The notes under the pieces were generated by a model. The model ran no database searches, had not been told where the DNA came from, and saw only the letters and a list, made by a program, of their open reading frames with translations. Made by a program: the position numbers and the translations under genes. Positions 1 through 64,000 of a DNA stretch of 64,000 bases are shown here, in pieces (position 1 is the first letter of the stretch; each line of letters begins with the position of its first letter). The DNA comes from Ulota crispa (lineage: Eukaryota; Streptophyta; Bryopsida; Orthotrichales; Orthotrichaceae). The stretch is taken from the NCBI GenBank assembly GCA_963920765.1, contig OY987244.1, forward strand, positions 8,992,501 to 9,056,500. Direction: 5' to 3'.

Positions 1-281
1 ATGCATGGAGGTAAGGAAAATTTTGTTAAAATTGGAAAGCATGAATGGTGTATGTACATTCATCTAAAATTTTACAAATATGAGTTACTTTCATCCAAAA
101 GTTGGCCAAATAGCATGTTTGTCCAAATACAGATTTGGCGATTTCATCCACTTTTTCCCTTAAAAAATTTAGTGTAACAATTGTTACATACATCTCAAGG
201 TAAGATTTGGGCAAAACTTTGCCAAGAAAAAAAACCTTGTCGTGAGGGTGTTGGTGCATGAGCATTTAAAAGTATATTTAA
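1..281. other. AT-rich intergenic sequence
   Basis: No gene, RNA or repeat recognised. The open frames here are short and show no family resemblance. The stretch ends with the TTAA (278-281) that flanks the first piggyBac-like element. Confidence 0.5.
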
Positions 282-1191
282 CCCCTAAAGGACCAAGCAT
301 AGTTTTCACCAATAACTCTTCAAAACTGCCATTTTTAGAGCATCAACCAAATTTGAAAATAAAAACATTTTTATGCATATGTGACCATAGGATCTTGTAA
401 AAGAATGGTTATAGAAGATGTGGAATATTTTTTAGAGTTTTCCACCATGTGGATTGGAAGTTAGAATGGTTTGAATATTCAAAAACATCTTGTGAAAAAC
501 CGGGTAGCTACCCTTCAGAAGGTGAAATTCCTAAGGAAAAAAGGCCATGTGGGTGGTGCTTCTCTAAATTCCTTATTCCACCTTAGTAAAGTACATGCCA
601 AAAAAGTTTCAAATCATTTGGAGTTGCATAACATATGGAAAAAAATTAGTAAGTTAAAAGAAGTAGAGAATGATTCAAAACACTAAATTGTTAAGAATAT
701 AATTATGGAAATGAAAAATGCCAATCCCAATGGTCATAATGTTGTCATAAACAATCTTTATCCTTTGGTTTTGCTTTTTTTTCCAAAATAATGAAAATTG
801 AGTAAAATAAAGGACTTCTAAGTTTATTTTGGAGTAGAGAATCCATAACTACCCGCAAACAAAAAATCCTCATAACTTTCATCTCGTTGATCAAAATGGA
901 ATGATTCAAAGCTTCCTACATTCACATAAATCTCCTAAACCGATATAAATTTTTTTTTGAAAAAATTTACTTTTAAAAGCTGCCCAGGTTGCTCAACAAA
1001 CATAAAAACAACATATTAGGCCATAACTTTCTACTCATAATTCCAAATGTCATGAAATTGAGTGCATATGAAAGATAAACCTTGTCCCCACATTCACTTG
1101 AAACTTCAGCCTAAAATATGAAAAGCTCCAATCACAAGTACCTGCCCAAAATCGCTATGTTTCTACAAAAGGGGGTCTGGTCCTTTAGGGG
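282..1191. mobile_element. PB1, piggyBac-like MITE
   Basis: The left end reads CCCCTAAAGGACCAAGC and the right end is its inverted match, TGGTCCTTTAGGGG. TTAA lies immediately outside on both sides (278-281 and 1192-1195), the target duplication of piggyBac-type transposons. The interior has no coding capacity. After the left end comes the module A signature (TTCACC, then CAAAACTGCCA), and the part from about 690 onward resembles the interior of PB14 at 44760-45000. Length is 910 bp, typical of the family here. Class assignment rests on termini and duplication only. Confidence 0.85.
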
Positions 1192-1220
1192 TTAAATCAT
1201 CCCCTCACTTGGTTGAGTAG

Positions 1221-1841
1221 TACATAACCTACACTAAAATAGTGCATTTAGGTTGCCTTAACGATTAGGTTGCCTTACCTTGGCAAATTACTTCATGATC
1301 CATGACTTGGCCATTTTGAGGCGCTTGCAACTTTCCAAATGTTAAAATTTCACATGGATTACAACTTAGAGGTAGCTAGTTTGTTTTTCCCTAACTACAA
1401 TGTTGTTGCCAAACTTTTTAAACACTGTTTAATGTATTAATTACCAATGAAAATTATTGTAGTACTAATAAATATGTATATAATGTAAAACGCCAAGAAA
1501 CTAGTGTGGGGCAACCTAAATGCACTATGTTGTGTTTAGGTTGCCCCACACTAATTTCTTCACTTCTACACTATATAAATATTTATTGGCACTATAGCAA
1601 TTTTCATCAATAAGTATTAACTACTATAACAAACTAATTTTAAAGGGCTTGGCAATAACAAGGAAGTTGCAAAAAAAACTAACTACTTGCATCTAAGTTG
1701 TAAACCATATGAAATTCTAATATCTAAAGAGTTATATGCACCTCCAAGTGACCAAGCAATAAATCATGAAGTAGTTTTCCAAGATAAAGAAATTTAATTG
1801 TTAAGGCAACCTAGATGCAATATTTAGTGTAAACTACATGT
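1221..1841. mobile_element. Foldback element, about 300-bp arms
   Basis: The two halves are imperfect inverted copies meeting near 1525-1530, where GGGGCAACCTAAATGCAC is followed at once by its inverted copy. The outer ends also match inversely (CACTAAAATAGTGCAT left, ATGCAATATTTAGTGT right). No coding capacity. A single half, without its partner, recurs at 32983-33285. The superfamily is not clear; a TA-type target is possible (TAC at the left edge, GTA at the right). Confidence 0.7.
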
Positions 1842-2115
1842 AAGTAAGGCACAAATGAATGTTCCATACACGTGTACACGTTTGTCCCTACAGCTATTAT
1901 TAGGAATAAATTTAATCCATATGCTCGATAATAACCTCTAACAGTCAACACAAACCATTAATTGTAAACCAAATGAGAAATAAAGTGAGTTAAATAATAG
2001 GATAAATAACGCTATAAGTATCATAATACAACTTATCATTATTAGTTTAGTATACCTTTGAGAAAGAAATTTTAGAAACTTCGTCCATTTTTTTCACCCA
2101 TATATGTATTGTTAA

Positions 2116-3420
2116 CCCCTAAAGGCCCAAGTGGCCCCTCAGAGGCGAAGTGGGGTTTTGGGCATATACTTACAGTTAAACTATTTTGTGTGATTTTTTG
2201 AAGCTAAGCCACACCTACCTGCAAACTAAAACTTCTCATAACTTTCATCTCATCAATCAAAATTGAACAATTCAAAATCCCCATGTATATATAAGTCTGA
2301 GGAACCTATTTCATTTTTTAATTTTTTTTCAATGCAATTTTTAAAGAAGTTTTTGGGCTGCATGTTGTCCCCCGTTTTCTAGAATTTCCTTTTTAACTTC
2401 TCAATAAATGTTGGAATGAAGAAAAAATTAGAAGCCCTCACAGATTTTTGAATTCCCCATCTTCCATAAAAGTCTCAAAAAACCACACAAAGTAGTTTAG
2501 CCGTAGGTACAATTGGGTACCAGCTCCTTACAAATGGCTCATTTGGGCTAGTTTGTTTTTTATATAATACATGGAGTATAATTGGTCCATTTTGGTAGGA
2601 AAAAACATCATTGCATACTTATGCAATATTAAGCAAATAAACCAAATTTCTGTTCCTAAAAACCAAAACTCCATTTTTGGTGAATTGTTTTGTAAAACAT
2701 TCATGGTTTTACATGATAATTTATTGAGAAATATTGGTGATGAATTTTTGAGATTTGATTCTATGAATATGCAGGAAACATCCATATACACATCTTTCAT
2801 GCTAAAAAACCCCCTTAAGTAACAAAAACTTTACCATCAAAAGATTCAATGAAACTTGCGATAGGCCTAAATTTTGTAAAATACATATTTTTCTATGAAA
2901 ATCAAAATTTGTTGTTTGATTCAAATATTGTAACTAAGTTTGTATCTCTAAACATCAAATTTTGTTTACTTGATGAAAAGCTAGTTAAAAAACAAAAATA
3001 TATATTTTACAAATTTGGGCCTGTCACAAGTTTCATTGAATCTTAAGTTTTTGTTACTTAAGGGGGTTCTTTTTAGCATGAAAGATATGCATATGGATGT
3101 TTCCTACATATCCATGGAATCAAAGCTCAAAAATTCATCACCAATATTTTTCAATAAAGTATCATGTAAAACCATGAATTTCTTACAAAACAATTCACCA
3201 AAAATGAAGTTTTGATTTTTACGAATTCAAATTTGGTGTACTTGCTTTATATTGCATAAGCATGCAATGATAATTTTTCCTACCAAAATGGACCAATTAT
3301 ACTCCATGTTTATATAAAAAAATTAGCTGATCCAAAAGAGCAATTTGTAAGGAGCCGGTATGCGACTGTACATGCCCGAAACCTCACTTGGCCCCCAAGG
3401 GCCACTTGGGCCTTTACGGG
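2116..3420. mobile_element. PB2, palindromic piggyBac-like element
   Basis: Termini CCCCTAAAGGCCCAAGTGG and CCACTTGGGCCTTTACGGG lie between TTAA copies at 2112-2115 and 3421-3424. It is the longest copy (1305 bp) and has module B-like sequence at both ends (TTTTGGGCATATAC left, TACATGCCCGAAA right). From about 2565 to 3310 the interior is a foldback: the left arm around 2570-2840 returns inverted at about 3030-3305, and the loop at 2850-3045 is itself partly self-complementary. The short open frames on both strands here are mirror images caused by the palindrome, not genes. Confidence 0.85.
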
Positions 3421-3424
3421 TTAA

Positions 3425-5110
3425 GGTTGAAACTCAAGTAACTTTCTCCATATCTTTTTGAGTAAATCTTATGCAAAATTCTATGGTTAGATTTGTAAAA
3501 GATAAGAGAGAATTGTTCTTGGGTTTAAATGACTACGAATGACAATTTTGAGTATTTTTTGAGAAAAGAAATGATCTTGATTCATTAGAGGTTAAGTAGA
3601 GGAACTTTCTCAATGTGAGTTTGGAGGGATTTCCTTTGTGATGATGTTTATGTTTGGATTGCTTTTCAACAAGCTTCTTTTCTTTACTATTGTCTTTTAG
3701 AACCATTCAACATTCTCTCATAAACCAAAGGAGTTTGAGTGGATGAAGTATAAAACACAATTATGCATAATAAGAAAGTATTGGGAAAGTTCTATCAATA
3801 TGAATGGCCTTTTACTGTAAAATCACGGTTGTTTGTGTGTACATTTATAAGTACAAATACTTCCAAATCCATTTAATAGCACATTTTATATTTACAAATT
3901 CTCGCATATCCTTGAATTCTGTTCTACTGAATATAAAACTGATCATGTAACTTATGAGTAAGAGTACTTGTGAAAATGTGCTTTGAAGCTCATTTGTATC
4001 CAAGATAGTGTTGTTTGACACAGCTGAAAGTATTAATAAAACATACAACACACGTCGTTATACAAGGTTTTGACGTGATTTTCAAGTAGTTGCAAAAACA
4101 CTAGTTAAATTTTTACTTCCAAGAATTAATCTTTCAATTCCTTGAAGACCATGGAGTAATCAAATACCCAAACATGCAAATATGTTTTATACAGTGCACT
4201 CTAACTGAACAATTTATTAGTAACTTTCAATCAAAAGTCTCAAATAATGATCTACGGAGACTACAGACCATATCTATAAGGCTAAATTTACCATGTAATC
4301 TACAAACAAAAAATTAAACTAACCATCCAAAATTCCTTCTATAATTGATTTTGGATAAAATTTATACATGAATTTCCATAAGGGCTTTTTCTTGTGATTT
4401 ATGATATAATATTCTAAATGTCTCACGTCTTAAGATAACAAAAACTCATGCTTATTTTTTGAAGTCAAACTTTTAGAATCATTTTTTGAACTAGAATCAC
4501 TAATGCTTAAGACTTGTGTTCTTTGAATCAAAAAATAGTTACAAAGGTAAGCTTAGGAAATCTACTATATCTTATAATGTTAAAAGAACAATATAAGAAT
4601 TATACAACATGTGGATGGATGAAAAAATAATATTTTGTATGCATGAAGTCTGCCTTTATTCATTCATTGTTCATAAATTGAACACCTTATTTTTAACCAT
4701 CCAAAAGTGCAATCAACCGTAAATGGATTGATGAGTTATTTCAAACCTTTGTCACTCACAATCCAAAACATTTTCTTAGTGTGGTTTTTCTTTCTGCAAA
4801 CACTTAGATAATATACTTTTTCGACATATTGGCTTGATCCAACATCGTTAGAATGTGCAATTTAGTAAAAGTATTGAAATTAAAATACGTGATTTTTTTC
4901 TTACATCAAATTTTTTACTTTGAAAATGTCCTTGTAAAAATGAACTCATAGAAATTATACTATGAATTGAAGGAAAAAATGTCGGAAAAGCACAACAAGG
5001 ATTTTGCCACATTCAGTATCCTTTTCAACAAGTTCCAAATTCATCAATAGTTTGTTTGTAATCAAGCTTAGAAAGTTTTGAGATTTGAAGTTTCAAAACT
5101 CGTCTTGATA
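3425..5110. other. AT-rich intergenic sequence
   Basis: No gene or delimited element recognised. The short minus-strand open frame at 3845-4051 has no recognisable family. The stretch ends at a tandem repeat. Confidence 0.5.
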
Positions 5111-5251
5111 TAAGAGTGATAGTATTGGTATAAATGACCAATTGAATATGATTTATATAAGAGTGATAGTATTGGTATAAATGACCAATTGAATATGATT
5201 TATATAAGAGTGATAGTATTGGTATAAATGACCAATTGAATATGATTTATA
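5111..5251. repeat. 47-bp tandem repeat, three copies
   Basis: The unit beginning TAAGAGTGATAGTATTGG starts at 5111, 5158 and 5205, a spacing of exactly 47 bases, and the three copies look identical. Such identity suggests a recent duplication by slippage or unequal exchange. No coding role is apparent. Confidence 0.95.
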
Positions 5252-5348
5252 TTTCCAATCTACAACTCTAACCAACCTGCCAAGTCCAAATTATTTATGT
5301 TACATTTTATGGTAGATCTTTATAATTCTTCAAAGCTGGAAGGGTTAA

Positions 5349-6267
5349 CCCGTAAAGGATCAAACTGCATTTTTTTTTTTTTTGGCAACATAGCAATCTT
5401 GGGCAAGTTAGTACTTCTAGAATAATAAATACATTCTCACAAAAAATTTAGAGGATGTGTCTTCAAGGAGTAGCTTTCCAATGCAACAATTTTCAAACCA
5501 TTGGGATTTGTTGAAAAAATGTGATGATGGAATATGTACTTATGTTTGTTTGTTAGGCAAGATGGGCAAAATTGTTTACACTGGAGCTGAAATTTTGGGA
5601 TCTTGCCCAACGGTTGAGAGGCAAAGACATTTCCTTGTCAGATTTGGCACAACCTCATTCCATGAAGGCAATTGTTTTTGCTTACTGCCCCTTACTTCTC
5701 CTTTATTGGAAGAAGGCCCTATATTGATCAAGCTTGTCAAAGCCATAGTCTTGGTCAATTTCCTTTTTCTTCCCTCATTTGAAGCTAGCTAAAATCTAAA
5801 ACCCCACTATTCACATTTTGAAAAGATTAGTATAAGTGAAAGTTAAAAATTGTTGAAAAAACAGCTTTGCATGAGAATTTTCTTGAAGCTGGTTTCATAT
5901 TCTAAAATTTTAGTATGTGTTTGCCAATTCAAAATATTGTGAAACTTTTTGGACATATGGCTAGCTCTATCACACGCATCAATCTAGAGGAGTTCAAGCA
6001 AAAAAGTGATATTAGCTAGTGGTAAAGCTTTCCCAAATTAGAGCTACCAAGAAAAAATATTTGTCACTTCAAACTTTATAATCTCACAATTTGTACAATA
6101 AATATCTTTCATCTTTTCACTACATCACAATAAAATAGTCTAATACTACATCCTACAATAAATCACACCAAGATTATTATTATTTTATTTGCCTTTGCCA
6201 TCAAAACGACCCATTTTGAGTGATTTTTCGGCGAAACATAATCAAAGAATCTTAGGGGGTAGGGGTG
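5349..6267. mobile_element. PB3, degraded piggyBac-like MITE
   Basis: The left end CCCGTAAAGGATCAAAC follows TTAA at 5345-5348. The right end is decayed (GGGGGTAGGGGTG before TTAA at 6268-6271), but module A sequence is recognisable just inside it as the inverted form of ATCACTCAAAATGG at about 6210-6225. The 111-residue frame at 5457-5792 lies inside and resembles no family I know. Left edge firm, right edge moderately sure. Confidence 0.6.
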
Positions 6268-6271
6268 TTAA

Positions 6272-8096
6272 ATAGCCAATAAAATGCACCCAAATTCTAC
6301 CAAAGTGTCGTCATGGGGTGCAGGTACAACCATGATAGTGTACACCACCAACTGCGAAGTACTTTGCAAGTGCTCCAGTTGAACAGGCTAACGTAGGCAA
6401 ATCCATCAGCAACCACCTCCTAATATCGCACTCTAGTTTTTGGCTGTTCTGCACCCATTGTTGAACCTAAAGTGGAACACTAAATGTCACTTGCACAAGC
6501 AAATCCTGCCACATGTTAACTGCTAAATTGCTTTGAGGCAGTTGGGATTGGGACCACCCTCTGCATTTATAGGAACACACTCAAGCACTTCCAAGGGTAA
6601 TTTAGAGTTATCTATAAGATCCTTGGAGCTGCAACTTTGCCATTTAATATAGAACATTCTACAATACTTATTTCCACAAAAATTACGTTCCTTGATAGCT
6701 TGTTGAAAAACTAACCCTACGGGTTTTTTTTTGAAATTTTCCAAGACCTTGAGGTGCCCAAAACCTTAAAAGGTCGGGTATGGGTATGCCTACCTTAGTC
6801 AGTTGCTGAAACAAACCTTTTGTTCTGTCAACCCATGGTAGGAAACTTGGCAGTGTCTCAGTGGGCCCAAAACGGTGGCCCTGCAAACCTTATGATACAA
6901 TAACCTAAGCTTACCCTGTTGTCAAATTGAAGATGTTGAAAACAAGCAGCTACACTACAATTGGCTATGTCCCTATATCACATTGGCTTAATTGATTTTT
7001 GAGTAACGTTCTTTGGGCACTCCGCACCTTTATTTGCTAAATTTGACTCTCTAAGTTTTTACATCTGTTTTTGAAAAGTTCTCAAAAAAAAAAACCTCCT
7101 ATCTTTGTTTTTCAAAAGTGTTACATAAATAGTCAATTGATCAATCATCAAGTGGAGTATAGGATAAAGCTCACTAAACTTAAGATTTCAAGAGTCATTA
7201 CTTGACATGTTTGGTTTGAGTGTCAAGAGAACATTTTGAGGGGCATGAAGCACTTATAATCCAAGTTTTGCAAGTGTCAGAACCTTTTGAATGTAATGGT
7301 GCGGATTCTCTGATCCTAATTAAACATTTTTTATGACTTCTTCCTTGCACTTCATAGTCAAGATAGATATATTGCTATTTTGTGTTTATGATATTGTCTT
7401 TTTAATAAAAAAGACATGGATTCCATAAACGTATAACAACAATAGACATGCCTACAAGCACCTTCATTCAAACACCCTACAAAAAATCCTTGCATTGCAT
7501 TGGAATATCAAGAGTGAGGTAGCAAGGACCTCTTGTTTTTGGCTTGTTTGCCAACTTCATGGACCCAATGCTTAAATGTGAAGAGGAACCCTAAAGCAAT
7601 CTTACACCTTTGTTTATACCAATGTGGCCCAATAAGAAAACAAGCGCATTGCTTTTGACCACCATGGTGCATCTAAACAAAGGAGACAATGGTTGTTGCT
7701 GCTAGTACAAGAGAATCTTGTACATGTTGTGTTTCCTTGCAAACTCTACATATTTCCAAAAACCGCATCTCAAGAGAAGCAATATAACTAGGCCGCAATC
7801 TATATGATGAGTCTAGCAACTACATAGGATCATTACTTAATTCACAACCAAGTCCTTATCCCAACAAAGTCCTTTTTGAGTTGCACAACAACTTAACTAA
7901 GGATGCCATAAGCATTGTTGTTCACAAATGTGACTAAATCCAATTAAAAAATCTAATATTTTTTTGGTACCAAAAGATGTAAGTATCATCGTCTGAAATT
8001 TGAAAACTTTAGCACATTAAGCAATGTTTCAACCACTTGAGGTGTAAGCATGAAAATATGTTTTTGGAGTTAAGGTTGGGTGCTTTATTTGCTCTC
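6272..8096. other. Intergenic sequence, nothing recognised
   Basis: Somewhat less AT-rich around 6300-6950 and 7480-7900, but no frame shows a protein family, no splice-consistent gene could be built, and no terminal repeat is visible. It may be decayed transposon sequence. Confidence 0.4.
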
Positions 8097-8276
8097 ATGC
8101 TCTAATTGCGTTCGGCCCTAGGAACGAGAGACATTTTAAATGAAATATCTATGACTATCATTGATGAGTTAGGTAAGCTTAGCATATTGCTAGGCCTACC
8201 TAAATCATCAATGACAGTCATAGATATTTCATCTAATATGTTTTTTGTTCCTAGAGCCGAACGCAATTAGAGTATG
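8097..8276. mobile_element. Small foldback element
   Basis: A near-perfect inverted repeat of about 85-base arms. The left edge CATGCTCTAATTGCGTTCGG is mirrored by CCGAACGCAATTAGAGTATG at the right edge, with the turn near 8185-8190. It could be a MITE reduced to its inverted repeats. The DNA would fold into a long hairpin. No target duplication could be defined with confidence. Confidence 0.75.
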
Positions 8277-9697
8277 AATGCAATTATAGCACACTACCTT
8301 ATTACTAAGGATGTACTCAATCTGGATGGGAGGAGGGTAGATTATGTTACAATGGATGTGGGTTCAATTGCTAAGGGAGAAAATTGTCCTCACTTTAGCC
8401 GCAAAGTCAAACAAGAAATTCACAGCCTTGGCACAAGAGCACTCCTTGTCAGCACTTAGAGAAAATTCACAAAGCTTGGAGAGCTAGTTGCTATTAGTTT
8501 GGTTGGAAGTGCGCCTTTTGCAATTCTTCCATCTCTCTTGTGATTAGCCTCCCCAACCATGCATTCCCATGTCTCTAGAAAGTCAGTTGTGCAATAGGGC
8601 TGCAAACTCTTGGAAGAGATCATTACAAAAATTGCACACATAACAAAGCCCTATTTTTGCCATTTCCAAGACTCTTACTTGTGCCTTGATTGAGAGCATC
8701 ATCAACCCAAAACATGGACTAGAACTGTAACTTCATTTCTATTGGTGAAGGCCAATTGTGTGGGAGAATGAGGTACTTTTAAGGCTCCTACACAACCACA
8801 ACAACATATAACTAGGAGAAAGTCTTGTTAAAACGACCTCCTTGGATGGCAGATTTGCTCATTTCCAAATACCTTGGAACTTCTACTACATTTGTTGCTA
8901 AAATGTCAAGTTGCTTGCAATAGCATGCAAATTTTCCGTAACAACTTGCAAGTGCTAACAAGTGACTCTCTCATGTGCTTGAATCAAGAAATGCGACAAG
9001 AGTGGGAGATCTGTCTAAACTGGATTGCAAAATTAGGGGACTGGTAGCTGAGCAGGAGCTGCCAGTTCCCAATCCCGAACCCGGTGTACTGGTTGATGAT
9101 GCTCTGAGGACGCCCTAAGGATGTGGATATTATCATGATTCATGTTGTTTGTACAAGGCAATGGATCCATGGTAACGCTGACTGGTAATGTACTCAATGC
9201 ACGGCCTTGGGTTGCAGGAAAGGTATTAGATATTTCCTGTAAAAGCTCTGTACAAACTTCTACTCTTTTGGAGGTCATTGTAGCGCACACCCACTTCTTT
9301 ACAACATGTTTCATCTCGGCAATTGGTGTAAAGCAATCTAAAAATAGAAAAAGAAAAAGATGCACTCTTTCTAGTGTAACAGTTTTGAATGGAAGTTGAA
9401 AAGCAACAGACCTAGACCTCTTTTGGGTAGTGGGTTCAAGACCTAAATAGTCCAGTCTTGTGTGTTCAGAACATGACACCTGGAATTTGTCTCGTTAAAT
9501 GTGCACATTTTGAAACCTTTTTTGAAAGTGTCTTTGGTAATTAGTACAAATGGATGTCATTAGTTGCAAGGAACCAGCCAGTTACTTTAGGAGTGTTTTG
9601 TGAACTAAGTTGGCTTAATTACATGAGGGTTAGAGGGTACTTTATTCTTTACTTAGAGTGAACTCTACCACAAGTACATGCTCACTCATATATTGAC
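8277..9697. other. Intergenic sequence, nothing recognised
   Basis: Contains a 148-residue minus-strand frame (9479-9033) opposed by an 85-residue frame on the plus strand. Neither has recognisable motifs. I see no terminal repeats and no retroelement signature. Confidence 0.4.
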
Positions 9698-9699
9698 TA

Positions 9700-10004
9700 A
9701 GGTAGCCACACCCATAACCGTCACTGTACCCATAACCATCACCTCTAAAATCTTGAAAAATTTGTAGAAATAAATAGATGTAATTACAAGAATGTACAAC
9801 ATGTGAACATGAAACCTTAATGTTGGTTATGGGTGCAATGGTAGTTTGCTTTTTAAAAATTCACAACTTATTCTCATAATATCCAAATAATACATTCAAA
9901 AGTGCAAACTTATTATTTTTTTGATGACCCTATAATTTGCTAGATATTTATTAATAATCATCATGTTCAAAACCCTTAGTTTGACAGTTATGGGTGCTGC
10001 TACC
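9700..10004. mobile_element. TA-flanked MITE, AGGTAG family copy 1
   Basis: Begins AGGTAGCCACACCCATAAC and ends GTTATGGGTGCTGCTACCT, with TA on both sides (9698-9699, 10005-10006). Its interior closely matches the element at 43503-43815: both contain AATAGATGTAATTACAAG and ACATGTGAACATGAAACCTT. It is 305 bp and has no coding capacity. The TA duplication suggests a Tc1/mariner-type origin, but the termini are not those of Stowaway. Confidence 0.75.
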
Positions 10005-10006
10005 TT

Positions 10007-10398
10007 AAAGCAAGCACTAACTCTCCTACGTAAAAGAGAAACAAACACGTGATAAGCCAAAAACTAAGAGTCTTTACTTGTGAAGATCAAATTGAAGACA
10101 AAAACGTTTGAGATTTAGTTGGAAATCCACAATTGAACTACAAGATTATATATAAAATTGAAGGAAACAGATTGCAATACTAGGCAGTAAAAATTTGACC
10201 CATTGAAACCGTACCTCTTTGGGGAAAATTTGTGTATGATCATGCAATTGTGCTCAAAAGAGGAATTCATATCTTGCAATAAAAATTTCATGACAAACAG
10301 GGAAAAACTAGGTGGAAAAAAGCCCCAACTTTTTATAAGATTGTTTGACACTTTGATGTGTTTGTTTGATGTGAGTAGAGCATACTAAATTTTAATAC
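10007..10398. other. AT-rich intergenic spacer
   Basis: Spacer between two elements. Short frames on both strands lack any recognisable family. Confidence 0.45.
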
Positions 10399-10402
10399 TT
10401 AA

Positions 10403-11256
10403 CCCTTAAAGGTCCGCGCATCCACTTTTTGGATGCACCTTGGTCAACCTTGATTGTAATTTTTAAAATATCCATTTTTGGTATGTGGTTCAAACTAATA
10501 AAATGAAACTTGACAAGTTTTCTTTTTATTCCATTTAATTTTTTTGAAAAATGTCAAAAACTGCATGAGTTATTTCCTTTAAAATCTCCAAGTGTTAGAA
10601 TCCAAATAACATAATATGGTGTGTTTTTCATTCATATTTTTGACTCTCTAAATACATTTTAAATTTAAACTACAAAACTATGTTTCTCATTCTACCATTC
10701 ATTTATGGTAGAAATTATAGATTTTTTAAATATATATTCTAATTGATATTATTTTATTTCCACATTTAGCTTTAAAAAATCACAATAATTTGAAATTTTC
10801 ATCAAATTTATCAAAAATGTTATTGTAAATAGAAAATGAATGTGTCTTCCAGCAAAAAATATCAAAATTTTATAAATTAATTAAATATAAGAATAAACTT
10901 GGTTTAATAGTCATATTTAACTTTGAATTATTTGTTGTGGCTGTTTTGGGTGTAAAAAATAAAAGAACCAATTAATTTTTTTTCATGTTGATCTTTAATG
11001 TTGCTTCTACCTTTTGAAAAAAATTCAAGTAATTTGGATTTTTTTGCTATTTTAATTTATTTATGTTCATTTTTTGAAAAAAAAATGATAATAATTAAAA
11101 AACTTGATGAAAAAACTTGAAATTTCTTGCAGTGATATATCATTCATAGTTTCTAGCAAGAAAAATATAAATTTCTTGTTAAACACATTTTAACAGACAG
11201 AATTGAGCTTAGACATGAAGTTTGACCATTTCAAAATAGATCAAGTCCTTTAGGGG
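10403..11256. mobile_element. PB4, piggyBac-like MITE
   Basis: Termini CCCTTAAAGGTCC and TCAAGTCCTTTAGGGG lie between TTAA at 10399-10402 and 11257-11260. A hairpin sits just inside the left end: GCATCCA (10418-10424) pairs with TGGATGC (10430-10436). The interior is very AT-rich and non-coding. Only 20 bases separate it from PB5. Confidence 0.85.
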
Positions 11257-11280
11257 TTAAAGTGTAACAAGGAGTATTAA

Positions 11281-12134
11281 CCCCTAAAGGACCATTGTCC
11301 CTTTGGGGGACAAATGGGATTTTGGGCAGGTACCTACGGCCTCAATTTTTGTCTTAATTTTTTGAAACTTTTTTTGTTTATGCCCAAATAAGTACAAATT
11401 TGGGGACTAGGGGCAGCAAAAAAAATTCTTATAAAAACTTGAAATAAAAATTTAATATTTTTTTCTTATAGATTATATCTTTTTGTATGCCTGAAGCTTT
11501 GAATCATTCCATTTGGAGTAGTTATGAGAAAGTTATGGACAATCTTGTTTTTCAGGCAACTCAAGTATCTTCTTGAAAAATAACTTATAAACTTCATTTT
11601 TGAATGCACGTTTAACATTTTTTCAAAAAAATCTGTTGGAGAGGGTGAAGTTTGCTTTCTAGAACAATCTCACCATTGGAATTATTGCGTTTCAATTCCA
11701 TTGCAGGGTTATTAGCAATTTAAGTTTTTGTTCAATCTCATACCTTCTTCTACCTAATGTTTTTTTAAAGAATGAAAATTATGTATTCTTTTTTGAAATT
11801 TTTTTCCAAGATTCCCAACTTAACTTCCCACCATGAAAAAATAGAATTCCAAACTCTATAGTGCAAAAATTTTAAGCTAAAAATGTTCAAAGTTAAAAAA
11901 TCTAGTCAAGCAAGGTGCAAAAAAAGTTGTTTTTTACTTTTTAAATGCAAATATCTTCCAATCTATGGGGTCAAAGTTCTTGAGTTTTGTATGACACATT
12001 CTTGTAGTGGTCTAGCACAAGATCCTACAATCAGATATGCAAAATGCGTGATTTTCAAACTTTTTTACTTTTTGCCATAGAGGTGGCAATTTTGAGTGTC
12101 TTTTGACAAGAAAAAGGCCATGGTCCTTTAGGGG
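11281..12134. mobile_element. PB5, piggyBac-like MITE, intact termini
   Basis: One of the best preserved copies: CCCCTAAAGGACCATTGTCC at the left and ATGGTCCTTTAGGGG at the right, with TTAA at 11277-11280 and 12135-12138. The left (B) end carries the subterminal hairpin CCATTGTCC / GGACAAATGG followed by GATTTTGGGCAGG; the right (A) end carries the inverted AAAATTGCC motif. Nearly the whole right two-thirds matches PB17 (51557-52472). The 65-residue frame at 11883-12080 is inside and non-coding in appearance. Confidence 0.9.
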
Positions 12135-12138
12135 TTAA

Positions 12139-14907
12139 CACATGGTGTCATCAAAAAAGACAACATCTAGGTCTGTTATTGTAAGTTTAAATTTTGACTT
12201 GTATGTTCAATTTCACTCCAAGAAAAACATGTCCTAAATGACTTGTTCACAATTATGATATCAAATATCCACAATGGATTATTAGATGACTCAATTGTAA
12301 TCATTGTGAACATTTATAATCATTGTAAATTAATATTTTAGGACACTTTTTCTAGTAGTTTTTGGTCTCAAAAGTATTTTGAAAAGTGAGGTAGAAGTTT
12401 CAAATTTCAATGTGAAAATGCATTTCTACATGTCATGTTTTTTCTAAACCTATAACAACAATAAAATGTTTGATTTATTCTTTGTTTTGTATAGGGTAAA
12501 AGATACCTTTGATTAAATTTTTGCCAATAATAGAAATTCTAAGAAAAAACATCATGCCAAGATAGTAATAAGAAATTATTATTGAATAGGAAACCTTATT
12601 AAATTACAAGAAATCAATCTTAAAAACCACATAACTTCTAATTTAATCAATCATTTACAATTCAAAATCTTTCAAATCTTTAGAATGGAATAGAAATATT
12701 ATTATCAAAATTTTATTTTCTAATCAAATTCAAATGGAATAAAAAGCATCTCAAAGAGAGCTATTGCATATCCTTCATTAAGAAACCTAATTTATAATAT
12801 GACATAGAAATGCACACATTTGAGATTAAATGTCACAAATTTTCCACTAGGTTGACTAATTCTTGACATTTTTTCATAATACTTAAGCAATTCTAGGTGA
12901 TCCTTAAACAATAGAAAAAGACCATAGATTTTGACTTAATCAAATGCTCAAAAAGTCTCAAAATTGGTGCTATTTTGTTAAACAACGTGGTCGGCTTCAT
13001 AATTGTATGTCATGATCTTTTTTGAGGTGATAGTCACAAGCTATATGGTTCCTTAAATTGCATATCTATGATTGTAAATTGACTCAAAATGCACCCAATT
13101 ATAATAAACATTTGGCTCATTACTATATGAACAATTTTTTTGTAATTTGTTTAGTCAACAAGATATATATATACTAAGGGCCCTTCATAATGAACCTTTA
13201 TGACAAAACGTTATGAGGTATTTTGCTCACTTTTTACTCTAGGAATTTGTAACTTGTCATGCATTCACAAATACATTATAGCCAAATTCTTGGACTCCAA
13301 ACTTTCCTTGATCAAATGTCCAATCATCTATATTTGATCATTTTCATTCAGGATTTTTCACATATAAAATTCACTTCAAACCTATTGTTTTTCATTCATC
13401 AAGTATTTATTGGACTCTCTACAACCTTTTCAAGTGCATAGTTGAGGTAGAGATGCAAATTGAGGAGGGGAAAACCTTCATATCTTGCTCAATGTGCTTG
13501 TTACAAGGTTGGTTTTCTAGACTTAAACTAGGTGTCCACCCCATTTCCATAAAAACCCATCTTGTAAGCTCCTATGAGAGCAAGAATGAGGTGGCAATCC
13601 TTGTTGCATGCAAGTTTGATGCTTCTAATCACAACATTACAACAATTCACACATGTTTAGAAGAAAAAAATTGTTGAATGCACAAATTTGAAAATAGAAG
13701 TTTGACACTATCCCCATCTGAACCTGATTCTAAGAGATTTGATTTGATAATAAATTCAAGATTTGAGGGTGGATAGTGTACTGACAATCAACCACAAAGA
13801 ATTCACATCAAGAAAAGAATAGTTTGTCTTCCAATGTTCATAGGATACAAAACATTTAGAGTTAGAAGATGAGATTTGGCACTTTGAAACTCTCAAACTT
13901 TAGATGACCATACAATAGGTTTTTTGTTTTTTTGGTTTAAATTAAGCATAAAAATCATTGTCAAAATGCCCTTTCTACCATACTTGAATGTGTAGGTATT
14001 GAAATGAGCAACTATGGGGTGCAAATTAAAGGCCCTCCTATGTGCACTAAACATAATCAAGTACACGCTTGAAAGAGGTAAGGAGGCATCTCTTATCAAA
14101 AAGTGAGTTCCTTCTCTATTTAATGATCCTTTCTAAGAGAACTTGAACTAACAAAATCTCCATTCAAACCACCCATGAATTTAATAGATATAAACATACA
14201 ACTGTAACATGTTTTCTATTGAACAAATTTGATGTTAAATTTTGATATGTCCAAGTAATCAATAAGTACTCTTCCCTTTTTAGAAGTGAATTGAAGCAAA
14301 ACATTAAGTCAAAATGTTATCGTATCAAGTTTTGAATATTGACAATCCAAGTAAGACATGTATCCAATAGAACAAGCTATCTGAGGTGTCTTAATCCCTA
14401 CGCGCTTCAAAGTCAATATTTTAAATGATGACACTAGTGCTAAAAGATGCCAAACTTAACTAATTTTGGACTACTCATAATCAAAAAATAAAGAGAAATT
14501 GGAAGATTTGTTGTGTGTGGTCCTTATAAATTGCATTAAGAAATCCCTTGAGGGGGAGCCAAACCTTGCTTATAGTATTTAGTTCTAGAGGGTGTCCTTG
14601 GCACCAAAATATATTTGATCACTACGATCCAACACAAATTAAATTTACCCTCTAAACCACTAACTATCTACATATGACAGAAATTGATGTTTTGTCCAAA
14701 CAACATCTCTTTCATTCAAAATAATACTTAAAATCTTAAAATTCAACCTTTCTTATGACCAATTCAAGGAAATCCAAGTAAACAATGTGCTAGTTTAGAG
14801 ATATTGTAAATATGAGCCATTTATACAAATAGTTATAAAAATAATTTGGGTAATTCAATATCTACACTACTAAGTGGGAGGATTTTCCTCACTCACTTCA
14901 TTTCCTT
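12139..14907. other. Long AT-rich intergenic stretch
   Basis: Nearly 2.8 kb without a recognised gene, RNA or delimited element. Two short plus-strand frames at 13259-13441 and 13453-13677 are separated by stops and match nothing I know. Confidence 0.45.
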
Positions 14908-15090
14908 TTCTAGAACCTTCTAAAACTTTTTGGTGTAAGTTGAAATTATAAAGAATTTCTCGAATATAGAACACAAAGTGCTCTCCAATCATTTTTTTTC
15001 CAAAATCTTCTAGAACTTTTTGGTGAAATTTGAAGCAACAAAGCATTTGTCCCAAATATAGAACATCAAACGCCTTCCAACTATGTGTTA
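14908..15090. repeat. Imperfect tandem duplication, about 95 bp
   Basis: Two diverged adjacent copies share CTTCTAAAACTTTTTGGTG / CTTCTAGAACTTTTTGGTG, then GAATATAGAACA / AAATATAGAACA, then CTCTCCAA / GCCTTCCAA. The short minus-strand frame over them (15055-14870) therefore contains an internal repeat, but is not supported as a gene. Confidence 0.7.
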
Positions 15091-15730
15091 GAAAACCAAC
15101 AAAACGCCAAATGCCTCCAACAAACTACTAAAGAGCAATATTGTGATGAAGACAATTACTGCTTTTTGGTTTCAAAAGAGGACCAAAATGACGATACATC
15201 AAAGGACTAGATTCTAGACCAACTGTGAAATATCAACTTTTTGTAAAGTTGAATGTTGCATTACCCACTTAAGTCCAAGTTGAGCCAAACCTATGCCCCT
15301 ATACTATACCAGTAGGGGTTGATAAATCAAGCCATCTACTAGTCCAATGTTGCAAATAGAGTATTTGCTAGTGCATGAAGAAATCAATGGCTTGTTACGA
15401 GGACCTAACTTAATTTATATTTTCTTTGGAAAATGAAAATGTCATGTCTTTTTTGTATTTCTAGTGTAGTAACGAGAGTGAGCTTCATTGCAGTAAGAAG
15501 AATACCCCTCATTGGTTGAATAAGAGAGTGTCCAATGATATTTCTTTTCAGCCATTATCAAGGCTTTCATAGTTTTTTTGTTGGTTTCTCACAGCATTTT
15601 TGGTCAAAATTTTCCTTTAATTTGTCAAGCAGTATTCCCTCAAACTCCTTTTGATGTTCTTACTTTTTATGTTTCTTTTTATGTTTGTAAAACTGTTTAC
15701 TAAGTTTTGAAGTTGGAATGAGGACATGCT
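15091..15730. other. AT-rich intergenic spacer
   Basis: No gene, RNA or element recognised before the next piggyBac-like copy. Confidence 0.5.
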
Positions 15731-15734
15731 TTAA

Positions 15735-15964
15735 CCCCTGAGCGGCCAGAGTTGTTTTAGAGTTTAAGAGAAAATGGGGGATTTAATGACCACCACAGCT
15801 TGAAAATTTACATCCAAAAAAAGTGACCGTAGGATTTGAAACAGGACTACCTTGTTTGCTGATAGGGACAAGTTAGGACTTTTTTCACAATATGGATCAA
15901 GAGAAAAAGTTAGATCAACTTGGGATCCCTAGCGACAGGATCCCGTCGCTGGGGCGCTTAGGGG
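15735..15964. mobile_element. PB6, short piggyBac-like MITE
   Basis: At 230 bp this is a short derivative. Termini CCCCTGAGCGGCCAGAG and GGGGCGCTTAGGGG lie between TTAA at 15731-15734 and 15965-15968. Just inside the right end is a hairpin, AGCGAC (15931-15936) with GTCGCT (15945-15950). The left 160 bases closely match the left part of PB16 (GAAAATGGGGGATTTAATG), so the two share a subfamily. Confidence 0.85.
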
Positions 15965-15968
15965 TTAA

Positions 15969-16844
15969 GAATATGCTTTTTGTGCACAAGCAATTTAGGA
16001 TACCTCATGAAGAGTGCAATGGAAGGGACCAAACTCACGATGAATCCAAGAAGGTACATTTACAGTGGTGCTAACTTAAAATGAGATAAAAACCGGGTGC
16101 CACAAAGACATTATGAATATTTCTCTTGGATGTGTTGTAACTAGGACAACTCACCTAGAAGTGCATAGTAGGTGAAATCATCACCAATCACAAAGGAAAT
16201 TTGTGATAAATATTCTTATAGAACCCAACCATCCAACACAATCTCCAGTGCACTCCACTACATGCCCCAAGCATGGTATAGGCTCATCCCACTTTCATTT
16301 CCAAGGGACCCAATCACCCACTACTATACCAAATTGGCAAACATGCAGTAAACCAATTAGGGCTCATCTTATTTTTAAAGTTAAAGGAGGAGATTCCATC
16401 ATGACTTGCAATGAAGTATGAAAATTCTAGTAAACTTTCTCTTGGAGGGTGATTTGAAAGGCTTGTCATATTTACAAAATATGACAATTTGAGAACATCT
16501 CCACCTATCTTTGCCACATTGGTTTTTAGCGAGCCCTCAGGCCCCTAATCTTCTCACATAATCCCATTGCAAGCACGCCAATGCTAAACATTTGAGCGGC
16601 CACATCCATCTTGACTCTTGAGACAGGCACTTGCCATGCGCTTCTATTTCTCCAACGCTTTTTTTTGCACTATTTTGAGATTAAGATTTTTGCGCTAACT
16701 TGTTTGCCTATCTCTATCCTAATTTCCTAAAAGATGTAAAGCTAGAGCCCTATGTGAGGCCACATGCTTGCATGGCAAGCCACAAAAATACTCTACCAGT
16801 ATTGGATTCCAAAATAACAACTCCCTTATCTTTAAGTTCCTATT
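15969..16844. other. Intergenic sequence, nothing recognised
   Basis: Short opposed frames at 16203-16421 (plus) and 16314-16517 (minus) overlap each other and match no family. No terminal repeats seen. Confidence 0.45.
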
Positions 16845-16848
16845 TTAA

Positions 16849-17795
16849 TCACTAAAGGACCAAGTGTCTGTTTAGCGGACACTTGAGAACTTGGGTAGGG
16901 TCATACAAAGTCAAATTTAATTGGATGTTCTCAAGAACTGTCACAAAAGGTATATATGTGTATCTCTCAAATAGAAATGTAGATTTTTCCCCAATCAGAT
17001 GTCCAATTCAAAAGTTATGTTGCCCAAAAGCATTTGCGCAGCTTAAGCATCTTTGGGCATCTTTAGGGAATCTTATGCTAAAACTCTAGTCAACTTTTGA
17101 AATTTGGCATGTATGTAGCTAATAAAATATGATACACAATTATCAAAAGAATAAAAACAAAAAATGAGCTATCAATTCACATTCTAAGAGGAGTCAAACT
17201 TTGCTAACTATGTTTGGGTGGTTTCAAGAAAAAATATTCTCTTCTAATTTTTGGCCAAAATATCTTGCAACCTATAAATTCAAAGCTCTTTAATTTTTTG
17301 CCACATATTCCAAATGTTTGTCTCTAACTTTTCATCATTTTGATTTAAAATAAAAGACTTTCTTGTTACACAAAAAATCATGAACAAATCACTAGAGTAT
17401 TGCCAATTTACTGAACCTCCGGGTGATTTGGAATAAGCAAGATTCTATATTTGCTTCTGAAATTTTTCATGTGTGACCCTAACATTATATACTTATGAAT
17501 GGCCAAAAACTTCAAATTTGTGTAGAGCAAAACTTTTACTCCAAGAGGGCTTGAAATCTGCTGAAATAGTTTTGCAAGAATGAAAAATAGTTGTTTTTCT
17601 CACTTCAACTGTTATAATCTCACAATCCACGCGGTCAAATGAGCTGAGATTTTTTGCACATACTGGCTCATTTGTTTAAAAAAAATTGCATAGTTGAAGT
17701 TCAAAAAAATGTATCATTTTCAATTTTGGGCAAAGCACTAAAAGTTGGCAGTTTCCACAAATTTTTCTCAAAAAAACACCCTTGGTCCTTTAGGG
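16849..17795. mobile_element. PB7, diverged piggyBac-like MITE
   Basis: The left end TCACTAAAGGACCAAGTG is mutated at its tip; the right end is CTTGGTCCTTTAGGG. TTAA flanks at 16845-16848 and 17796-17799. Inside the left end is a perfect 8-base hairpin, CAAGTGTC (16861-16868) with GACACTTG (16878-16885). The interior matches PB15 in inverted orientation. Non-coding. Confidence 0.8.
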
Positions 17796-17946
17796 TTAAT
17801 CACTTGGCACATTCATTGTGTTGCGGTGGAGATTGCTAGCCCTCCCGCCCCACTTTGACCTCAAAGAGCCCTCCAAAATGTGTGGCGTGTTTGCTCCAAT
17901 GTGGATGGGTGGAGATGCTCTAACATTCCTATTTGGTCTTTGTTAA

Positions 17947-18875
17947 CTCCTAAAGACCTAAGTGTCCCCTCGGGGATAAATGAACCTCAAGTATGTATCT
18001 ATGATTAAACCAGTTTTTATAAAAAAATTGAAATTTTTGTGGATGGTGGGGAATTCAAAGATGTACGTGCACATCCAAATTTTTCTTCATTCCGAGAATT
18101 ATTGAAGAAGTTATGCAAGAACTTGTCACCAACGGGTGAGGGCAAGCAGTCTGGGCAACCCAAAAAACTTCTTTAAAAATTGTATTTTTTTATTTAAAAA
18201 ATCTGAAATTGGTTCTTTTGATTATTATATATGTGGAAAGCTTTGAATCATTTGCTTTTGATTAGTGAGTGAGAAGTTTTAGTTTGCGGATAGGTATTGG
18301 ATTTCCAAATCTCCATTTCTTTTGCCCCTTGTAAAATTTTGTGCTTTAATTTTTTTTACTTTTATAATTCCAAGTTGTAGTAAACTAAGATTCCTTGGTT
18401 TTCACCATTTGGATTAAAGTAATTTAGATTTCTCAATTTTCCATAAATCCTCCAATTTTGCCCAATGTATATGCAAATTTCATAGCCTTACGGCACTGCA
18501 ATATTTTACAAATTATGATCCACACCTCCAATTCATTTGAAAATTCTCCCACATTTACCTAACTTGGTCTCCTACATGGGAAAAATGAACCTCAACTATG
18601 CGTAGAGCAACTTTTTTGATATAAGAGAGGTCAAAGGCTTCTGAAATTTTTTGGCAACAAGGAAAAAACTTATTTTTGCACTTCAAACATGAATATCTCA
18701 CTCCTCTGCATCTAAAAAGAGCTGATTTTTTCATTGCAAGTATCTCCCATAGTCTAGAACATGATCCTACTGTTGGATTTTCAAAACACACTTGTTTTCC
18801 TAATTTTCTACTCATTCCTCCAAAAGTGGCAGTTTTCAATGATTTTACAGAAAAAAAGGCTTGGCCCTTTAGGGG
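17947..18875. mobile_element. PB8, piggyBac-like MITE
   Basis: Termini CTCCTAAAGACCTAAGTGTC and TTGGCCCTTTAGGGG, with TTAA at 17943-17946 and 18876-18879. Module B is on the left (GAAATTTTTGTGGATGGTGGG, then GAATTCAAAGATGT) and inverted module A on the right (AAAAGTGGCAGTTTTCAATG). The opposed short frames at 18555-18879 are shadows within the element. Order is B then A, opposite to PB14. Confidence 0.85.
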
Positions 18876-18879
18876 TTAA

Positions 18880-19236
18880 AGAGCGTTTTAGAGCATCTCT
18901 TGCCACCCTCCAATTATCAAGCACCCTTCAATTGAAATTTGTTCTTTTAAGAGGGATGGCCACTTGTATTCCCAAAAGTACGACTAATTAAATATTTCTA
19001 ACCAATCACAAGTCAGAGAACTTCCATAAACAACAAGTAAGCAATCATTTACTATGACTACTAGCTAATCCTAAGAGAAAATATAGCTTGTAGAGGGTTT
19101 AGTGACCCTTCAAATATGGCTTATTTGAGAGGAGAAAGTAAAGGTAGAGGCTGACACACACTAGAATTGATTGTTGATCATCCAAAAATTATGGGAGGTG
19201 AGTTACGGAACATTGGGAGGGTGGTAGGAGATACTC
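18880..19236. other. Intergenic spacer
   Basis: No gene recognised. It starts with GAGCATCTCTTGCCACCC at about 18893, reminiscent of the Harbinger-type ends found just downstream, but no matching right end could be placed. Confidence 0.45.
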
Positions 19237-19239
19237 TTA

Positions 19240-19654
19240 GGGCATCCCCAATGCAGCTGTAAGAGAGGCAGGCAAAAGCTTATGTAGTGCTTTAAATTCA
19301 ACTTGAGCAAATGGGCTCCAATGTAGCAGTTAAACCATACTGCATTTTTCAAGGCTCCCCACATAAGAGCCCCTCCCCTGCAAATTTTCACTATTTGGAG
19401 AATCCTGCATACCACACCAACTTTGACTCTGACGCAATTTCAGGGAATTTCAAATACTTCTGACATGAATCAGCCACACATAAGTACTTCAAAAAGACAT
19501 AAACTATTCAAAACTCATGTTTAGTGAGTGTCAGAGCTTGTATGCATTGGGGACAGCTTGACTTGAAAATGCCCTTGCTCTGCAACACAGCCGGTGTCAG
19601 CCACTGTCTCACGCAATTTGCCCAACTCAAATCCCTGCTAGATTGGGGATGCCC
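19240..19654. mobile_element. PIF/Harbinger-type MITE, copy 1
   Basis: Begins GGGCATCCCCAATGCAGC and ends GATTGGGGATGCCC, bounded by TTA at 19237-19239 and 19655-19657. A 3-base TTA duplication with GGG...CCC ends fits PIF/Harbinger (Tourist) MITEs. The interior contains CAAGGCTCCCCACATAAGAG. The next element starts at the same TTA, in opposite internal orientation. The minus-strand frame at 19415-19203 is a shadow. Confidence 0.85.
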
Positions 19655-19657
19655 TTA

Positions 19658-20069
19658 GGGCATCCCCAATGCCGTAATAGAGGCAGGCAAAACCCTGTCA
19701 GACCATGTGTCATACTGCGTCAGATGCAAAGCAGGGGCATTTCCCCAATGCAGTAGCTCCAATGCACACAAGCTGTGGCGCTCACTAAACATGAGTTTTT
19801 AGTTTATGTATTTTTGAAATACTTATTTGTGGCTGATTCATGTCAGAAGTATTTGAAATTCTCTAAAATTGCGTTAGTGTCAGAGCTAAAGTGGTATGCA
19901 GGACTTTCCAAATAGTGAAAATTTGCAAGGGAATGGCTCTTATGTGGGGAGCCCTGAAAAATGCAGTATAGTTACCCGCTGCATTGGAGCCCATATTTTT
20001 GCTCAAGTCCGATTTAAACCACTGCACAAACTTTTGCCTACCTCTATTACGGCTGCATTGGGGATGACC
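19658..20069. mobile_element. PIF/Harbinger-type MITE, copy 2 (inverted)
   Basis: Begins GGGCATCCCCAATGCCG and ends GCATTGGGGATGACC, with TTA at 19655-19657 (shared with copy 1) and 20070-20072. The interior is copy 1 reversed: TTATGTGGGGAGCCCTGAAA here against TTTTCAAGGCTCCCCACATA there. The two copies therefore form a tail-to-tail pair that could fold together. Confidence 0.85.
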
Positions 20070-20072
20070 TTA

Positions 20073-22157
20073 CAGGCTGCACTTGGGGGACGCTCAAAAG
20101 ATTGCTCTGCATATCGAGGTCATGTACTTTCCACTAGACACATGACAGTCGACTAACAAGATGAATGTAAACAACATGGTACTTGTTTTATAAAAGAATA
20201 TTGTCACAATTATTTTTTCTTAAAACGAATCTGTCACGTATCTGGTAGACAGCATATCAACTAAAATATGGAAGAAAAAACAGTTTAAAAGCTTCACTCT
20301 GGAAAAGGTGCCAAGTCTCTTTAAGAATCAAGGCAAACGACATTGCAGTGCTGCCTGGGCAACCTCAGGACCAATGTACTGGAAGTACCGGCATTTAGTT
20401 ACAAGTTAGCCGGTTGATTTTGAGAATTGTCAAATTGAATTCAAAAGTTTACAAAAGAAATAGAATTTTAGAGGAAAAAAAAGAATATCTCTTATTTTTT
20501 ATAGGCTTAGTCAGGAGTTTACTCTAGATAACAGATTGACCCAAGAGAATGTAGGATATTGGCAAGTTTATTCTAGATAATGGATTGGCCCAAGAGAAAA
20601 TAGGATATTGGCTGATTAAGCTAAAAAACTTCCTGGACTGTGCTCAGGACTCAGGATATCAAGACCTTAGGACACTGATTATCAAACTGAAATTTGTCAG
20701 CAAATCTGCAGCGATTTCTGCACTTTGCCGTTACACACTTTGTTTTTGTTTTGTTTGTAAGCTTAGCACAAATTGAAAAATCAACGCAAAAAACAGGGAA
20801 CCGTTACACACTTTTCCACAACCACGCCTGTGCAGTTTCAGTTTCAGAGTCACTCCCCCCATGAATTGACAATGCTGCCCTCTGCTTCCCCATGAAAGGA
20901 CATTCCATCATTTGCACGCTTCTTTGTCAATTTTCCTGTTTCAACAACGCCAGCTCCAAGCTCAGATTTTGGTGCCAATTCTGGACACTTTGTATCCAGT
21001 GATTCCAGTCATGCCCAATGAGTCGAGCATTATGTGGTGTAAATCACAGGAAAAATTCTGCAAATAAGGATGCCCAAAAGTCGGCTCTGATGGATGAAAA
21101 TTGCATAATGCTGGCTTGTGTAATAAACTTATGCCATGCTTATCAAAACCCTAATTTTGCAGCATAAATCGCCCTAGAAATGAATGCAGAAGCAGAAGTT
21201 CTCCATCTAGAACCTAGTGTGAGGGTAGCCAACAATGATGGTAAAATGTGATTATCGTGATCATGGCACGTAGCGAAAAACACTGCAGAATGTGCTAAAT
21301 ATCCAAATTAAGTGATACTCACATTTTTTGGCAGCAATAGAAAAGCTGGTATGAGTAAGGTTTCATAGTTTGTCATGAACGTTGTATTACTGGAATTATG
21401 TGACTGGTTGATTTGACTCCAACTCCAACTCCAGACTCACTCACCTCCCCCACCGCAAACCCCACACACAAACTTGCGTTGTGAGCAATGCTGCCAGGCT
21501 CTTCAAGCGGGATACTGCCTACGGCCGGGTTTTGCGATCTATTCTCCCAGGAAAAATACAACAAAGCCGATAATCCATATGCATACGGTTGAAAGGTCAC
21601 CCATATTCAACAGAGGTATCATCCAAATACACAAATTCTACGAAATGCAACAATTCCATGCCCAAAAAGAACTGCCTTAAAACCTTTCCTAAACTCAAAG
21701 TGCTAAGGATCAGGACATGGTCGCTCACGGGTGGAATATCACTATTGACCAGCAAACAACTTAGGCCACTGAAGAGCACATCCCCCCTGCAGCCACTTCA
21801 ACACAACACTAGACAACCACCTAAAAAATGAATATCAACCCCCAATAGAGAGCCATTGAACAGAAGTGTATAAATATCATAAACCCTTGCAAAGGGTCAT
21901 GTCTTTGTGTAGTGTGGTATGTGGTATGGTACAGGTAACCAGTTACAATCAGCTGTGTCACCAGCTGGATGGGCAAGAACCATGCCAGCATAACCTGGTC
22001 AGTCACTCTAAACTACGGAAGAGGAAAAAAAGGAGCAAACAAAGAGAGAAAAAAGAAGAAGGGTGAACCGTATCATCCCCATTGATTGTACAGAGCTGGG
22101 CTAAAAACTAAAGTCACACCAACCAATTATGAAACAACCCTAACCCTCCACCACCTG
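20073..22157. other. Downstream flank of the transporter gene
   Basis: Less AT-rich than the repeat-filled sequence to the left and free of recognisable elements. On the minus strand it lies 3' of the transporter stop codon, so its right part should include the 3' untranslated region; a purine-rich tract occurs at about 22018-22064 on the plus strand. The frames at 20585-20776, 21373-21831 and 21821-22066 overlap each other on both strands and show no family. Confidence 0.5.
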
Positions 22158-24818
22158 CTACCGCATTCCAGCGTCACCGGTCTCCGGATCTGCAGCCTCC
22201 TTCACCTGCAATACCAACGGCCTCAGCCCTGCTTCGAACTTGGGGTCCCTGAACTTCTCGAAGTAGCCGAACTCGATGCCTTCTTTGAGAGTCGGAGAGT
22301 CCAGAGCCATTTGCGCTTCGGCGTCGAAGGTCGAATGCACGCCGTAGAAAAGGTAGAACAGCACGGCGACGCCCGTCCAGACGAGGAACCGGATGTACGA
22401 GGCCTTGTCCACAGAGCCCAGGAGGAACACGTTCAGGAAGATGGACGCGGCTGCCACCCACGGCATGCACGGCACGCTCCAGTCTTTGCCTTTCTGCGCC
22501 GCGGGGACTCGGAGCCAGAATGTCGTCGTGAGAGCGACCACCAGGCCGCCGAGGAAGTACAGCACCCACTTGTGCCGATTCTCCCTGTCCCACTGCCACA
22601 CGGTCACGAACGTGGTCGACAGCACGGTGAGCGCCACTATGAACGCTGCCGTGGGCAACGCGCTGGTCTTGCCGGGGACGTGGTGGCGGCGGAAGATGAG
22701 CGCGTTCGCGACCATGTAGAACACGAACAGCGTGCCGATGGAAATCAGGTTCAGAAGCACCGAGAGATCCGTGAAGAGCGCTATTCCTGCAGTGCACACA
22801 CCTGACGCAACCACCAGAATACATCCCCATGTCACAACACAGAAAAGTGATATGTGTAGCGGATCGAGTGAAGAGGCTCTGAAGCATGCAATTTCAAAGT
22901 GGGGTTAGAGACCCGGTGCTTACCGAGGAAGATGGTGGCGTTGACAGGAGTGCCAGTGGTGGGATGAACGGCAGCAAACCAGTGGGGCACTATGTGGGCG
23001 CGACCAAGCACACACATGTAGCGCGCCTGGCCGAGCATCGCGACCAGGAGAGACGTGACGATGCCCAAGCTTGCACCCGCACCGATGAAATTAGTTGCCC
23101 ACTCCCATCCCCCGATGTGCTGGAACGCCGTGGAGAACGGAGCTCCCGTGTCAATCTGCAGAAGAATTACAAGCTATTTTCAGACCCCACCAAGAGAGGA
23201 TAGTAAAATCTGTCTGACCCTGAAAGTAGATGTGAAGTTGCAGAGAGAATTGAAGGGTATACCATGTCGTACGGCTGCAGCATGCACAAGGCGACAGCGA
23301 TGAGCGAGTACAGGACTGTGACAATAACCACTGAACCTGAAACCCCAATCGGCATGTTTCTGGCGGGGTTCTTCACTTCCTCGGCGGTGGTGGAGACGGC
23401 GTCGAAGCCGATGTAGCTGAAATACACGATGGCAGCGCCGTTGAAGATCCCTCGGATCCCCATGGGAGCGAAGCCTGACTCGCTGCTCACTGCGTCGCCG
23501 GCTTGCGTGAGGTTCCGGGTGTCCCCTTTCACGAATCCCGCGACGATGATGAACAGTATAAACGCAATGTGGAGAACCGTCATCACCAGGTTGAACATGG
23601 AGCTCTTCCTCGTGCTGCAGCACAAGCACACGGTGAGCAGCACCACCACCGCGACCGCCACGAGATCGATCTGGTTGTAGCCTGCCGCAAAGCCTCCGAC
23701 GTGCACACGCCATGCGTCGGCGTGAAGCACACCGTAGGCGCTTGCGGCGTAGGATGTGAAGCTCCTCGCTACCGCCGCGTTGGACAAGACATACTCCATG
23801 ATTAAGTTTGCCCCAGTTATGAACGCAGCGAATTCCCCTGAAACCAAAGCAACACGAACTTCACTCAATAACTTTCCATTACGACCATCCCTAACGCGAC
23901 ATTCTAAAAAACCCCTGCAAAAATTACAGATCTGGATGAAAAATTTGAAGACAGAAAACCTGCTTTTTCTCAGTAACAAGGTCATTCCAGGACACAAAAG
24001 CTTCACAGATTTGGTCACACACAGAAGCCCCAAATATTAGTGAGTGCGGCGCGGCACGTACCGAAAGTGATGCGCAGGTAGCTGAAAGCACCGCCCGCGA
24101 CCGGCATCTCCACAGCAAACTCAGTGTAGCAGAGCGCCGACAGCAGAGCTGAGACTCCTGCGACCAAGTAGGAGATGACCACTGCAGGTCCAGCATAAGT
24201 GTGAGCTGCACTTCCAGACGAGACGAAGATGCCAGCGCCTACCATTCCACCCACTCCCAGCGCTATGACGTCCCACCAATGCAAACTCCGGCTCATCTCG
24301 GCGCCGGATCGAGCTTTCACCTGCGCCAAACAAAGTAAAACATGATTCTCAAAACCACATAATCATTGACCGCAACACATTCAAACTAAATTAGTAGGAT
24401 TAAGAGGTTTCAGCAACCCCTGTAACACACATCGAGTGGACCCTGTGCTGCACTCTTTTCCTTCCAACTTAGCTACCGCGCGGTTGAGCCGCAAAGGGAC
24501 AGCAAAAAGAAAAATGTTCAAGGCATCAAAGCACCCAGGGTTGAGAGCGTAGCAAGTCCCAATGCGTTGCAAGGACCTCCCAAATATATATCGGGACTCG
24601 CAAAGCAACAAGGCCAACCAAAAACAAGTCCACAGGAGCAGAAGCGGGAATAAGTTGGGATTGATCGCTACCTCCGTCATTTCTTCGGTAGGTGTCGACA
24701 CCGCGCAAGCTCGCTCGCGGAGCCGCTTCGGAGTCGCAAGGATCGCGCGGCCATACTCAGAAGCGCTTGAGAAGCTGGACTGGGGATGGTACCGAACTCC
24801 TCCTGCGCCGCCCGCCAT
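22158..24818 (-). CDS. CAT: Cationic amino acid transporter (APC superfamily)
   Basis: Predicted plasma- or endo-membrane carrier of cationic amino acids, related to plant CAT transporters. Five coding exons on the minus strand: 24818-24672, 24320-24062, 23837-23263, 23155-22924 and 22786-22158, all with GT/AG borders. They total 1842 bases, i.e. 613 residues plus TAG, close to plant CATs. Residues 35-60 (RACAVSTPTEEM, then VKARSGAEM) match the conserved cytosolic lead-in of the CAT1/5/8-type branch. The first membrane segment carries GAGIFV (77-82), followed by CYTEFA (113-118), YIGFDAVSTTAEEVKNP (277-293), GQARYMCVLGRAHIVPHW (369-386) and a CAT C-terminal domain at about 509-558. Many hydrophobic segments fit the usual 14. 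The first ATG in the frame is at 24818. Substrate is inferred from family only. The gene lies in a GC-rich island; no neighbour suggests a linked function. Confidence 0.93.
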
Positions 24819-26200
24819 GACGAGAAGACCGGTCCAACGCGCCACCGTCGTGTGTGCAATCACTCGCCTCAAGCTTAAGCGAGCACCTCACCTACAAGCA
24901 CTTGGAAAAAAGCGCTGCGCCGACGGCAGGTCGACGTCGCCGGCGGTGGGCTGAATCCCGTCGGCTACCATGTTCCAGAGCCACACCCCACCATGCTCCA
25001 CAAGAAAAGCTAACAAACCCAAAACCCGCCTCAACTCAAAGAGCCTGGGCGATGTGCACGGCCTACATTGACTTACGTACGTGAGACGCTTACTGCTCCC
25101 AAGCCGCACAGAATTGCCTCTCCTCCAGACCTAGCCCTCGAGCAACGACCGTTCAACGCGAAGATGAGACACCACTACCGAGGCTTTTCACGTAATTCCG
25201 CTCTCACGCAGCCGAAAAAAAAGCCCAATAAACCAATAAACCCTGAAAAAACGTCAGCACCAACTAGTAACCTACACGCCGAACCACGATCAATCCTACT
25301 CTTCTAGCAAACGTCGTACGTCGTGCCTACACATTCATGAGGCCACCAGCCGAACAAGACCAAAGAAACTCTGAAGTGCTCTAAGGACGACGAGTCATCA
25401 ATTGGACGACACTGCGCACCGCACTTGCAAAACTAGACCCTCCTAACGCCGAGATTTGCACGCGGCGACGTAGTAAATCACGGAGATCGAGCCCCTCCAC
25501 GCGCCGTCGAGGGTGAGCGGCGGAAAAAGAGCTGCAATAACTGCACTTCGCTAGAGAGGACTATAGTGGAAAGGGGGGGAAGTGAGGTGGAACTTATTGA
25601 CGAGCGAGGAATCAGCGAACATGGCGAAGAGTCCGCCGCCGCAGTAAAGTGAGCGCAGATTGTAACGAGAAAAACGGCTGCAATCGGAATGCTCATCAAG
25701 GCACGGCAGGGATGATCGTGGAGGTGGCGCCCATCGGCGAGGCCATCACTGCAACCCGAGCGTTGCTGCCGCTTCTCGCGCTCGTCGTATGCAGGATTGC
25801 AGGCGCAAGCGAGGAAGACGACGACCGCCACCAGCAACAGCACTGCAGCAGTACTAGTTGTGCACTCTAGCACTCCAGCACCTCGTTGTGCCGTGCGGCT
25901 CCACTCACGCTAACTTTACTGGAGTGCCGCAGTGCCCCCTTTGGATTCCAGAGTTCCAGAGTTCCAGACACACCCTGACGATTTTCTGGCAGCAAGTGCG
26001 AGGATTCGCTTGAGTTTTGGAATGGGGACACTGCATTGGGGCCGTATCTACAACGGCTGTCGCCTTGTCTCGCCCCCTGTCTTGGACGTCGCTCCCATAC
26101 GCCCACGGCTACAGTCCTTTCTGTCGCTCCGGTCCTGTCAGAACGTCTAGAGTAGCTCTGTTGTTTTCCGTCTTTTTCTGGCTAGTATTTAGATTATGTT
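24819..26200. other. GC-rich 5' flank of the transporter gene
   Basis: Continues the GC-rich character of the coding region for about 1.3 kb upstream of the start codon, so it probably holds the promoter and 5' untranslated region. Several overlapping frames exist on both strands, including a minus-strand one (25873-25478) with a hydrophobic start, but that one opens with GTG, not ATG, and shows no family. AT content rises sharply after about 26160. Confidence 0.5.
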
Positions 26201-26852
26201 ACATGCCGTTTTGTGAGGCCAGGGTAGAAAATTTCCATTTGTTTATCATTTAGAGAAATTGTAAGAGTTGAGATATTTACCATCAGCATGTTTTTTTTCC
26301 AGTTGTTTGCTCAATGGTTGTGTGGCATTCTTTGAAAATGGTTTGTAGCTTGTGGGCTTCATCTCTATTTTTGGTTGGAGTTGAAGATGGCCCTACATGT
26401 GGATTTTTGCAGCATCCTGGCTTTTGATAATGAAATTTTTGGAAAAGCTGGCATAGTCTAATTTTTTGACGATGCTTTTGGATTAGTCTTATCAAAAAAT
26501 GATGGTGTCAATTCTCAATTTTATAAGAATTTGATGAAAGCCTAGGGTGCAATGCAATTTTTATTATTGCAATCTAGAGTTTTTTGATATTTTTTCCCCT
26601 TTTTTACTCTATGAGCTTGAAGTTCACCCTTTTTTTTTTAAAGCAATTGGGCATTTAATTGCCCAAAAAGTAACCCTAATTAGGAGATTGGGAGTTTTGA
26701 ATTCATATTTGGATTCCGAGACCCTGACTTAGCCATAAACCATTGAGGAGGATACCATTGAACAATGTCATGATAGTGGCAAATTATTATTTTTTTATTG
26801 GTTGTAAAAAGCTCTGACATTTTGCCACCTTGTCCCCTACAAAATGGCATGT
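26201..26852. mobile_element. TIR element, TTTTGTGAGGCC family copy 1
   Basis: Left end ACATGCCGTTTTGTGAGGCC, right end CCCCTACAAAATGGCATGT, imperfect inverted copies. A second, shorter member with the same ends lies at 47711-47968. The interior near 26690-26770 has the core GAATTCATATTTGGATTCCG, then GAGACCCTGA and GGAGGATACCATTGAACAA, which recurs in other elements of this window. Non-coding; superfamily unassigned. Confidence 0.6.
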
Positions 26853-27606
26853 CATCTGATCCCAACCCACCCTTTTTTCTAGGTCTTTTTTAAATGCGAC
26901 CTCCAAAAAAAAATTGTACAACTCAATGTCCAAGGAGAATGGACATTTTGGGTATCGACAGCTGGTTCAAATTGCATAAAAATTGACAAAATTTGAAATT
27001 ACTTGCCAAAATTTGTTTAAGTTTTACTCAGAAAACAAATTATAGTATGAAGATATTTTATATGCGGTGCAATCCAGTGCAACACCGGTTGAAAAGGGAA
27101 ATGCCGTATGCCATATTTTAGCCGGTGCAGTCAAAACTTCTCCCCTAAACATTGGTACTCCAATAGGTTTTCCCCTTGTTCCTTCAAGTCTCATGAGTGG
27201 ACTCATCATACGCTAGCATTCCCTTCTTTTCCCAATTCTTTCTCAACATTTTGGCTATTTCTGGTTCGTATTTTGTCAAATCTATTTATGAAGCGAATAG
27301 ACTTAACTTTCTGTTCTTAACTTTTTGTTGCTGCCACAACTACTTTTTGGAACAGATGTCTGTTCCCAAAAACTGCTGCGCCGGAGTGTACGCAAATGCA
27401 TGAATAGATACTATTTCTCTAGGATTGACCAATTCTGACCCTATGTATCCAAGGTGTTCATTTCATCTGGGGTACAAAGGGGTCAGAAGACTCAAAATTG
27501 AGCCGCAATCGGATATGAGGAGGGTTACCTTACATTGCGTATCTATGTAGTGCATGATGCTTATAATCAACACCTTTCAAATTTGAGCGGCTAGTCAATT
27601 GTTCCA
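26853..27606. other. Intergenic sequence, nothing recognised
   Basis: Short frames at 27024-27403 overlap on both strands without a recognisable family. GGGTTACCTTACATTGCG at 27526 resembles an isolated right end of the AGGTA family, but no partner was found. Confidence 0.45.
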
Positions 27607-27610
27607 TTAA

Positions 27611-28525
27611 CCCCTAAAGGATCAAGGAGCCCATTTTGGGCTTTTTGAGAACTCGGGCAGGCTCTATTGACTTCATAACTTGGAAATTTTTCATGAGATT
27701 TTGAGGATGGATGCTACTCATCATAATCTACATGGGAAGCTTTATTTCATGTCATTATGATAAGTAATGCAAAAGTTATAAAGTTTTTTCAATTTCAATG
27801 TCAAACCGGGCAGCAAAAATTATATTCTAATTTTATTTTTTTATTTTTTTATTTTTTAGAATTTTATAAATTGATACCTAATCAAAAAAAATTGAATCCC
27901 TCAATTCCAAATAATGAGGTAAGAGTTAAAAAGAGTTTTATTTTGCGGGCAATGAAGGTAGGAAGAGGGTAGAAAAAACATATCAAGCTATCTTTTACTC
28001 TCAATTTTGAAAATTTTCAAATGAAAATGAATATGAAAATTACTCATTGTTTGTTAGAGCATTCTCACCATTGAGATTAACAATTTTCAAATTCTTCCAA
28101 AACTTATTAGCATATTAGTTATATCTTTCATTCATCAATACCTTTCACTTTATAATTTTTGTAAAAATGAATCCAATTTTTTTTGTTAAACTTTTATATA
28201 TATGCTTTCAACCCATTTTCCAACATATTACCAAAACTGCACAAGAAAAACAACATATGTGTTTTTTCTAAGAAGTTTGAAAAACAAAACTTCACCTTTT
28301 GGAAGGATTAGAAAAGCTTACATTTTGAAGTTTAGGCACATTGATCTTGCAATTGGTGGGGATGTTCATTCTGAAATTTTGGGACAATGTACTTGTGCAA
28401 GTCAACCAAAGGATCCTATGGTTGGATTGGTTAAAAATTAAGTTTCAATGAAGATTTTGACCTTGCTTTTGGGACTAGTATTTTGAAGCAATATTGGGCC
28501 TCTAAACACAAAAGAATTTTAGGGG
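27611..28525. mobile_element. PB9, piggyBac-like MITE
   Basis: Left end CCCCTAAAGGATCAAGG after TTAA at 27607-27610; the right end is shortened (AGAATTTTAGGGG) before TTAA at 28526-28529. A small hairpin near the left end pairs AGCCCA (27628-27633) with TGGGCT (27637-27642). The interior is extremely AT-rich, with diverged module sequence (GGATCCTATGGTTGGATTGG at 28408-28427). The short frames inside are not genes. Confidence 0.8.
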
Positions 28526-28529
28526 TTAA

Positions 28530-28875
28530 AAAAGAAGTCATCAAAATTTGAGACTACCAAGATGCAACTTGAGTGTTATTCTTCTTATTGGTGGAATTGC
28601 TTTTGAGCTAATGGTATGTGTTGCACTTTTGTATTTCTTATTGCAACAACAATTGTTGGCCATAAGTGTCATGCACAATGTATATGTATATATAAATGTA
28701 TCTTGGTTAGGGGTAAAAGAAGATGTGGTAAAAAGGCTAGATATCAAAGCAAGATTGGTGAACAAAACCTGCATTCAAGCACTTGTGGAAGAACACTAAA
28801 TCCCATGAAAGACTTAATGACTTTGATATCTTGTTCTTGGGGCTAGGGTGAATAATATTTTGTGGTTTTACAAAT
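28530..28875. other. Intergenic spacer
   Basis: Overlapping short frames on both strands (28541-28846) mirror each other and match no family. No repeat delimited. Confidence 0.45.
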
Positions 28876-29302
28876 AAAACGCTCGATTAGATATTTTTGC
28901 ACTTGACCGTATAAAATTGCACTTATGGTTGTACGAGCAAAGTGTACTTCATCTCCAACAGGAGGGACAATTGCCAAAGTTTGCCCCAAGAGTGGGGATT
29001 TGTTTTTTTTTCAACTTTTTTTATTAAAAAATTACTTAATTTTAAATATTTAATTTTGAATTAAATATTTTTTAATTAATTAATTATTGTTATTTTAATT
29101 CTTAAGTTCCCCTCACTCCCTCAGACCCCACGAAGGTGCGTGGGGTTAGAGGGAGCAGGGAGGGAAATGGGCAGGGGTTAGAGGGCGCAAGGGCCTTATA
29201 TAGTTTTTTTTTTTTTTTTTTTTTTTAATTTTGAATTTCTGAATTTTGCCAAGTATCCTTGACCTGCCAAGGACATGTGGCAAAATTCGGAAATTTGAAA
29301 TA

Positions 29303-29340
<38 letters not shown>

Positions 29341-29658
29341 ATATAAGGCCCTTACGCCCTCTAACCCCTGCCCATTTCCCTCCTCGCTCCCTCTAACCCC
29401 ACGCACCTTTGTGGGGTCTAAGGGAGTGAGGGGAAACTTAAGAATTAAATTAATAATACTTAATTAATTAAAAAATAATTAATTCAAAATTAAATAATTC
29501 AAAATTTAAAAAATTATATTAAAAGAAGTTAAGAAAAGTTCTTAAAAAAACCCCTCCTCTTGTGGACCTCTTCTAGGTCATCTTGAACATTTTAGTTATA
29601 GTTGGGTGCACAAAGATTGCACTTGGTCAAGTGCAAAAATAGGTAATTGCGCGTTATA
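28876..29658. mobile_element. Large foldback with poly-T and poly-A arms
   Basis: The outer ends are inverted copies: ATATTTTTGCACTTGACC at the left and GGTCAAGTGCAAAAATAG at the right. Further in, CCCACGAAGGTGCGTGGGG with the GGGCAGGGGTTAGAGGGCGC block at 29170 mirrors GCCCTCTAACCCCTGCCC at 29356. Between them a run of about 27 T (near 29200-29226) faces a run of about 30 A (29308-29337), around a turn near 29260. The mirrored frames with poly-Phe and poly-Lys are artefacts of these runs. Confidence 0.8.
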
Positions 29659-31810
29659 AGAGAAAATTTAAGAACATTTCCCTACTTTGAAGCATTTCAT
29701 TTTAATTTCTTTCCTAAGTTCTTAGAATATATTTTGCTCTATGAATCTAAATTGGAATTCAAAATTCCCAAATACAATCTCTCAATGGTAAATTTCTAAA
29801 CTCTTACAAATTTTGGCACATGAGAAAGTGGAAGTTCTTTGTCATGGTCCTAGAAACAAGGTGTCAAAGTCATTAAGTCTAGATTGAGATTTTTCTTTTC
29901 TGCAATTGTGTAGTATTATGTATGTTTATTAGGTGCACTTTAACTTTTATCGTAACTTCATTTGGCAACAAAAAGATATGATGAAAACATGATTTAGAAC
30001 CAAAGTGAATAAGGGCAAACTTCCATGCATTGGCCAAGTCTCGCAAGTTTTGCAAGGTTGGTAATGCAATAGTCAACATTGACAATCAAATTAATTGACA
30101 TTCAATTTTTTTGTAACAAAGGAGCAAAACATGTGGTAAATTCCAAGATGAGGGTCATATTCCCTAAATCTATCAATTGGCAAGACATATTAGCTTTGCT
30201 TTCTATACAGAGTGCACATAAATGTTGTTGACTAACTTTGTTTTGTCTCTTTGTTTTTCAAAAGGTTTACACACATTCATATATCAAAGCTTGTAAAAAA
30301 AGTCTTCTCTATTATTTGTGGAATTGCCCACACATGAAAATATGTCTTAATAATGTCAGATGTGTTATAGTTAGTTCATCAAGCCTTGAAGTGTCCCATA
30401 AAAGGGTGTAGTTATCTAACATCCATACCCAATAGTGAATCAAAAATCTAAGGATGAATTAAAAACCTATGATAAACATAAAATTAACATTGAGTTGTAA
30501 ACAGGCACCATGTAGCATTGTCACAAATTTAGGCATCTAACTATATGTCCATAATATGTCATATTGATTTTCCAAGCCAATGTTATTAGAATGAATGAGC
30601 AAGATAAAGCTTCTTCTTGTTGTGATTACCTATCCATGACTAACATGCTCCAAAATAAATATTAATTAATTGTCAATATCATTATAGAGATTTATTGAAC
30701 CCACTTTTATTAGTTTAAGCCTTTTATTTTTATCATACAATTTAACCAATTTATTTAACTTCAAGCCTTGTAAGATCTAAAGCTTACATTGTGAAAGATT
30801 TAAAAAATAAAATATGTACTAACTGCATGTTTCAAAGGAGGTATGTTGAGCTTTGTTTAATTGAGGTTTAGGCTTTTTGTTTGTATTACAGATTTGAACT
30901 AAGGTTATGAATCATTCATGTATGTATCAATCTCACTAAAACTCTAAGTTGTTCTTTGAGGATGTATTATTTTCTCAATTATGCTAGTATTTGATTGATG
31001 CATTATTCAATATAACTCAATAGTTGAATCTAAGAAATAAACACCAACTAAGTGGTATTAACAAAGTAGCATTCCTTTAATACCGCCAAAGTCAATTCAA
31101 GTATTGCAACACATTGAATATATGTTATATATTTTTAAAATTTACAAAGTTGTTATTGCATTGGTGACACAATAAAATGTTAACATAGGTTTAACTTGAT
31201 GGCCAAAATGCCCTAAAAATGGATTATTCTCTCAAGCCCTCAATATATTGGTGTTCATGTTGTGGCCATTGACTTATTTTTATAATCTAATCTTAGTGAT
31301 TGCAATTGTTGAGTGTTAGAGCAAAATTGATTATTTTTCTTAAATCCTACAACTATATCTAATATTTTATACAACCAAAATGAATTTCTTTACTTATGGT
31401 CAAAAAGATGTTGTATTTGCATGTTTTTGTGTTAGAACTAACTCTTCAATAAAACAAAGCAACTTTCAATTCATCAAATTTTGAATGTTTTGATGTATGT
31501 GAGATAAAATATCTATAAAAAAAATTATCATTTAGAAATTCTCCATGCTAGAATCCAAGAGCAAAATTTTATTTTTATTTCCATAAGTTAAAATAATACC
31601 AACAAATTAGAGAACAAAGAGAAACTAAATTTGACAAAGTACAAATCAAATGAATGAAGATATGGATAACAACATGTTGAGAAAAGACTCTTGAGCCACA
31701 AAATCACAAACAAATTTTGGATCTTTGTTTAGTGCATGTGCCATGAGGTATTCTAAACTCAAAATATCATTATATATTAAAAAAAAGATACCATTTTTGA
31801 GGATTTCTCA
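29659..31810. other. Long AT-rich intergenic stretch
   Basis: More than 2 kb with no recognised gene, RNA or delimited element. The only frame of note (30085-29879, minus) is short and unrecognised. Confidence 0.45.
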
Positions 31811-32292
31811 ACAATCTTTGGTACACAACCAATATGCAACCAATGAATTTTTGATACACTATCCATAACTAGTATGTGACCTATAATTGATACGCAATCC
31901 ACCTTTGATATGCAAGTGACTTTTGATAAGCAATCCATTTTTAATACGCAACCTACCTTTGATAGAGATCCATCCCTGGATCCATCTTTGATACTCAATT
32001 AGTTTGTGACGCCTAACAAAAAAAAAGCCAACCAACTTTTGATATGCAATCCATCTTTGACACACAATCAACCTTTGTTAGGCAACCAAATTATGATATG
32101 CAACTTCCATGCAATCCCTGTTTAATACACAACCCATATGCAATCCATCTTTGATACTTTTGATGTGTCTGTGATGCGTAATCTTTAATACGCAACCAAA
32201 GTTTGGTATCCAAGCAACCTTTCAACATGCACACCAAACCTTTGACACATAATCAACTTTTGACATATACTTGACCTTTAAGATGCAACCAT
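31811..32292. repeat. Degenerate minisatellite, about 18-21 bp unit
   Basis: A diverged unit of the form TTTGATACGCAATCCA recurs about two dozen times with variable spacing, for example TTTGATATGCAATCCATC, TTTGACACACAATCAACC and TTTAATACGCAACC. Spacing is irregular and copies differ. On the minus strand the array creates short frames with a repeated Ser-Lys-Val-Asp-Cys-like pattern (31998-31777), which I regard as a by-product. Confidence 0.8.
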
Positions 32293-32982
32293 AAGTTAAG
32301 ATGATTTGAAAGTACCAAAGGATAAAATTTCACATTAGAATATCAAGAAGTTGTTTCATTTATTAAAAACCCCCACTCTTGGATTATTAGCAAATTTCAT
32401 CATTTGTTTGGGCAATACAAACAATAGGTTCACTCACTTTTTTTTTAATTGAAAGAAGTGCCACATCCATAGGTTTTGTCATGAGAAAAGAACAATTGCC
32501 TTATTGTGTCAAAAACCTCTGTAGTTTTGCCCAGACAAGCCAAATGTCAAGAAGTATTTTGAACACTGTAATAAAACTCAGCACAAACGAGGGAAATTTT
32601 GAAAACCAAATCATTTAATTGTGAGCATAGTAACCAGGTCACTAGGTCACCAAATCCCCTGCCATCATGGGTGCACTTTGATAGATTCTAATATTGTAAT
32701 AAGAATTGAGACATGGCAAAAGACTAGAGTACACATATGTGGCCAAATTTAACAAGAGTGATGCCATTTTCTTTTCAAATACAAATACAAAAATGAGAAC
32801 ACCACCGTGTTGAACCAAATTTGTTCATTAGCAAATTTTGTATATTTTTTTAGCCAATTGAACTAATTATGAAACCGGCAATTGGAATCAGTACAGGCAC
32901 AAGTAGTTGGTATGTTCTTGTTGCTTTTCAAGACGAATTTCTTCCACACAATGGAGTGTATTACATTAGTAATCCGAATATT
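32293..32982. other. AT-rich intergenic spacer
   Basis: No gene, RNA or element recognised between the minisatellite and the half-foldback copy. Confidence 0.5.
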
Positions 32983-33285
32983 GCGTTCAGGTTACCCTAC
33001 ACTAATTTTAGAAAATTTGTGCAATATAAATACTTCATGTTATTATAATAATTTTTATCAATAATTATTGCAACAAATAAATTTTGAAGGGCCTAACAAT
33101 AACAATAGAGATGGAGAAAAATAAACTAGCAATGCTTAAATTGTAAATCATGTGAAATCTTAGTATTTAGATAGATGCATGTGCTTACAAATGGCCAAGT
33201 GGTTATATGATAGGTAACTTCTTAGGGTAAGGCAATTTAATTGTTAAAACAACCTAATTGCAATATTAAGTGTAATGTAGTGCAT
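32983..33285. mobile_element. Half copy of the 1221-1841 foldback
   Basis: Matches the right arm of the foldback at 1221-1841 along its length: TTCAGGTTACCCTACACTAA here corresponds to TTTAGGTTGCCCCACACTAA there, and both end near CAATATTAAGTGT / CAATATTTAGTGT. Only one arm is present, so either an ancestral single-arm element or a deletion of the other arm. Confidence 0.65.
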
Positions 33286-33662
33286 ATGTCATAATTGTGA
33301 ACTTCAGGGCCACTTCTCACTATGGTCAAAGGTTAAGAGGGAGTTAATTTCCACCAATTGTGTTGCAAAAAACCAAGACTTTGGCCTTTTGACCCTTCAC
33401 ACTAAATGCCAAAGTTCAAATTCTATTGCCCTCCAAATTGCCTACATGATATCACTTCATGCAAAAATAGAGACCCAAACTTTGGTCAAGAAATGATCAA
33501 TTTTTTTCATGAGACAATCAAAATATGACAAAATCTCAACTATCAAATTGGAAGGTTTGGACTTCAGGCTTGGCCTTTAGAGGCTTCACACTAAGACTGT
33601 CTAAAGGTTTCAAATTTTTTTTACCTATTATTAGCCCATTTCTTTGACCTCTTTACAATGTC
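33286..33662. other. Intergenic spacer
   Basis: No gene or element recognised before the Harbinger-type element. Confidence 0.45.
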
Positions 33663-33665
33663 TAA

Positions 33666-34080
33666 GGGCATCTCCTTCAATGGCTCAAACACACTCAAAG
33701 TGGATGAAAAGTGTTGAGGCCCCTCTCAAAACCTTCTTAAGACACTTTGCCGTACCATATCTAGTAAAGGCCCTTCAAGCCACTATTCATTCACTATTCA
33801 CCTTAAGTTTAGTGAGTTTTATCCTCTACTTTCCTTGATAAGTGGTGAATTGCTTATTTATGGGGTGTGCTAGAGTGTATGGCTACCTTGTTGAAGAGCA
33901 TGGATGGAGATCAAGGGGCTTGAGGCCTCGCAAAAACAGATGAAAACTTTGAAAGAGCTCAGATGGGTGGAGATGCCCTAAGACCACCTTTTTGAAGAAT
34001 ATGGGCAGAGATCAAGGGACTTGAGGGCCAACTAAAACAGATGAAAAACTTTAAAAGAGCTTGGACATGTGGAGATGCTC
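33666..34080. mobile_element. Harbinger-type MITE with duplicated right end
   Basis: Starts GGGCATCTCCTTCAATGG after TAA (33663-33665) and first ends GGTGGAGATGCCC before TAA (33979-33981). A second copy of the last 100 or so bases follows: CAGAGATCAAGGGACTTGAG at about 34009 repeats GGAGATCAAGGGGCTTGAG at about 33906, and closes with GTGGAGATGCTC. The 3-base TAA duplication and terminal motif fit PIF/Harbinger. The short frame at 33644-33838 is not supported as a gene. Confidence 0.7.
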
Positions 34081-34083
34081 TAA

Positions 34084-34422
34084 TCACTCAATTCCAGTAG
34101 CCACAGCATTTCAATTTGGTTGGCCATAGTGGCATAGTGTGAAGCGGCTGTAAGTTTCAGTAGGTTTTGTTGTTGTAAATTTAGGGCATAAGGTAGAAAT
34201 ACCATAAACGGTTACTGCCTAACAATGGTAGAGTAGAGTGTCCTTAAACCAACAAGAGATGGCTTTGAAAAAGATTTCAGAAAGATGCTCTTTCCTTGCA
34301 TTTGATTATTTCAAATTTATTTTGGAACAAGGTTCTAGAGGAGCCATTTAAGGTGCACCTATGAAACCGGAATTGGTCCAAACCCTAAATCCACATTTAT
34401 ATTGCATAAAATATTCATTTTT

Positions 34423-34454
<32 letters not shown>

Positions 34455-35297
34455 CACTCTTCCTTATCCTTGTTTCTTTATAAATTGAGCATAATTTCTC
34501 AAGAAATTCCCCATATCTTTAGGCTAAAGTACCTTATCTTAACCGTTTATGGTATTTTTACCTTAAGTGAATGCAAGGAGATGCACATAACATTGTTAAC
34601 TTTCACTGGGGGTTCCCTTTTGCTCCCCCAATATGAGAATCCCTCCAGCCAATGCCATTCGTGAGCTCTAAGCCAATACCAATGAAAATCTTTAACTAAA
34701 CTCAAGCCTAGGTATCCAGGGACGAATATCCCTCCAGTGGGAGGAGGAATATGACTGGGTAAACAATGTTATGCAGGCAGTGCAGGGCAGCAGCATGGCG
34801 AGGGCTGCATGAACCTCATGTGATTGCCACTGAACTTATTGACGCAACAAAAGCCCCCACCCGGCGCTGGTGGGCTGGTGGCTGGGACTGTAGAAACGGA
34901 GAGGGCGGCGTCATCCCGGCCACGTCATAAAGAGTACATGGGCCCCGTACTAGTAATGTACACTTTCACATGCCCCACCACTGAACGGAGAGAGCCGAAA
35001 AACAGTAGAAAGCCAAATGAAATGTGCAAAAAGCCGATTGAATTCTCAGTTTACTGGCTAAAGACCAATTACATTTCTGATTTTTTTAAAATTATAGTGT
35101 AAGTATATAAGGAATAGTCGGTGCATTTACTGAAAACCGGATGAATATGAGAAATGTAGGCTTTTTGCCAAAGGAGCTCAAAATCTCTCTGCACATTGTG
35201 CCCCACTATAGTAGCGTAGTACAACAATGCCACCCCTATGACTATATGACCCCTATTTTATGCTCCCCCATCCTCATCAAGGAAAACCAATTGCTTA
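34084..35297. other. Intergenic sequence with poly-T tract
   Basis: A pure T run of about 30 bases lies at 34425-34454. A modestly GC-richer patch at about 34690-35000 carries a 92-residue frame (34824-35102) with no recognisable motif. Nothing else can be supported. Confidence 0.5.
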
Positions 35298-35299
35298 TA

Positions 35300-35695
35300 A
35301 GGTAGGTGCACCCATAAGCGTGGAAATAAGGGTTTTGGAGTAGGTAAAACAATTGACTAACTTTGAAAAAAATACTGTAAGTTGGGAAGTGGAAACCAAA
35401 AATATTGGCATTAATTTCAAGGTTCCAATTGCAAGTATTTGTTCACAAAGATTTTCCAAAGTCCAAAATCACTGAAATTGTAGGAACCATGTGTAAGAGA
35501 TGTTAAAAACAAAGCTTGTTGGTTCTTAAATAGTGAGATGGGTACTCAAAATCGTCATGCAAGTCACCCACAAGCATCACTTTGTCACCCATAAATATCA
35601 CTTAATTACCCATAACCATTTGATTTATATTTGTTAGTCCCTGACAATGTCAGGTAACGCCCATGGAAATGTGATGGGGATGGGTGCACCTACCT
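35300..35695. mobile_element. TA-flanked MITE, AGGTAG family copy 2
   Basis: Begins AGGTAGGTGCACCCATAAG and ends ATGGGTGCACCTACCT, with TA at 35298-35299 and 35696-35697. Inside the right half are repeated short phrases ending CCCATAA (35560-35620). Same termini as the copies at 9700, 43503 and 47984 but a different interior. Non-coding. Confidence 0.75.
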
Positions 35696-35697
35696 TA

Positions 35698-36113
35698 AAG
35701 TAGGTAGCTCAAAAAGTGACAGTTTAAGGCTGATATGCTTTTTCATGACCTTTTCAAGACATCCAAGATTTTTTGACTAATTTTCAGACAAAGAGAAATG
35801 GATGTTAAATGTAACACAAATTTTTTCATATTTTTGAAGCATTATTGAAATGTTCATGAATTTTTAAAGTTTATTATAGTAGGCATCTATTTGTGACTCT
35901 AGGTCTCTCATAAATAGTCCCCCTCCAACTTATAAAGAGATGAGGTGAAGTCAAGGAGTGTGATTGGCTCTTGCAATAAAATACACCTTTTCTTTAAGAC
36001 TAAGGAGGGTCCATTCAAGAACCACCTTATATCCATTCCTGGGTACCTATGGGATGCATTATTTGTAAGGGGACGCAATTCAAGCTACCTACCTTAATGT
36101 GAATCTTTTTTGT
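35698..36113. other. Intergenic spacer
   Basis: No gene or element recognised. Ends at TTAA 36114-36117, the flank of PB10. Confidence 0.45.
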
Positions 36114-36117
36114 TTAA

Positions 36118-36405
36118 CCCCTAAACATTGTAAACGGCAACCTTTGTTCAATACAAGGTGCATCATGGAACGCAAAAAGATGACCTCACCAAATGCACTC
36201 ATACTTTTAGGTACCCCAAATTGTGAGAAGATTCACAAACACAATATTAGGTCTTGTATTGCCCTTCTTGCAATTTTCATGAGGTCAACATGCGCTATTG
36301 ATTTCTACAATTTTTAGAAATTATGTTATAATGGATGGGCACTTGCCACACCATTGTAGAGCATTGTAGAGGGACAAAAAAGTTGACCAATTGGGCATTC
36401 AAGGA
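36118..36405. mobile_element. PB10, small piggyBac-like MITE, subfamily C
   Basis: Left end CCCCTAAACATTG after TTAA 36114-36117; right end GGGCATTCAAGGA before TTAA 36406-36409. The interior (CATCATGGAACGCAAAAAGA, then CCAAATTGTGAGAAGATTCA) matches PB12 and PB19, defining a small subfamily of about 290-370 bases. The 72-residue frame 36099-36317 lies over it and is not supported as a gene. Confidence 0.7.
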
Positions 36406-36409
36406 TTAA

Positions 36410-37104
36410 AGGACAAGCATACTACCATGGGATTTTTTATGGAATTACAATCATCTTCTAGAGTTTATTTTGACATTGTAAGTAACATCAAAATTCCATG
36501 TTTTCATTTTAGTGAAAGAAGGTATGTGCATACTACATGTGAAAAAAATTCATAGATTTTAGTGAAAGTTTCAAATTATTGTAATTTTTTGAAATGAATG
36601 CTAAAAAAATTCATATCAGTTGCAAAATTTATTCAATCATGCCTAATCTAAATTACAATAGAGATTATCACAACGGAAATTTTCTTACCATATTAGGAAA
36701 ATCAGAAAAAAGTAACCATCCTATGGTAATAGGTATTTAACTCGTGACAGCAATAAAAATGTCAAAACTCAATTCTTTTCAAAAACTTAAAGCATGGAAA
36801 AAATTAGATTTGGTAAACTTTGTGTTACTTGTTATGTTGAAACTCAAAACACATCATTTTAATGGCTCATATTGAGCTTTGGTACAAAGATCCTCAAAAT
36901 TTAGAATACATTACACTATGATGCATACTTACTACTCAATTGGCAAGTAAGACCCTTGTGTAAATATTGTACTTGCAAAAGCTATCCATATACATGTTCT
37001 CAACTCCATCATTTATGTCACTTTAGAATCTCAGATGATAAATAGTGTTATTCCACTATCTAGTCATTCAAAAGCCATAAAATGATTTCAACTACGTTTA
37101 AGGG
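36410..37104. other. AT-rich intergenic spacer
   Basis: No gene, RNA or delimited element recognised. Confidence 0.5.
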
Positions 37105-37108
37105 TTAA

Positions 37109-38015
37109 CCCTTTAACGACCACACCCATTTTTACAAAATCCACTAAAAACAAGGGCTGCAAGCTTAGATTTGGAATTGACTCAAACATGGACCCATTTT
37201 CAATAATCCAACCGTACAAATGGGAAGTACACCTTGTTTATTGTAAAGCACCAATATTTCAGCTAGATCTATCGTTGGAGGTGACATATTATAATGATTG
37301 AGTGAACCATATGCCGAAAATCTCTTGTGTTTCATTCTTGTTTAGTTTTGAATGTTAACCTTTCATGCTAGCTTTGATTGAGAAAAGCCTTACATTTCTA
37401 GAAAGCAGGATTTCCCACCTTTCCAACAAGACTATTTTCACACAAAATAAACAAAAATAGCAATCACAAGGTGTAGCTAAGTGGACAAAAAGGGTAAAAA
37501 AACCCACTTTCTTTGCTACCCTAAAACGGTTCTACAAGAAATTTGATAATTATTCTGGAAAATCCAATTGGTGAAAAAAATCAAGAATTGGCCTTAAATG
37601 TAGGATGACAAATTTTAAAGCCAAAATGACAACACTATTTCAATAGATCTTCAAATACTACAATTATACTACTACCATATATGAGAACAATACAAGCATA
37701 TTTCTTAAGGAATTTGAAATTTGTTAGAATTGTGCAATTGAAATTTGACATTCTTCTTGCATACTTGATGTACGGTGTTGTTGCTTTGATCCATCTTTAA
37801 GAAAAAATGAATATGTATTTTGAAGCCTTGCCGTATAAACACCATTATTTATCAACTCACATATCCAATTGCATTGTTGTTTTTTTAAATAGATGCATAA
37901 TTCTTGTGATCACATGCGTACTTCAAAACCAAATTCCAAATTATTGAGTGATTTCAACCTACATGCCAAAAACCACTCCCAGCGACCAGAATATGGTCGC
38001 ATGGTCCTTAAAGGG
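37109..38015. mobile_element. PB11, diverged piggyBac-like MITE
   Basis: Ends CCCTTTAACGACCACACCC and ATGGTCCTTAAAGGG lie between TTAA at 37105-37108 and 38016-38019. The right end holds a perfect 7-base hairpin, GCGACCA (37982-37988) with TGGTCGC (37994-38000). The outside flanks repeat the terminal motif (AGGG before, CCCGTTAACCCG after), as if it had inserted next to another terminus. The interior is non-coding. Confidence 0.8.
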
Positions 38016-38019
38016 TTAA

Positions 38020-38320
38020 CCCGTTAACCCGTCATTAGTAGCGGTTCTCAGAATGCACAAGAAAAAAACTCCATTTTGTTCAATGAAGGGTTTATAACTT
38101 GGCCTCAAGTATATGATATAATTGTCCACTTTTCATCACTTACAATAGGAGGTGAAGAAAATTATTTGCAAAAACTTGTTGGCATGTGGCAATGAGTGAT
38201 ACCTTTGAACGTGAAGAACTCTAACTTATGCATAATTTCAACGGCACATTATTGTCCCATGATCTACAACATCGTCTTTGTTGTGGTTTTACTACCACTC
38301 TTTTGCAACATTTTTTTAGG
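38020..38320. other. Intergenic spacer
   Basis: No gene or element recognised. Confidence 0.45.
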
Positions 38321-38720
38321 GAATTGATATGTGCACACCGGGGTTGATATATGCACACCCCCTTATGGATAAATTTTAGATTTCTAATATTGAAAAGCTG
38401 AATTGGAGAATTTTGAATTTAGATTTGAACTCAGAGACCATGATTTAGTCTAAAGCCATAAAAAGGTTGCAATTGAACAACACCAAATGAAAAAGTTCAT
38501 CCTTTTTTACAAACAAAAGTAAAAGTAACATTTTCTCCTAGTTTAACTTTTTCATTGGGTGTTGTTCAATTGCAACCTTTTTTATGGTTCTAAACTAAAT
38601 CATGGTCCCTAAGTCCAAATCTGAATACAAAATTTTCAAATACAACTTTTGATGGTAGAAATCTAAAATTTACCCCCACATGGATGTGCGTATATCAATC
38701 CCGCTGTGCACATATCAATT
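38321..38720. mobile_element. Foldback element, about 190-bp arms
   Basis: Outer ends AATTGATATGTGCACACC and GTGCACATATCAATT mirror each other, and the arms stay complementary inward through GGTTGCAATTGAACAACACC at the left and GGTGTTGTTCAATTGCAACC at the right. The turn is at about 38510-38540. The arm core (GAATTTAGATTTGAACTCAG, then GAGACCATGATTTAGTC) is shared with the elements at 26201 and 47425. Non-coding. Confidence 0.8.
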
Positions 38721-38835
38721 TTGTTTTTTTATCTTACTAAAATACGTGTCACATCAAGCATGACTTTGGTGATAGGAATGTTTTTTACTTTGAAACCTCC
38801 TACTAGGTATTCCTGCCCCCATCATAATCTTTTTG

Positions 38836-39093
38836 AGATTTAGAACGTGAATTTCAATCAATGGAGAGTTGTATGTTATATATGAAGTGTATCTGGACAT
38901 TGTATTCATCCAAATACACTCCATCTATACTAATAATAGGCTTGGTTTTAGTAGTTGGGTAGTTGGGTGTTTATAATAGAATAAAATCTCTATTAGTTGG
39001 GTAGTTGGGTGTTGCTCCAAGAAGATTAAATAGCGCAAATACACTCCATATATAACATAAAACTCCACATTGATCAAAATTGAGGTTTTAGGG
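38836..39093. mobile_element. Small TIR element related to 62685-62805
   Basis: Left arm GTATGTTATATATGAAGTGT mirrors right arm ACACTCCATATATAACATA. The same arm sequence forms the shorter foldback at 62685-62805. The centre contains two copies of TAGTTGGGTAGTTGGGTGTT at about 38948 and 38993. The minus-strand frame 39119-38925 covers these repeats and is not supported as a gene. Confidence 0.65.
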
Positions 39094-41798
39094 TAGGCCT
39101 GGGAAGAATTGGCAATCAATGAATTAGGAACCAGTGAAATGACAAAGTAAAACCCAGTTGAAATTTACAATTGCAAAGTCAAAGATTGATTAAAATTTCA
39201 TTTTTTCAAATTATAGCATATACATGTATAGGCACTACGTGCGAAATAACTAAACATGGAAAATGGAGGACGATGCCAATAAAGCTCAAAAGACCTCCCA
39301 ACCACTATTTAGGGTTCAATAGAATCTACAAAAAGGGAAAATACTAATACTGTAAAGCTATGTATAACGAATAACCAAAAGACGGCTATCAAACAAAAAT
39401 TTCAAACTTCTCACCGCCTAATTAAGGTAGTTTTTTCCTTATATTAGATTAATTGATTAGTTTGAAGGACAAAAATATTGCATGTCAAACTTGGGTGATA
39501 TTGTTTCTTGAGGTATATTCCACAGAAGGATAGTCCTATCTTTGTGACTTCATACATGACTTTCTTATAAACAAATAAAGTGTAAAATCGACAGAAAATT
39601 GAATGAGATGACACCACCACTTGGACTAGCTAATTGTGACATCGCTCAATAGTAGATGTACAGTACACATGTGATCATCCCAATTTACAGAACCTCAACA
39701 TTTTTTTTTTGTGAATATCGAATTCCATATAAACCACTGTGAAAGACATCCGGCATTTGCTATGTGAATATTTTATATCTTGTGGTTTCTAGTCCATTTG
39801 CTTCCCTTGTACTAAAAGCAATTCCATTGTCTATTGCAAAATTCTAATAAAGAGATATAAATACAAGAACATTGTATATCTATGTATACATATATTTAAC
39901 AAGACAATAATCCCAACATACATCCTTACCGTTGTCCAAAAGGTAAATTTAATAAATTTAACAAAATGAACAGTAGAATAAAATAACCATATTTTTTATT
40001 TTGTAACTTCTTGTGACTTGCTTGTACTTGATGTAGTCCCTTCTTGATATCAAATGTAATTTAGGTAGTGGTAGTAGCTCTTTCATAATTCGAACATCTA
40101 TACCATTATGTGAAGACCTTGTCAATTCCAAACTCTGAATGAAAAGAGTTTAAAACTAATACTTGGACACGCCCCTTAATTCTTGTTGTCTATCTAAATT
40201 AGCAACTTTGGAGGGGCCAATAAGTCCTTCAATTAATTTCTTTTGTACAAGAAGCAAGTTTTTTTAGATGAATGGTGGTCAATGTTTTGCTCTTCCTGCA
40301 TACTAAGAGATTTGCAACTGATTTGAAGTTAGAACAGTGCAAGTGAATAGCACCCTCAACAAAACTAGCACAAGTGATTATTATAGAAGCCATTTCAATT
40401 ATTATGCCTTGCACTAATAATGCTAACGTAATAGGTGATTTTGTTAGGCGCACTACTAGAGTGGCTTGTAGTAATTCTGGATATTTCAATATATTGCAAG
40501 TCACCAAATTTAAAAACTATTTCAAATAGTCCGACTTGTGGCCAAAATTTCAAGGACATCTAACAAGCATGCAATTCAACTAGAGAGTGTTTGAAAGATG
40601 CCACAGTATGGAAGTTCTACCAACAATTTGCAACTTGAGAGATATTGAAAGCATGAAGGTTGTGACCAAAACTCCATATGAAAAGCAAGGATTGAATGTA
40701 TGCCAGATTTTTATACTAATTAGACAAGTTCACCCAAAGTATTTATCTTACACTTAACGAAATCTTGGCCTAACTAAAACGATTCGTGTAGTTTTCGTAA
40801 GCTAGAGGTTTGCACTTTGGGTTATTCATTTATTCAAAAATATTTGTTTACAAAACATCAATTTCCAAACATTTCACCCCTTATTTAAAAAAGAAAATTG
40901 GTACAAAAGTTACTATCTCCTTTATGTGGGTAAAAACTAGGGTTATTTTTGTTTTTGTTTTATTTTATTTATATATTTATTTCTGCTTTTGTAGGTGTTA
41001 ATAAAAAATTTCTTACCTTACTAAAGTCGGTGGAGGGCACAATTCACGGTGAACATGGATATTGTTCCCCCAGATTTCATGGAACATTTTAGCACAATTT
41101 TTTTTGAGTATTTGACACGGAAGTCAGAATTCTGTACCAATAGCTGGTTCCAAAATATTGCAAGCCGAGAAGATGCTTCTTCCGAAAATCTTTTGGGACT
41201 AAGTTAGACTCTAAGCTTATAAGCTAGAGCCGATGAGGGTCCCCTCACTCCCCTGCACTGCAGCACAACAATTCGGATAATTGTGGGAGGTGCAAGTTGT
41301 GCCCTTGGCCTCAGTCCCAGGAATCAATTGTACAGCATTCACCAGCTGTATTTTCTGTATTCGTATAAACTTTTTATTTTGAAAATTCTTGGTAAAGGAT
41401 AATACTCAAGTTAAAGATTAATAAAAAAAATGAGATATTTGTTTTGTTTGTATGGAATGATGTACTTTGCTGAAATTTCCACAAAGAGAAAAATAATTAA
41501 ATTGCATAAGCAAGTGCTAATAGAACTTCTTGGTTCCAAGAATCAAGAAAGAATAAGAAGTAAATATAGAAGTAGGGCATGGATGCATGACCAATCACAA
41601 TAAAGAATTAATTACATGAGTAATCCATTGGAGATTTGGATAATAAATATAAAAGAATCTGATGTTGGGAATATGTACACTAGATGACCAATATTAAACT
41701 AAATTGAATGATTCTTGTTCCTGTTACCACAACTAAGTGGCATTCTTGCAAAAAGAAAGATTCTTTGAACAAGAAACCTTTGGAGCTTGGTATATTGC
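39094..41798. other. Long AT-rich intergenic stretch
   Basis: About 2.7 kb without a recognised gene, RNA or delimited element. A less AT-rich patch at about 41030-41350 shows no family in any frame. The 92-residue minus frame at 40507-40229 is unrecognised. Confidence 0.45.
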
Positions 41799-41802
41799 TT
41801 AA

Positions 41803-42172
41803 CCCCCAAACATTTAGAAGGATGTTTTTCATCCTTTGCCTCTAAATAAACATTTTGTTTTACAAAAGAAAGTAGGTTTTCATCTAATTTTTTCCGAGAA
41901 GCAATCATAAACACATGCTCCATCATGGAAGGCAAAAGGCAACTTCATCAAATACACTCATGTTTTTAGAAGATCCAAATTGTGAGAAGATTCATATTGT
42001 CCTTCTTGCAATTTTTGTGAGGTCAGCTTGTACTGTTCACTTTTGCAACTTTTGAAAACAATATTATAAAACCGGGCACTTGTTACACCAATCATAGTGT
42101 TGAAATCCCTTAAAAATATTGTAAAAGTCATAGTAGCGGGTTGGTTGCAGGGACCAACCTGACATGTAAGGG
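41803..42172. mobile_element. PB12, small piggyBac-like MITE, subfamily C
   Basis: Left end CCCCCAAACATTTAG after TTAA 41799-41802; right end GACATGTAAGGG before TTAA 42173-42176. Interior CATCATGGAAGGCAAAAGG and CCAAATTGTGAGAAGATTCA align with PB10 and PB19. Near the right end GGTTGG (42139-42144) can pair with CCAACC (42154-42159). Two minus-strand frames overlap it and are not supported as genes. Confidence 0.75.
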
Positions 42173-42176
42173 TTAA

Positions 42177-43500
42177 GGTTGACTTCATCTAGAGAAGAAA
42201 AGAAAGCATAGAAGATATTTTAGCTCCTCATAACTACAAATATGGATAATTGTAGTTGGCTTCTCCTTCTAATGCTAGATGTTTGCAATTTACATTCAAA
42301 TTATTGTGACATGTATCCAAAGTTGAGCGGTTGTTTGCAATAGTTAAAGCTTAATGAAACGTTATTTAGAAATGTGAATACAACATAAGATAGAAAGAAA
42401 AAATTGCTTTGGTTCTTTGGTAGAAGTAAATTGATGCAAAGAGTTCATTAGTACAAGTTCCTCATTATGGCTAATTAGATTGTAACATTTACATGCAAAA
42501 ATCAATAATAAAATTTATTGTAAGTAGATGATGAGCCATATTTTAAAAATGTCATATAAAAAATACTATGTTAGTTATATATACATGTTTAGAGTGATAA
42601 AACATTTAAAAAAAGAATAAAACATAATCAAGAAATCTAATTTTGATTTGATATCCTATGTGTATAAAGCTTTTCAATAAATTGGCATAATTTGATTAGA
42701 CATGAATTCAAAGATTATATGCTACAAAATTTAGAAAGTATTGTAAGGTATTTGCATTCTGAGATTCTTGACATTATGCAAATTTACTTTTAAGGATTGA
42801 CTAAAGGTTTAAGAAAGTTATGCTTAGTAATTGTAGTGCTATAACGCAATTTGACCAATTATGTAGTACATAATATTTTATAAAAAAATCAGTTTCATTG
42901 TTACTTGGAACTAGCTCATCTTTTATCATTTTTGTGTGTGCTTCTTAGGACACATAAAGATACCCACAATTATCCTATTACACATGCACAACATTTGGTA
43001 TCACTCAAATGAGGGCCCTTGTTTTTGAATTAAATGTTGATCTAATGCAATTGTTACACTCATTGGGAGGATTGTTGCCTCCTATTCAAGCACTCCAATT
43101 AACTTATTATTGCATAGTTAGCAAAGGAGTTTGGCATGTGTTAGACACTATTATAATAACATCAACAACAATGCTTTCCCACGTTTTGTTGTTTTACAAA
43201 GATTAGAATTTGAAGTACCATGACTACCTTATAACATTTCTAGTGGTATGTCAAAGTGCTCCTGAAGCATGTAGAATGACAGTAGGAAGCTAAGCGAGCC
43301 TTGTAGTATTGTGACACCTTTTATTGCAAAACACTGGAATTGTCTTTCCAACATTGAAGATAGTCAAATGTTGAAATTTTGTCACAATGCTAATTTAAGG
43401 TTGCTTATTGTCTTAGGCAACTTTACAAACTTGGATAAGCAATGTCCACCAAGTGCATTAGTAATGCAAGGGCTTTTTTTTATGCCAATTATTGAACCAC
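42177..43500. other. AT-rich intergenic stretch
   Basis: No gene, RNA or delimited element recognised. Opposed short frames at 43009-43206, 43311-43508 and 43630-43382 show no family. Confidence 0.45.
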
Positions 43501-43502
43501 TA

Positions 43503-43815
43503 AGGTAGGAACACTCATAAGTGTTACTATTCACATAACAATCACCTCTAAGATCTTGGAAAATGTGTAGAAGTAAATAGATGTAATTACAAGGATGTAC
43601 AACATGTGAACATGAAACCTTAGTGGTCATTATGGGTACAATGGCAATTTGCTCTTTAAAAATTCACAACTTATCCTCAGAGTATCCAAATAATACATGC
43701 AAAAGTGCAAACTCATTATTCTTCTCTTGCTAACATGATTGTGTCATTTGCTAAATGTTTATTAATAGCCATCATGTTCAAAACTTTAAACTAACGCTTA
43801 TGAATGTTCCTACCT
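43503..43815. mobile_element. TA-flanked MITE, AGGTAG family copy 3
   Basis: Begins AGGTAGGAACACTCATAAG and ends CTTATGAATGTTCCTACCT, with TA at 43501-43502 and 43816-43817. It is a close sibling of the 9700-10004 copy over its full length, differing by scattered substitutions, so the two derive from one source of about 310 bases. Confidence 0.8.
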
Positions 43816-44025
43816 TACGGCAAGTAAAAGGAAACAAAGATTTGGAAAACCACATACTTGCAACACGCTCTATTTTAGCCTTGTTCTACTTGATATACCT
43901 TTAGAACTATTCTTAAAGTATGTGCAACAAATTGCGCAAGTTGAGAAAACAAACAACAAAGAAAAAGGCCTTTGGGCCTGCCCCTTGAAATTTCCAATGC
44001 CAAACTTCTTTGTTGAGTCCATTAA

Positions 44026-44053
44026 CCCCAAAGGGACAATGGTCCTTTAGGGG
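44026..44053. mobile_element. PB13, solo 28-bp piggyBac-like terminus
   Basis: The sequence AAAGGGACAATGGTCCTTTA with CCCC before and GGG after equals, inverted and almost exactly, the left terminus of PB5 including its hairpin. TTAA precedes it at 44022-44025; GTAA follows. So the visible remnant is one B end, either the result of a large deletion or of abortive excision. Confidence 0.65.
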
Positions 44054-44346
44054 TAAAGGATGCTTACTAGAAGCACTTTAGAAGTGAGATTGGATCTCAA
44101 AAAATATGAACGCTCCACAAGGCCCTTAAGAATGGTCTCTCTAAACATTTATTGGACCTAGACTGGATACATTAAAAGCATGTGTGAAGCGTCACAACCT
44201 TGTATGACTTTCCTATTGTACATTACAAAAACTATGAATAAAAAATGGCAATCTAGTACTATGTCACAGTTTCTTAATTATTCTCTTACTATTGTACACA
44301 ATCATAGCTAATGTTATCCTCACAAGTACTAAGTTGAAGATTTTAA

Positions 44347-45276
44347 CCCCTAAAGGACTGAGCCATTTTTTTGGGTGAAAATCACTCAAAACTGCCACTT
44401 TTGGGGGGTTAGTAAAAAGGTAATTTTTTTTTGAAAATTTGGGAAATCCAACCGTAGGATCTTGTCCTAGACTAGATTAGGTACTTGCAAGTAAAAATCA
44501 GGTCATTCCAGATGGACATGAGTGAGATATTTACATCTAAAGTGAAAAGAAAAGTTATTTTTCATGTTGCCTGAAAATTCCAAAAGCCTTTTACCATTCT
44601 TACATGAAAATAATTGCTCTATGCAACTTTGCGCTTTAATTTCTCATGTAGGAGATCAAGTTAGCTATGTGTGGGAGAATTTTCAAATCAATTGTAACTA
44701 CACAACACATGGGAAAAATCGGTAAGTAAAAAGAAGTAGAGAATGAGTTAAATCACTAAATTGTTAAGAATTTAATTATTAAAATGAAAATTGCAAATCC
44801 TAATGGTCAAAATGTTGTGATAAAAAATCTACTTCCTTTAATTTAATTTTTTTTTCCAAAATAATAAAAATTGAGTAAAATAAAGGACTTCAAAGTTTAT
44901 TTTAGAGTAGAGAATCCATAATTGCCCGCAAACAAAAACTCCTCATAACTTTGATTTCATTGATTGAAATTGAATGATTCAAAGCTTCTCACCTATAAAA
45001 AAATCTAAAGAACCAACTCAAAATTTTAATTTAAAAAAACATTAAAATTTAAAGAATTTTTTGGGCAACTCGGGCGACAGTCCTCCCCAAATTTTCAGGA
45101 ATTCTTGTATAACTTCTTCAATAATTGTCGGAATGAGGAAAAAATTAGATGCCTACGTAGATCTTTGAATTCCCCACCTTCAATAAAAGTTTCAGAAAAT
45201 CACACAAAGTAGCTTATCCAAAAGTACATGCCCGAACTCCCACCTGTCCGCTGAAGGTACAACAGTCCTTTAGGGG
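44347..45276. mobile_element. PB14, piggyBac-like MITE, modules A then B
   Basis: Left end CCCCTAAAGGACTGAGCC after TTAA 44343-44346; right end CAGTCCTTTAGGGG before TTAG (decayed). The left side is the clearest module A: AAAATCACTCAAAACTGCCA, then CCAACCGTAGGATCTTGTCC and GAGATATTTACATC. The right side is inverted module B: TCTTTGAATTCCCCACCTTC, AATCACACAAAGTAG, TACATGCCCGAA. The middle matches PB1. Non-coding. Confidence 0.85.
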
Positions 45277-45280
45277 TTAG

Positions 45281-46135
45281 TATAGAGAAAAAGGACCATG
45301 ATAATATGTACATGTAATTGTGACGCCCAATGAAAATTGAACATGCCAATGTGCGTCATGATTGTAGTCAAAGGCATAGTAGGGTGTAAGAATTTTTTGT
45401 TACTCCAAAGTACAACTTAAACAATTAAAGAGACCCCTTGAGAGGGATTCTTAGGGGCCTTGTGGAGGGCTCATATTTTTTCTAATGCTTTAATAACCTC
45501 ATGGGTCACCTTCATCTTTCCAAAGTCCATTCTTTTCCCTCAAGTTGATTTTTAGATGAAAAATTTCAAAAATAATCAGCTGAAAAAAGACATTGGATAA
45601 TAATTCAAAATAGTAACTTGGATTTAAGAAATTTGAATTCATACTTGGATCCAAAAACTCTCAGTAAGTCTACCATGATTAAAATGGATAAAAACGGACT
45701 ACCATAATAGAAGGGCAAATTTTTATTATCTTTCTTGTTAGCAAAAATAAAGAAAAAAAATTTCCACCTTGATGTCCATTTCAACGAAAAGAAGGGATTT
45801 GGTGAAAGATGGAAAATAAATCTAAGACCAAAGAAACTCACCTCCAAATTGCTTTTAGTGAATGGTGGGATTGAGGGTACTCTAAGGGCCAAAATCCGTT
45901 GGTAATAAGAACTAGAGGCGCATCCAAGTTGACTGTGCACAAAAAAGAGAAAAAAACTCCAAAATTTTGACAAGAATAACAGTTTTGAAAGCAAGCTCTA
46001 ATATAAGATTTGAAGGTTTAGGAATGTTATTAAACTTTTGTAAAACTAGAGGTCTAGGCCTGGACCCCTCCAGCCCCCCCCCCCTCCTAATGGAAATGGA
46101 CTCTACCAAGAACATAAATTGCACAATTCAGTGAA
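45281..46135. other. Intergenic sequence, nothing recognised
   Basis: Includes a minus-strand frame of 129 residues (45994-45605) rich in Phe and Leu with no recognisable family, and a run of about 11 C near 46074-46084. GAATTCATACTTGGATCC at about 45634 resembles the core found in the elements at 26201 and 38321, so decayed MITE sequence is likely. Confidence 0.45.
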
Positions 46136-47090
46136 CCTCTAGAGGACCGATGATGTTTTTAGAGAAAAAATCTTAGAAACTACCAACTTTTAGAGCATTG
46201 ACCAAAATTGAAAATAAAAACATTCTTTTTGAATTTCAATTGTAAAAAAGTGTGTTAAACATAAAAATCAATATCTCCCAAAAATTTCAGCCCATTTAAG
46301 GACATGGATTGTAAGATTAGAATGTTTGAAGTAAGAAAAACAACTTTTTTCATTCTTGCAAAACAAGGTTAGTAAACTTTGAGCCCTCCTAGAGTAAATT
46401 TTTTGCTCTACACAAATTTTGAGCTTTTTTACTGTTCACAAGTATATGATGTTGGATTCACTCATGAAAAATTTCAAAAGCAAATATAGAATCTAGCTTA
46501 TTCTAAATTACCCTCCAATGCAAGAAGGTTAAGAGAATTGGCAATACACTAGTTATTTTTTCATGATTTCTTGTGCAATGAGGAAGTCTTGTATTTGGAA
46601 TTTGATAAGGGAAAAGTTCAAAACAAATATCTGGAATATGTGGAAAAACATTTAAGAGCTTTGAAGTTATATATTGCAAGATAATAGTGCTTAAAATTAG
46701 AAGAGGATAATTTTTCTTGAAACCACCCGGACAGAGTTAACAAAGTTTGACTCCTCTTAAAAAGTGATTTGAGAGCTCATTTTTTCTTCTTGTTTTGCTC
46801 GTTGTATACCATATTTTATTAGTTATATACATGCCAAATTTCAAAACTTGATGAGAGTTTTAGCATAAGATTCTCCAAAGATGCCCAAATTGCCTTAATT
46901 GCCCAAATTCTTTATGGCATCAAAACTTTTGAATTAGGCATCTGATTGGAGAAAAAATTACATTTCCACTTGGGAGATATTTATTTACACCTTATGTAAC
47001 TATTTTGAGAACATCCAATAAAAATTAACTTTGGATGACTCTACGTGAGTTCCCAAGTGTCCGTTGGACACACTCTTGGTCCTTTAGGGC
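46136..47090. mobile_element. PB15, diverged piggyBac-like MITE
   Basis: Ends CCTCTAGAGGACCGATG and TCTTGGTCCTTTAGGGC; the TTAA flanks are no longer intact, so this is an older copy. Near the right end GTGTCC (47057-47062) pairs with GGACAC (47066-47071). The interior aligns, inverted, with PB7: both hold the TGCCAATTTACTGAACC / TTGGCAATACACTAG region and the CATCTTTGGGCATC / GATGCCCAAATTGCC region. Non-coding. Confidence 0.7.
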
Positions 47091-47237
47091 CCTACAAGAA
47101 ATTGTGTCTTAATTGATATGTCCAAATTGACTAAATGTGTCCAAAATGACAAAGATACTGTCAATCCAATTTTTGTAAATTTAGCCATGTTGATTTGGAC
47201 ATATTTTTGTCATTTTGGACAGTTTCCCTTGTAGTAG
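47091..47237. mobile_element. Short CTACAAG-ended MITE
   Basis: Begins CCTACAAGAAATTG and ends CCCTTGTAGTAGG, inverted copies; inside, GTCCAAAATGACAAAGATA faces TTTTTGTCATTTTGGAC. Ends of the CACTACAAGAAA type are common in CACTA-class plant MITEs, but the match is imperfect and the target duplication is unclear, so the class is tentative. It abuts the right end of PB15. Confidence 0.5.
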
Positions 47238-47424
47238 GCCGAGGTTAAGCTCAAGTGCCTCAATTTCTTTCATTGAAAAAGTCATGTAAAGTTGATAGAA
47301 ATTTTTGTGGTTAGTGACAAACGTGCTAGATAATTATTCCAAGGGCCGAATCAAGTTTTTGAGAAACAAAATCAAAAACCAAAAGTCTTGTTATTAACAT
47401 CAGGAGGGCTGGATGGCTCAATTT

Positions 47425-47695
47425 AGTGCACATATGTTGATGTGGGGACAGGGTGGAAAATCACTATTTTTTTACTAGTCAAAAAAGGTGAGAGTTTAGA
47501 TATTTACTATTGCAAGATTGAATATGAGAATTTTGAATTCATGTTTGGATTTAGTGACCCTCCTTTAATTTGGCATCCAGGAGGAGGATACAATTGAAAA
47601 AAGAAATAAAAGGGAATAAATTATTAGCCTTGTTTGGAAAAAAACCTAAAATTTCCTACCTTGGCCCCACATTGATGTATGTGCAGTAAACTAAG
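47425..47695. mobile_element. TIR element related to the 38321 foldback
   Basis: Left end TGCACATATGTTGATGTGGG and right end CCCCACATTGATGTATGTGCA are inverted copies (the latter trimmed by one base matches fully at its outer part). The core GAATTCATGTTTGGATTTAG and GAGGAGGATACAATTGAA is shared with 26201-26852 and 38321-38720. Non-coding. Confidence 0.65.
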
Positions 47696-47710
47696 CCGGC
47701 TGCAGGTAGA

Positions 47711-47968
47711 TGACAAGCCGTTTTATGAGGCCAGGGTGGCAAAATCTCAAATTGTTTTACAATCAAGGTACAATTGATAAATTCTCCCCTATTGAAACAT
47801 TGTTCAATGGTATTCACTTCAGTACTTTTGGAGTCTACGGAGGCCTCTGAATCTGAATATGAATTCCAAATTTCAAATTCAACCTCCCGATAATAATATC
47901 TAAACTATTACAATTTCTGGATGGTGAAAAAGCTAAATTTTTTTCATCTTAGCCTCACAAAATGTCTT
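47711..47968. mobile_element. TIR element, TTTTGTGAGGCC family copy 2
   Basis: Left end TGACAAGCCGTTTTATGAGG and right end CCTCACAAAATGTCTTCT mirror each other and match the ends of 26201-26852. The interior again has TGAATATGAATTCCAAATTT and TTGTTCAATGGTATTCAC, related to the shared core. It is a shorter derivative. Confidence 0.6.
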
Positions 47969-47983
47969 CTAACCTTAGCCATA

Positions 47984-48388
47984 AGGTAGAAGCACCTTAA
48001 TATGACACTATTCGTTTTCAGACACCTATAAATGAATCCGTATCTGAACCATCATGTACCCAAATCAGACATGCAAGTCAACTAAAGTTGTCACTATAAT
48101 TGAGTATTGGAACAAAAATTATGTAGGTGACAGCATGTGGCATGGTCTTTTTGATGTCGCATTTGCATTTCAATACAAGCAATTCAATGAGGGTCAGTGT
48201 CCATAATAGGTGTGTTTAAGGAGTTACCTTCAACAATTTATAATTTATTCATATGATCTCATAAAATTCCAAAAACAAACTTTCAGCACTCTTTGCTAGT
48301 TTCCTAACCATTCTACAATCTCAAAATCTCCATACACATTCCTGGTCAATTGATGTAACAAAAGTGTCACATTTAGGTGCTTCTACCT
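47984..48388. mobile_element. TA-flanked MITE, AGGTAG family copy 4
   Basis: Begins AGGTAGAAGCACCTTAATA and ends TTAGGTGCTTCTACCT, with TA at 47982-47983 and 48389-48390. The interior differs from the 9700/43503 pair. Non-coding, 405 bp. Confidence 0.75.
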
Positions 48389-48390
48389 TA

Positions 48391-49362
48391 TCAGTAGGCC
48401 CCCTTGGGTATTTTGTTTCAATGCAAAATATGAGGTCGCTTTAGTGGCCGCAAAAGCTCACCAGAATTTGGCCGGTTCTGCAGCGGCCGTGTCCAGCGGG
48501 CATCCACATTTCATAATCTGTGCAGGCGCTGCAAAAGTTTGCCGATTTCTCCCCTCCCATTTGCTGCCCCCTTTCGGGCCTGACACCCAAAAGTTCCCCC
48601 CTGCCTTACCTTAGGCTTGCTTTACATATGGGGGCTGAGCCAATTTGGTTAGGTGAGCCAATTTGGTTAGGGGTCGATTGCCTCAAATTTCAACCCACAT
48701 TTTGTTTAAGGACGGCTTCCACTATTAATTAAAATAAGATTATAGTACGGGTCAATTGTCTCATATGTAAAGGTCTTGAGGTCAAGGAGTCGGGCTAATT
48801 CAATAAAGTTTAGCCATCTTTACACTAGAGGTGAGAAGTTGTGAAAGAAATCTCTTATGGGCCATGGCTTGTTCTCAAAAAGTTAGCATTTGGAGATAGT
48901 GGCTTCTTGTTGCAATGTAAAGTGAGAATAGGTCACAAATTTTTTTAATTAATTGATTTTTTTATTTTTAATTTTTAATTTTGAAACAATGACATGATGA
49001 TAGATACCAAAAAATAGAGTTGGACAAAGGGGGACATTGCCAAAATGTGCATGAACCCTAAACATGAAGTTCGAAACAAACTCTTAAGTTCTTTGTTTCC
49101 TCATCAAGGTATATTATACCAATTGCCTTTAATACTTTCTTTTTATCAACCACAAAGCATTTATAATATTTTGCATATTGATTTGTTCTTCCATAAATCA
49201 AGTTTCATGCAGATACTATCTAGCAAAATATATACTATGAGTTATGGATCATGAAGAATATTTTGCATAAAAGACCATAGAAAAAGAAATCAAAATATCA
49301 ACATATGCAAAGTTGAAAACTTCATGAGAAGCATAGAAGGAAAAAAATGGTTTGCAAATAGA
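48391..49362. other. Intergenic sequence, nothing recognised
   Basis: A GC-richer patch at about 48430-48680 contains GGCCGC-type words and a short direct repeat of GAGCCAATTTGGTTAGG (48645 and 48657 region). The frame 48520-48732 shows no family. The rest is AT-rich. Confidence 0.45.
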
Positions 49363-49364
49363 TA

Positions 49365-49782
49365 CTCCCTCTGTCCTATTATAAAGCTCCAAAAAACTTC
49401 TCCATGAGGGATTAACTGTAGTTTTAGTCATTATGCTAGTGACAAATGCATTCTAGAATCAATATACCACCTACCAAATGTTTGAAAAATCTCCAATTTT
49501 TATGTTGCCGTTGACACCCAAATTCCATGCAAAAAATATCATAGTTGTACATGTTGCTAGCTCCTCATGATTGATGATTTAAAGATTAGTAGCAACAATG
49601 GTACCTCATATGGGCAAGGCCAAGCTTGTTAGGAGAGGAATGCTTTGTAATTGCTTAACTTACCCCCATGAGATCATTGGACATGACAAACGCTTTCTCA
49701 ACAATTGAAATTAGCAAAATGGAACTTTTTAGTGGGACAAGAACTATGCCTAATTTGGAGCTTTATATTGGGATGGAGGGAG
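49365..49782. mobile_element. Stowaway MITE (Tc1/mariner type)
   Basis: Starts CTCCCTCTGTCCTATTATAA and ends TTGGGATGGAGGGAG, flanked by TA at 49363-49364 and 49783-49784. CTCCCTC...GAGGGAG ends with a TA duplication are the standard mark of Stowaway MITEs of plants. Subterminal AAAGCTCCAAAAAA faces TTTGGAGCTTTA. At 418 bases it is long for a Stowaway but has no coding capacity. A C-rich minisatellite starts about 60 bases beyond its right end. Confidence 0.92.
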
Positions 49783-49840
49783 TACAAAATATACAAGCCT
49801 ACACAAGTAATTAGTAAACTCATTTAGCAAGCTAAACACT

Positions 49841-49966
49841 CCATGCCCCCCATGCCATCCCCCCATCCCCCCATCCCCCCATGCCATCCCCTCCATCCCC
49901 CCATGCCATCCCCCCATCCCCCCATGCCATCCCCTCCATCCCCCCATGCCATCCCCCCATCCCCCT
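49841..49966. repeat. C-rich minisatellite
   Basis: Short units of the forms CCCCCCATGCCATCC and CCCCATCC alternate; CATGCCATCCCCTCCATCCC recurs as a higher-order block of roughly 40-50 bases. The plus strand has almost no G except in ATGCC. The Gly/Trp/Met-rich minus-strand frame (49947-49750) is a product of the repeat, not a gene. Confidence 0.9.
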
Positions 49967-50454
49967 GGCTTCTCTCTCGTGCCCTTGGGCTTCTGATATA
50001 ACGGATTCTATTGGAGAAAAATTAATATTTTATGAATAAAAATATTTTTTTAATGAAACTTAACATTGGCCCAAAGGCCAAGAATTGGCCTCCCATTTTT
50101 GGTGCACCTAATTCAAAGAGCTCAGGCCATGTTAGATCTTGTCTTTGTTGAATAAAAAATTCATTCCACCAAATTGGCCCTGTCGGTAGGTGTAAGGGCC
50201 TTAGGGCTGATTTCAGCTTCTTGTCCAATCAAAAGGCAAGATTAGTGGCCTCTGACGTAGTCAGATGGCCTGGCCCGCATGTGTAAAGCCACCCTTATAT
50301 TAGCATGTCCCTAAGTCCCTCCCTTATTTCAGGATTTTCAGCTTATTTTTTGTTTCCTCTCCTATTCTCACTACTCATGATCTTCAGTTCTCCACTACAT
50401 TCTCCTAGCCCACCAAATACTACAGCAGCTGACATAATGGAGCACCTATTGTCA
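49967..50454. other. Intergenic spacer
   Basis: Moderately AT-rich; no gene or element recognised. Confidence 0.45.
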
Positions 50455-50458
50455 TTAA

Positions 50459-51552
50459 CCCCTTAGCGCCTAGAGTTATTTCAAGGTTTGGGAGAAAATG
50501 GGGGATTTAATGGCCACCACAGCTTGGAAAATTACATCCAAGAAAATTGACAGCAGGATTTGAAAAAGGATTACCTTCTCTGCTGATGGCGACCAACCAT
50601 GACTGTTTTCACTGTACACATTAAGAGAAAAAGTGAGATAAAGTTCACTCAAAATTGCCACTTTTAAGGGAGTGAGGAGAAATGTAATTTTTGTTTTTGG
50701 AAATCCAACTAGAAGATCTTGCCCTAGACCATGGGAGGTACTTGTGGGAAAAAAATCAGCTCATTCTAGTTGTAGACAAGTGAGATATTGACATCTGAAG
50801 TGAAAACAAAAGTTTTTTCCTTGCTGCTCAAAAATTTTAGAAGCCTTTGACGGCTCCTACATCAAAAAAATTGATCTACTCAAAGTTGAGGTTTATTTTT
50901 CCCATGTAGAAGACCAAGCTAGCTAGGTAAATGTGGGAGAATTTTCAAATGAAACGGAGGTGTGGATCATACGTTGTAAAATCTTGCAATGCCATAAGGT
51001 CATGAAATTTGCACATACACTAGGCAAAATTGGAGGATTTATGTAAAATTCAAAAACCCAAATTGCTTTGATCCAAATGGTGAAAACCAAGGACTTTTAG
51101 TCTTCTACAACTTGCAAAAAACAAAAGTCAAAAAACAAATACACAAAGAGCCCAAAAAATTAAAGCAACAAGTTTTACAAGGGGGAAAAGGAATGGAGGT
51201 TTGGGAGTCCCATACCTGCCTGCAAACTAAAACTTCTCATAACTTTCATCTCATTTATCAAAATTGAATGATTAAAAGCTTCCCTAATACATAAAAATTT
51301 GAAGAACCAATTTCAAAATTTTATTTAAAAAAATTACAATTTTTTTTGCTGCCCAAGTCTCCCTTTTTTATCAATTATTCATGCATAACTTCTTCAATAA
51401 TTGTCAGAGTGAAGGAAAAATTAGATTCCCACGCAGATCTTATAATTCCCCATCTTCAATAAAAGTTTCAAAAAATCACGCAAAGTAGTTTAGCCATAGG
51501 TACCTGCCCAAAATCCCATTTGTCCCTCGAGGGGACAATGGGCCTTTAGGGG
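50459..51552. mobile_element. PB16, composite piggyBac-like MITE
   Basis: Left end CCCCTTAGCGCCTAGAG after TTAA 50455-50458; right end GGGCCTTTAGGGG before TTAA 51553-51556. The left 160 bases match PB6; from about 50640 the interior switches to module A (TTCACTCAAAATTGCCAC) and then to inverted module B at the right. The right hairpin is CATTTGTCCC with GGGGACAATG around TCGA (51518-51540). It looks like a recombinant or nested copy. The TTAA on its right is shared with PB17. Confidence 0.85.
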
Positions 51553-51556
51553 TTAA

Positions 51557-52472
51557 CCCCTAAGGAACCAACTGTCTATTCAATTGACAAATGGGATTTT
51601 GGGCATGTACCTATGGCCAAACTACTTTGCATGATTTTTTGAAACTTTTATTGAAAACGGGGAATTCAAAGATTTGCGTGGGCATCTAATGTTTATTCCA
51701 ATTGATGCCAGGGAGCAAAAGTTATGCCCAAATAAGCACAAATTTGGGGACTCCAAGCAGCAAGAAAAGTTCTTTTAAAAAATTTAAAAAAAATTAATTT
51801 TTTTCTCATAGATTATATCTTTTTCTACATCTGAAGTTTTGATTCATTCCATTTGGACTAGTTGTGAGAAAGTTATGGACAATCTTGTTTTTTGGACAAT
51901 TCAAGCATCTTCTTGCAAAAATAACTTATAAACTTCATTTTTGAATGCAAGTTTAACATTTTTTCAAAAGAAATTGTTGGAGAGGGTGAATTTATCTTTC
52001 TAGAACAATCTCACTAGTGGGATCATTGCATTTCAATTCTATTGTAGGATTATTAGCAATTTAAGTTTTTGTTCAATCTCATACCCTCTTCTGCTTAATA
52101 TTTTTGTAAAGAATGAAATTAATTATTTTTTGTTATTTTTTTCCCCAAGATTACCAACTCAACTTTGCACCAAGCAAAAATAGAATTCCAAACTCTATGG
52201 TGCAAAAGTTTTAAGTTAAAAAAGTTCATAGTCAAATAATCTAGTCATGCAAGGTGCAAAAAAAATGTTTTTTACTTTTTAAATGCAAATATCTTCCAAC
52301 TTGTACAGCCAAAGTTCTTGAGTTTTGTATGACACATTCTTATAGTAGTCTAGTACAAGATCTTACGATTAGATATGCAAAACAATTGATTTTCAAACTT
52401 TTTTACTCTTTGCCATAGAGGTGATAGTTTTGAGTGTCTTTTGACAAAATAAAGGCCATTTTCCTTTAGGGG
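51557..52472. mobile_element. PB17, piggyBac-like MITE sharing TTAA with PB16
   Basis: Left end CCCCTAAGGAACCAACTGTC after the shared TTAA 51553-51556; right end CATTTTCCTTTAGGGG before TTAA 52473-52476. Module B on the left (GGGATTTTGGGCATGTACC, GAATTCAAAGATTTGCGTGG). From about 51690 it is a close relative of PB5, sharing CAAATTTGGGGACT and GAGTTTTGTATGACACATTC. Non-coding, 916 bases. Confidence 0.88.
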
Positions 52473-52476
52473 TTAA

Positions 52477-54207
52477 GGTTTAATGGCCAAAGTCCATCAT
52501 TTTATAAGGGCTGATTCACACCATGAATGTAGGCCATTAACACTTGGGGTTGAATTTGAACCAAAATTGTGAGCTAAACTGGCATCAAGTAGCGTTTATT
52601 TTTTGTGTATTTTCGCTGGTAACTTACTGCTTGTCATTAGAGGTTGTTTGGTAATTGGGAAAGCTCTAAGGTAGTGTGCTCATATTCTGCCCATGCTCTA
52701 ATCCCGAGCACCTCTTCAAATGTACCCTACTGATACATGTCTTATTCATAACCTTTCAACAATGTACACAAGATGAATATTTGAGAGGTGGGCAGTTTTA
52801 GAGCACCTATGGCCTTTCCACAAAATTTCATAACTAATTCCACAAAACTCCATAAAATATGAAAACACTTGGGATAGATGACAATTCTTCTGGTCTTTCA
52901 AGAAAATTTTACTGAAAAATATTTCAAGAAGTTCTACCTCCCAAAATTCGGTTTCAGCCCTTAGATGGTCGGTTTTCGAGCCTTCTACCTTATAGAAACA
53001 CCAATATCCATGCAAAATGAGGGTCAACATCGCATACTGACTTGTCAGAATCGTACCTTCTTACCTCTTTTGTGCACTGGCTAGTGGCTACCTTGGATGA
53101 AATCACCAAACGCCTCTCAAAGAAACGAGGGTGGCGCCGATATAGAGATGAAAGTTAGTAACTGGAGAACCCCGACAGTATGGATGAACATGGCCACGTG
53201 GAAGATTCGGGGGTGCGTGTCGCTAGGGCAACACGAGAGGAACAGAAAATGAAGGGGGCAGAAAGAGGCCGGGGCAGAGCTGGGTGGGAGCATGGGAAGA
53301 GGCCGGAAGCAGGAGGCAAATGATGGGGGGCATTTGTCAAGAGAGGGCGCTACCAGTGGGAATCACGAATGGGGTTTGGACAGGGAAGTTGTTAGCGTTG
53401 TCTCCACTCTCCCCTGCAGCATTCTTCGCATATCCTGAATTAACTCAACTTATATCCTCCCCTTCCCTTGTCTTTCTCAAGTGAACCCAGTCAGCCGTAA
53501 CTCACAGCCCAGTGAGCCCACCCTCCTCGTCTAGATAAAAATTTGGTCCTCCAGCAAGTTTTGAATACAATCGTTGAATGCCATTTGCAACAGGAAAAGT
53601 TCAATACAGTATTCATAAAGTTGACACAACTTTCAAGGCATAGAAGTTCCTTTCCTTGATTCTCAAATAACCTTGCCCTAAAGCTCCTTAGTTTCAATCA
53701 CAAGACAACACCTCTGAATCCGTTTGAATCTCTTGTATTTGCTCTAAACTTATGGTTTGTAATACTCAAGAATTTTAGTTTTTTTGAGTATCCTATAACA
53801 AAAACTTTTAGATTGAAGACACTTTTTTTTCACACTTCATTTTGATGAATTTTGATCATTCTACTCTTGAGATTGCACTACTGTATATTTTCGGGTATGT
53901 TCTCTGGAGATTAGATTCAATGCTGGGTATACCTGCATCATGATGCAAAAGCTAACATTCTGTGTGGCCCATGGAAATATCTAGGCCTTTCTAGAGAAAT
54001 CCCAAATGCTACTCATCAGGGGGCAGTATCCAGCAACCGACCTAGGGCACTCAAGCACCCGAGAGACTAAACCTCGGTCATAGGGCATGATTCCGCATCT
54101 GCCCTTGCCATTTACCGAGTGGTCTCATTGCAACATGAGCTGCTAAATGCCACGTCGTCAAAGCATTGTCATTGTTTTCCACGTGGTAGGAGATTCTGGA
54201 AGCCCTT
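52477..54207. other. Intergenic sequence with a GC-richer patch
   Basis: No gene can be supported. At about 53100-53480 the sequence becomes GC-richer and contains a CACGTG (G-box core, near 53194), with opposed frames of about 60 residues that match nothing known. It might be a fragment of a gene or a decayed insertion. Confidence 0.45.
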
Positions 54208-55018
54208 GCCTGAAGGCCCATTCCCATTGCATAGTTGGACGTGTCTGGGTGAGAATCATTTTGTCTTCTTCTTTGACGTGGGTCCACCAACATGGGTTTG
54301 AAGTGAGTTTCTCATGTTCCATTCTCATCCGGACATCCATCAGCAATTCGTCAACTGTGTTCATTGTTCTAAGATGAGTCACATTAAATCTCATTCTCAT
54401 TGGCAAGATGTGTGAGAGGAATGTGCATGGACAAAAATATATAAGCAAAGACTAAAAGCACAAGAAAATTTCAAAACCCCACCATCAAGAAGGTCCCACA
54501 TCATTACTACCACCTTTTGAGGCCATACATGGAACCTTCTCATTAGTTGCTTGAAATGGGGGAATGCGTCATACAAGAGAACTTGTTTTACTGATGCATT
54601 CTAAGTACGTTTGAGAAACTCATTTCAAACCCATGTTGGTAGACCCACGTCAGGGAAGAAGACAAAAAGATTCTCCCCGAAGCACGTCCAATTGTGCAAT
54701 GGGAATGGGCCTTCAAACATATTAGAATGCGTCAGTAAAACAAGTTCTCTTGTATGACACATTCCCCCATTTCAAGCAACTAATGAGAAGGTTCCATGTA
54801 CGACCTCAAAAGGTGGTAGTAATGATGTGGGACCTTCTTGGTGGTGGGGTTTTGAAACTTTCTTGTGCTTTTAGTCTTTGCTTGTATATTTTTGTCCATG
54901 CAAATTCCTCTCATGCATCTTGCCAATGAGAATGAGATTCAGTGTCACTCATCTTAGAACAGTGAACACAGCTGACAAACTGCTGGTGGACGTCCCAGTG
55001 AGAATGGAGCATGAGCAG
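54208..55018. repeat. Interleaved inverted duplication A-B-A'-B'
   Basis: Four blocks: A (about 54208-54302), B (about 54313-54600), A' (about 54612-54715, inverted A) and B' (about 54722-55015, inverted B). Anchors: CCCATGTTGGTAGACCCACG in A' against TGGGTCCACCAACATGGG in A; GAAATGGGGGAATGCGTCAT in B against ATGACACATTCCCCCATTTC in B'. Blocks are about 90% alike by eye. A simple foldback would give A-B-B'-A', so a rearrangement is implied. The frames on both strands here are mirror images. Confidence 0.8.
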
Positions 55019-55041
55019 AGTCTTGTATAAGACCCTCTCTA

Positions 55042-55255
55042 AGGTAACCCGCTCTAATCCCGACCATGCGTCTAATCCTGCGCAAATCTACACCCTCAAT
55101 AGATTTCAGATCTAGAATCTAGGAGAGCCCGAGATAGCTTATCTTCCCCAAAAGATAAGCTATCTCGGGCTCTCCTAGATTCTAGATTTGAAATCTACTG
55201 AGGGTGTAGATTTGCGCAGGATTAGACGCATGGTCGGGATTAGAGCGAGTTACCT
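55042..55255. mobile_element. Near-perfect foldback, AGGTAAC ends, TA flanks
   Basis: Begins AGGTAACCCGCTCTAATCCC and ends GGGATTAGAGCGAGTTACCT, with TA at 55040-55041 and 55256-55257. Arms of about 100 bases are almost identical down to a turn at about 55145-55153 (GATAAGCTATC facing GATAGCTTATC). The termini resemble the AGGTAG family in its first five bases and in the TA flank. High arm identity suggests a young element. Confidence 0.85.
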
Positions 55256-55270
55256 TACACTGGAGGTGAG

Positions 55271-55698
55271 AGCATCCCCAAGCATCCCCAGTGTAGCCAT
55301 AGTAAAGCACGGGAAAGTTTGTACAAAGTATTAAACTAGGCATGAGTGAAAATCAGGGCTCCAATGTAGCAAGTACTTGCTATTGTATTTTTCAAGGCTC
55401 CCCATGCAAAAGTCCCTCCCTTGCATATTTGCACTATTTTGGAGAGTCTTGCATACCACTCTAGAGTGTTTGATTCTCTAACCCTAATGCAATTTCAAAT
55501 ATTTCTGACATGAATCTTCTCACATAAACACTTAAAAAAAGCATAAACATTAAAAGAAATTGTGTTTAGTGAGTGTCATAACTTATTTGCATTGGGGGCT
55601 GGGAGGTTGGGAAATGGCCCTACCCTGTAAGTGAGCTGTAGTCAGAGTCAGTCAAACAGGGTTTTTTGTGCCAATGTTTGGGCTACATTGGGGATGCT
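55271..55698. mobile_element. Harbinger-type MITE, copy 3
   Basis: Left AGCATCCCCAAGCATCCCCA, right ACATTGGGGATGCT. The interior matches the pair at 19240-20069: GGGCTCCAATGTAGCA, CAAGGCTCCCCATGCAAAAG and ATTTCTGACATGAATC recur. Its terminal G run and the 3-base duplication are less clear than in copies 1 and 2. Confidence 0.75.
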
Positions 55699-56311
55699 TT
55701 GAGAAGACATGAAAAAAAACCTCTCACCAGTTATGACTTGTCCTTGAAAGGCCAGCTTTTGGAAGCAAATCAAAACCCATCCTTTTCCAAGACTGCCACT
55801 TCAGGGAATGCCAATTTGTGAGCGGGATCCATGAGCTATGTGCCCAAGGCCTAGATATCTTTATCAAACTATTAAATTTCACTTATAAATGTGTACATAG
55901 GATCTTGTACTTGTGCATCATAAATGTTCATCTCTTGAAAAACTAGTTATTTTTTAAATTTTCTTATTGCTTTTGAGCTCAAAATTGGTTCTTATCCACA
56001 AAATCTTGACTCACCGCTCATGAGCTCACTGTTTTTACAGTCGTCCCTGCCCCCACACAGCAAACAGCAAAAGGCATGAGTTGAGCTTTTCGGCAAGGAG
56101 CAATTCAAGGTGTAACAAAAGAGTCCCATACCCTCTTTCATCTTGTTAGCAACACACAAGTGAAATTGACTGAAACAGCACTTCAAAGCAAATTTCAGCC
56201 GCTGTTGAAACAATTACGTGAGTTAAATAAATCCACAACAACATCTTGATGCTAAACGCTTTAGTAGGGGGCCGTCAATATGGAAACTTTTATCACAAAT
56301 TTGCTTAACAC
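55699..56311. other. Intergenic spacer
   Basis: A short minus-strand frame (56213-55992) has no recognisable family. Nothing else supported. Confidence 0.45.
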
Positions 56312-56315
56312 TTAA

Positions 56316-56958
56316 CCCCTACATGCCCAGGGCACCCAATTTGGATGTTTATAAATCCTTGAAGATGAATACAACTCAAATCACTATTTTTAGTTTTTTT
56401 TCTTTCAAAAAAGGTTTGTTTTGAAGTCTATCATCAACTTTAACAATATGATATTGAAAATGAGCGTTGATGATTTTCCTACTCAAGATTTATACAAGGA
56501 TGTTCATTGTAATCTTGAGTTTTTTTACTGTTGAAAAACCTTAAAAAGGAGCCTCAAAGACACTAGAGCTTGGAGAAAAATTTACATTAGAATTCATTTA
56601 AAAATAAATATAGGAGTAGATTTTGAAAGCCGTAAATTGATTGAAGTTAAACATGTAATGAACTTAAACCTCACATTTTTGTGGTGACCAACTTTTCAGA
56701 TTTGACATGTGAAATGAGGATTGGAAGACTTCAAGTCCTTTTTTGAGTTTTAACACCCTCATGTTCAAACATAATATTTTTTTTAATTTATAAGTGGCAT
56801 TGTTATGTTTTCTTTTTCCATGTAATCTTTAACATGTTTAGTTTGAATTTATACGGTTACAATTAAAAAAAACTTGATGAAATTTGTGAAAAAGTTGGTT
56901 GATTGTTTAGTTTCATAGAGATTCCAAGAAGCTCAAAAAGGCCTTGGGCATTTAGGGG
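56316..56958. mobile_element. PB18, piggyBac-like MITE
   Basis: Left end CCCCTACATGCCCAGGGC after TTAA 56312-56315; right end TTGGGCATTTAGGGG before TTGG (decayed). The interior is AT-rich and non-coding. At 643 bases it is shorter than most of the family, and internal modules are not recognisable. Confidence 0.7.
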
Positions 56959-56962
56959 TTGG

Positions 56963-57310
56963 ACAACAAGGCATATGGGTTTCTTTGGCTGGTTTTCAAA
57001 AGGAGAAAAACTGTTTTCCATTTTAACTTTTAGGAAAGTGATCATGAACACATAGTTTGTCATGGAAGGTAAAAAAATCTTCATTGTGCACACATTTTTT
57101 TAGGTAACCCAAATTGTAAGAAGATTCACAGACATGACCTTGTTTGATCTCATGTTACCCTTCTTACAATTTCATGATTGATAGCAGCATGCATTGTTGA
57201 CTTCTACAACTCTTAAAAAAATATAACAATGTGTGAGTAGTTGCCACACCATTGTAGTGCTATTAGAGAGGGGCAGCCATTGTGATCAGCCCAAAGTTTA
57301 GGAATTAAAG
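56963..57310. mobile_element. PB19, partial subfamily C piggyBac-like MITE
   Basis: Interior TCATGGAAGGTAAAAAAATC and CCAAATTGTAAGAAGATTCA, then TTGCCACACCATTGTAG, align with PB10 and PB12, but the left terminus is lost where it abuts PB18. The right edge (GTTTAGGAATTAAAG) keeps a TTAA-like end. The minus-strand frame 57093-56863 lies across the junction and is not supported as a gene. Confidence 0.55.
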
Positions 57311-58560
57311 AATCAAGTTTTCAGAAATAGACCTGAAATATAGGATAACCAAAACATGGTATTAAAAGCTCCTTCTTTCAGCTATTCTAAAACATCAAGG
57401 GGGAGGGATTGAATTTTGATAATCTTTTAGACATTTTGAAACCCTTTTATTGAGCCTCTCCCTTTATCATTAAAAATATAAACTTGTAAAAAATATAAAA
57501 TTGGGTATCAAAATGCATTTTTGGTTTTTCCGCCAAGTGTGCTATTTTTTAACTCAAAGGTTTTTGCAAAGTTCCAATTTTGACGCCCACTATTGTCTTT
57601 ACATTGCCATCTGCAAGTCACCACATATGACATACTTAGAAGAGAAGAAACTCAAAACCTTGGATGTTTTTAGAGATAACAAAGGATAGATAGTAAAGAT
57701 GAGCTACAAAAATAATGGTTTTCTTTGCTACAAAGGTATCCTCGTGAGGGGATGCAAAGGATTATTTGTAGGCCTTCTTATTGGCAACTTTAGCATTGCA
57801 CAAAACTAATTTTCTTTTAGGGCCACATTATATTTGGGTGAAGGCCCAATTCCAATTTGGCCCAATTCACAATCTAATAAGTCAAAGACTAGACCCAAGT
57901 TTTGATTGGGTACGTTATAAAACCCAAGGGCCTATTTTGTGATTCAATTTCAAATTAACGATTGGGCCCATGTTCTTGACATGAATCAATATGTTGTAGT
58001 GACCCAATTTTGTTGGTGGCAAAGTTGCCCACAAGTAACCATATCATCAACAACAGTAATTGGACCAGCCCTTTATGTAAAGCCTTAGGGTCCAATTAGT
58101 GGACCAATTTGAAGATTCAAATATTCCTACTATAGTGCTGCTTGGTTAATGTCACCCTTTGTAGCAAAATAAGTTGGATAAGATCACAACCCCACTCCCC
58201 TTTTGTCCAAAATGTGTATTATGAGTTTGGTTAAGGTAAATTGCTTGCATATAGTCAACGCTTGCCTTTTGTCAATGCCCATTCCGACTCAGAAGTTAGA
58301 AAGGCATTTGGTTAGAGTACCAAAAACATGGGTAAGAAAGTACCTCCAAAAATGTAACCACCAAAACTAGAGGAATTAATGCAAATAGAGTGCTTGTTTA
58401 TGATCAATGTTTGGGTATGATTAATGCTATTTTCTAGCCCAAAGTATTGACCTTATCCAAAGACCATTGCAATACTATTGTTTCTTAAATTGGAACAACA
58501 ATTGGGCCTCATATTGGTTCTAAGTGGTTCTTAAATTGGGCCAACAATCGGGCCCTCATG
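57311..58560. other. Intergenic sequence rich in GGCCCAATT words
   Basis: From about 57830 to 58560 words such as GGCCCAATT and AATTGGGCC recur on both strands without forming a clear element. The frame 57501-57689 matches nothing known. No gene supported. Confidence 0.5.
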
Positions 58561-58930
58561 TAAAGTGGCCTTGAGTAGATACAGTATTTATCGTGATTTT
58601 GCGGGTAAGCTTATTGCTTTGGCAATCCCCTGTTTTTGCATGTGGTTCAAAGAGAGAGACACGTGGTTGCAGCTCTCCAATGCAGCTCTCACATGTAAGT
58701 TAACCCACAAAATCCTCCGCCAACTTCAGAATTGTTCGAAGAGATATCTGCAATTGCAAGCGAAACACATACACAGTGACAACGATTTCTTCCAAACAGA
58801 TCTTGTTTCTTATAGCCAAAGTGTTCTTCTCTCTACTGGCCTTTCGTGATTTCCTAAAAATCAGTTTACGCCTCTTGAAATTTGAGGAGCCAAGAAATTG
58901 AGAGTCTTTCAACATAACCCACCGATTTCA

Positions 58931-59220
58931 GGTAGTGTTTCTGCATCTGATGAAGTGGGCGACATCGAGAGAAAGAGAGATAGCTCTTGAGGTGGCGTTG
59001 GAGGTTTTAGATTCGGAGTGTCTTACAACCTTCAGCCGCGAGAAGCGGAACATCTGGCTAGACAGAAGGAATTTCTATCGTCAAGTGTGAAGCCTGAGTC
59101 CACGTTGGAATATTGCAAATCTATGACAGCATTCACGGAGAGAACCGTCTGCTTCGAGACAAAGACGCAGAGAAACTCGGCATGTATGAAGATGACCTCA
59201 GTGTAACTCCTAATTCCTAA
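58931..59220 (+). pseudogene. Possible decayed coding exons, family unknown
   Basis: Two adjacent stretches read like protein but lie in different frames and end in stops. At about 58931-59090 a frame without its own start gives HLMKWATSREREIALEVAL, then EKRNIWLDRRNFYRQ and a TGA. At about 59100-59220 another frame gives ENRLLRDKDAEKLGMYEDD and a TAA. A splice joining them would need an intron of about 40 bases, too short for a plant. I do not recognise the family. It could be a frameshifted relic, a part of a gene spliced in a way I could not work out, or chance; confidence is low. Confidence 0.3.
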
Positions 59221-59365
59221 AACAAAGCTGCGGTTAAGAACAGTTGAAGGATGAAAGAGACGACTCAGGATCGTTAAACGGACTTCGAGTTACCGAAGCA
59301 TGGAGACATCTAATAGTATTATTGATCCTTGCGAGCAAAGTATCTCAAAATCACACACTCGAGGT

Positions 59366-59380
59366 CCTAAACCCTAAACC
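59366..59380 (+). promoter_or_regulatory. Telo-box pair
   Basis: CCTAAACCCTAAACC, two overlapping telomere-like motifs, about 730 bases before the release-factor start codon. Such boxes are common in promoters and leaders of plant genes for translation and ribosome assembly. Function here is inferred from motif and context. Confidence 0.5.
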
Positions 59381-59626
59381 TTAAATTCAAAACACTAAAC
59401 ACACATGGTGACAAAGGACGATACATCAAATGATAACGAGGACAAAGAAAAACCAACTATCCAAACGCAACTTCTCAAAGTAACTCAAGAAGGGATAAGA
59501 TTACGCATTCAACGACACAGCGAGATAAGCCTCATCCACAGAGAGAAGATCGAAGCAGTACGGGATCCATGGCTCCGAAAAAAACCATAGAAGAAGCAGC
59601 AAATCATGGATAGAACAATTACTATG

Positions 59627-59640
59627 AACCCTAAACCCTG
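59627..59640 (+). promoter_or_regulatory. Telo-box pair
   Basis: AACCCTAAACCCTG, about 470 bases before the release-factor start codon; second of three such sites. Confidence 0.5.
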
Positions 59641-59880
59641 AGCCCCAACCGATATTGCTATAAATTTTTGACCACTCTCTGTTCCCATATGTTCGCGAGC
59701 CCTCTTGAAGAATTTTGAAGGCGGTTCTGAAATAGCTTTCTTCTGCTCGGCATCCCTTTAATATCCCAGTCGCTGCACTCCCTGCATCCTTTGAAGCGTT
59801 TCAATTGTGATACAGTAGTCGTGAAAAATCCAGTTTTAAGAGTCTTTGACTTTCCTGATGAAACTGAAGAAGGTGAGGCG

Positions 59881-59890
59881 TTTTAGGGTT
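59881..59890 (-). promoter_or_regulatory. Telo-box, reverse orientation
   Basis: TTTTAGGGTT on the plus strand (AACCCTAAAA on the minus), about 220 bases before the release-factor start codon. Confidence 0.45.
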
Positions 59891-60106
59891 AGCTTTCATA
59901 GTTGTAAGGTTTTTCGTCCATGAAGATTATGCTATGTTTGCAATTCCTGCTCTGGTTTTTTGCCAAATGCGATATACAGTATCTTTCTTCAGAGCGCTAC
60001 CCCTCGTTTGGAACTTTTGACCGCGATTCTGAAAATTCATCTCCAACTCCTGTTGTCGGTTTAAGCAAGATCGGCGAGTGGTGTTTAGGGGCTTCGAGGG
60101 TTAAAA

Positions 60107-62159
60107 ATGGGGAAGCCATGGCAATGGCTGAAGATGGCTCCGTTGCTGTACCCTCTCGTGTATGTCCAAGGACAACGACACGTTGTGCGGCCTGCTCCTG
60201 CACTGGCCTGCACAGTTCACAATTCGTCTCTCGCAATTGGTGGTGCGTGTGAAAAGGAGAAGGTTTTCTGGCGAGTCCTGCGAGACTGCCGCTACAGTAG
60301 TGTGCCACCCAAACTAGAGCATGAAGATGGCGAAGAAGAAGAAGAAATAGGGTTTACTGAAGAAGGAGAAAGTTCAGAAGCTTGGAATCCTGAGGAACAC
60401 CGATTGTTTGGTGCAATTCCCAAGCGAGAACAAGCGACAGAGGTAGACTGGCTCAAGTTAACGGATCGAGAACTGCAGACGCAATGCAGAACGGAGACGC
60501 TCCGCTCGTCTGGTCCTGGAGGGCAACACCGAAACAAAACCGAGAGTGCCGTGCGCCTGCTCCATCTGCCGACCGGCTGCGTGGCATTCGTAATACTCTC
60601 CCTCTTTCTCATCTCCTCCTCCGATATTCTGAAGATCCCTTGCTTCAAATTTCATAACAAATCCACTCTTACGATCCATTCACGCTTGTACGAAACTCAT
60701 GTGATGTCCGAAACCCTAGCCCTAAAAAGTCAGCGATGATGATATGTTTAGCTGCCGTTCAGACTTTCGAAGCTTTCCTTGCTTTCTAACATATCTGTTT
60801 CTGCGATGCATTCACGGTTGAAATTCTTCGTATAATTTCTGAAATCCAACGAATTCCTCAAACCCTAATGTGCCATTTTGTCACTTCGACATGACAGGCG
60901 GCAGAGGATCGATCCCAACATAAGAACCGGATCAAGGCTTTCAAGAGGTTGAGGGAGGTGATTGCCTTGGAAGGTGACTGTCTTTTGTGTCACAAGTTCA
61001 TCCGGATATTCCCTCTTGGGTTTTTGTGTAAATTTGAAGGGTTTCTCAATTTGAACAATTTAGAGCTCCTCAAAATCTGTGAGAGTATTACTACTACAAC
61101 TACTACTACAACTACTACTGCTACTCAAGAATGCTATGTTTCTTCCTGCTGTTCCAAGCTGTTTTTCCAAGCTATTTTTTAAGATTGATGCTGATGTGGC
61201 AGTATGGTGGTAATTGGAATTGGGTTTGTGGGTAGTTAGGCGGCCAGTAGAATTGGAAGATTACAAACCTCCTCTTGACCTGATGCGCATACTGCCGGCT
61301 GTACCCAAGGCGTCGAGAAAGAGAGAAGGAGGCCAAAAAATTGGTCCAAACCATGACGATTTTGTCCAGGTTTTCTTTCTTTCTCAGTAATAATGCCATT
61401 TGACGTTCTCCATTGTAGAAATCTTCATTCTCTTTACCCCGTGGTAAGCTTACCTAATTTTCTCATATGCAACGAAAGGTTCTTCCTGTGTAGAAATTTC
61501 ATGCGGCCCATCTGAATGTTTTGCAGTGACTTCGAAGCAACTTTGCGTACTTTTAGCTAGTTTGTAGTAGTTCAGTGGACCTGGAAGTCAAAACCTACAT
61601 TATTACTCTTAAGGTTTCCTCCTTTGCTTTGAAGGAGCAATCTAAGGCCAAGCACTCTTTTAAAATGGCCTCGTGACAGGGTATTCAGCCATTGCTGGAC
61701 TTGCTTGGAGCTACGAAGGGCTCTATCTCGGAATGCGCTGCAGTTCTCGGGTAACTGACAAACCCAAGTGGTGTCCATACCAGTTTCTCATGCAACGGTA
61801 TAGCTAGCTAGTTCTGGGAAACTTAATCCTGAATGACGAAGAGTTTATTGTTTGGAAATGACCATGAATAAAAATATGAAACCCATTTTGGAATTTCAGG
61901 GGTTTTCTTCCTGATTGTATGGTTTATGATGGCTTTCAGGATAAGCACCGGGGCGCTTTCAAGACTTATAGTATCGAATAGGACGCTCTGGAAGGGAGTC
62001 AACAATCTGCGAGCAGCTTATGTACGATTCTGCAACTGGCTACTGATTCATGGACTGTGCTCTTTTGTCGAGGTTGCTTTTTATGAAACTTTTGCAGAAA
62101 GTTTCTCTAACTTGTGTGTCTTGTTTTTGCAGAATTTGAAAGCACTTCGCGGAGATTGA
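60107..62159 (+). CDS. Class I release-factor-like protein (GGQ domain)
   Basis: Predicted organellar translation protein with the catalytic loop of class I peptide chain release factors, which hydrolyses peptidyl-tRNA on the ribosome. Six exons: 60107-60589, 60898-60973, 61236-61369, 61680-61750, 61940-62021 and 62133-62159; all introns GT/AG, total 873 bases, 290 residues plus TGA. An in-frame TAG at 60086-60088 makes the ATG at 60107 the first possible start (Met-11 is an alternative). The first 60 or so residues are basic and serine/alanine-bearing, compatible with a transit peptide. [18 protein letters not shown] at 134-151 holds the GGQ (138-140), and EDRSQHKNR follows at 164-172. The codon-recognition domain of true release factors is missing. 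The C-terminal part (about 232-290) has a helix-turn-helix-like stretch, [20 protein letters not shown] (245-264). Intron 2 carries a CTA-type microsatellite. Ribosome rescue is an inference; no substrate specificity is visible. Confidence 0.88.
61087..61125. repeat. Trinucleotide (CTA/CAA) microsatellite
   Basis: ACTACTACAACTACTACTAC and its continuation lie inside intron 2 of the release-factor-like gene; on reading through it would encode a run of Thr (in a 77-residue frame at 60949-61182), but that frame is intronic. Confidence 0.85.
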
Positions 62160-62684
62160 GTTTTTCTTTCATACATTAATAATGTTCGTATTTCAAGCCC
62201 TTGGCTTGATGTAATCAAACTGGACATCGATAGACCTGTCTCAAATTCTATATGGGGTTCAGCAACCCGGAAATGAAGCTCATAGTTGCTTCAAATGTAG
62301 AAAAGTATGTGTTTTGTTCATACCCTTGAACATTTTGTCCTCCATGAGTAATTGCATCTCGGTGCTCATGCAGCTCGCAGGTTTATATTCAGGTGGGGGT
62401 TATCTCGCACCCTGTTTTCTACATGAAACATGTAGAACAAGCCGAGAGGCTCTGTCCTGTAGCACTATGGCATGAACTTTAGTTTGTTTTAACTTTTTAT
62501 TTGCTCGGTTTTTGAGTAAGACTCAAACTTCATCAGGGGTAGCTTCACTCGATGCAAAGCCTTTTTGCAAAGCCTCCTCCCTGCAGTCCAGAGCTAATAA
62601 GGTAGAATAGGAGGGATTCTGTTCTGATCGAAGCGTAAAGCCCACCCCTCAGGCAGCTTTGAGCAGTTATCCAGGAGTACTAGG
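62160..62684. other. 3' flank of the release-factor-like gene
   Basis: Expected 3' untranslated region followed by spacer. No gene, RNA or repeat recognised before the foldback at 62685. Confidence 0.5.
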
Positions 62685-62805
62685 AACCCCATATTCGATC
62701 AATATGGAGTTACATCGGTTATATACGGAGTGTATCTGGACCAATGCAATGTGCAGATACACTCCATATATTATATGCAACTTCATATTGATCGAATATG
62801 GGGTT
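62685..62805. mobile_element. Small foldback MITE next to the tRNA gene
   Basis: Begins AACCCCATATTCGATCAATA and ends TATTGATCGAATATGGGGTT. Inner arms TATACGGAGTGTATCTG and CAGATACACTCCATATA face each other across a turn at about 62741-62752. The same arms, more diverged, form the element at 38836-39093. It lies about 130 bases upstream of tRNA-Ser. Confidence 0.8.
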
Positions 62806-62937
62806 TAGGTCTTAATACAAGAGCTGAAGTGAACAGGGCTATGTTTATTCTTCTGGCTGTTGGAAATATCGAAGCATTGTGGGCAAAAAAGAGAAGATTC
62901 TGGAACATGAAGTTTAGGTGCTTTTCGAGGTCTTCCT

Positions 62938-63019
62938 GTGCTCATGCCGGAGTGGTTATCGGGCATGACTAGAAATCATGTGGGCTTTGCCCGCGCAGGT
63001 TCGAATCCTGCTGAGCACG
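62938..63019 (+). tRNA. tRNA-Ser (anticodon AGA)
   Basis: Folds as a serine tRNA of 82 bases. The acceptor stem GTGCTCA (62938-62944) pairs with TGAGCAC (63012-63018), followed by discriminator G. The anticodon arm ATGA-CTAGAAA-TCAT places AGA at 62971-62973, reading UCU. A long variable arm, GTGGGC-TTT-GCCCGC, is typical of serine tRNAs. The T arm reads CAGGTTCGAATCCTG. No intron, no encoded CCA, as expected for a nuclear gene. The A box resembles the usual form with GGAGTGGTTATC, and GGTTCGAATCC is the B box, so polymerase III transcription is expected. A T run at about 63058-63068 may end the transcript, though it is 40 bases downstream. Confidence 0.95.
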
Positions 63020-63926
63020 TCCTGACTATTGCTTGTATCATCAATGGGTTTTTATTTAATTTTTTTTTCCAGTTTTTTGGAAGAGACAGGTACGGGAAGC
63101 AACTGTGCTACGTTTGTATGCTGGTTGTTTGCATTAAATATAATTTAGATGTTCATTTCTAAGTACAATTGTCGTTAAAATTAACTCAAAACATCATATA
63201 ACAACATTCTCATATAGAGTATACTCATCATTATCATATTGTATACAAATTCTAGTAACATTATAGAGTACGTACGACAGTGCGTGCTGTTTGAACTCAG
63301 TGCACCCATCTCTTATGGTTTTGGTGCCAACACCGTATGTGATATAGAGAAGGTAACGTTATAGAGATTTGGGAGTGTCAAGTTCTCGCTGTTTGTGGCC
63401 AAATTGAGGACCAGCATGGGCACTCAATGTCAAGGAATCTGTAAGAAAATTGAGTGTCTATGCAGGTATCAATGTAACTCAAGTCGGTAACAACACTCCT
63501 AAATGTGCTAAATGTGCTAAATTTTCCAATTTAATACGAAGAATCCCCTCGTTTTTATAGCAACAAAAAGCTCTCTGATAGAAGTTTAATTTGCTAGATT
63601 TTGCCTCAGTTAAAGAATTGCAGAAGATGCTGAGGTTACATACAAGGCCTTGAGAACGACATGTGTTCTACACAACCAAGCAGGAGAAGTGTCGATCTAC
63701 ATTACATGAAAGCAGCGACTCTACCAGAGGCTCTTTTTTGCACTCCAGCTTGTTTACCTAATAAGGCACCTGTTCAAACTTTCTCAGGGTAGCTTAATCC
63801 CCTCCTCCTCCCTGCTAAAAAACTCTGTGCATGATCCGCAGTCTCTTCCTCTAACAAAAACACAAAAAAAGAATACAAAATGGAGCAAGACGTGAGTGCC
63901 GGAGTGGCGCTACATGCAGATGAGCG
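63020..63926. other. Spacer and probable 3' end of the right-edge gene
   Basis: No gene recognised. The right part, from roughly 63600, should include the 3' untranslated region of the minus-strand gene ending at 63927. A short direct repeat (CTAAATGTG twice) sits at about 63499-63518. Confidence 0.5.
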
Positions 63927-64000
63927 TTACTTGGGGTTGGCGCGATCCATGTCGGGGAGCTCCTCCATGGACGTCCACCAGCGCTTGTCTTCCAGAGACG
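63927..64000 (-). CDS. C-terminal end of an unknown protein (partial)
   Basis: On the minus strand the last frame reads EDKRWWTSMEELPDMDRANP, then Lys and TAA (63929-63927). The acidic and aromatic composition, good codon continuity and the abrupt end at a stop look like a genuine C-terminus. Only 23 codons are visible and the gene continues beyond the window. I do not recognise the family. Confidence 0.55.
   Translation of the reverse strand, partial: SLEDKRWWTSMEELPDMDRANPK

Follow-up and report, generated by a model that had tools for sequence, protein, structure and literature searches.

Probable piggyBac-superfamily mini-elements in a bryopsid moss carry a covarying palindrome near one end

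The window, by which we mean the whole 64,000-nt stretch of Ulota crispa DNA analyzed here, contains 14 delimited elements, two places at which single ends remain (5349 and 44026) and part of one host gene. A preliminary description had counted 18 delimited copies and one partial copy; the family is real, but we accepted only these 14 elements and the single ends. The two ends of an element differ: one, designated H, has a palindrome near bp 25, which is mostly absent from the other, designated N. The features are listed below with left/right flanks and, where assigned, left/right ends; no strand is assigned unless one is given.

282..1191, element, 910 bp, TTAA/TTAA, ends N/H
2116..3420, element, 1305 bp, TTAA/TTAA, ends H/H, fold-back form with a long inner inverted repeat
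5349..5361, + strand, single left end after TTAA, no partner end found
10403..11256, element, 854 bp, TTAA/TTAA, ends H/N
11281..12134, element, 854 bp, TTAA/TTAA, ends H/N, 91.9% identity to its best partner, L030
11294..11316, + strand, H-end palindrome as it occurs in element 11281-12134 (bp 14-36)
15735..15964, short element, 230 bp, TTAA/TTAA, variant ends CCCCTGAGCGGCC / CCCCTAAGCGCCC
16849..17796, element, 948 bp, TTAA/TAAT
17947..18875, element, 929 bp, TTAA/TTAA
22158..24320, - strand, host gene for a cationic amino-acid transporter, represented by its last exons; basis of the host identification
27611..28525, element, 915 bp, TTAA/TTAA, ends H/N, degenerate right end
37109..38015, element, 907 bp, TTAA/TTAA, ends CCCTTTAACGACC / CCCTTTAAGGACC
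44026..44053, remnant after TTAA, with two ends facing each other at a spacing of 28 bp
44347..45276, element, 930 bp, TTAA/TTAG, ends N/H
46136..47090, element, 955 bp, TGAA/CCTA, 79% identity to 16849-17796
50459..51552, element, 1094 bp, TTAA/TTAA, ends N/H
51557..52472, element, 916 bp, TTAA/TTAA, ends H/N, sharing one TTAA with 50459..51552
56316..56958, element, 643 bp, TTAA/TTGG

At 80-84% identity to moss proteins, the transporter gene indicates that the host is a true moss, in keeping with the plant genome that had been proposed. Positions 16849-18875 were considered as one unit, which we rejected in favor of the two elements listed. As the preliminary description had stated, no copy in the window appears to code for a transposase: tblastn with 16 piggyBac relatives returned nothing there at E ≤ 0.01.

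Allowing up to two mismatches, the window contains 10 forward and 13 reverse ends. Together with 21 other stretches it contains 55 such ends, 42 of them preceded by TTAA, whereas the same DNA read backwards contains two, neither preceded by TTAA, which rules out chance as the source of the ends. The search of the whole assembly that had been suggested was run with the exact 17-mer end TTAACCCCTAAAGGACC and gave 8,154 occurrences in 275 Mb (4,072 + 4,082), compared to none for the reversed 17-mer. Sequence homologous to the family makes up 17.9% of the window, close to the fifth estimated earlier, and 12.3% of 207.5 kb sampled outside it. Among 61 delimited elements, 31 measure 900-949 bp and 10 measure 200-249 bp. 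As expected of MITEs, they are short and non-coding, with inverted ends and a high copy number.

TTAA had been put forward as the diagnostic target site, and the flanks bear this out. Exact TTAA lies on both sides of 10 of the 14 window elements, on one side of three and on neither side of one; in a set of loci that includes L007, five of six distinct elements have TTAA on both sides, and L007 has ATAA on one side. Paralogous empty sites, obtained for three elements in four alignments, fit a TTAA duplication, with a single TTAA in three of the four. In one alignment TTAA is missing; in another, a gap of 2 bases begins one base beyond it. The empty site of element L011:6174-7101 is matched by the interior of element 37109-38015. 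A 920-bp identical pair (L048/L049) was set aside as an inverted segmental duplication, because the flanks are identical as well.

A TTAA duplication at empty sites would also suit elements of the Kolobok superfamily, which duplicate the same target. However, Kolobok termini are given as 5′-RR..YY-3′ in the portion of PMC9587614 consulted, whereas the moss elements have 5′-CC..GG-3′ termini, with short terminal inverted repeats starting CC(C). In 62 sampled TTAA ends, C occupies position 1 in 98%, position 2 in 95% and position 3 in 94%. The many piggyBac transposases in the genome further argue against Kolobok, and we regard this assignment as highly improbable.

The piggyBac transposase domain (PF13843, DDE_Tnp_1_7) has at least 120 matches in the moss genome, 110 of them with stops (best E 1.3e-73), and none in 14 control genomes; a first look gives 528 PF13843 candidates. 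The L073 ORF matches the piggyBac transposase of PDB 6x67 at E 4e-20 and that of piggyBat (9c0f) at E 6e-17. L073 and its relatives align at the D positions, which we take to be the catalytic residues of a DDD transposase, although the third is N in L073. A C-terminal cysteine pattern was read by eye in P0121, whose reading frame is complete, and in L074 and L075. The AlphaFold model of P0121 (mean pLDDT 50.6) is not good enough for a fold search, and no relatives of P0121 were found on viral contigs. These mostly broken genes are probably what moved the mini-elements.

A look for longer coding elements with the same ends had been suggested. In a sister subfamily with ends CCC[C/T]TTAGGGC, similar in size to the main one and likewise at TTAA, these ends bracket the transposase at C2:21309041 in a TTAA-bounded element of 5,441 bp, a bracket equalled in 10 of 5,000 rotations. 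The 3′ flank of a second transposase copy, C2:34594948, itself without its TTAA, aligns to the tip with a TTAA-bounded non-coding element of 922 bp. Between two ends of the window's own type, CCCCTAAAGGACC, no transposase was found, nor were such ends found near the stop-free transposases of L073 (4 kb), L075 or L076 (1.3 kb each). We also compared 131 transposase intervals with 431 end places, drawn from six patterns of variant or extended ends (whole lists of 28 and 3, plus 100 of 174, 100 of 602, 100 of 287 and 100 of 224). One end faces a transposase within 6 kb, with about 1.2 expected by chance. This end, C1:31694370, might belong to a short copy; the partner pattern of such a copy accompanies 14 of the 36 similar ends on C1 and is absent here, which carries no weight either way. 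Longer candidates on C1 (L030-L032) were rejected as transposase carriers, having no ORF above 128 aa.

The lack of a transposase bracketed by CCCCTAAAGGACC ends would be explained if another TTAA-inserting group had mobilized the main subfamily, with the piggyBac genes unrelated to it. Sola3 is one such further group, and an undescribed one is conceivable. Against this, the sister subfamily, similar in size and in its use of TTAA, is tied to piggyBac genes, and CCCCTTAGGGCCCC and CCCCTAAAGGACCC have 11 of 14 tip bases in common; we consider such a group quite improbable. The piggyBac-like assignment made at the outset is supported by TTAA, the CC..GG termini, the DDE_Tnp_1_7 genes and the similar-ended elements that contain or flank them.

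Among 51 elements measuring 600 bp or more, 44 have the H-end palindrome, which was sought as a single copy next to the tip. Its arms covary, with a score of 0.528 compared to at most 0.217 for slid versions, suggesting that symmetry is held while the sequence drifts. Since the shuffles ignore the relatedness of copies, covariation could instead reflect a few subfamilies that each inherited one palindrome, and on 76 ends a helix unrelated to the palindrome (23/47), in which 24% of cells pair, still reaches 0.351. However, the palindrome ranks first among all 7-pair helices on those ends (0.435, 73% Watson-Crick cells), it exceeds its slid versions, and several distinct arm pairs remain complementary (e.g., GCGACC/GGTCGC and GCAACC/GGTTGC), leaving relatedness with a small share of the probability as the explanation. 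Covariation would also arise from any paired structure, including an RNA or DNA hairpin acting as a folded single strand rather than a protein-dimer site on double-stranded DNA. A strand-specific hairpin should favor G-T over C-A, but columns 17-22/28-33 of the 76 ends contain 25 G-T/T-G and 26 C-A/A-C cells, and the palindrome lies where two piggyBac elements have protein-bound palindromes. We therefore think a hairpin unlikely.

The elements are very probably non-autonomous members of the piggyBac superfamily (MITE-like, mostly 850-950 bp) in a bryopsid moss, with the H-end palindrome predicted to be a site for a C-domain dimer. Moss transposases would have acted in trans on the non-coding elements, cutting at the CCC/GGG tips, and the excised elements would have reinserted at new TTAA sites. 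The palindrome, centered near bp 25, is most likely the site at which the C-terminal cysteine-rich domain binds as a dimer; the symmetry of the palindrome's arms was preserved during drift, presumably following diverging C-domains. Thousands of piggyBac-type mini-elements alongside mostly broken enzyme genes indicate that this cut-and-paste system was once highly successful in a land plant. The superfamily is known; the host, scale and end evolution are unusual.

A bolder reading, which we consider less likely than not, is that mosses have a long-lived piggyBac radiation of their own, in which left-end palindrome and C-domain coevolved through many states and some stop-free transposases may now be moss genes. 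If so, the varied half-sites within one genome would represent distinct, naturally occurring systems of piggyBac end recognition, legible as a covariation code. The covarying palindrome, which we present as new, offers a direct route to the evolution of piggyBac end recognition through the pairing of half-site and C-domain. With about one eighth of the sampled moss DNA of piggyBac type, the picture for land plants changes, and TTAA-specific plant transposases may be of use in plant genetics.

The piggyBac type is best known from animals, and a literature survey by titles and abstract openings found no description of such elements in a moss. In the fern Ceratopteris, known here by label and not by ends or transposase, 1,230 annotated PiggyBac copies amount to 122 kb (PMC6890710, in part), compared to about 12% of the sampled DNA for the moss family. 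Trichoplusia ni piggyBac (PDB 6x67/6x68) shares the TTAA target and a related transposase domain with the moss system, and the transposase of piggyBat from Myotis lucifugus (PDB 9c0f) is related to moss L073. A C-terminal cysteine-rich domain and a subterminal palindrome both occur in the moss system; the piggyBac-derived PGBD1 and PGBD5 lack this domain (excerpt of PMC11707139), which is thus not universal in the superfamily. In T. ni piggyBac, a cysteine-rich-domain dimer binds a palindromic repeat that occupies bp 17-33 on the left end (excerpt of PMC7351741). Cysteine-domain sites lie at about the same place in T. ni piggyBac and piggyBat, so the moss palindrome is probably a transposase C-domain site. 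The same excerpt of PMC11707139 places a 19-bp palindrome on both T. ni ends at unequal distances, whereas the moss palindrome is mainly at one end and, unlike that of T. ni, differs in sequence between copies. It likewise gives piggyBat an imperfect palindrome that is confined to the left end, resembling the moss in this one-sidedness, and there it occurs three times, whereas in the moss one copy, beside the tip, was examined.

The cationic amino-acid transporter encoded in the window shares 80-84% protein identity with its Ceratodon and Physcomitrium counterparts, 68% with Sphagnum and 57% with Marchantia paleacea. This pattern identifies the host as a bryopsid moss, in line with the plant genome proposed in the preliminary description. 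An ORF at window 60089-60739 (+) contains an RF-1 release-factor domain (E 1.1e-11).

Within the window, 23 ends match CCCCTAAAGGACC at no more than 2 mismatches. The family of mostly TTAA-flanked copies described earlier is real, but against the 18 delimited copies given there we delimit 14 elements, with TTAA flanks on both sides in 10, on one side in 3 and on neither in 1. Across the assembly (274.8 Mb, 157 contigs; the window sits on contig C3, 34 Mb, at 8,992,501-9,056,500), the exact 17-mer formed by TTAA and the end occurs 4,072 + 4,082 times, compared to 0 for the reversed control. The first eight loci for this 17-mer represent six distinct elements. As TTAA at the retrieving end was given by selection, only the opposite end is informative, and it adjoins TTAA in five of the six; the exception, L007, has ATAA. 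The termini start with CC, in contrast to the RR..YY rule for Kolobok stated in part of PMC9587614.

We searched the joined flanks of 31 elements against 304 kb for uninterrupted paralogues. Six matches spanned the joint, two of which adjoined the element itself and were discarded. The four that were kept, from three elements, all run on across the joint, three of them with a single TTAA, supporting the proposed TTAA target. The TTAA of the L010 empty site has diverged, and the L015 site has a 2-base gap one base beyond TTAA. In one case the uninterrupted paralogue is internal sequence of window element 37109-38015; a family member therefore inserted into a relative of that element.

Judged by homology to 61 delimited elements, the family accounts for 17.9% of the window and for 12.3% (25.4/207.5 kb) of 21 stretches sampled outside it; of these, 20 were taken at round coordinates across six contigs and the remaining one from the beginning of C1. 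Extrapolated from the sampled coverage, the family would occupy about 34 Mb of the genome. Another repeat family has two copies (window 19313-19600 and 55356-55645; 71-80% identical in two blocks), and a 198-aa ORF at L029 5450 (+) reads like what we take to be a CACTA tnp2 transposase.

Of the 61 elements, 46 have a partner that matches 80% or more of their length, most such partners being 80-93% identical, which suggests old bursts, with no sign of present activity within this sample. The sole 100% pair, L048 and L049 (C1:906871 and C1:913755), is inverted and identical over 920 bp plus the flanks read; it is taken as a segmental duplication, either a recent inverted one or one produced by the assembly.

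A profile search for the piggyBac transposase domain (PF13843; 116 of 528 first-look candidates scored) returned at least 120 matches in the assembly (best E 1.3e-73) and 0 in 14 control genomes. Stops interrupt 110 of the 120. The first 50 matches, three of them stop-free, contain 104 TAG, 57 TGA and 25 TAA; methylated C being lost in CHG/CG context might explain the excess of TAG and TGA. Equal-score inverted pairs of matches occur on C2, C7 and C10.

The ORF of one transposase locus, L073, can be aligned with T. ni piggyBac and piggyBat. It has N at the position of the first D in the VDxxD of its relatives, where the D positions are presumably catalytic, and its cysteine domain lies in another frame and has lost cysteines; we therefore read L073 as a relic. 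Its DNA has 40 genome matches, mostly coding, at 65-77% identity excluding the self-match. Among 5.8 billion proteins, searches restricted to shared 5-residue words found 16 relatives with a single sequence and 57 with a profile, nearly all of them assembly or metagenome proteins; the only species-named one is a beetle protein (25% identity, profile search). C-terminal cysteine patterns are present in P0121, a moss transposase with a complete frame, and, as read by eye, in L074 and L075. Three copies (L074-L077) are stop-free within the matched domain and are candidate domesticated moss genes:

C1:1180709-1181995, stop-free piggyBac transposase copy, frame 563 aa
C8:19570986-19572215, stop-free piggyBac transposase copy, frame 472 aa
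C2:34594948-34595949, stop-free piggyBac transposase copy, frame 389 aa

No TTAA-bounded tip was found in their 3′ flanks as read.

The 3′ flank of C2:34594948-34595949 is 69% identical to L011:3126-3545, within a 922-bp TTAA-bounded element (L011:2679-3600) in which we looked for a piggyBac coding match and found none. Local alignment extends to ...GCCCTAAAGGG followed by TTAA in L011 (position 3600); on the transposase side it ends ...GCCCTAAGGGG, with ATGG replacing TTAA. The end TTAACCCYTTAGGGCY occurs 119 + 121 times in the assembly (control 0). Of the 100 places that were listed, two flank transposase C2:21309041-21310042 in facing orientation, forming a 5,441-bp bracket with TTAA at both ends, and another is 2.3 kb 3′ of transposase C2:1344023-1344745. 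In 5,000 rotations of the places against 47 transposase intervals on C1-C3, a bracket arose 10 times, and transposases with a facing end averaged 0.27 vs 2 observed. CCCCTTAGGGCCCC and CCCCTAAAGGACCC have 11 of 14 bases in common.

The preliminary description had called for longer, transposase-coding elements with the exact ends of the main subfamily. None was bracketed: for these ends and three further variants, 1 of 431 listed places faces a transposase within 6 kb, with about 1.2 expected. The placement of the main subfamily in piggyBac is therefore based on its target site, its tips, its resemblance to the sister subfamily and the transposases present in the genome, and not on a bracketed gene.

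We compiled 176 distinct TTAA ends, many of them from loci that had been selected for exact ends. A box like ATTTTGGGCA is present near bp 40 in 76 (H ends) and absent from 100 (N ends). The 51 delimited elements measuring 600 bp or more comprise 44 H/N, 5 H/H and 2 N/N. The H/H element at window 2116-3420 is the family in fold-back form, its interior being 81% self-complementary.

Many H ends contain a palindrome located between the inverted repeat and the box; it scores at least 6 in 46/76 H ends (2.2% of shuffles) and 15/100 N ends (2.6% of shuffles). In 30 H ends picked by eye for diversity, and thus biased towards palindrome-bearing ends, its 9 pairs hold in 86.3% of cells, with both-sided changes in 8 of 9 and a covariation of 0.528 vs 0.196 shuffled and at most 0.217 slid. 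Pair 15/36 fails in 17 of these 30, and further pair types are only weakly more numerous than in shuffles (18/500 reach the observed count). RNAalifold recovered the same stem with one further pair inside. Across all 7-pair helices in all 76 H ends, columns 17-23/27-33 rank top (0.435, 73% Watson-Crick; shuffled 0.194 ± 0.018); the score is inflated by relatedness, since the unrelated helix 23/47 (24% Watson-Crick) still reaches 0.351. Mispaired cells tally 25 G-T and 26 C-A, and this equal frequency suits a double-strand dyad.

As expected for the family, the moss transposases would cut at TTAA and move elements in trans. By analogy, the H end is probably the left end and its palindrome probably a C-domain dimer site: parts of PMC7351741 describe a cysteine-rich-domain dimer of T. 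ni piggyBac that bends one left end by binding its palindromic bp 17-33. The moss palindrome has a similar position (about bp 14-36, centre near 25) and lies mainly on one end, whereas T. ni piggyBac, according to parts of PMC11707139, has it on both ends at unequal distances. In piggyBat, the same parts of that source place an imperfect palindrome on the left end only, a one-sided arrangement like that of the moss elements.
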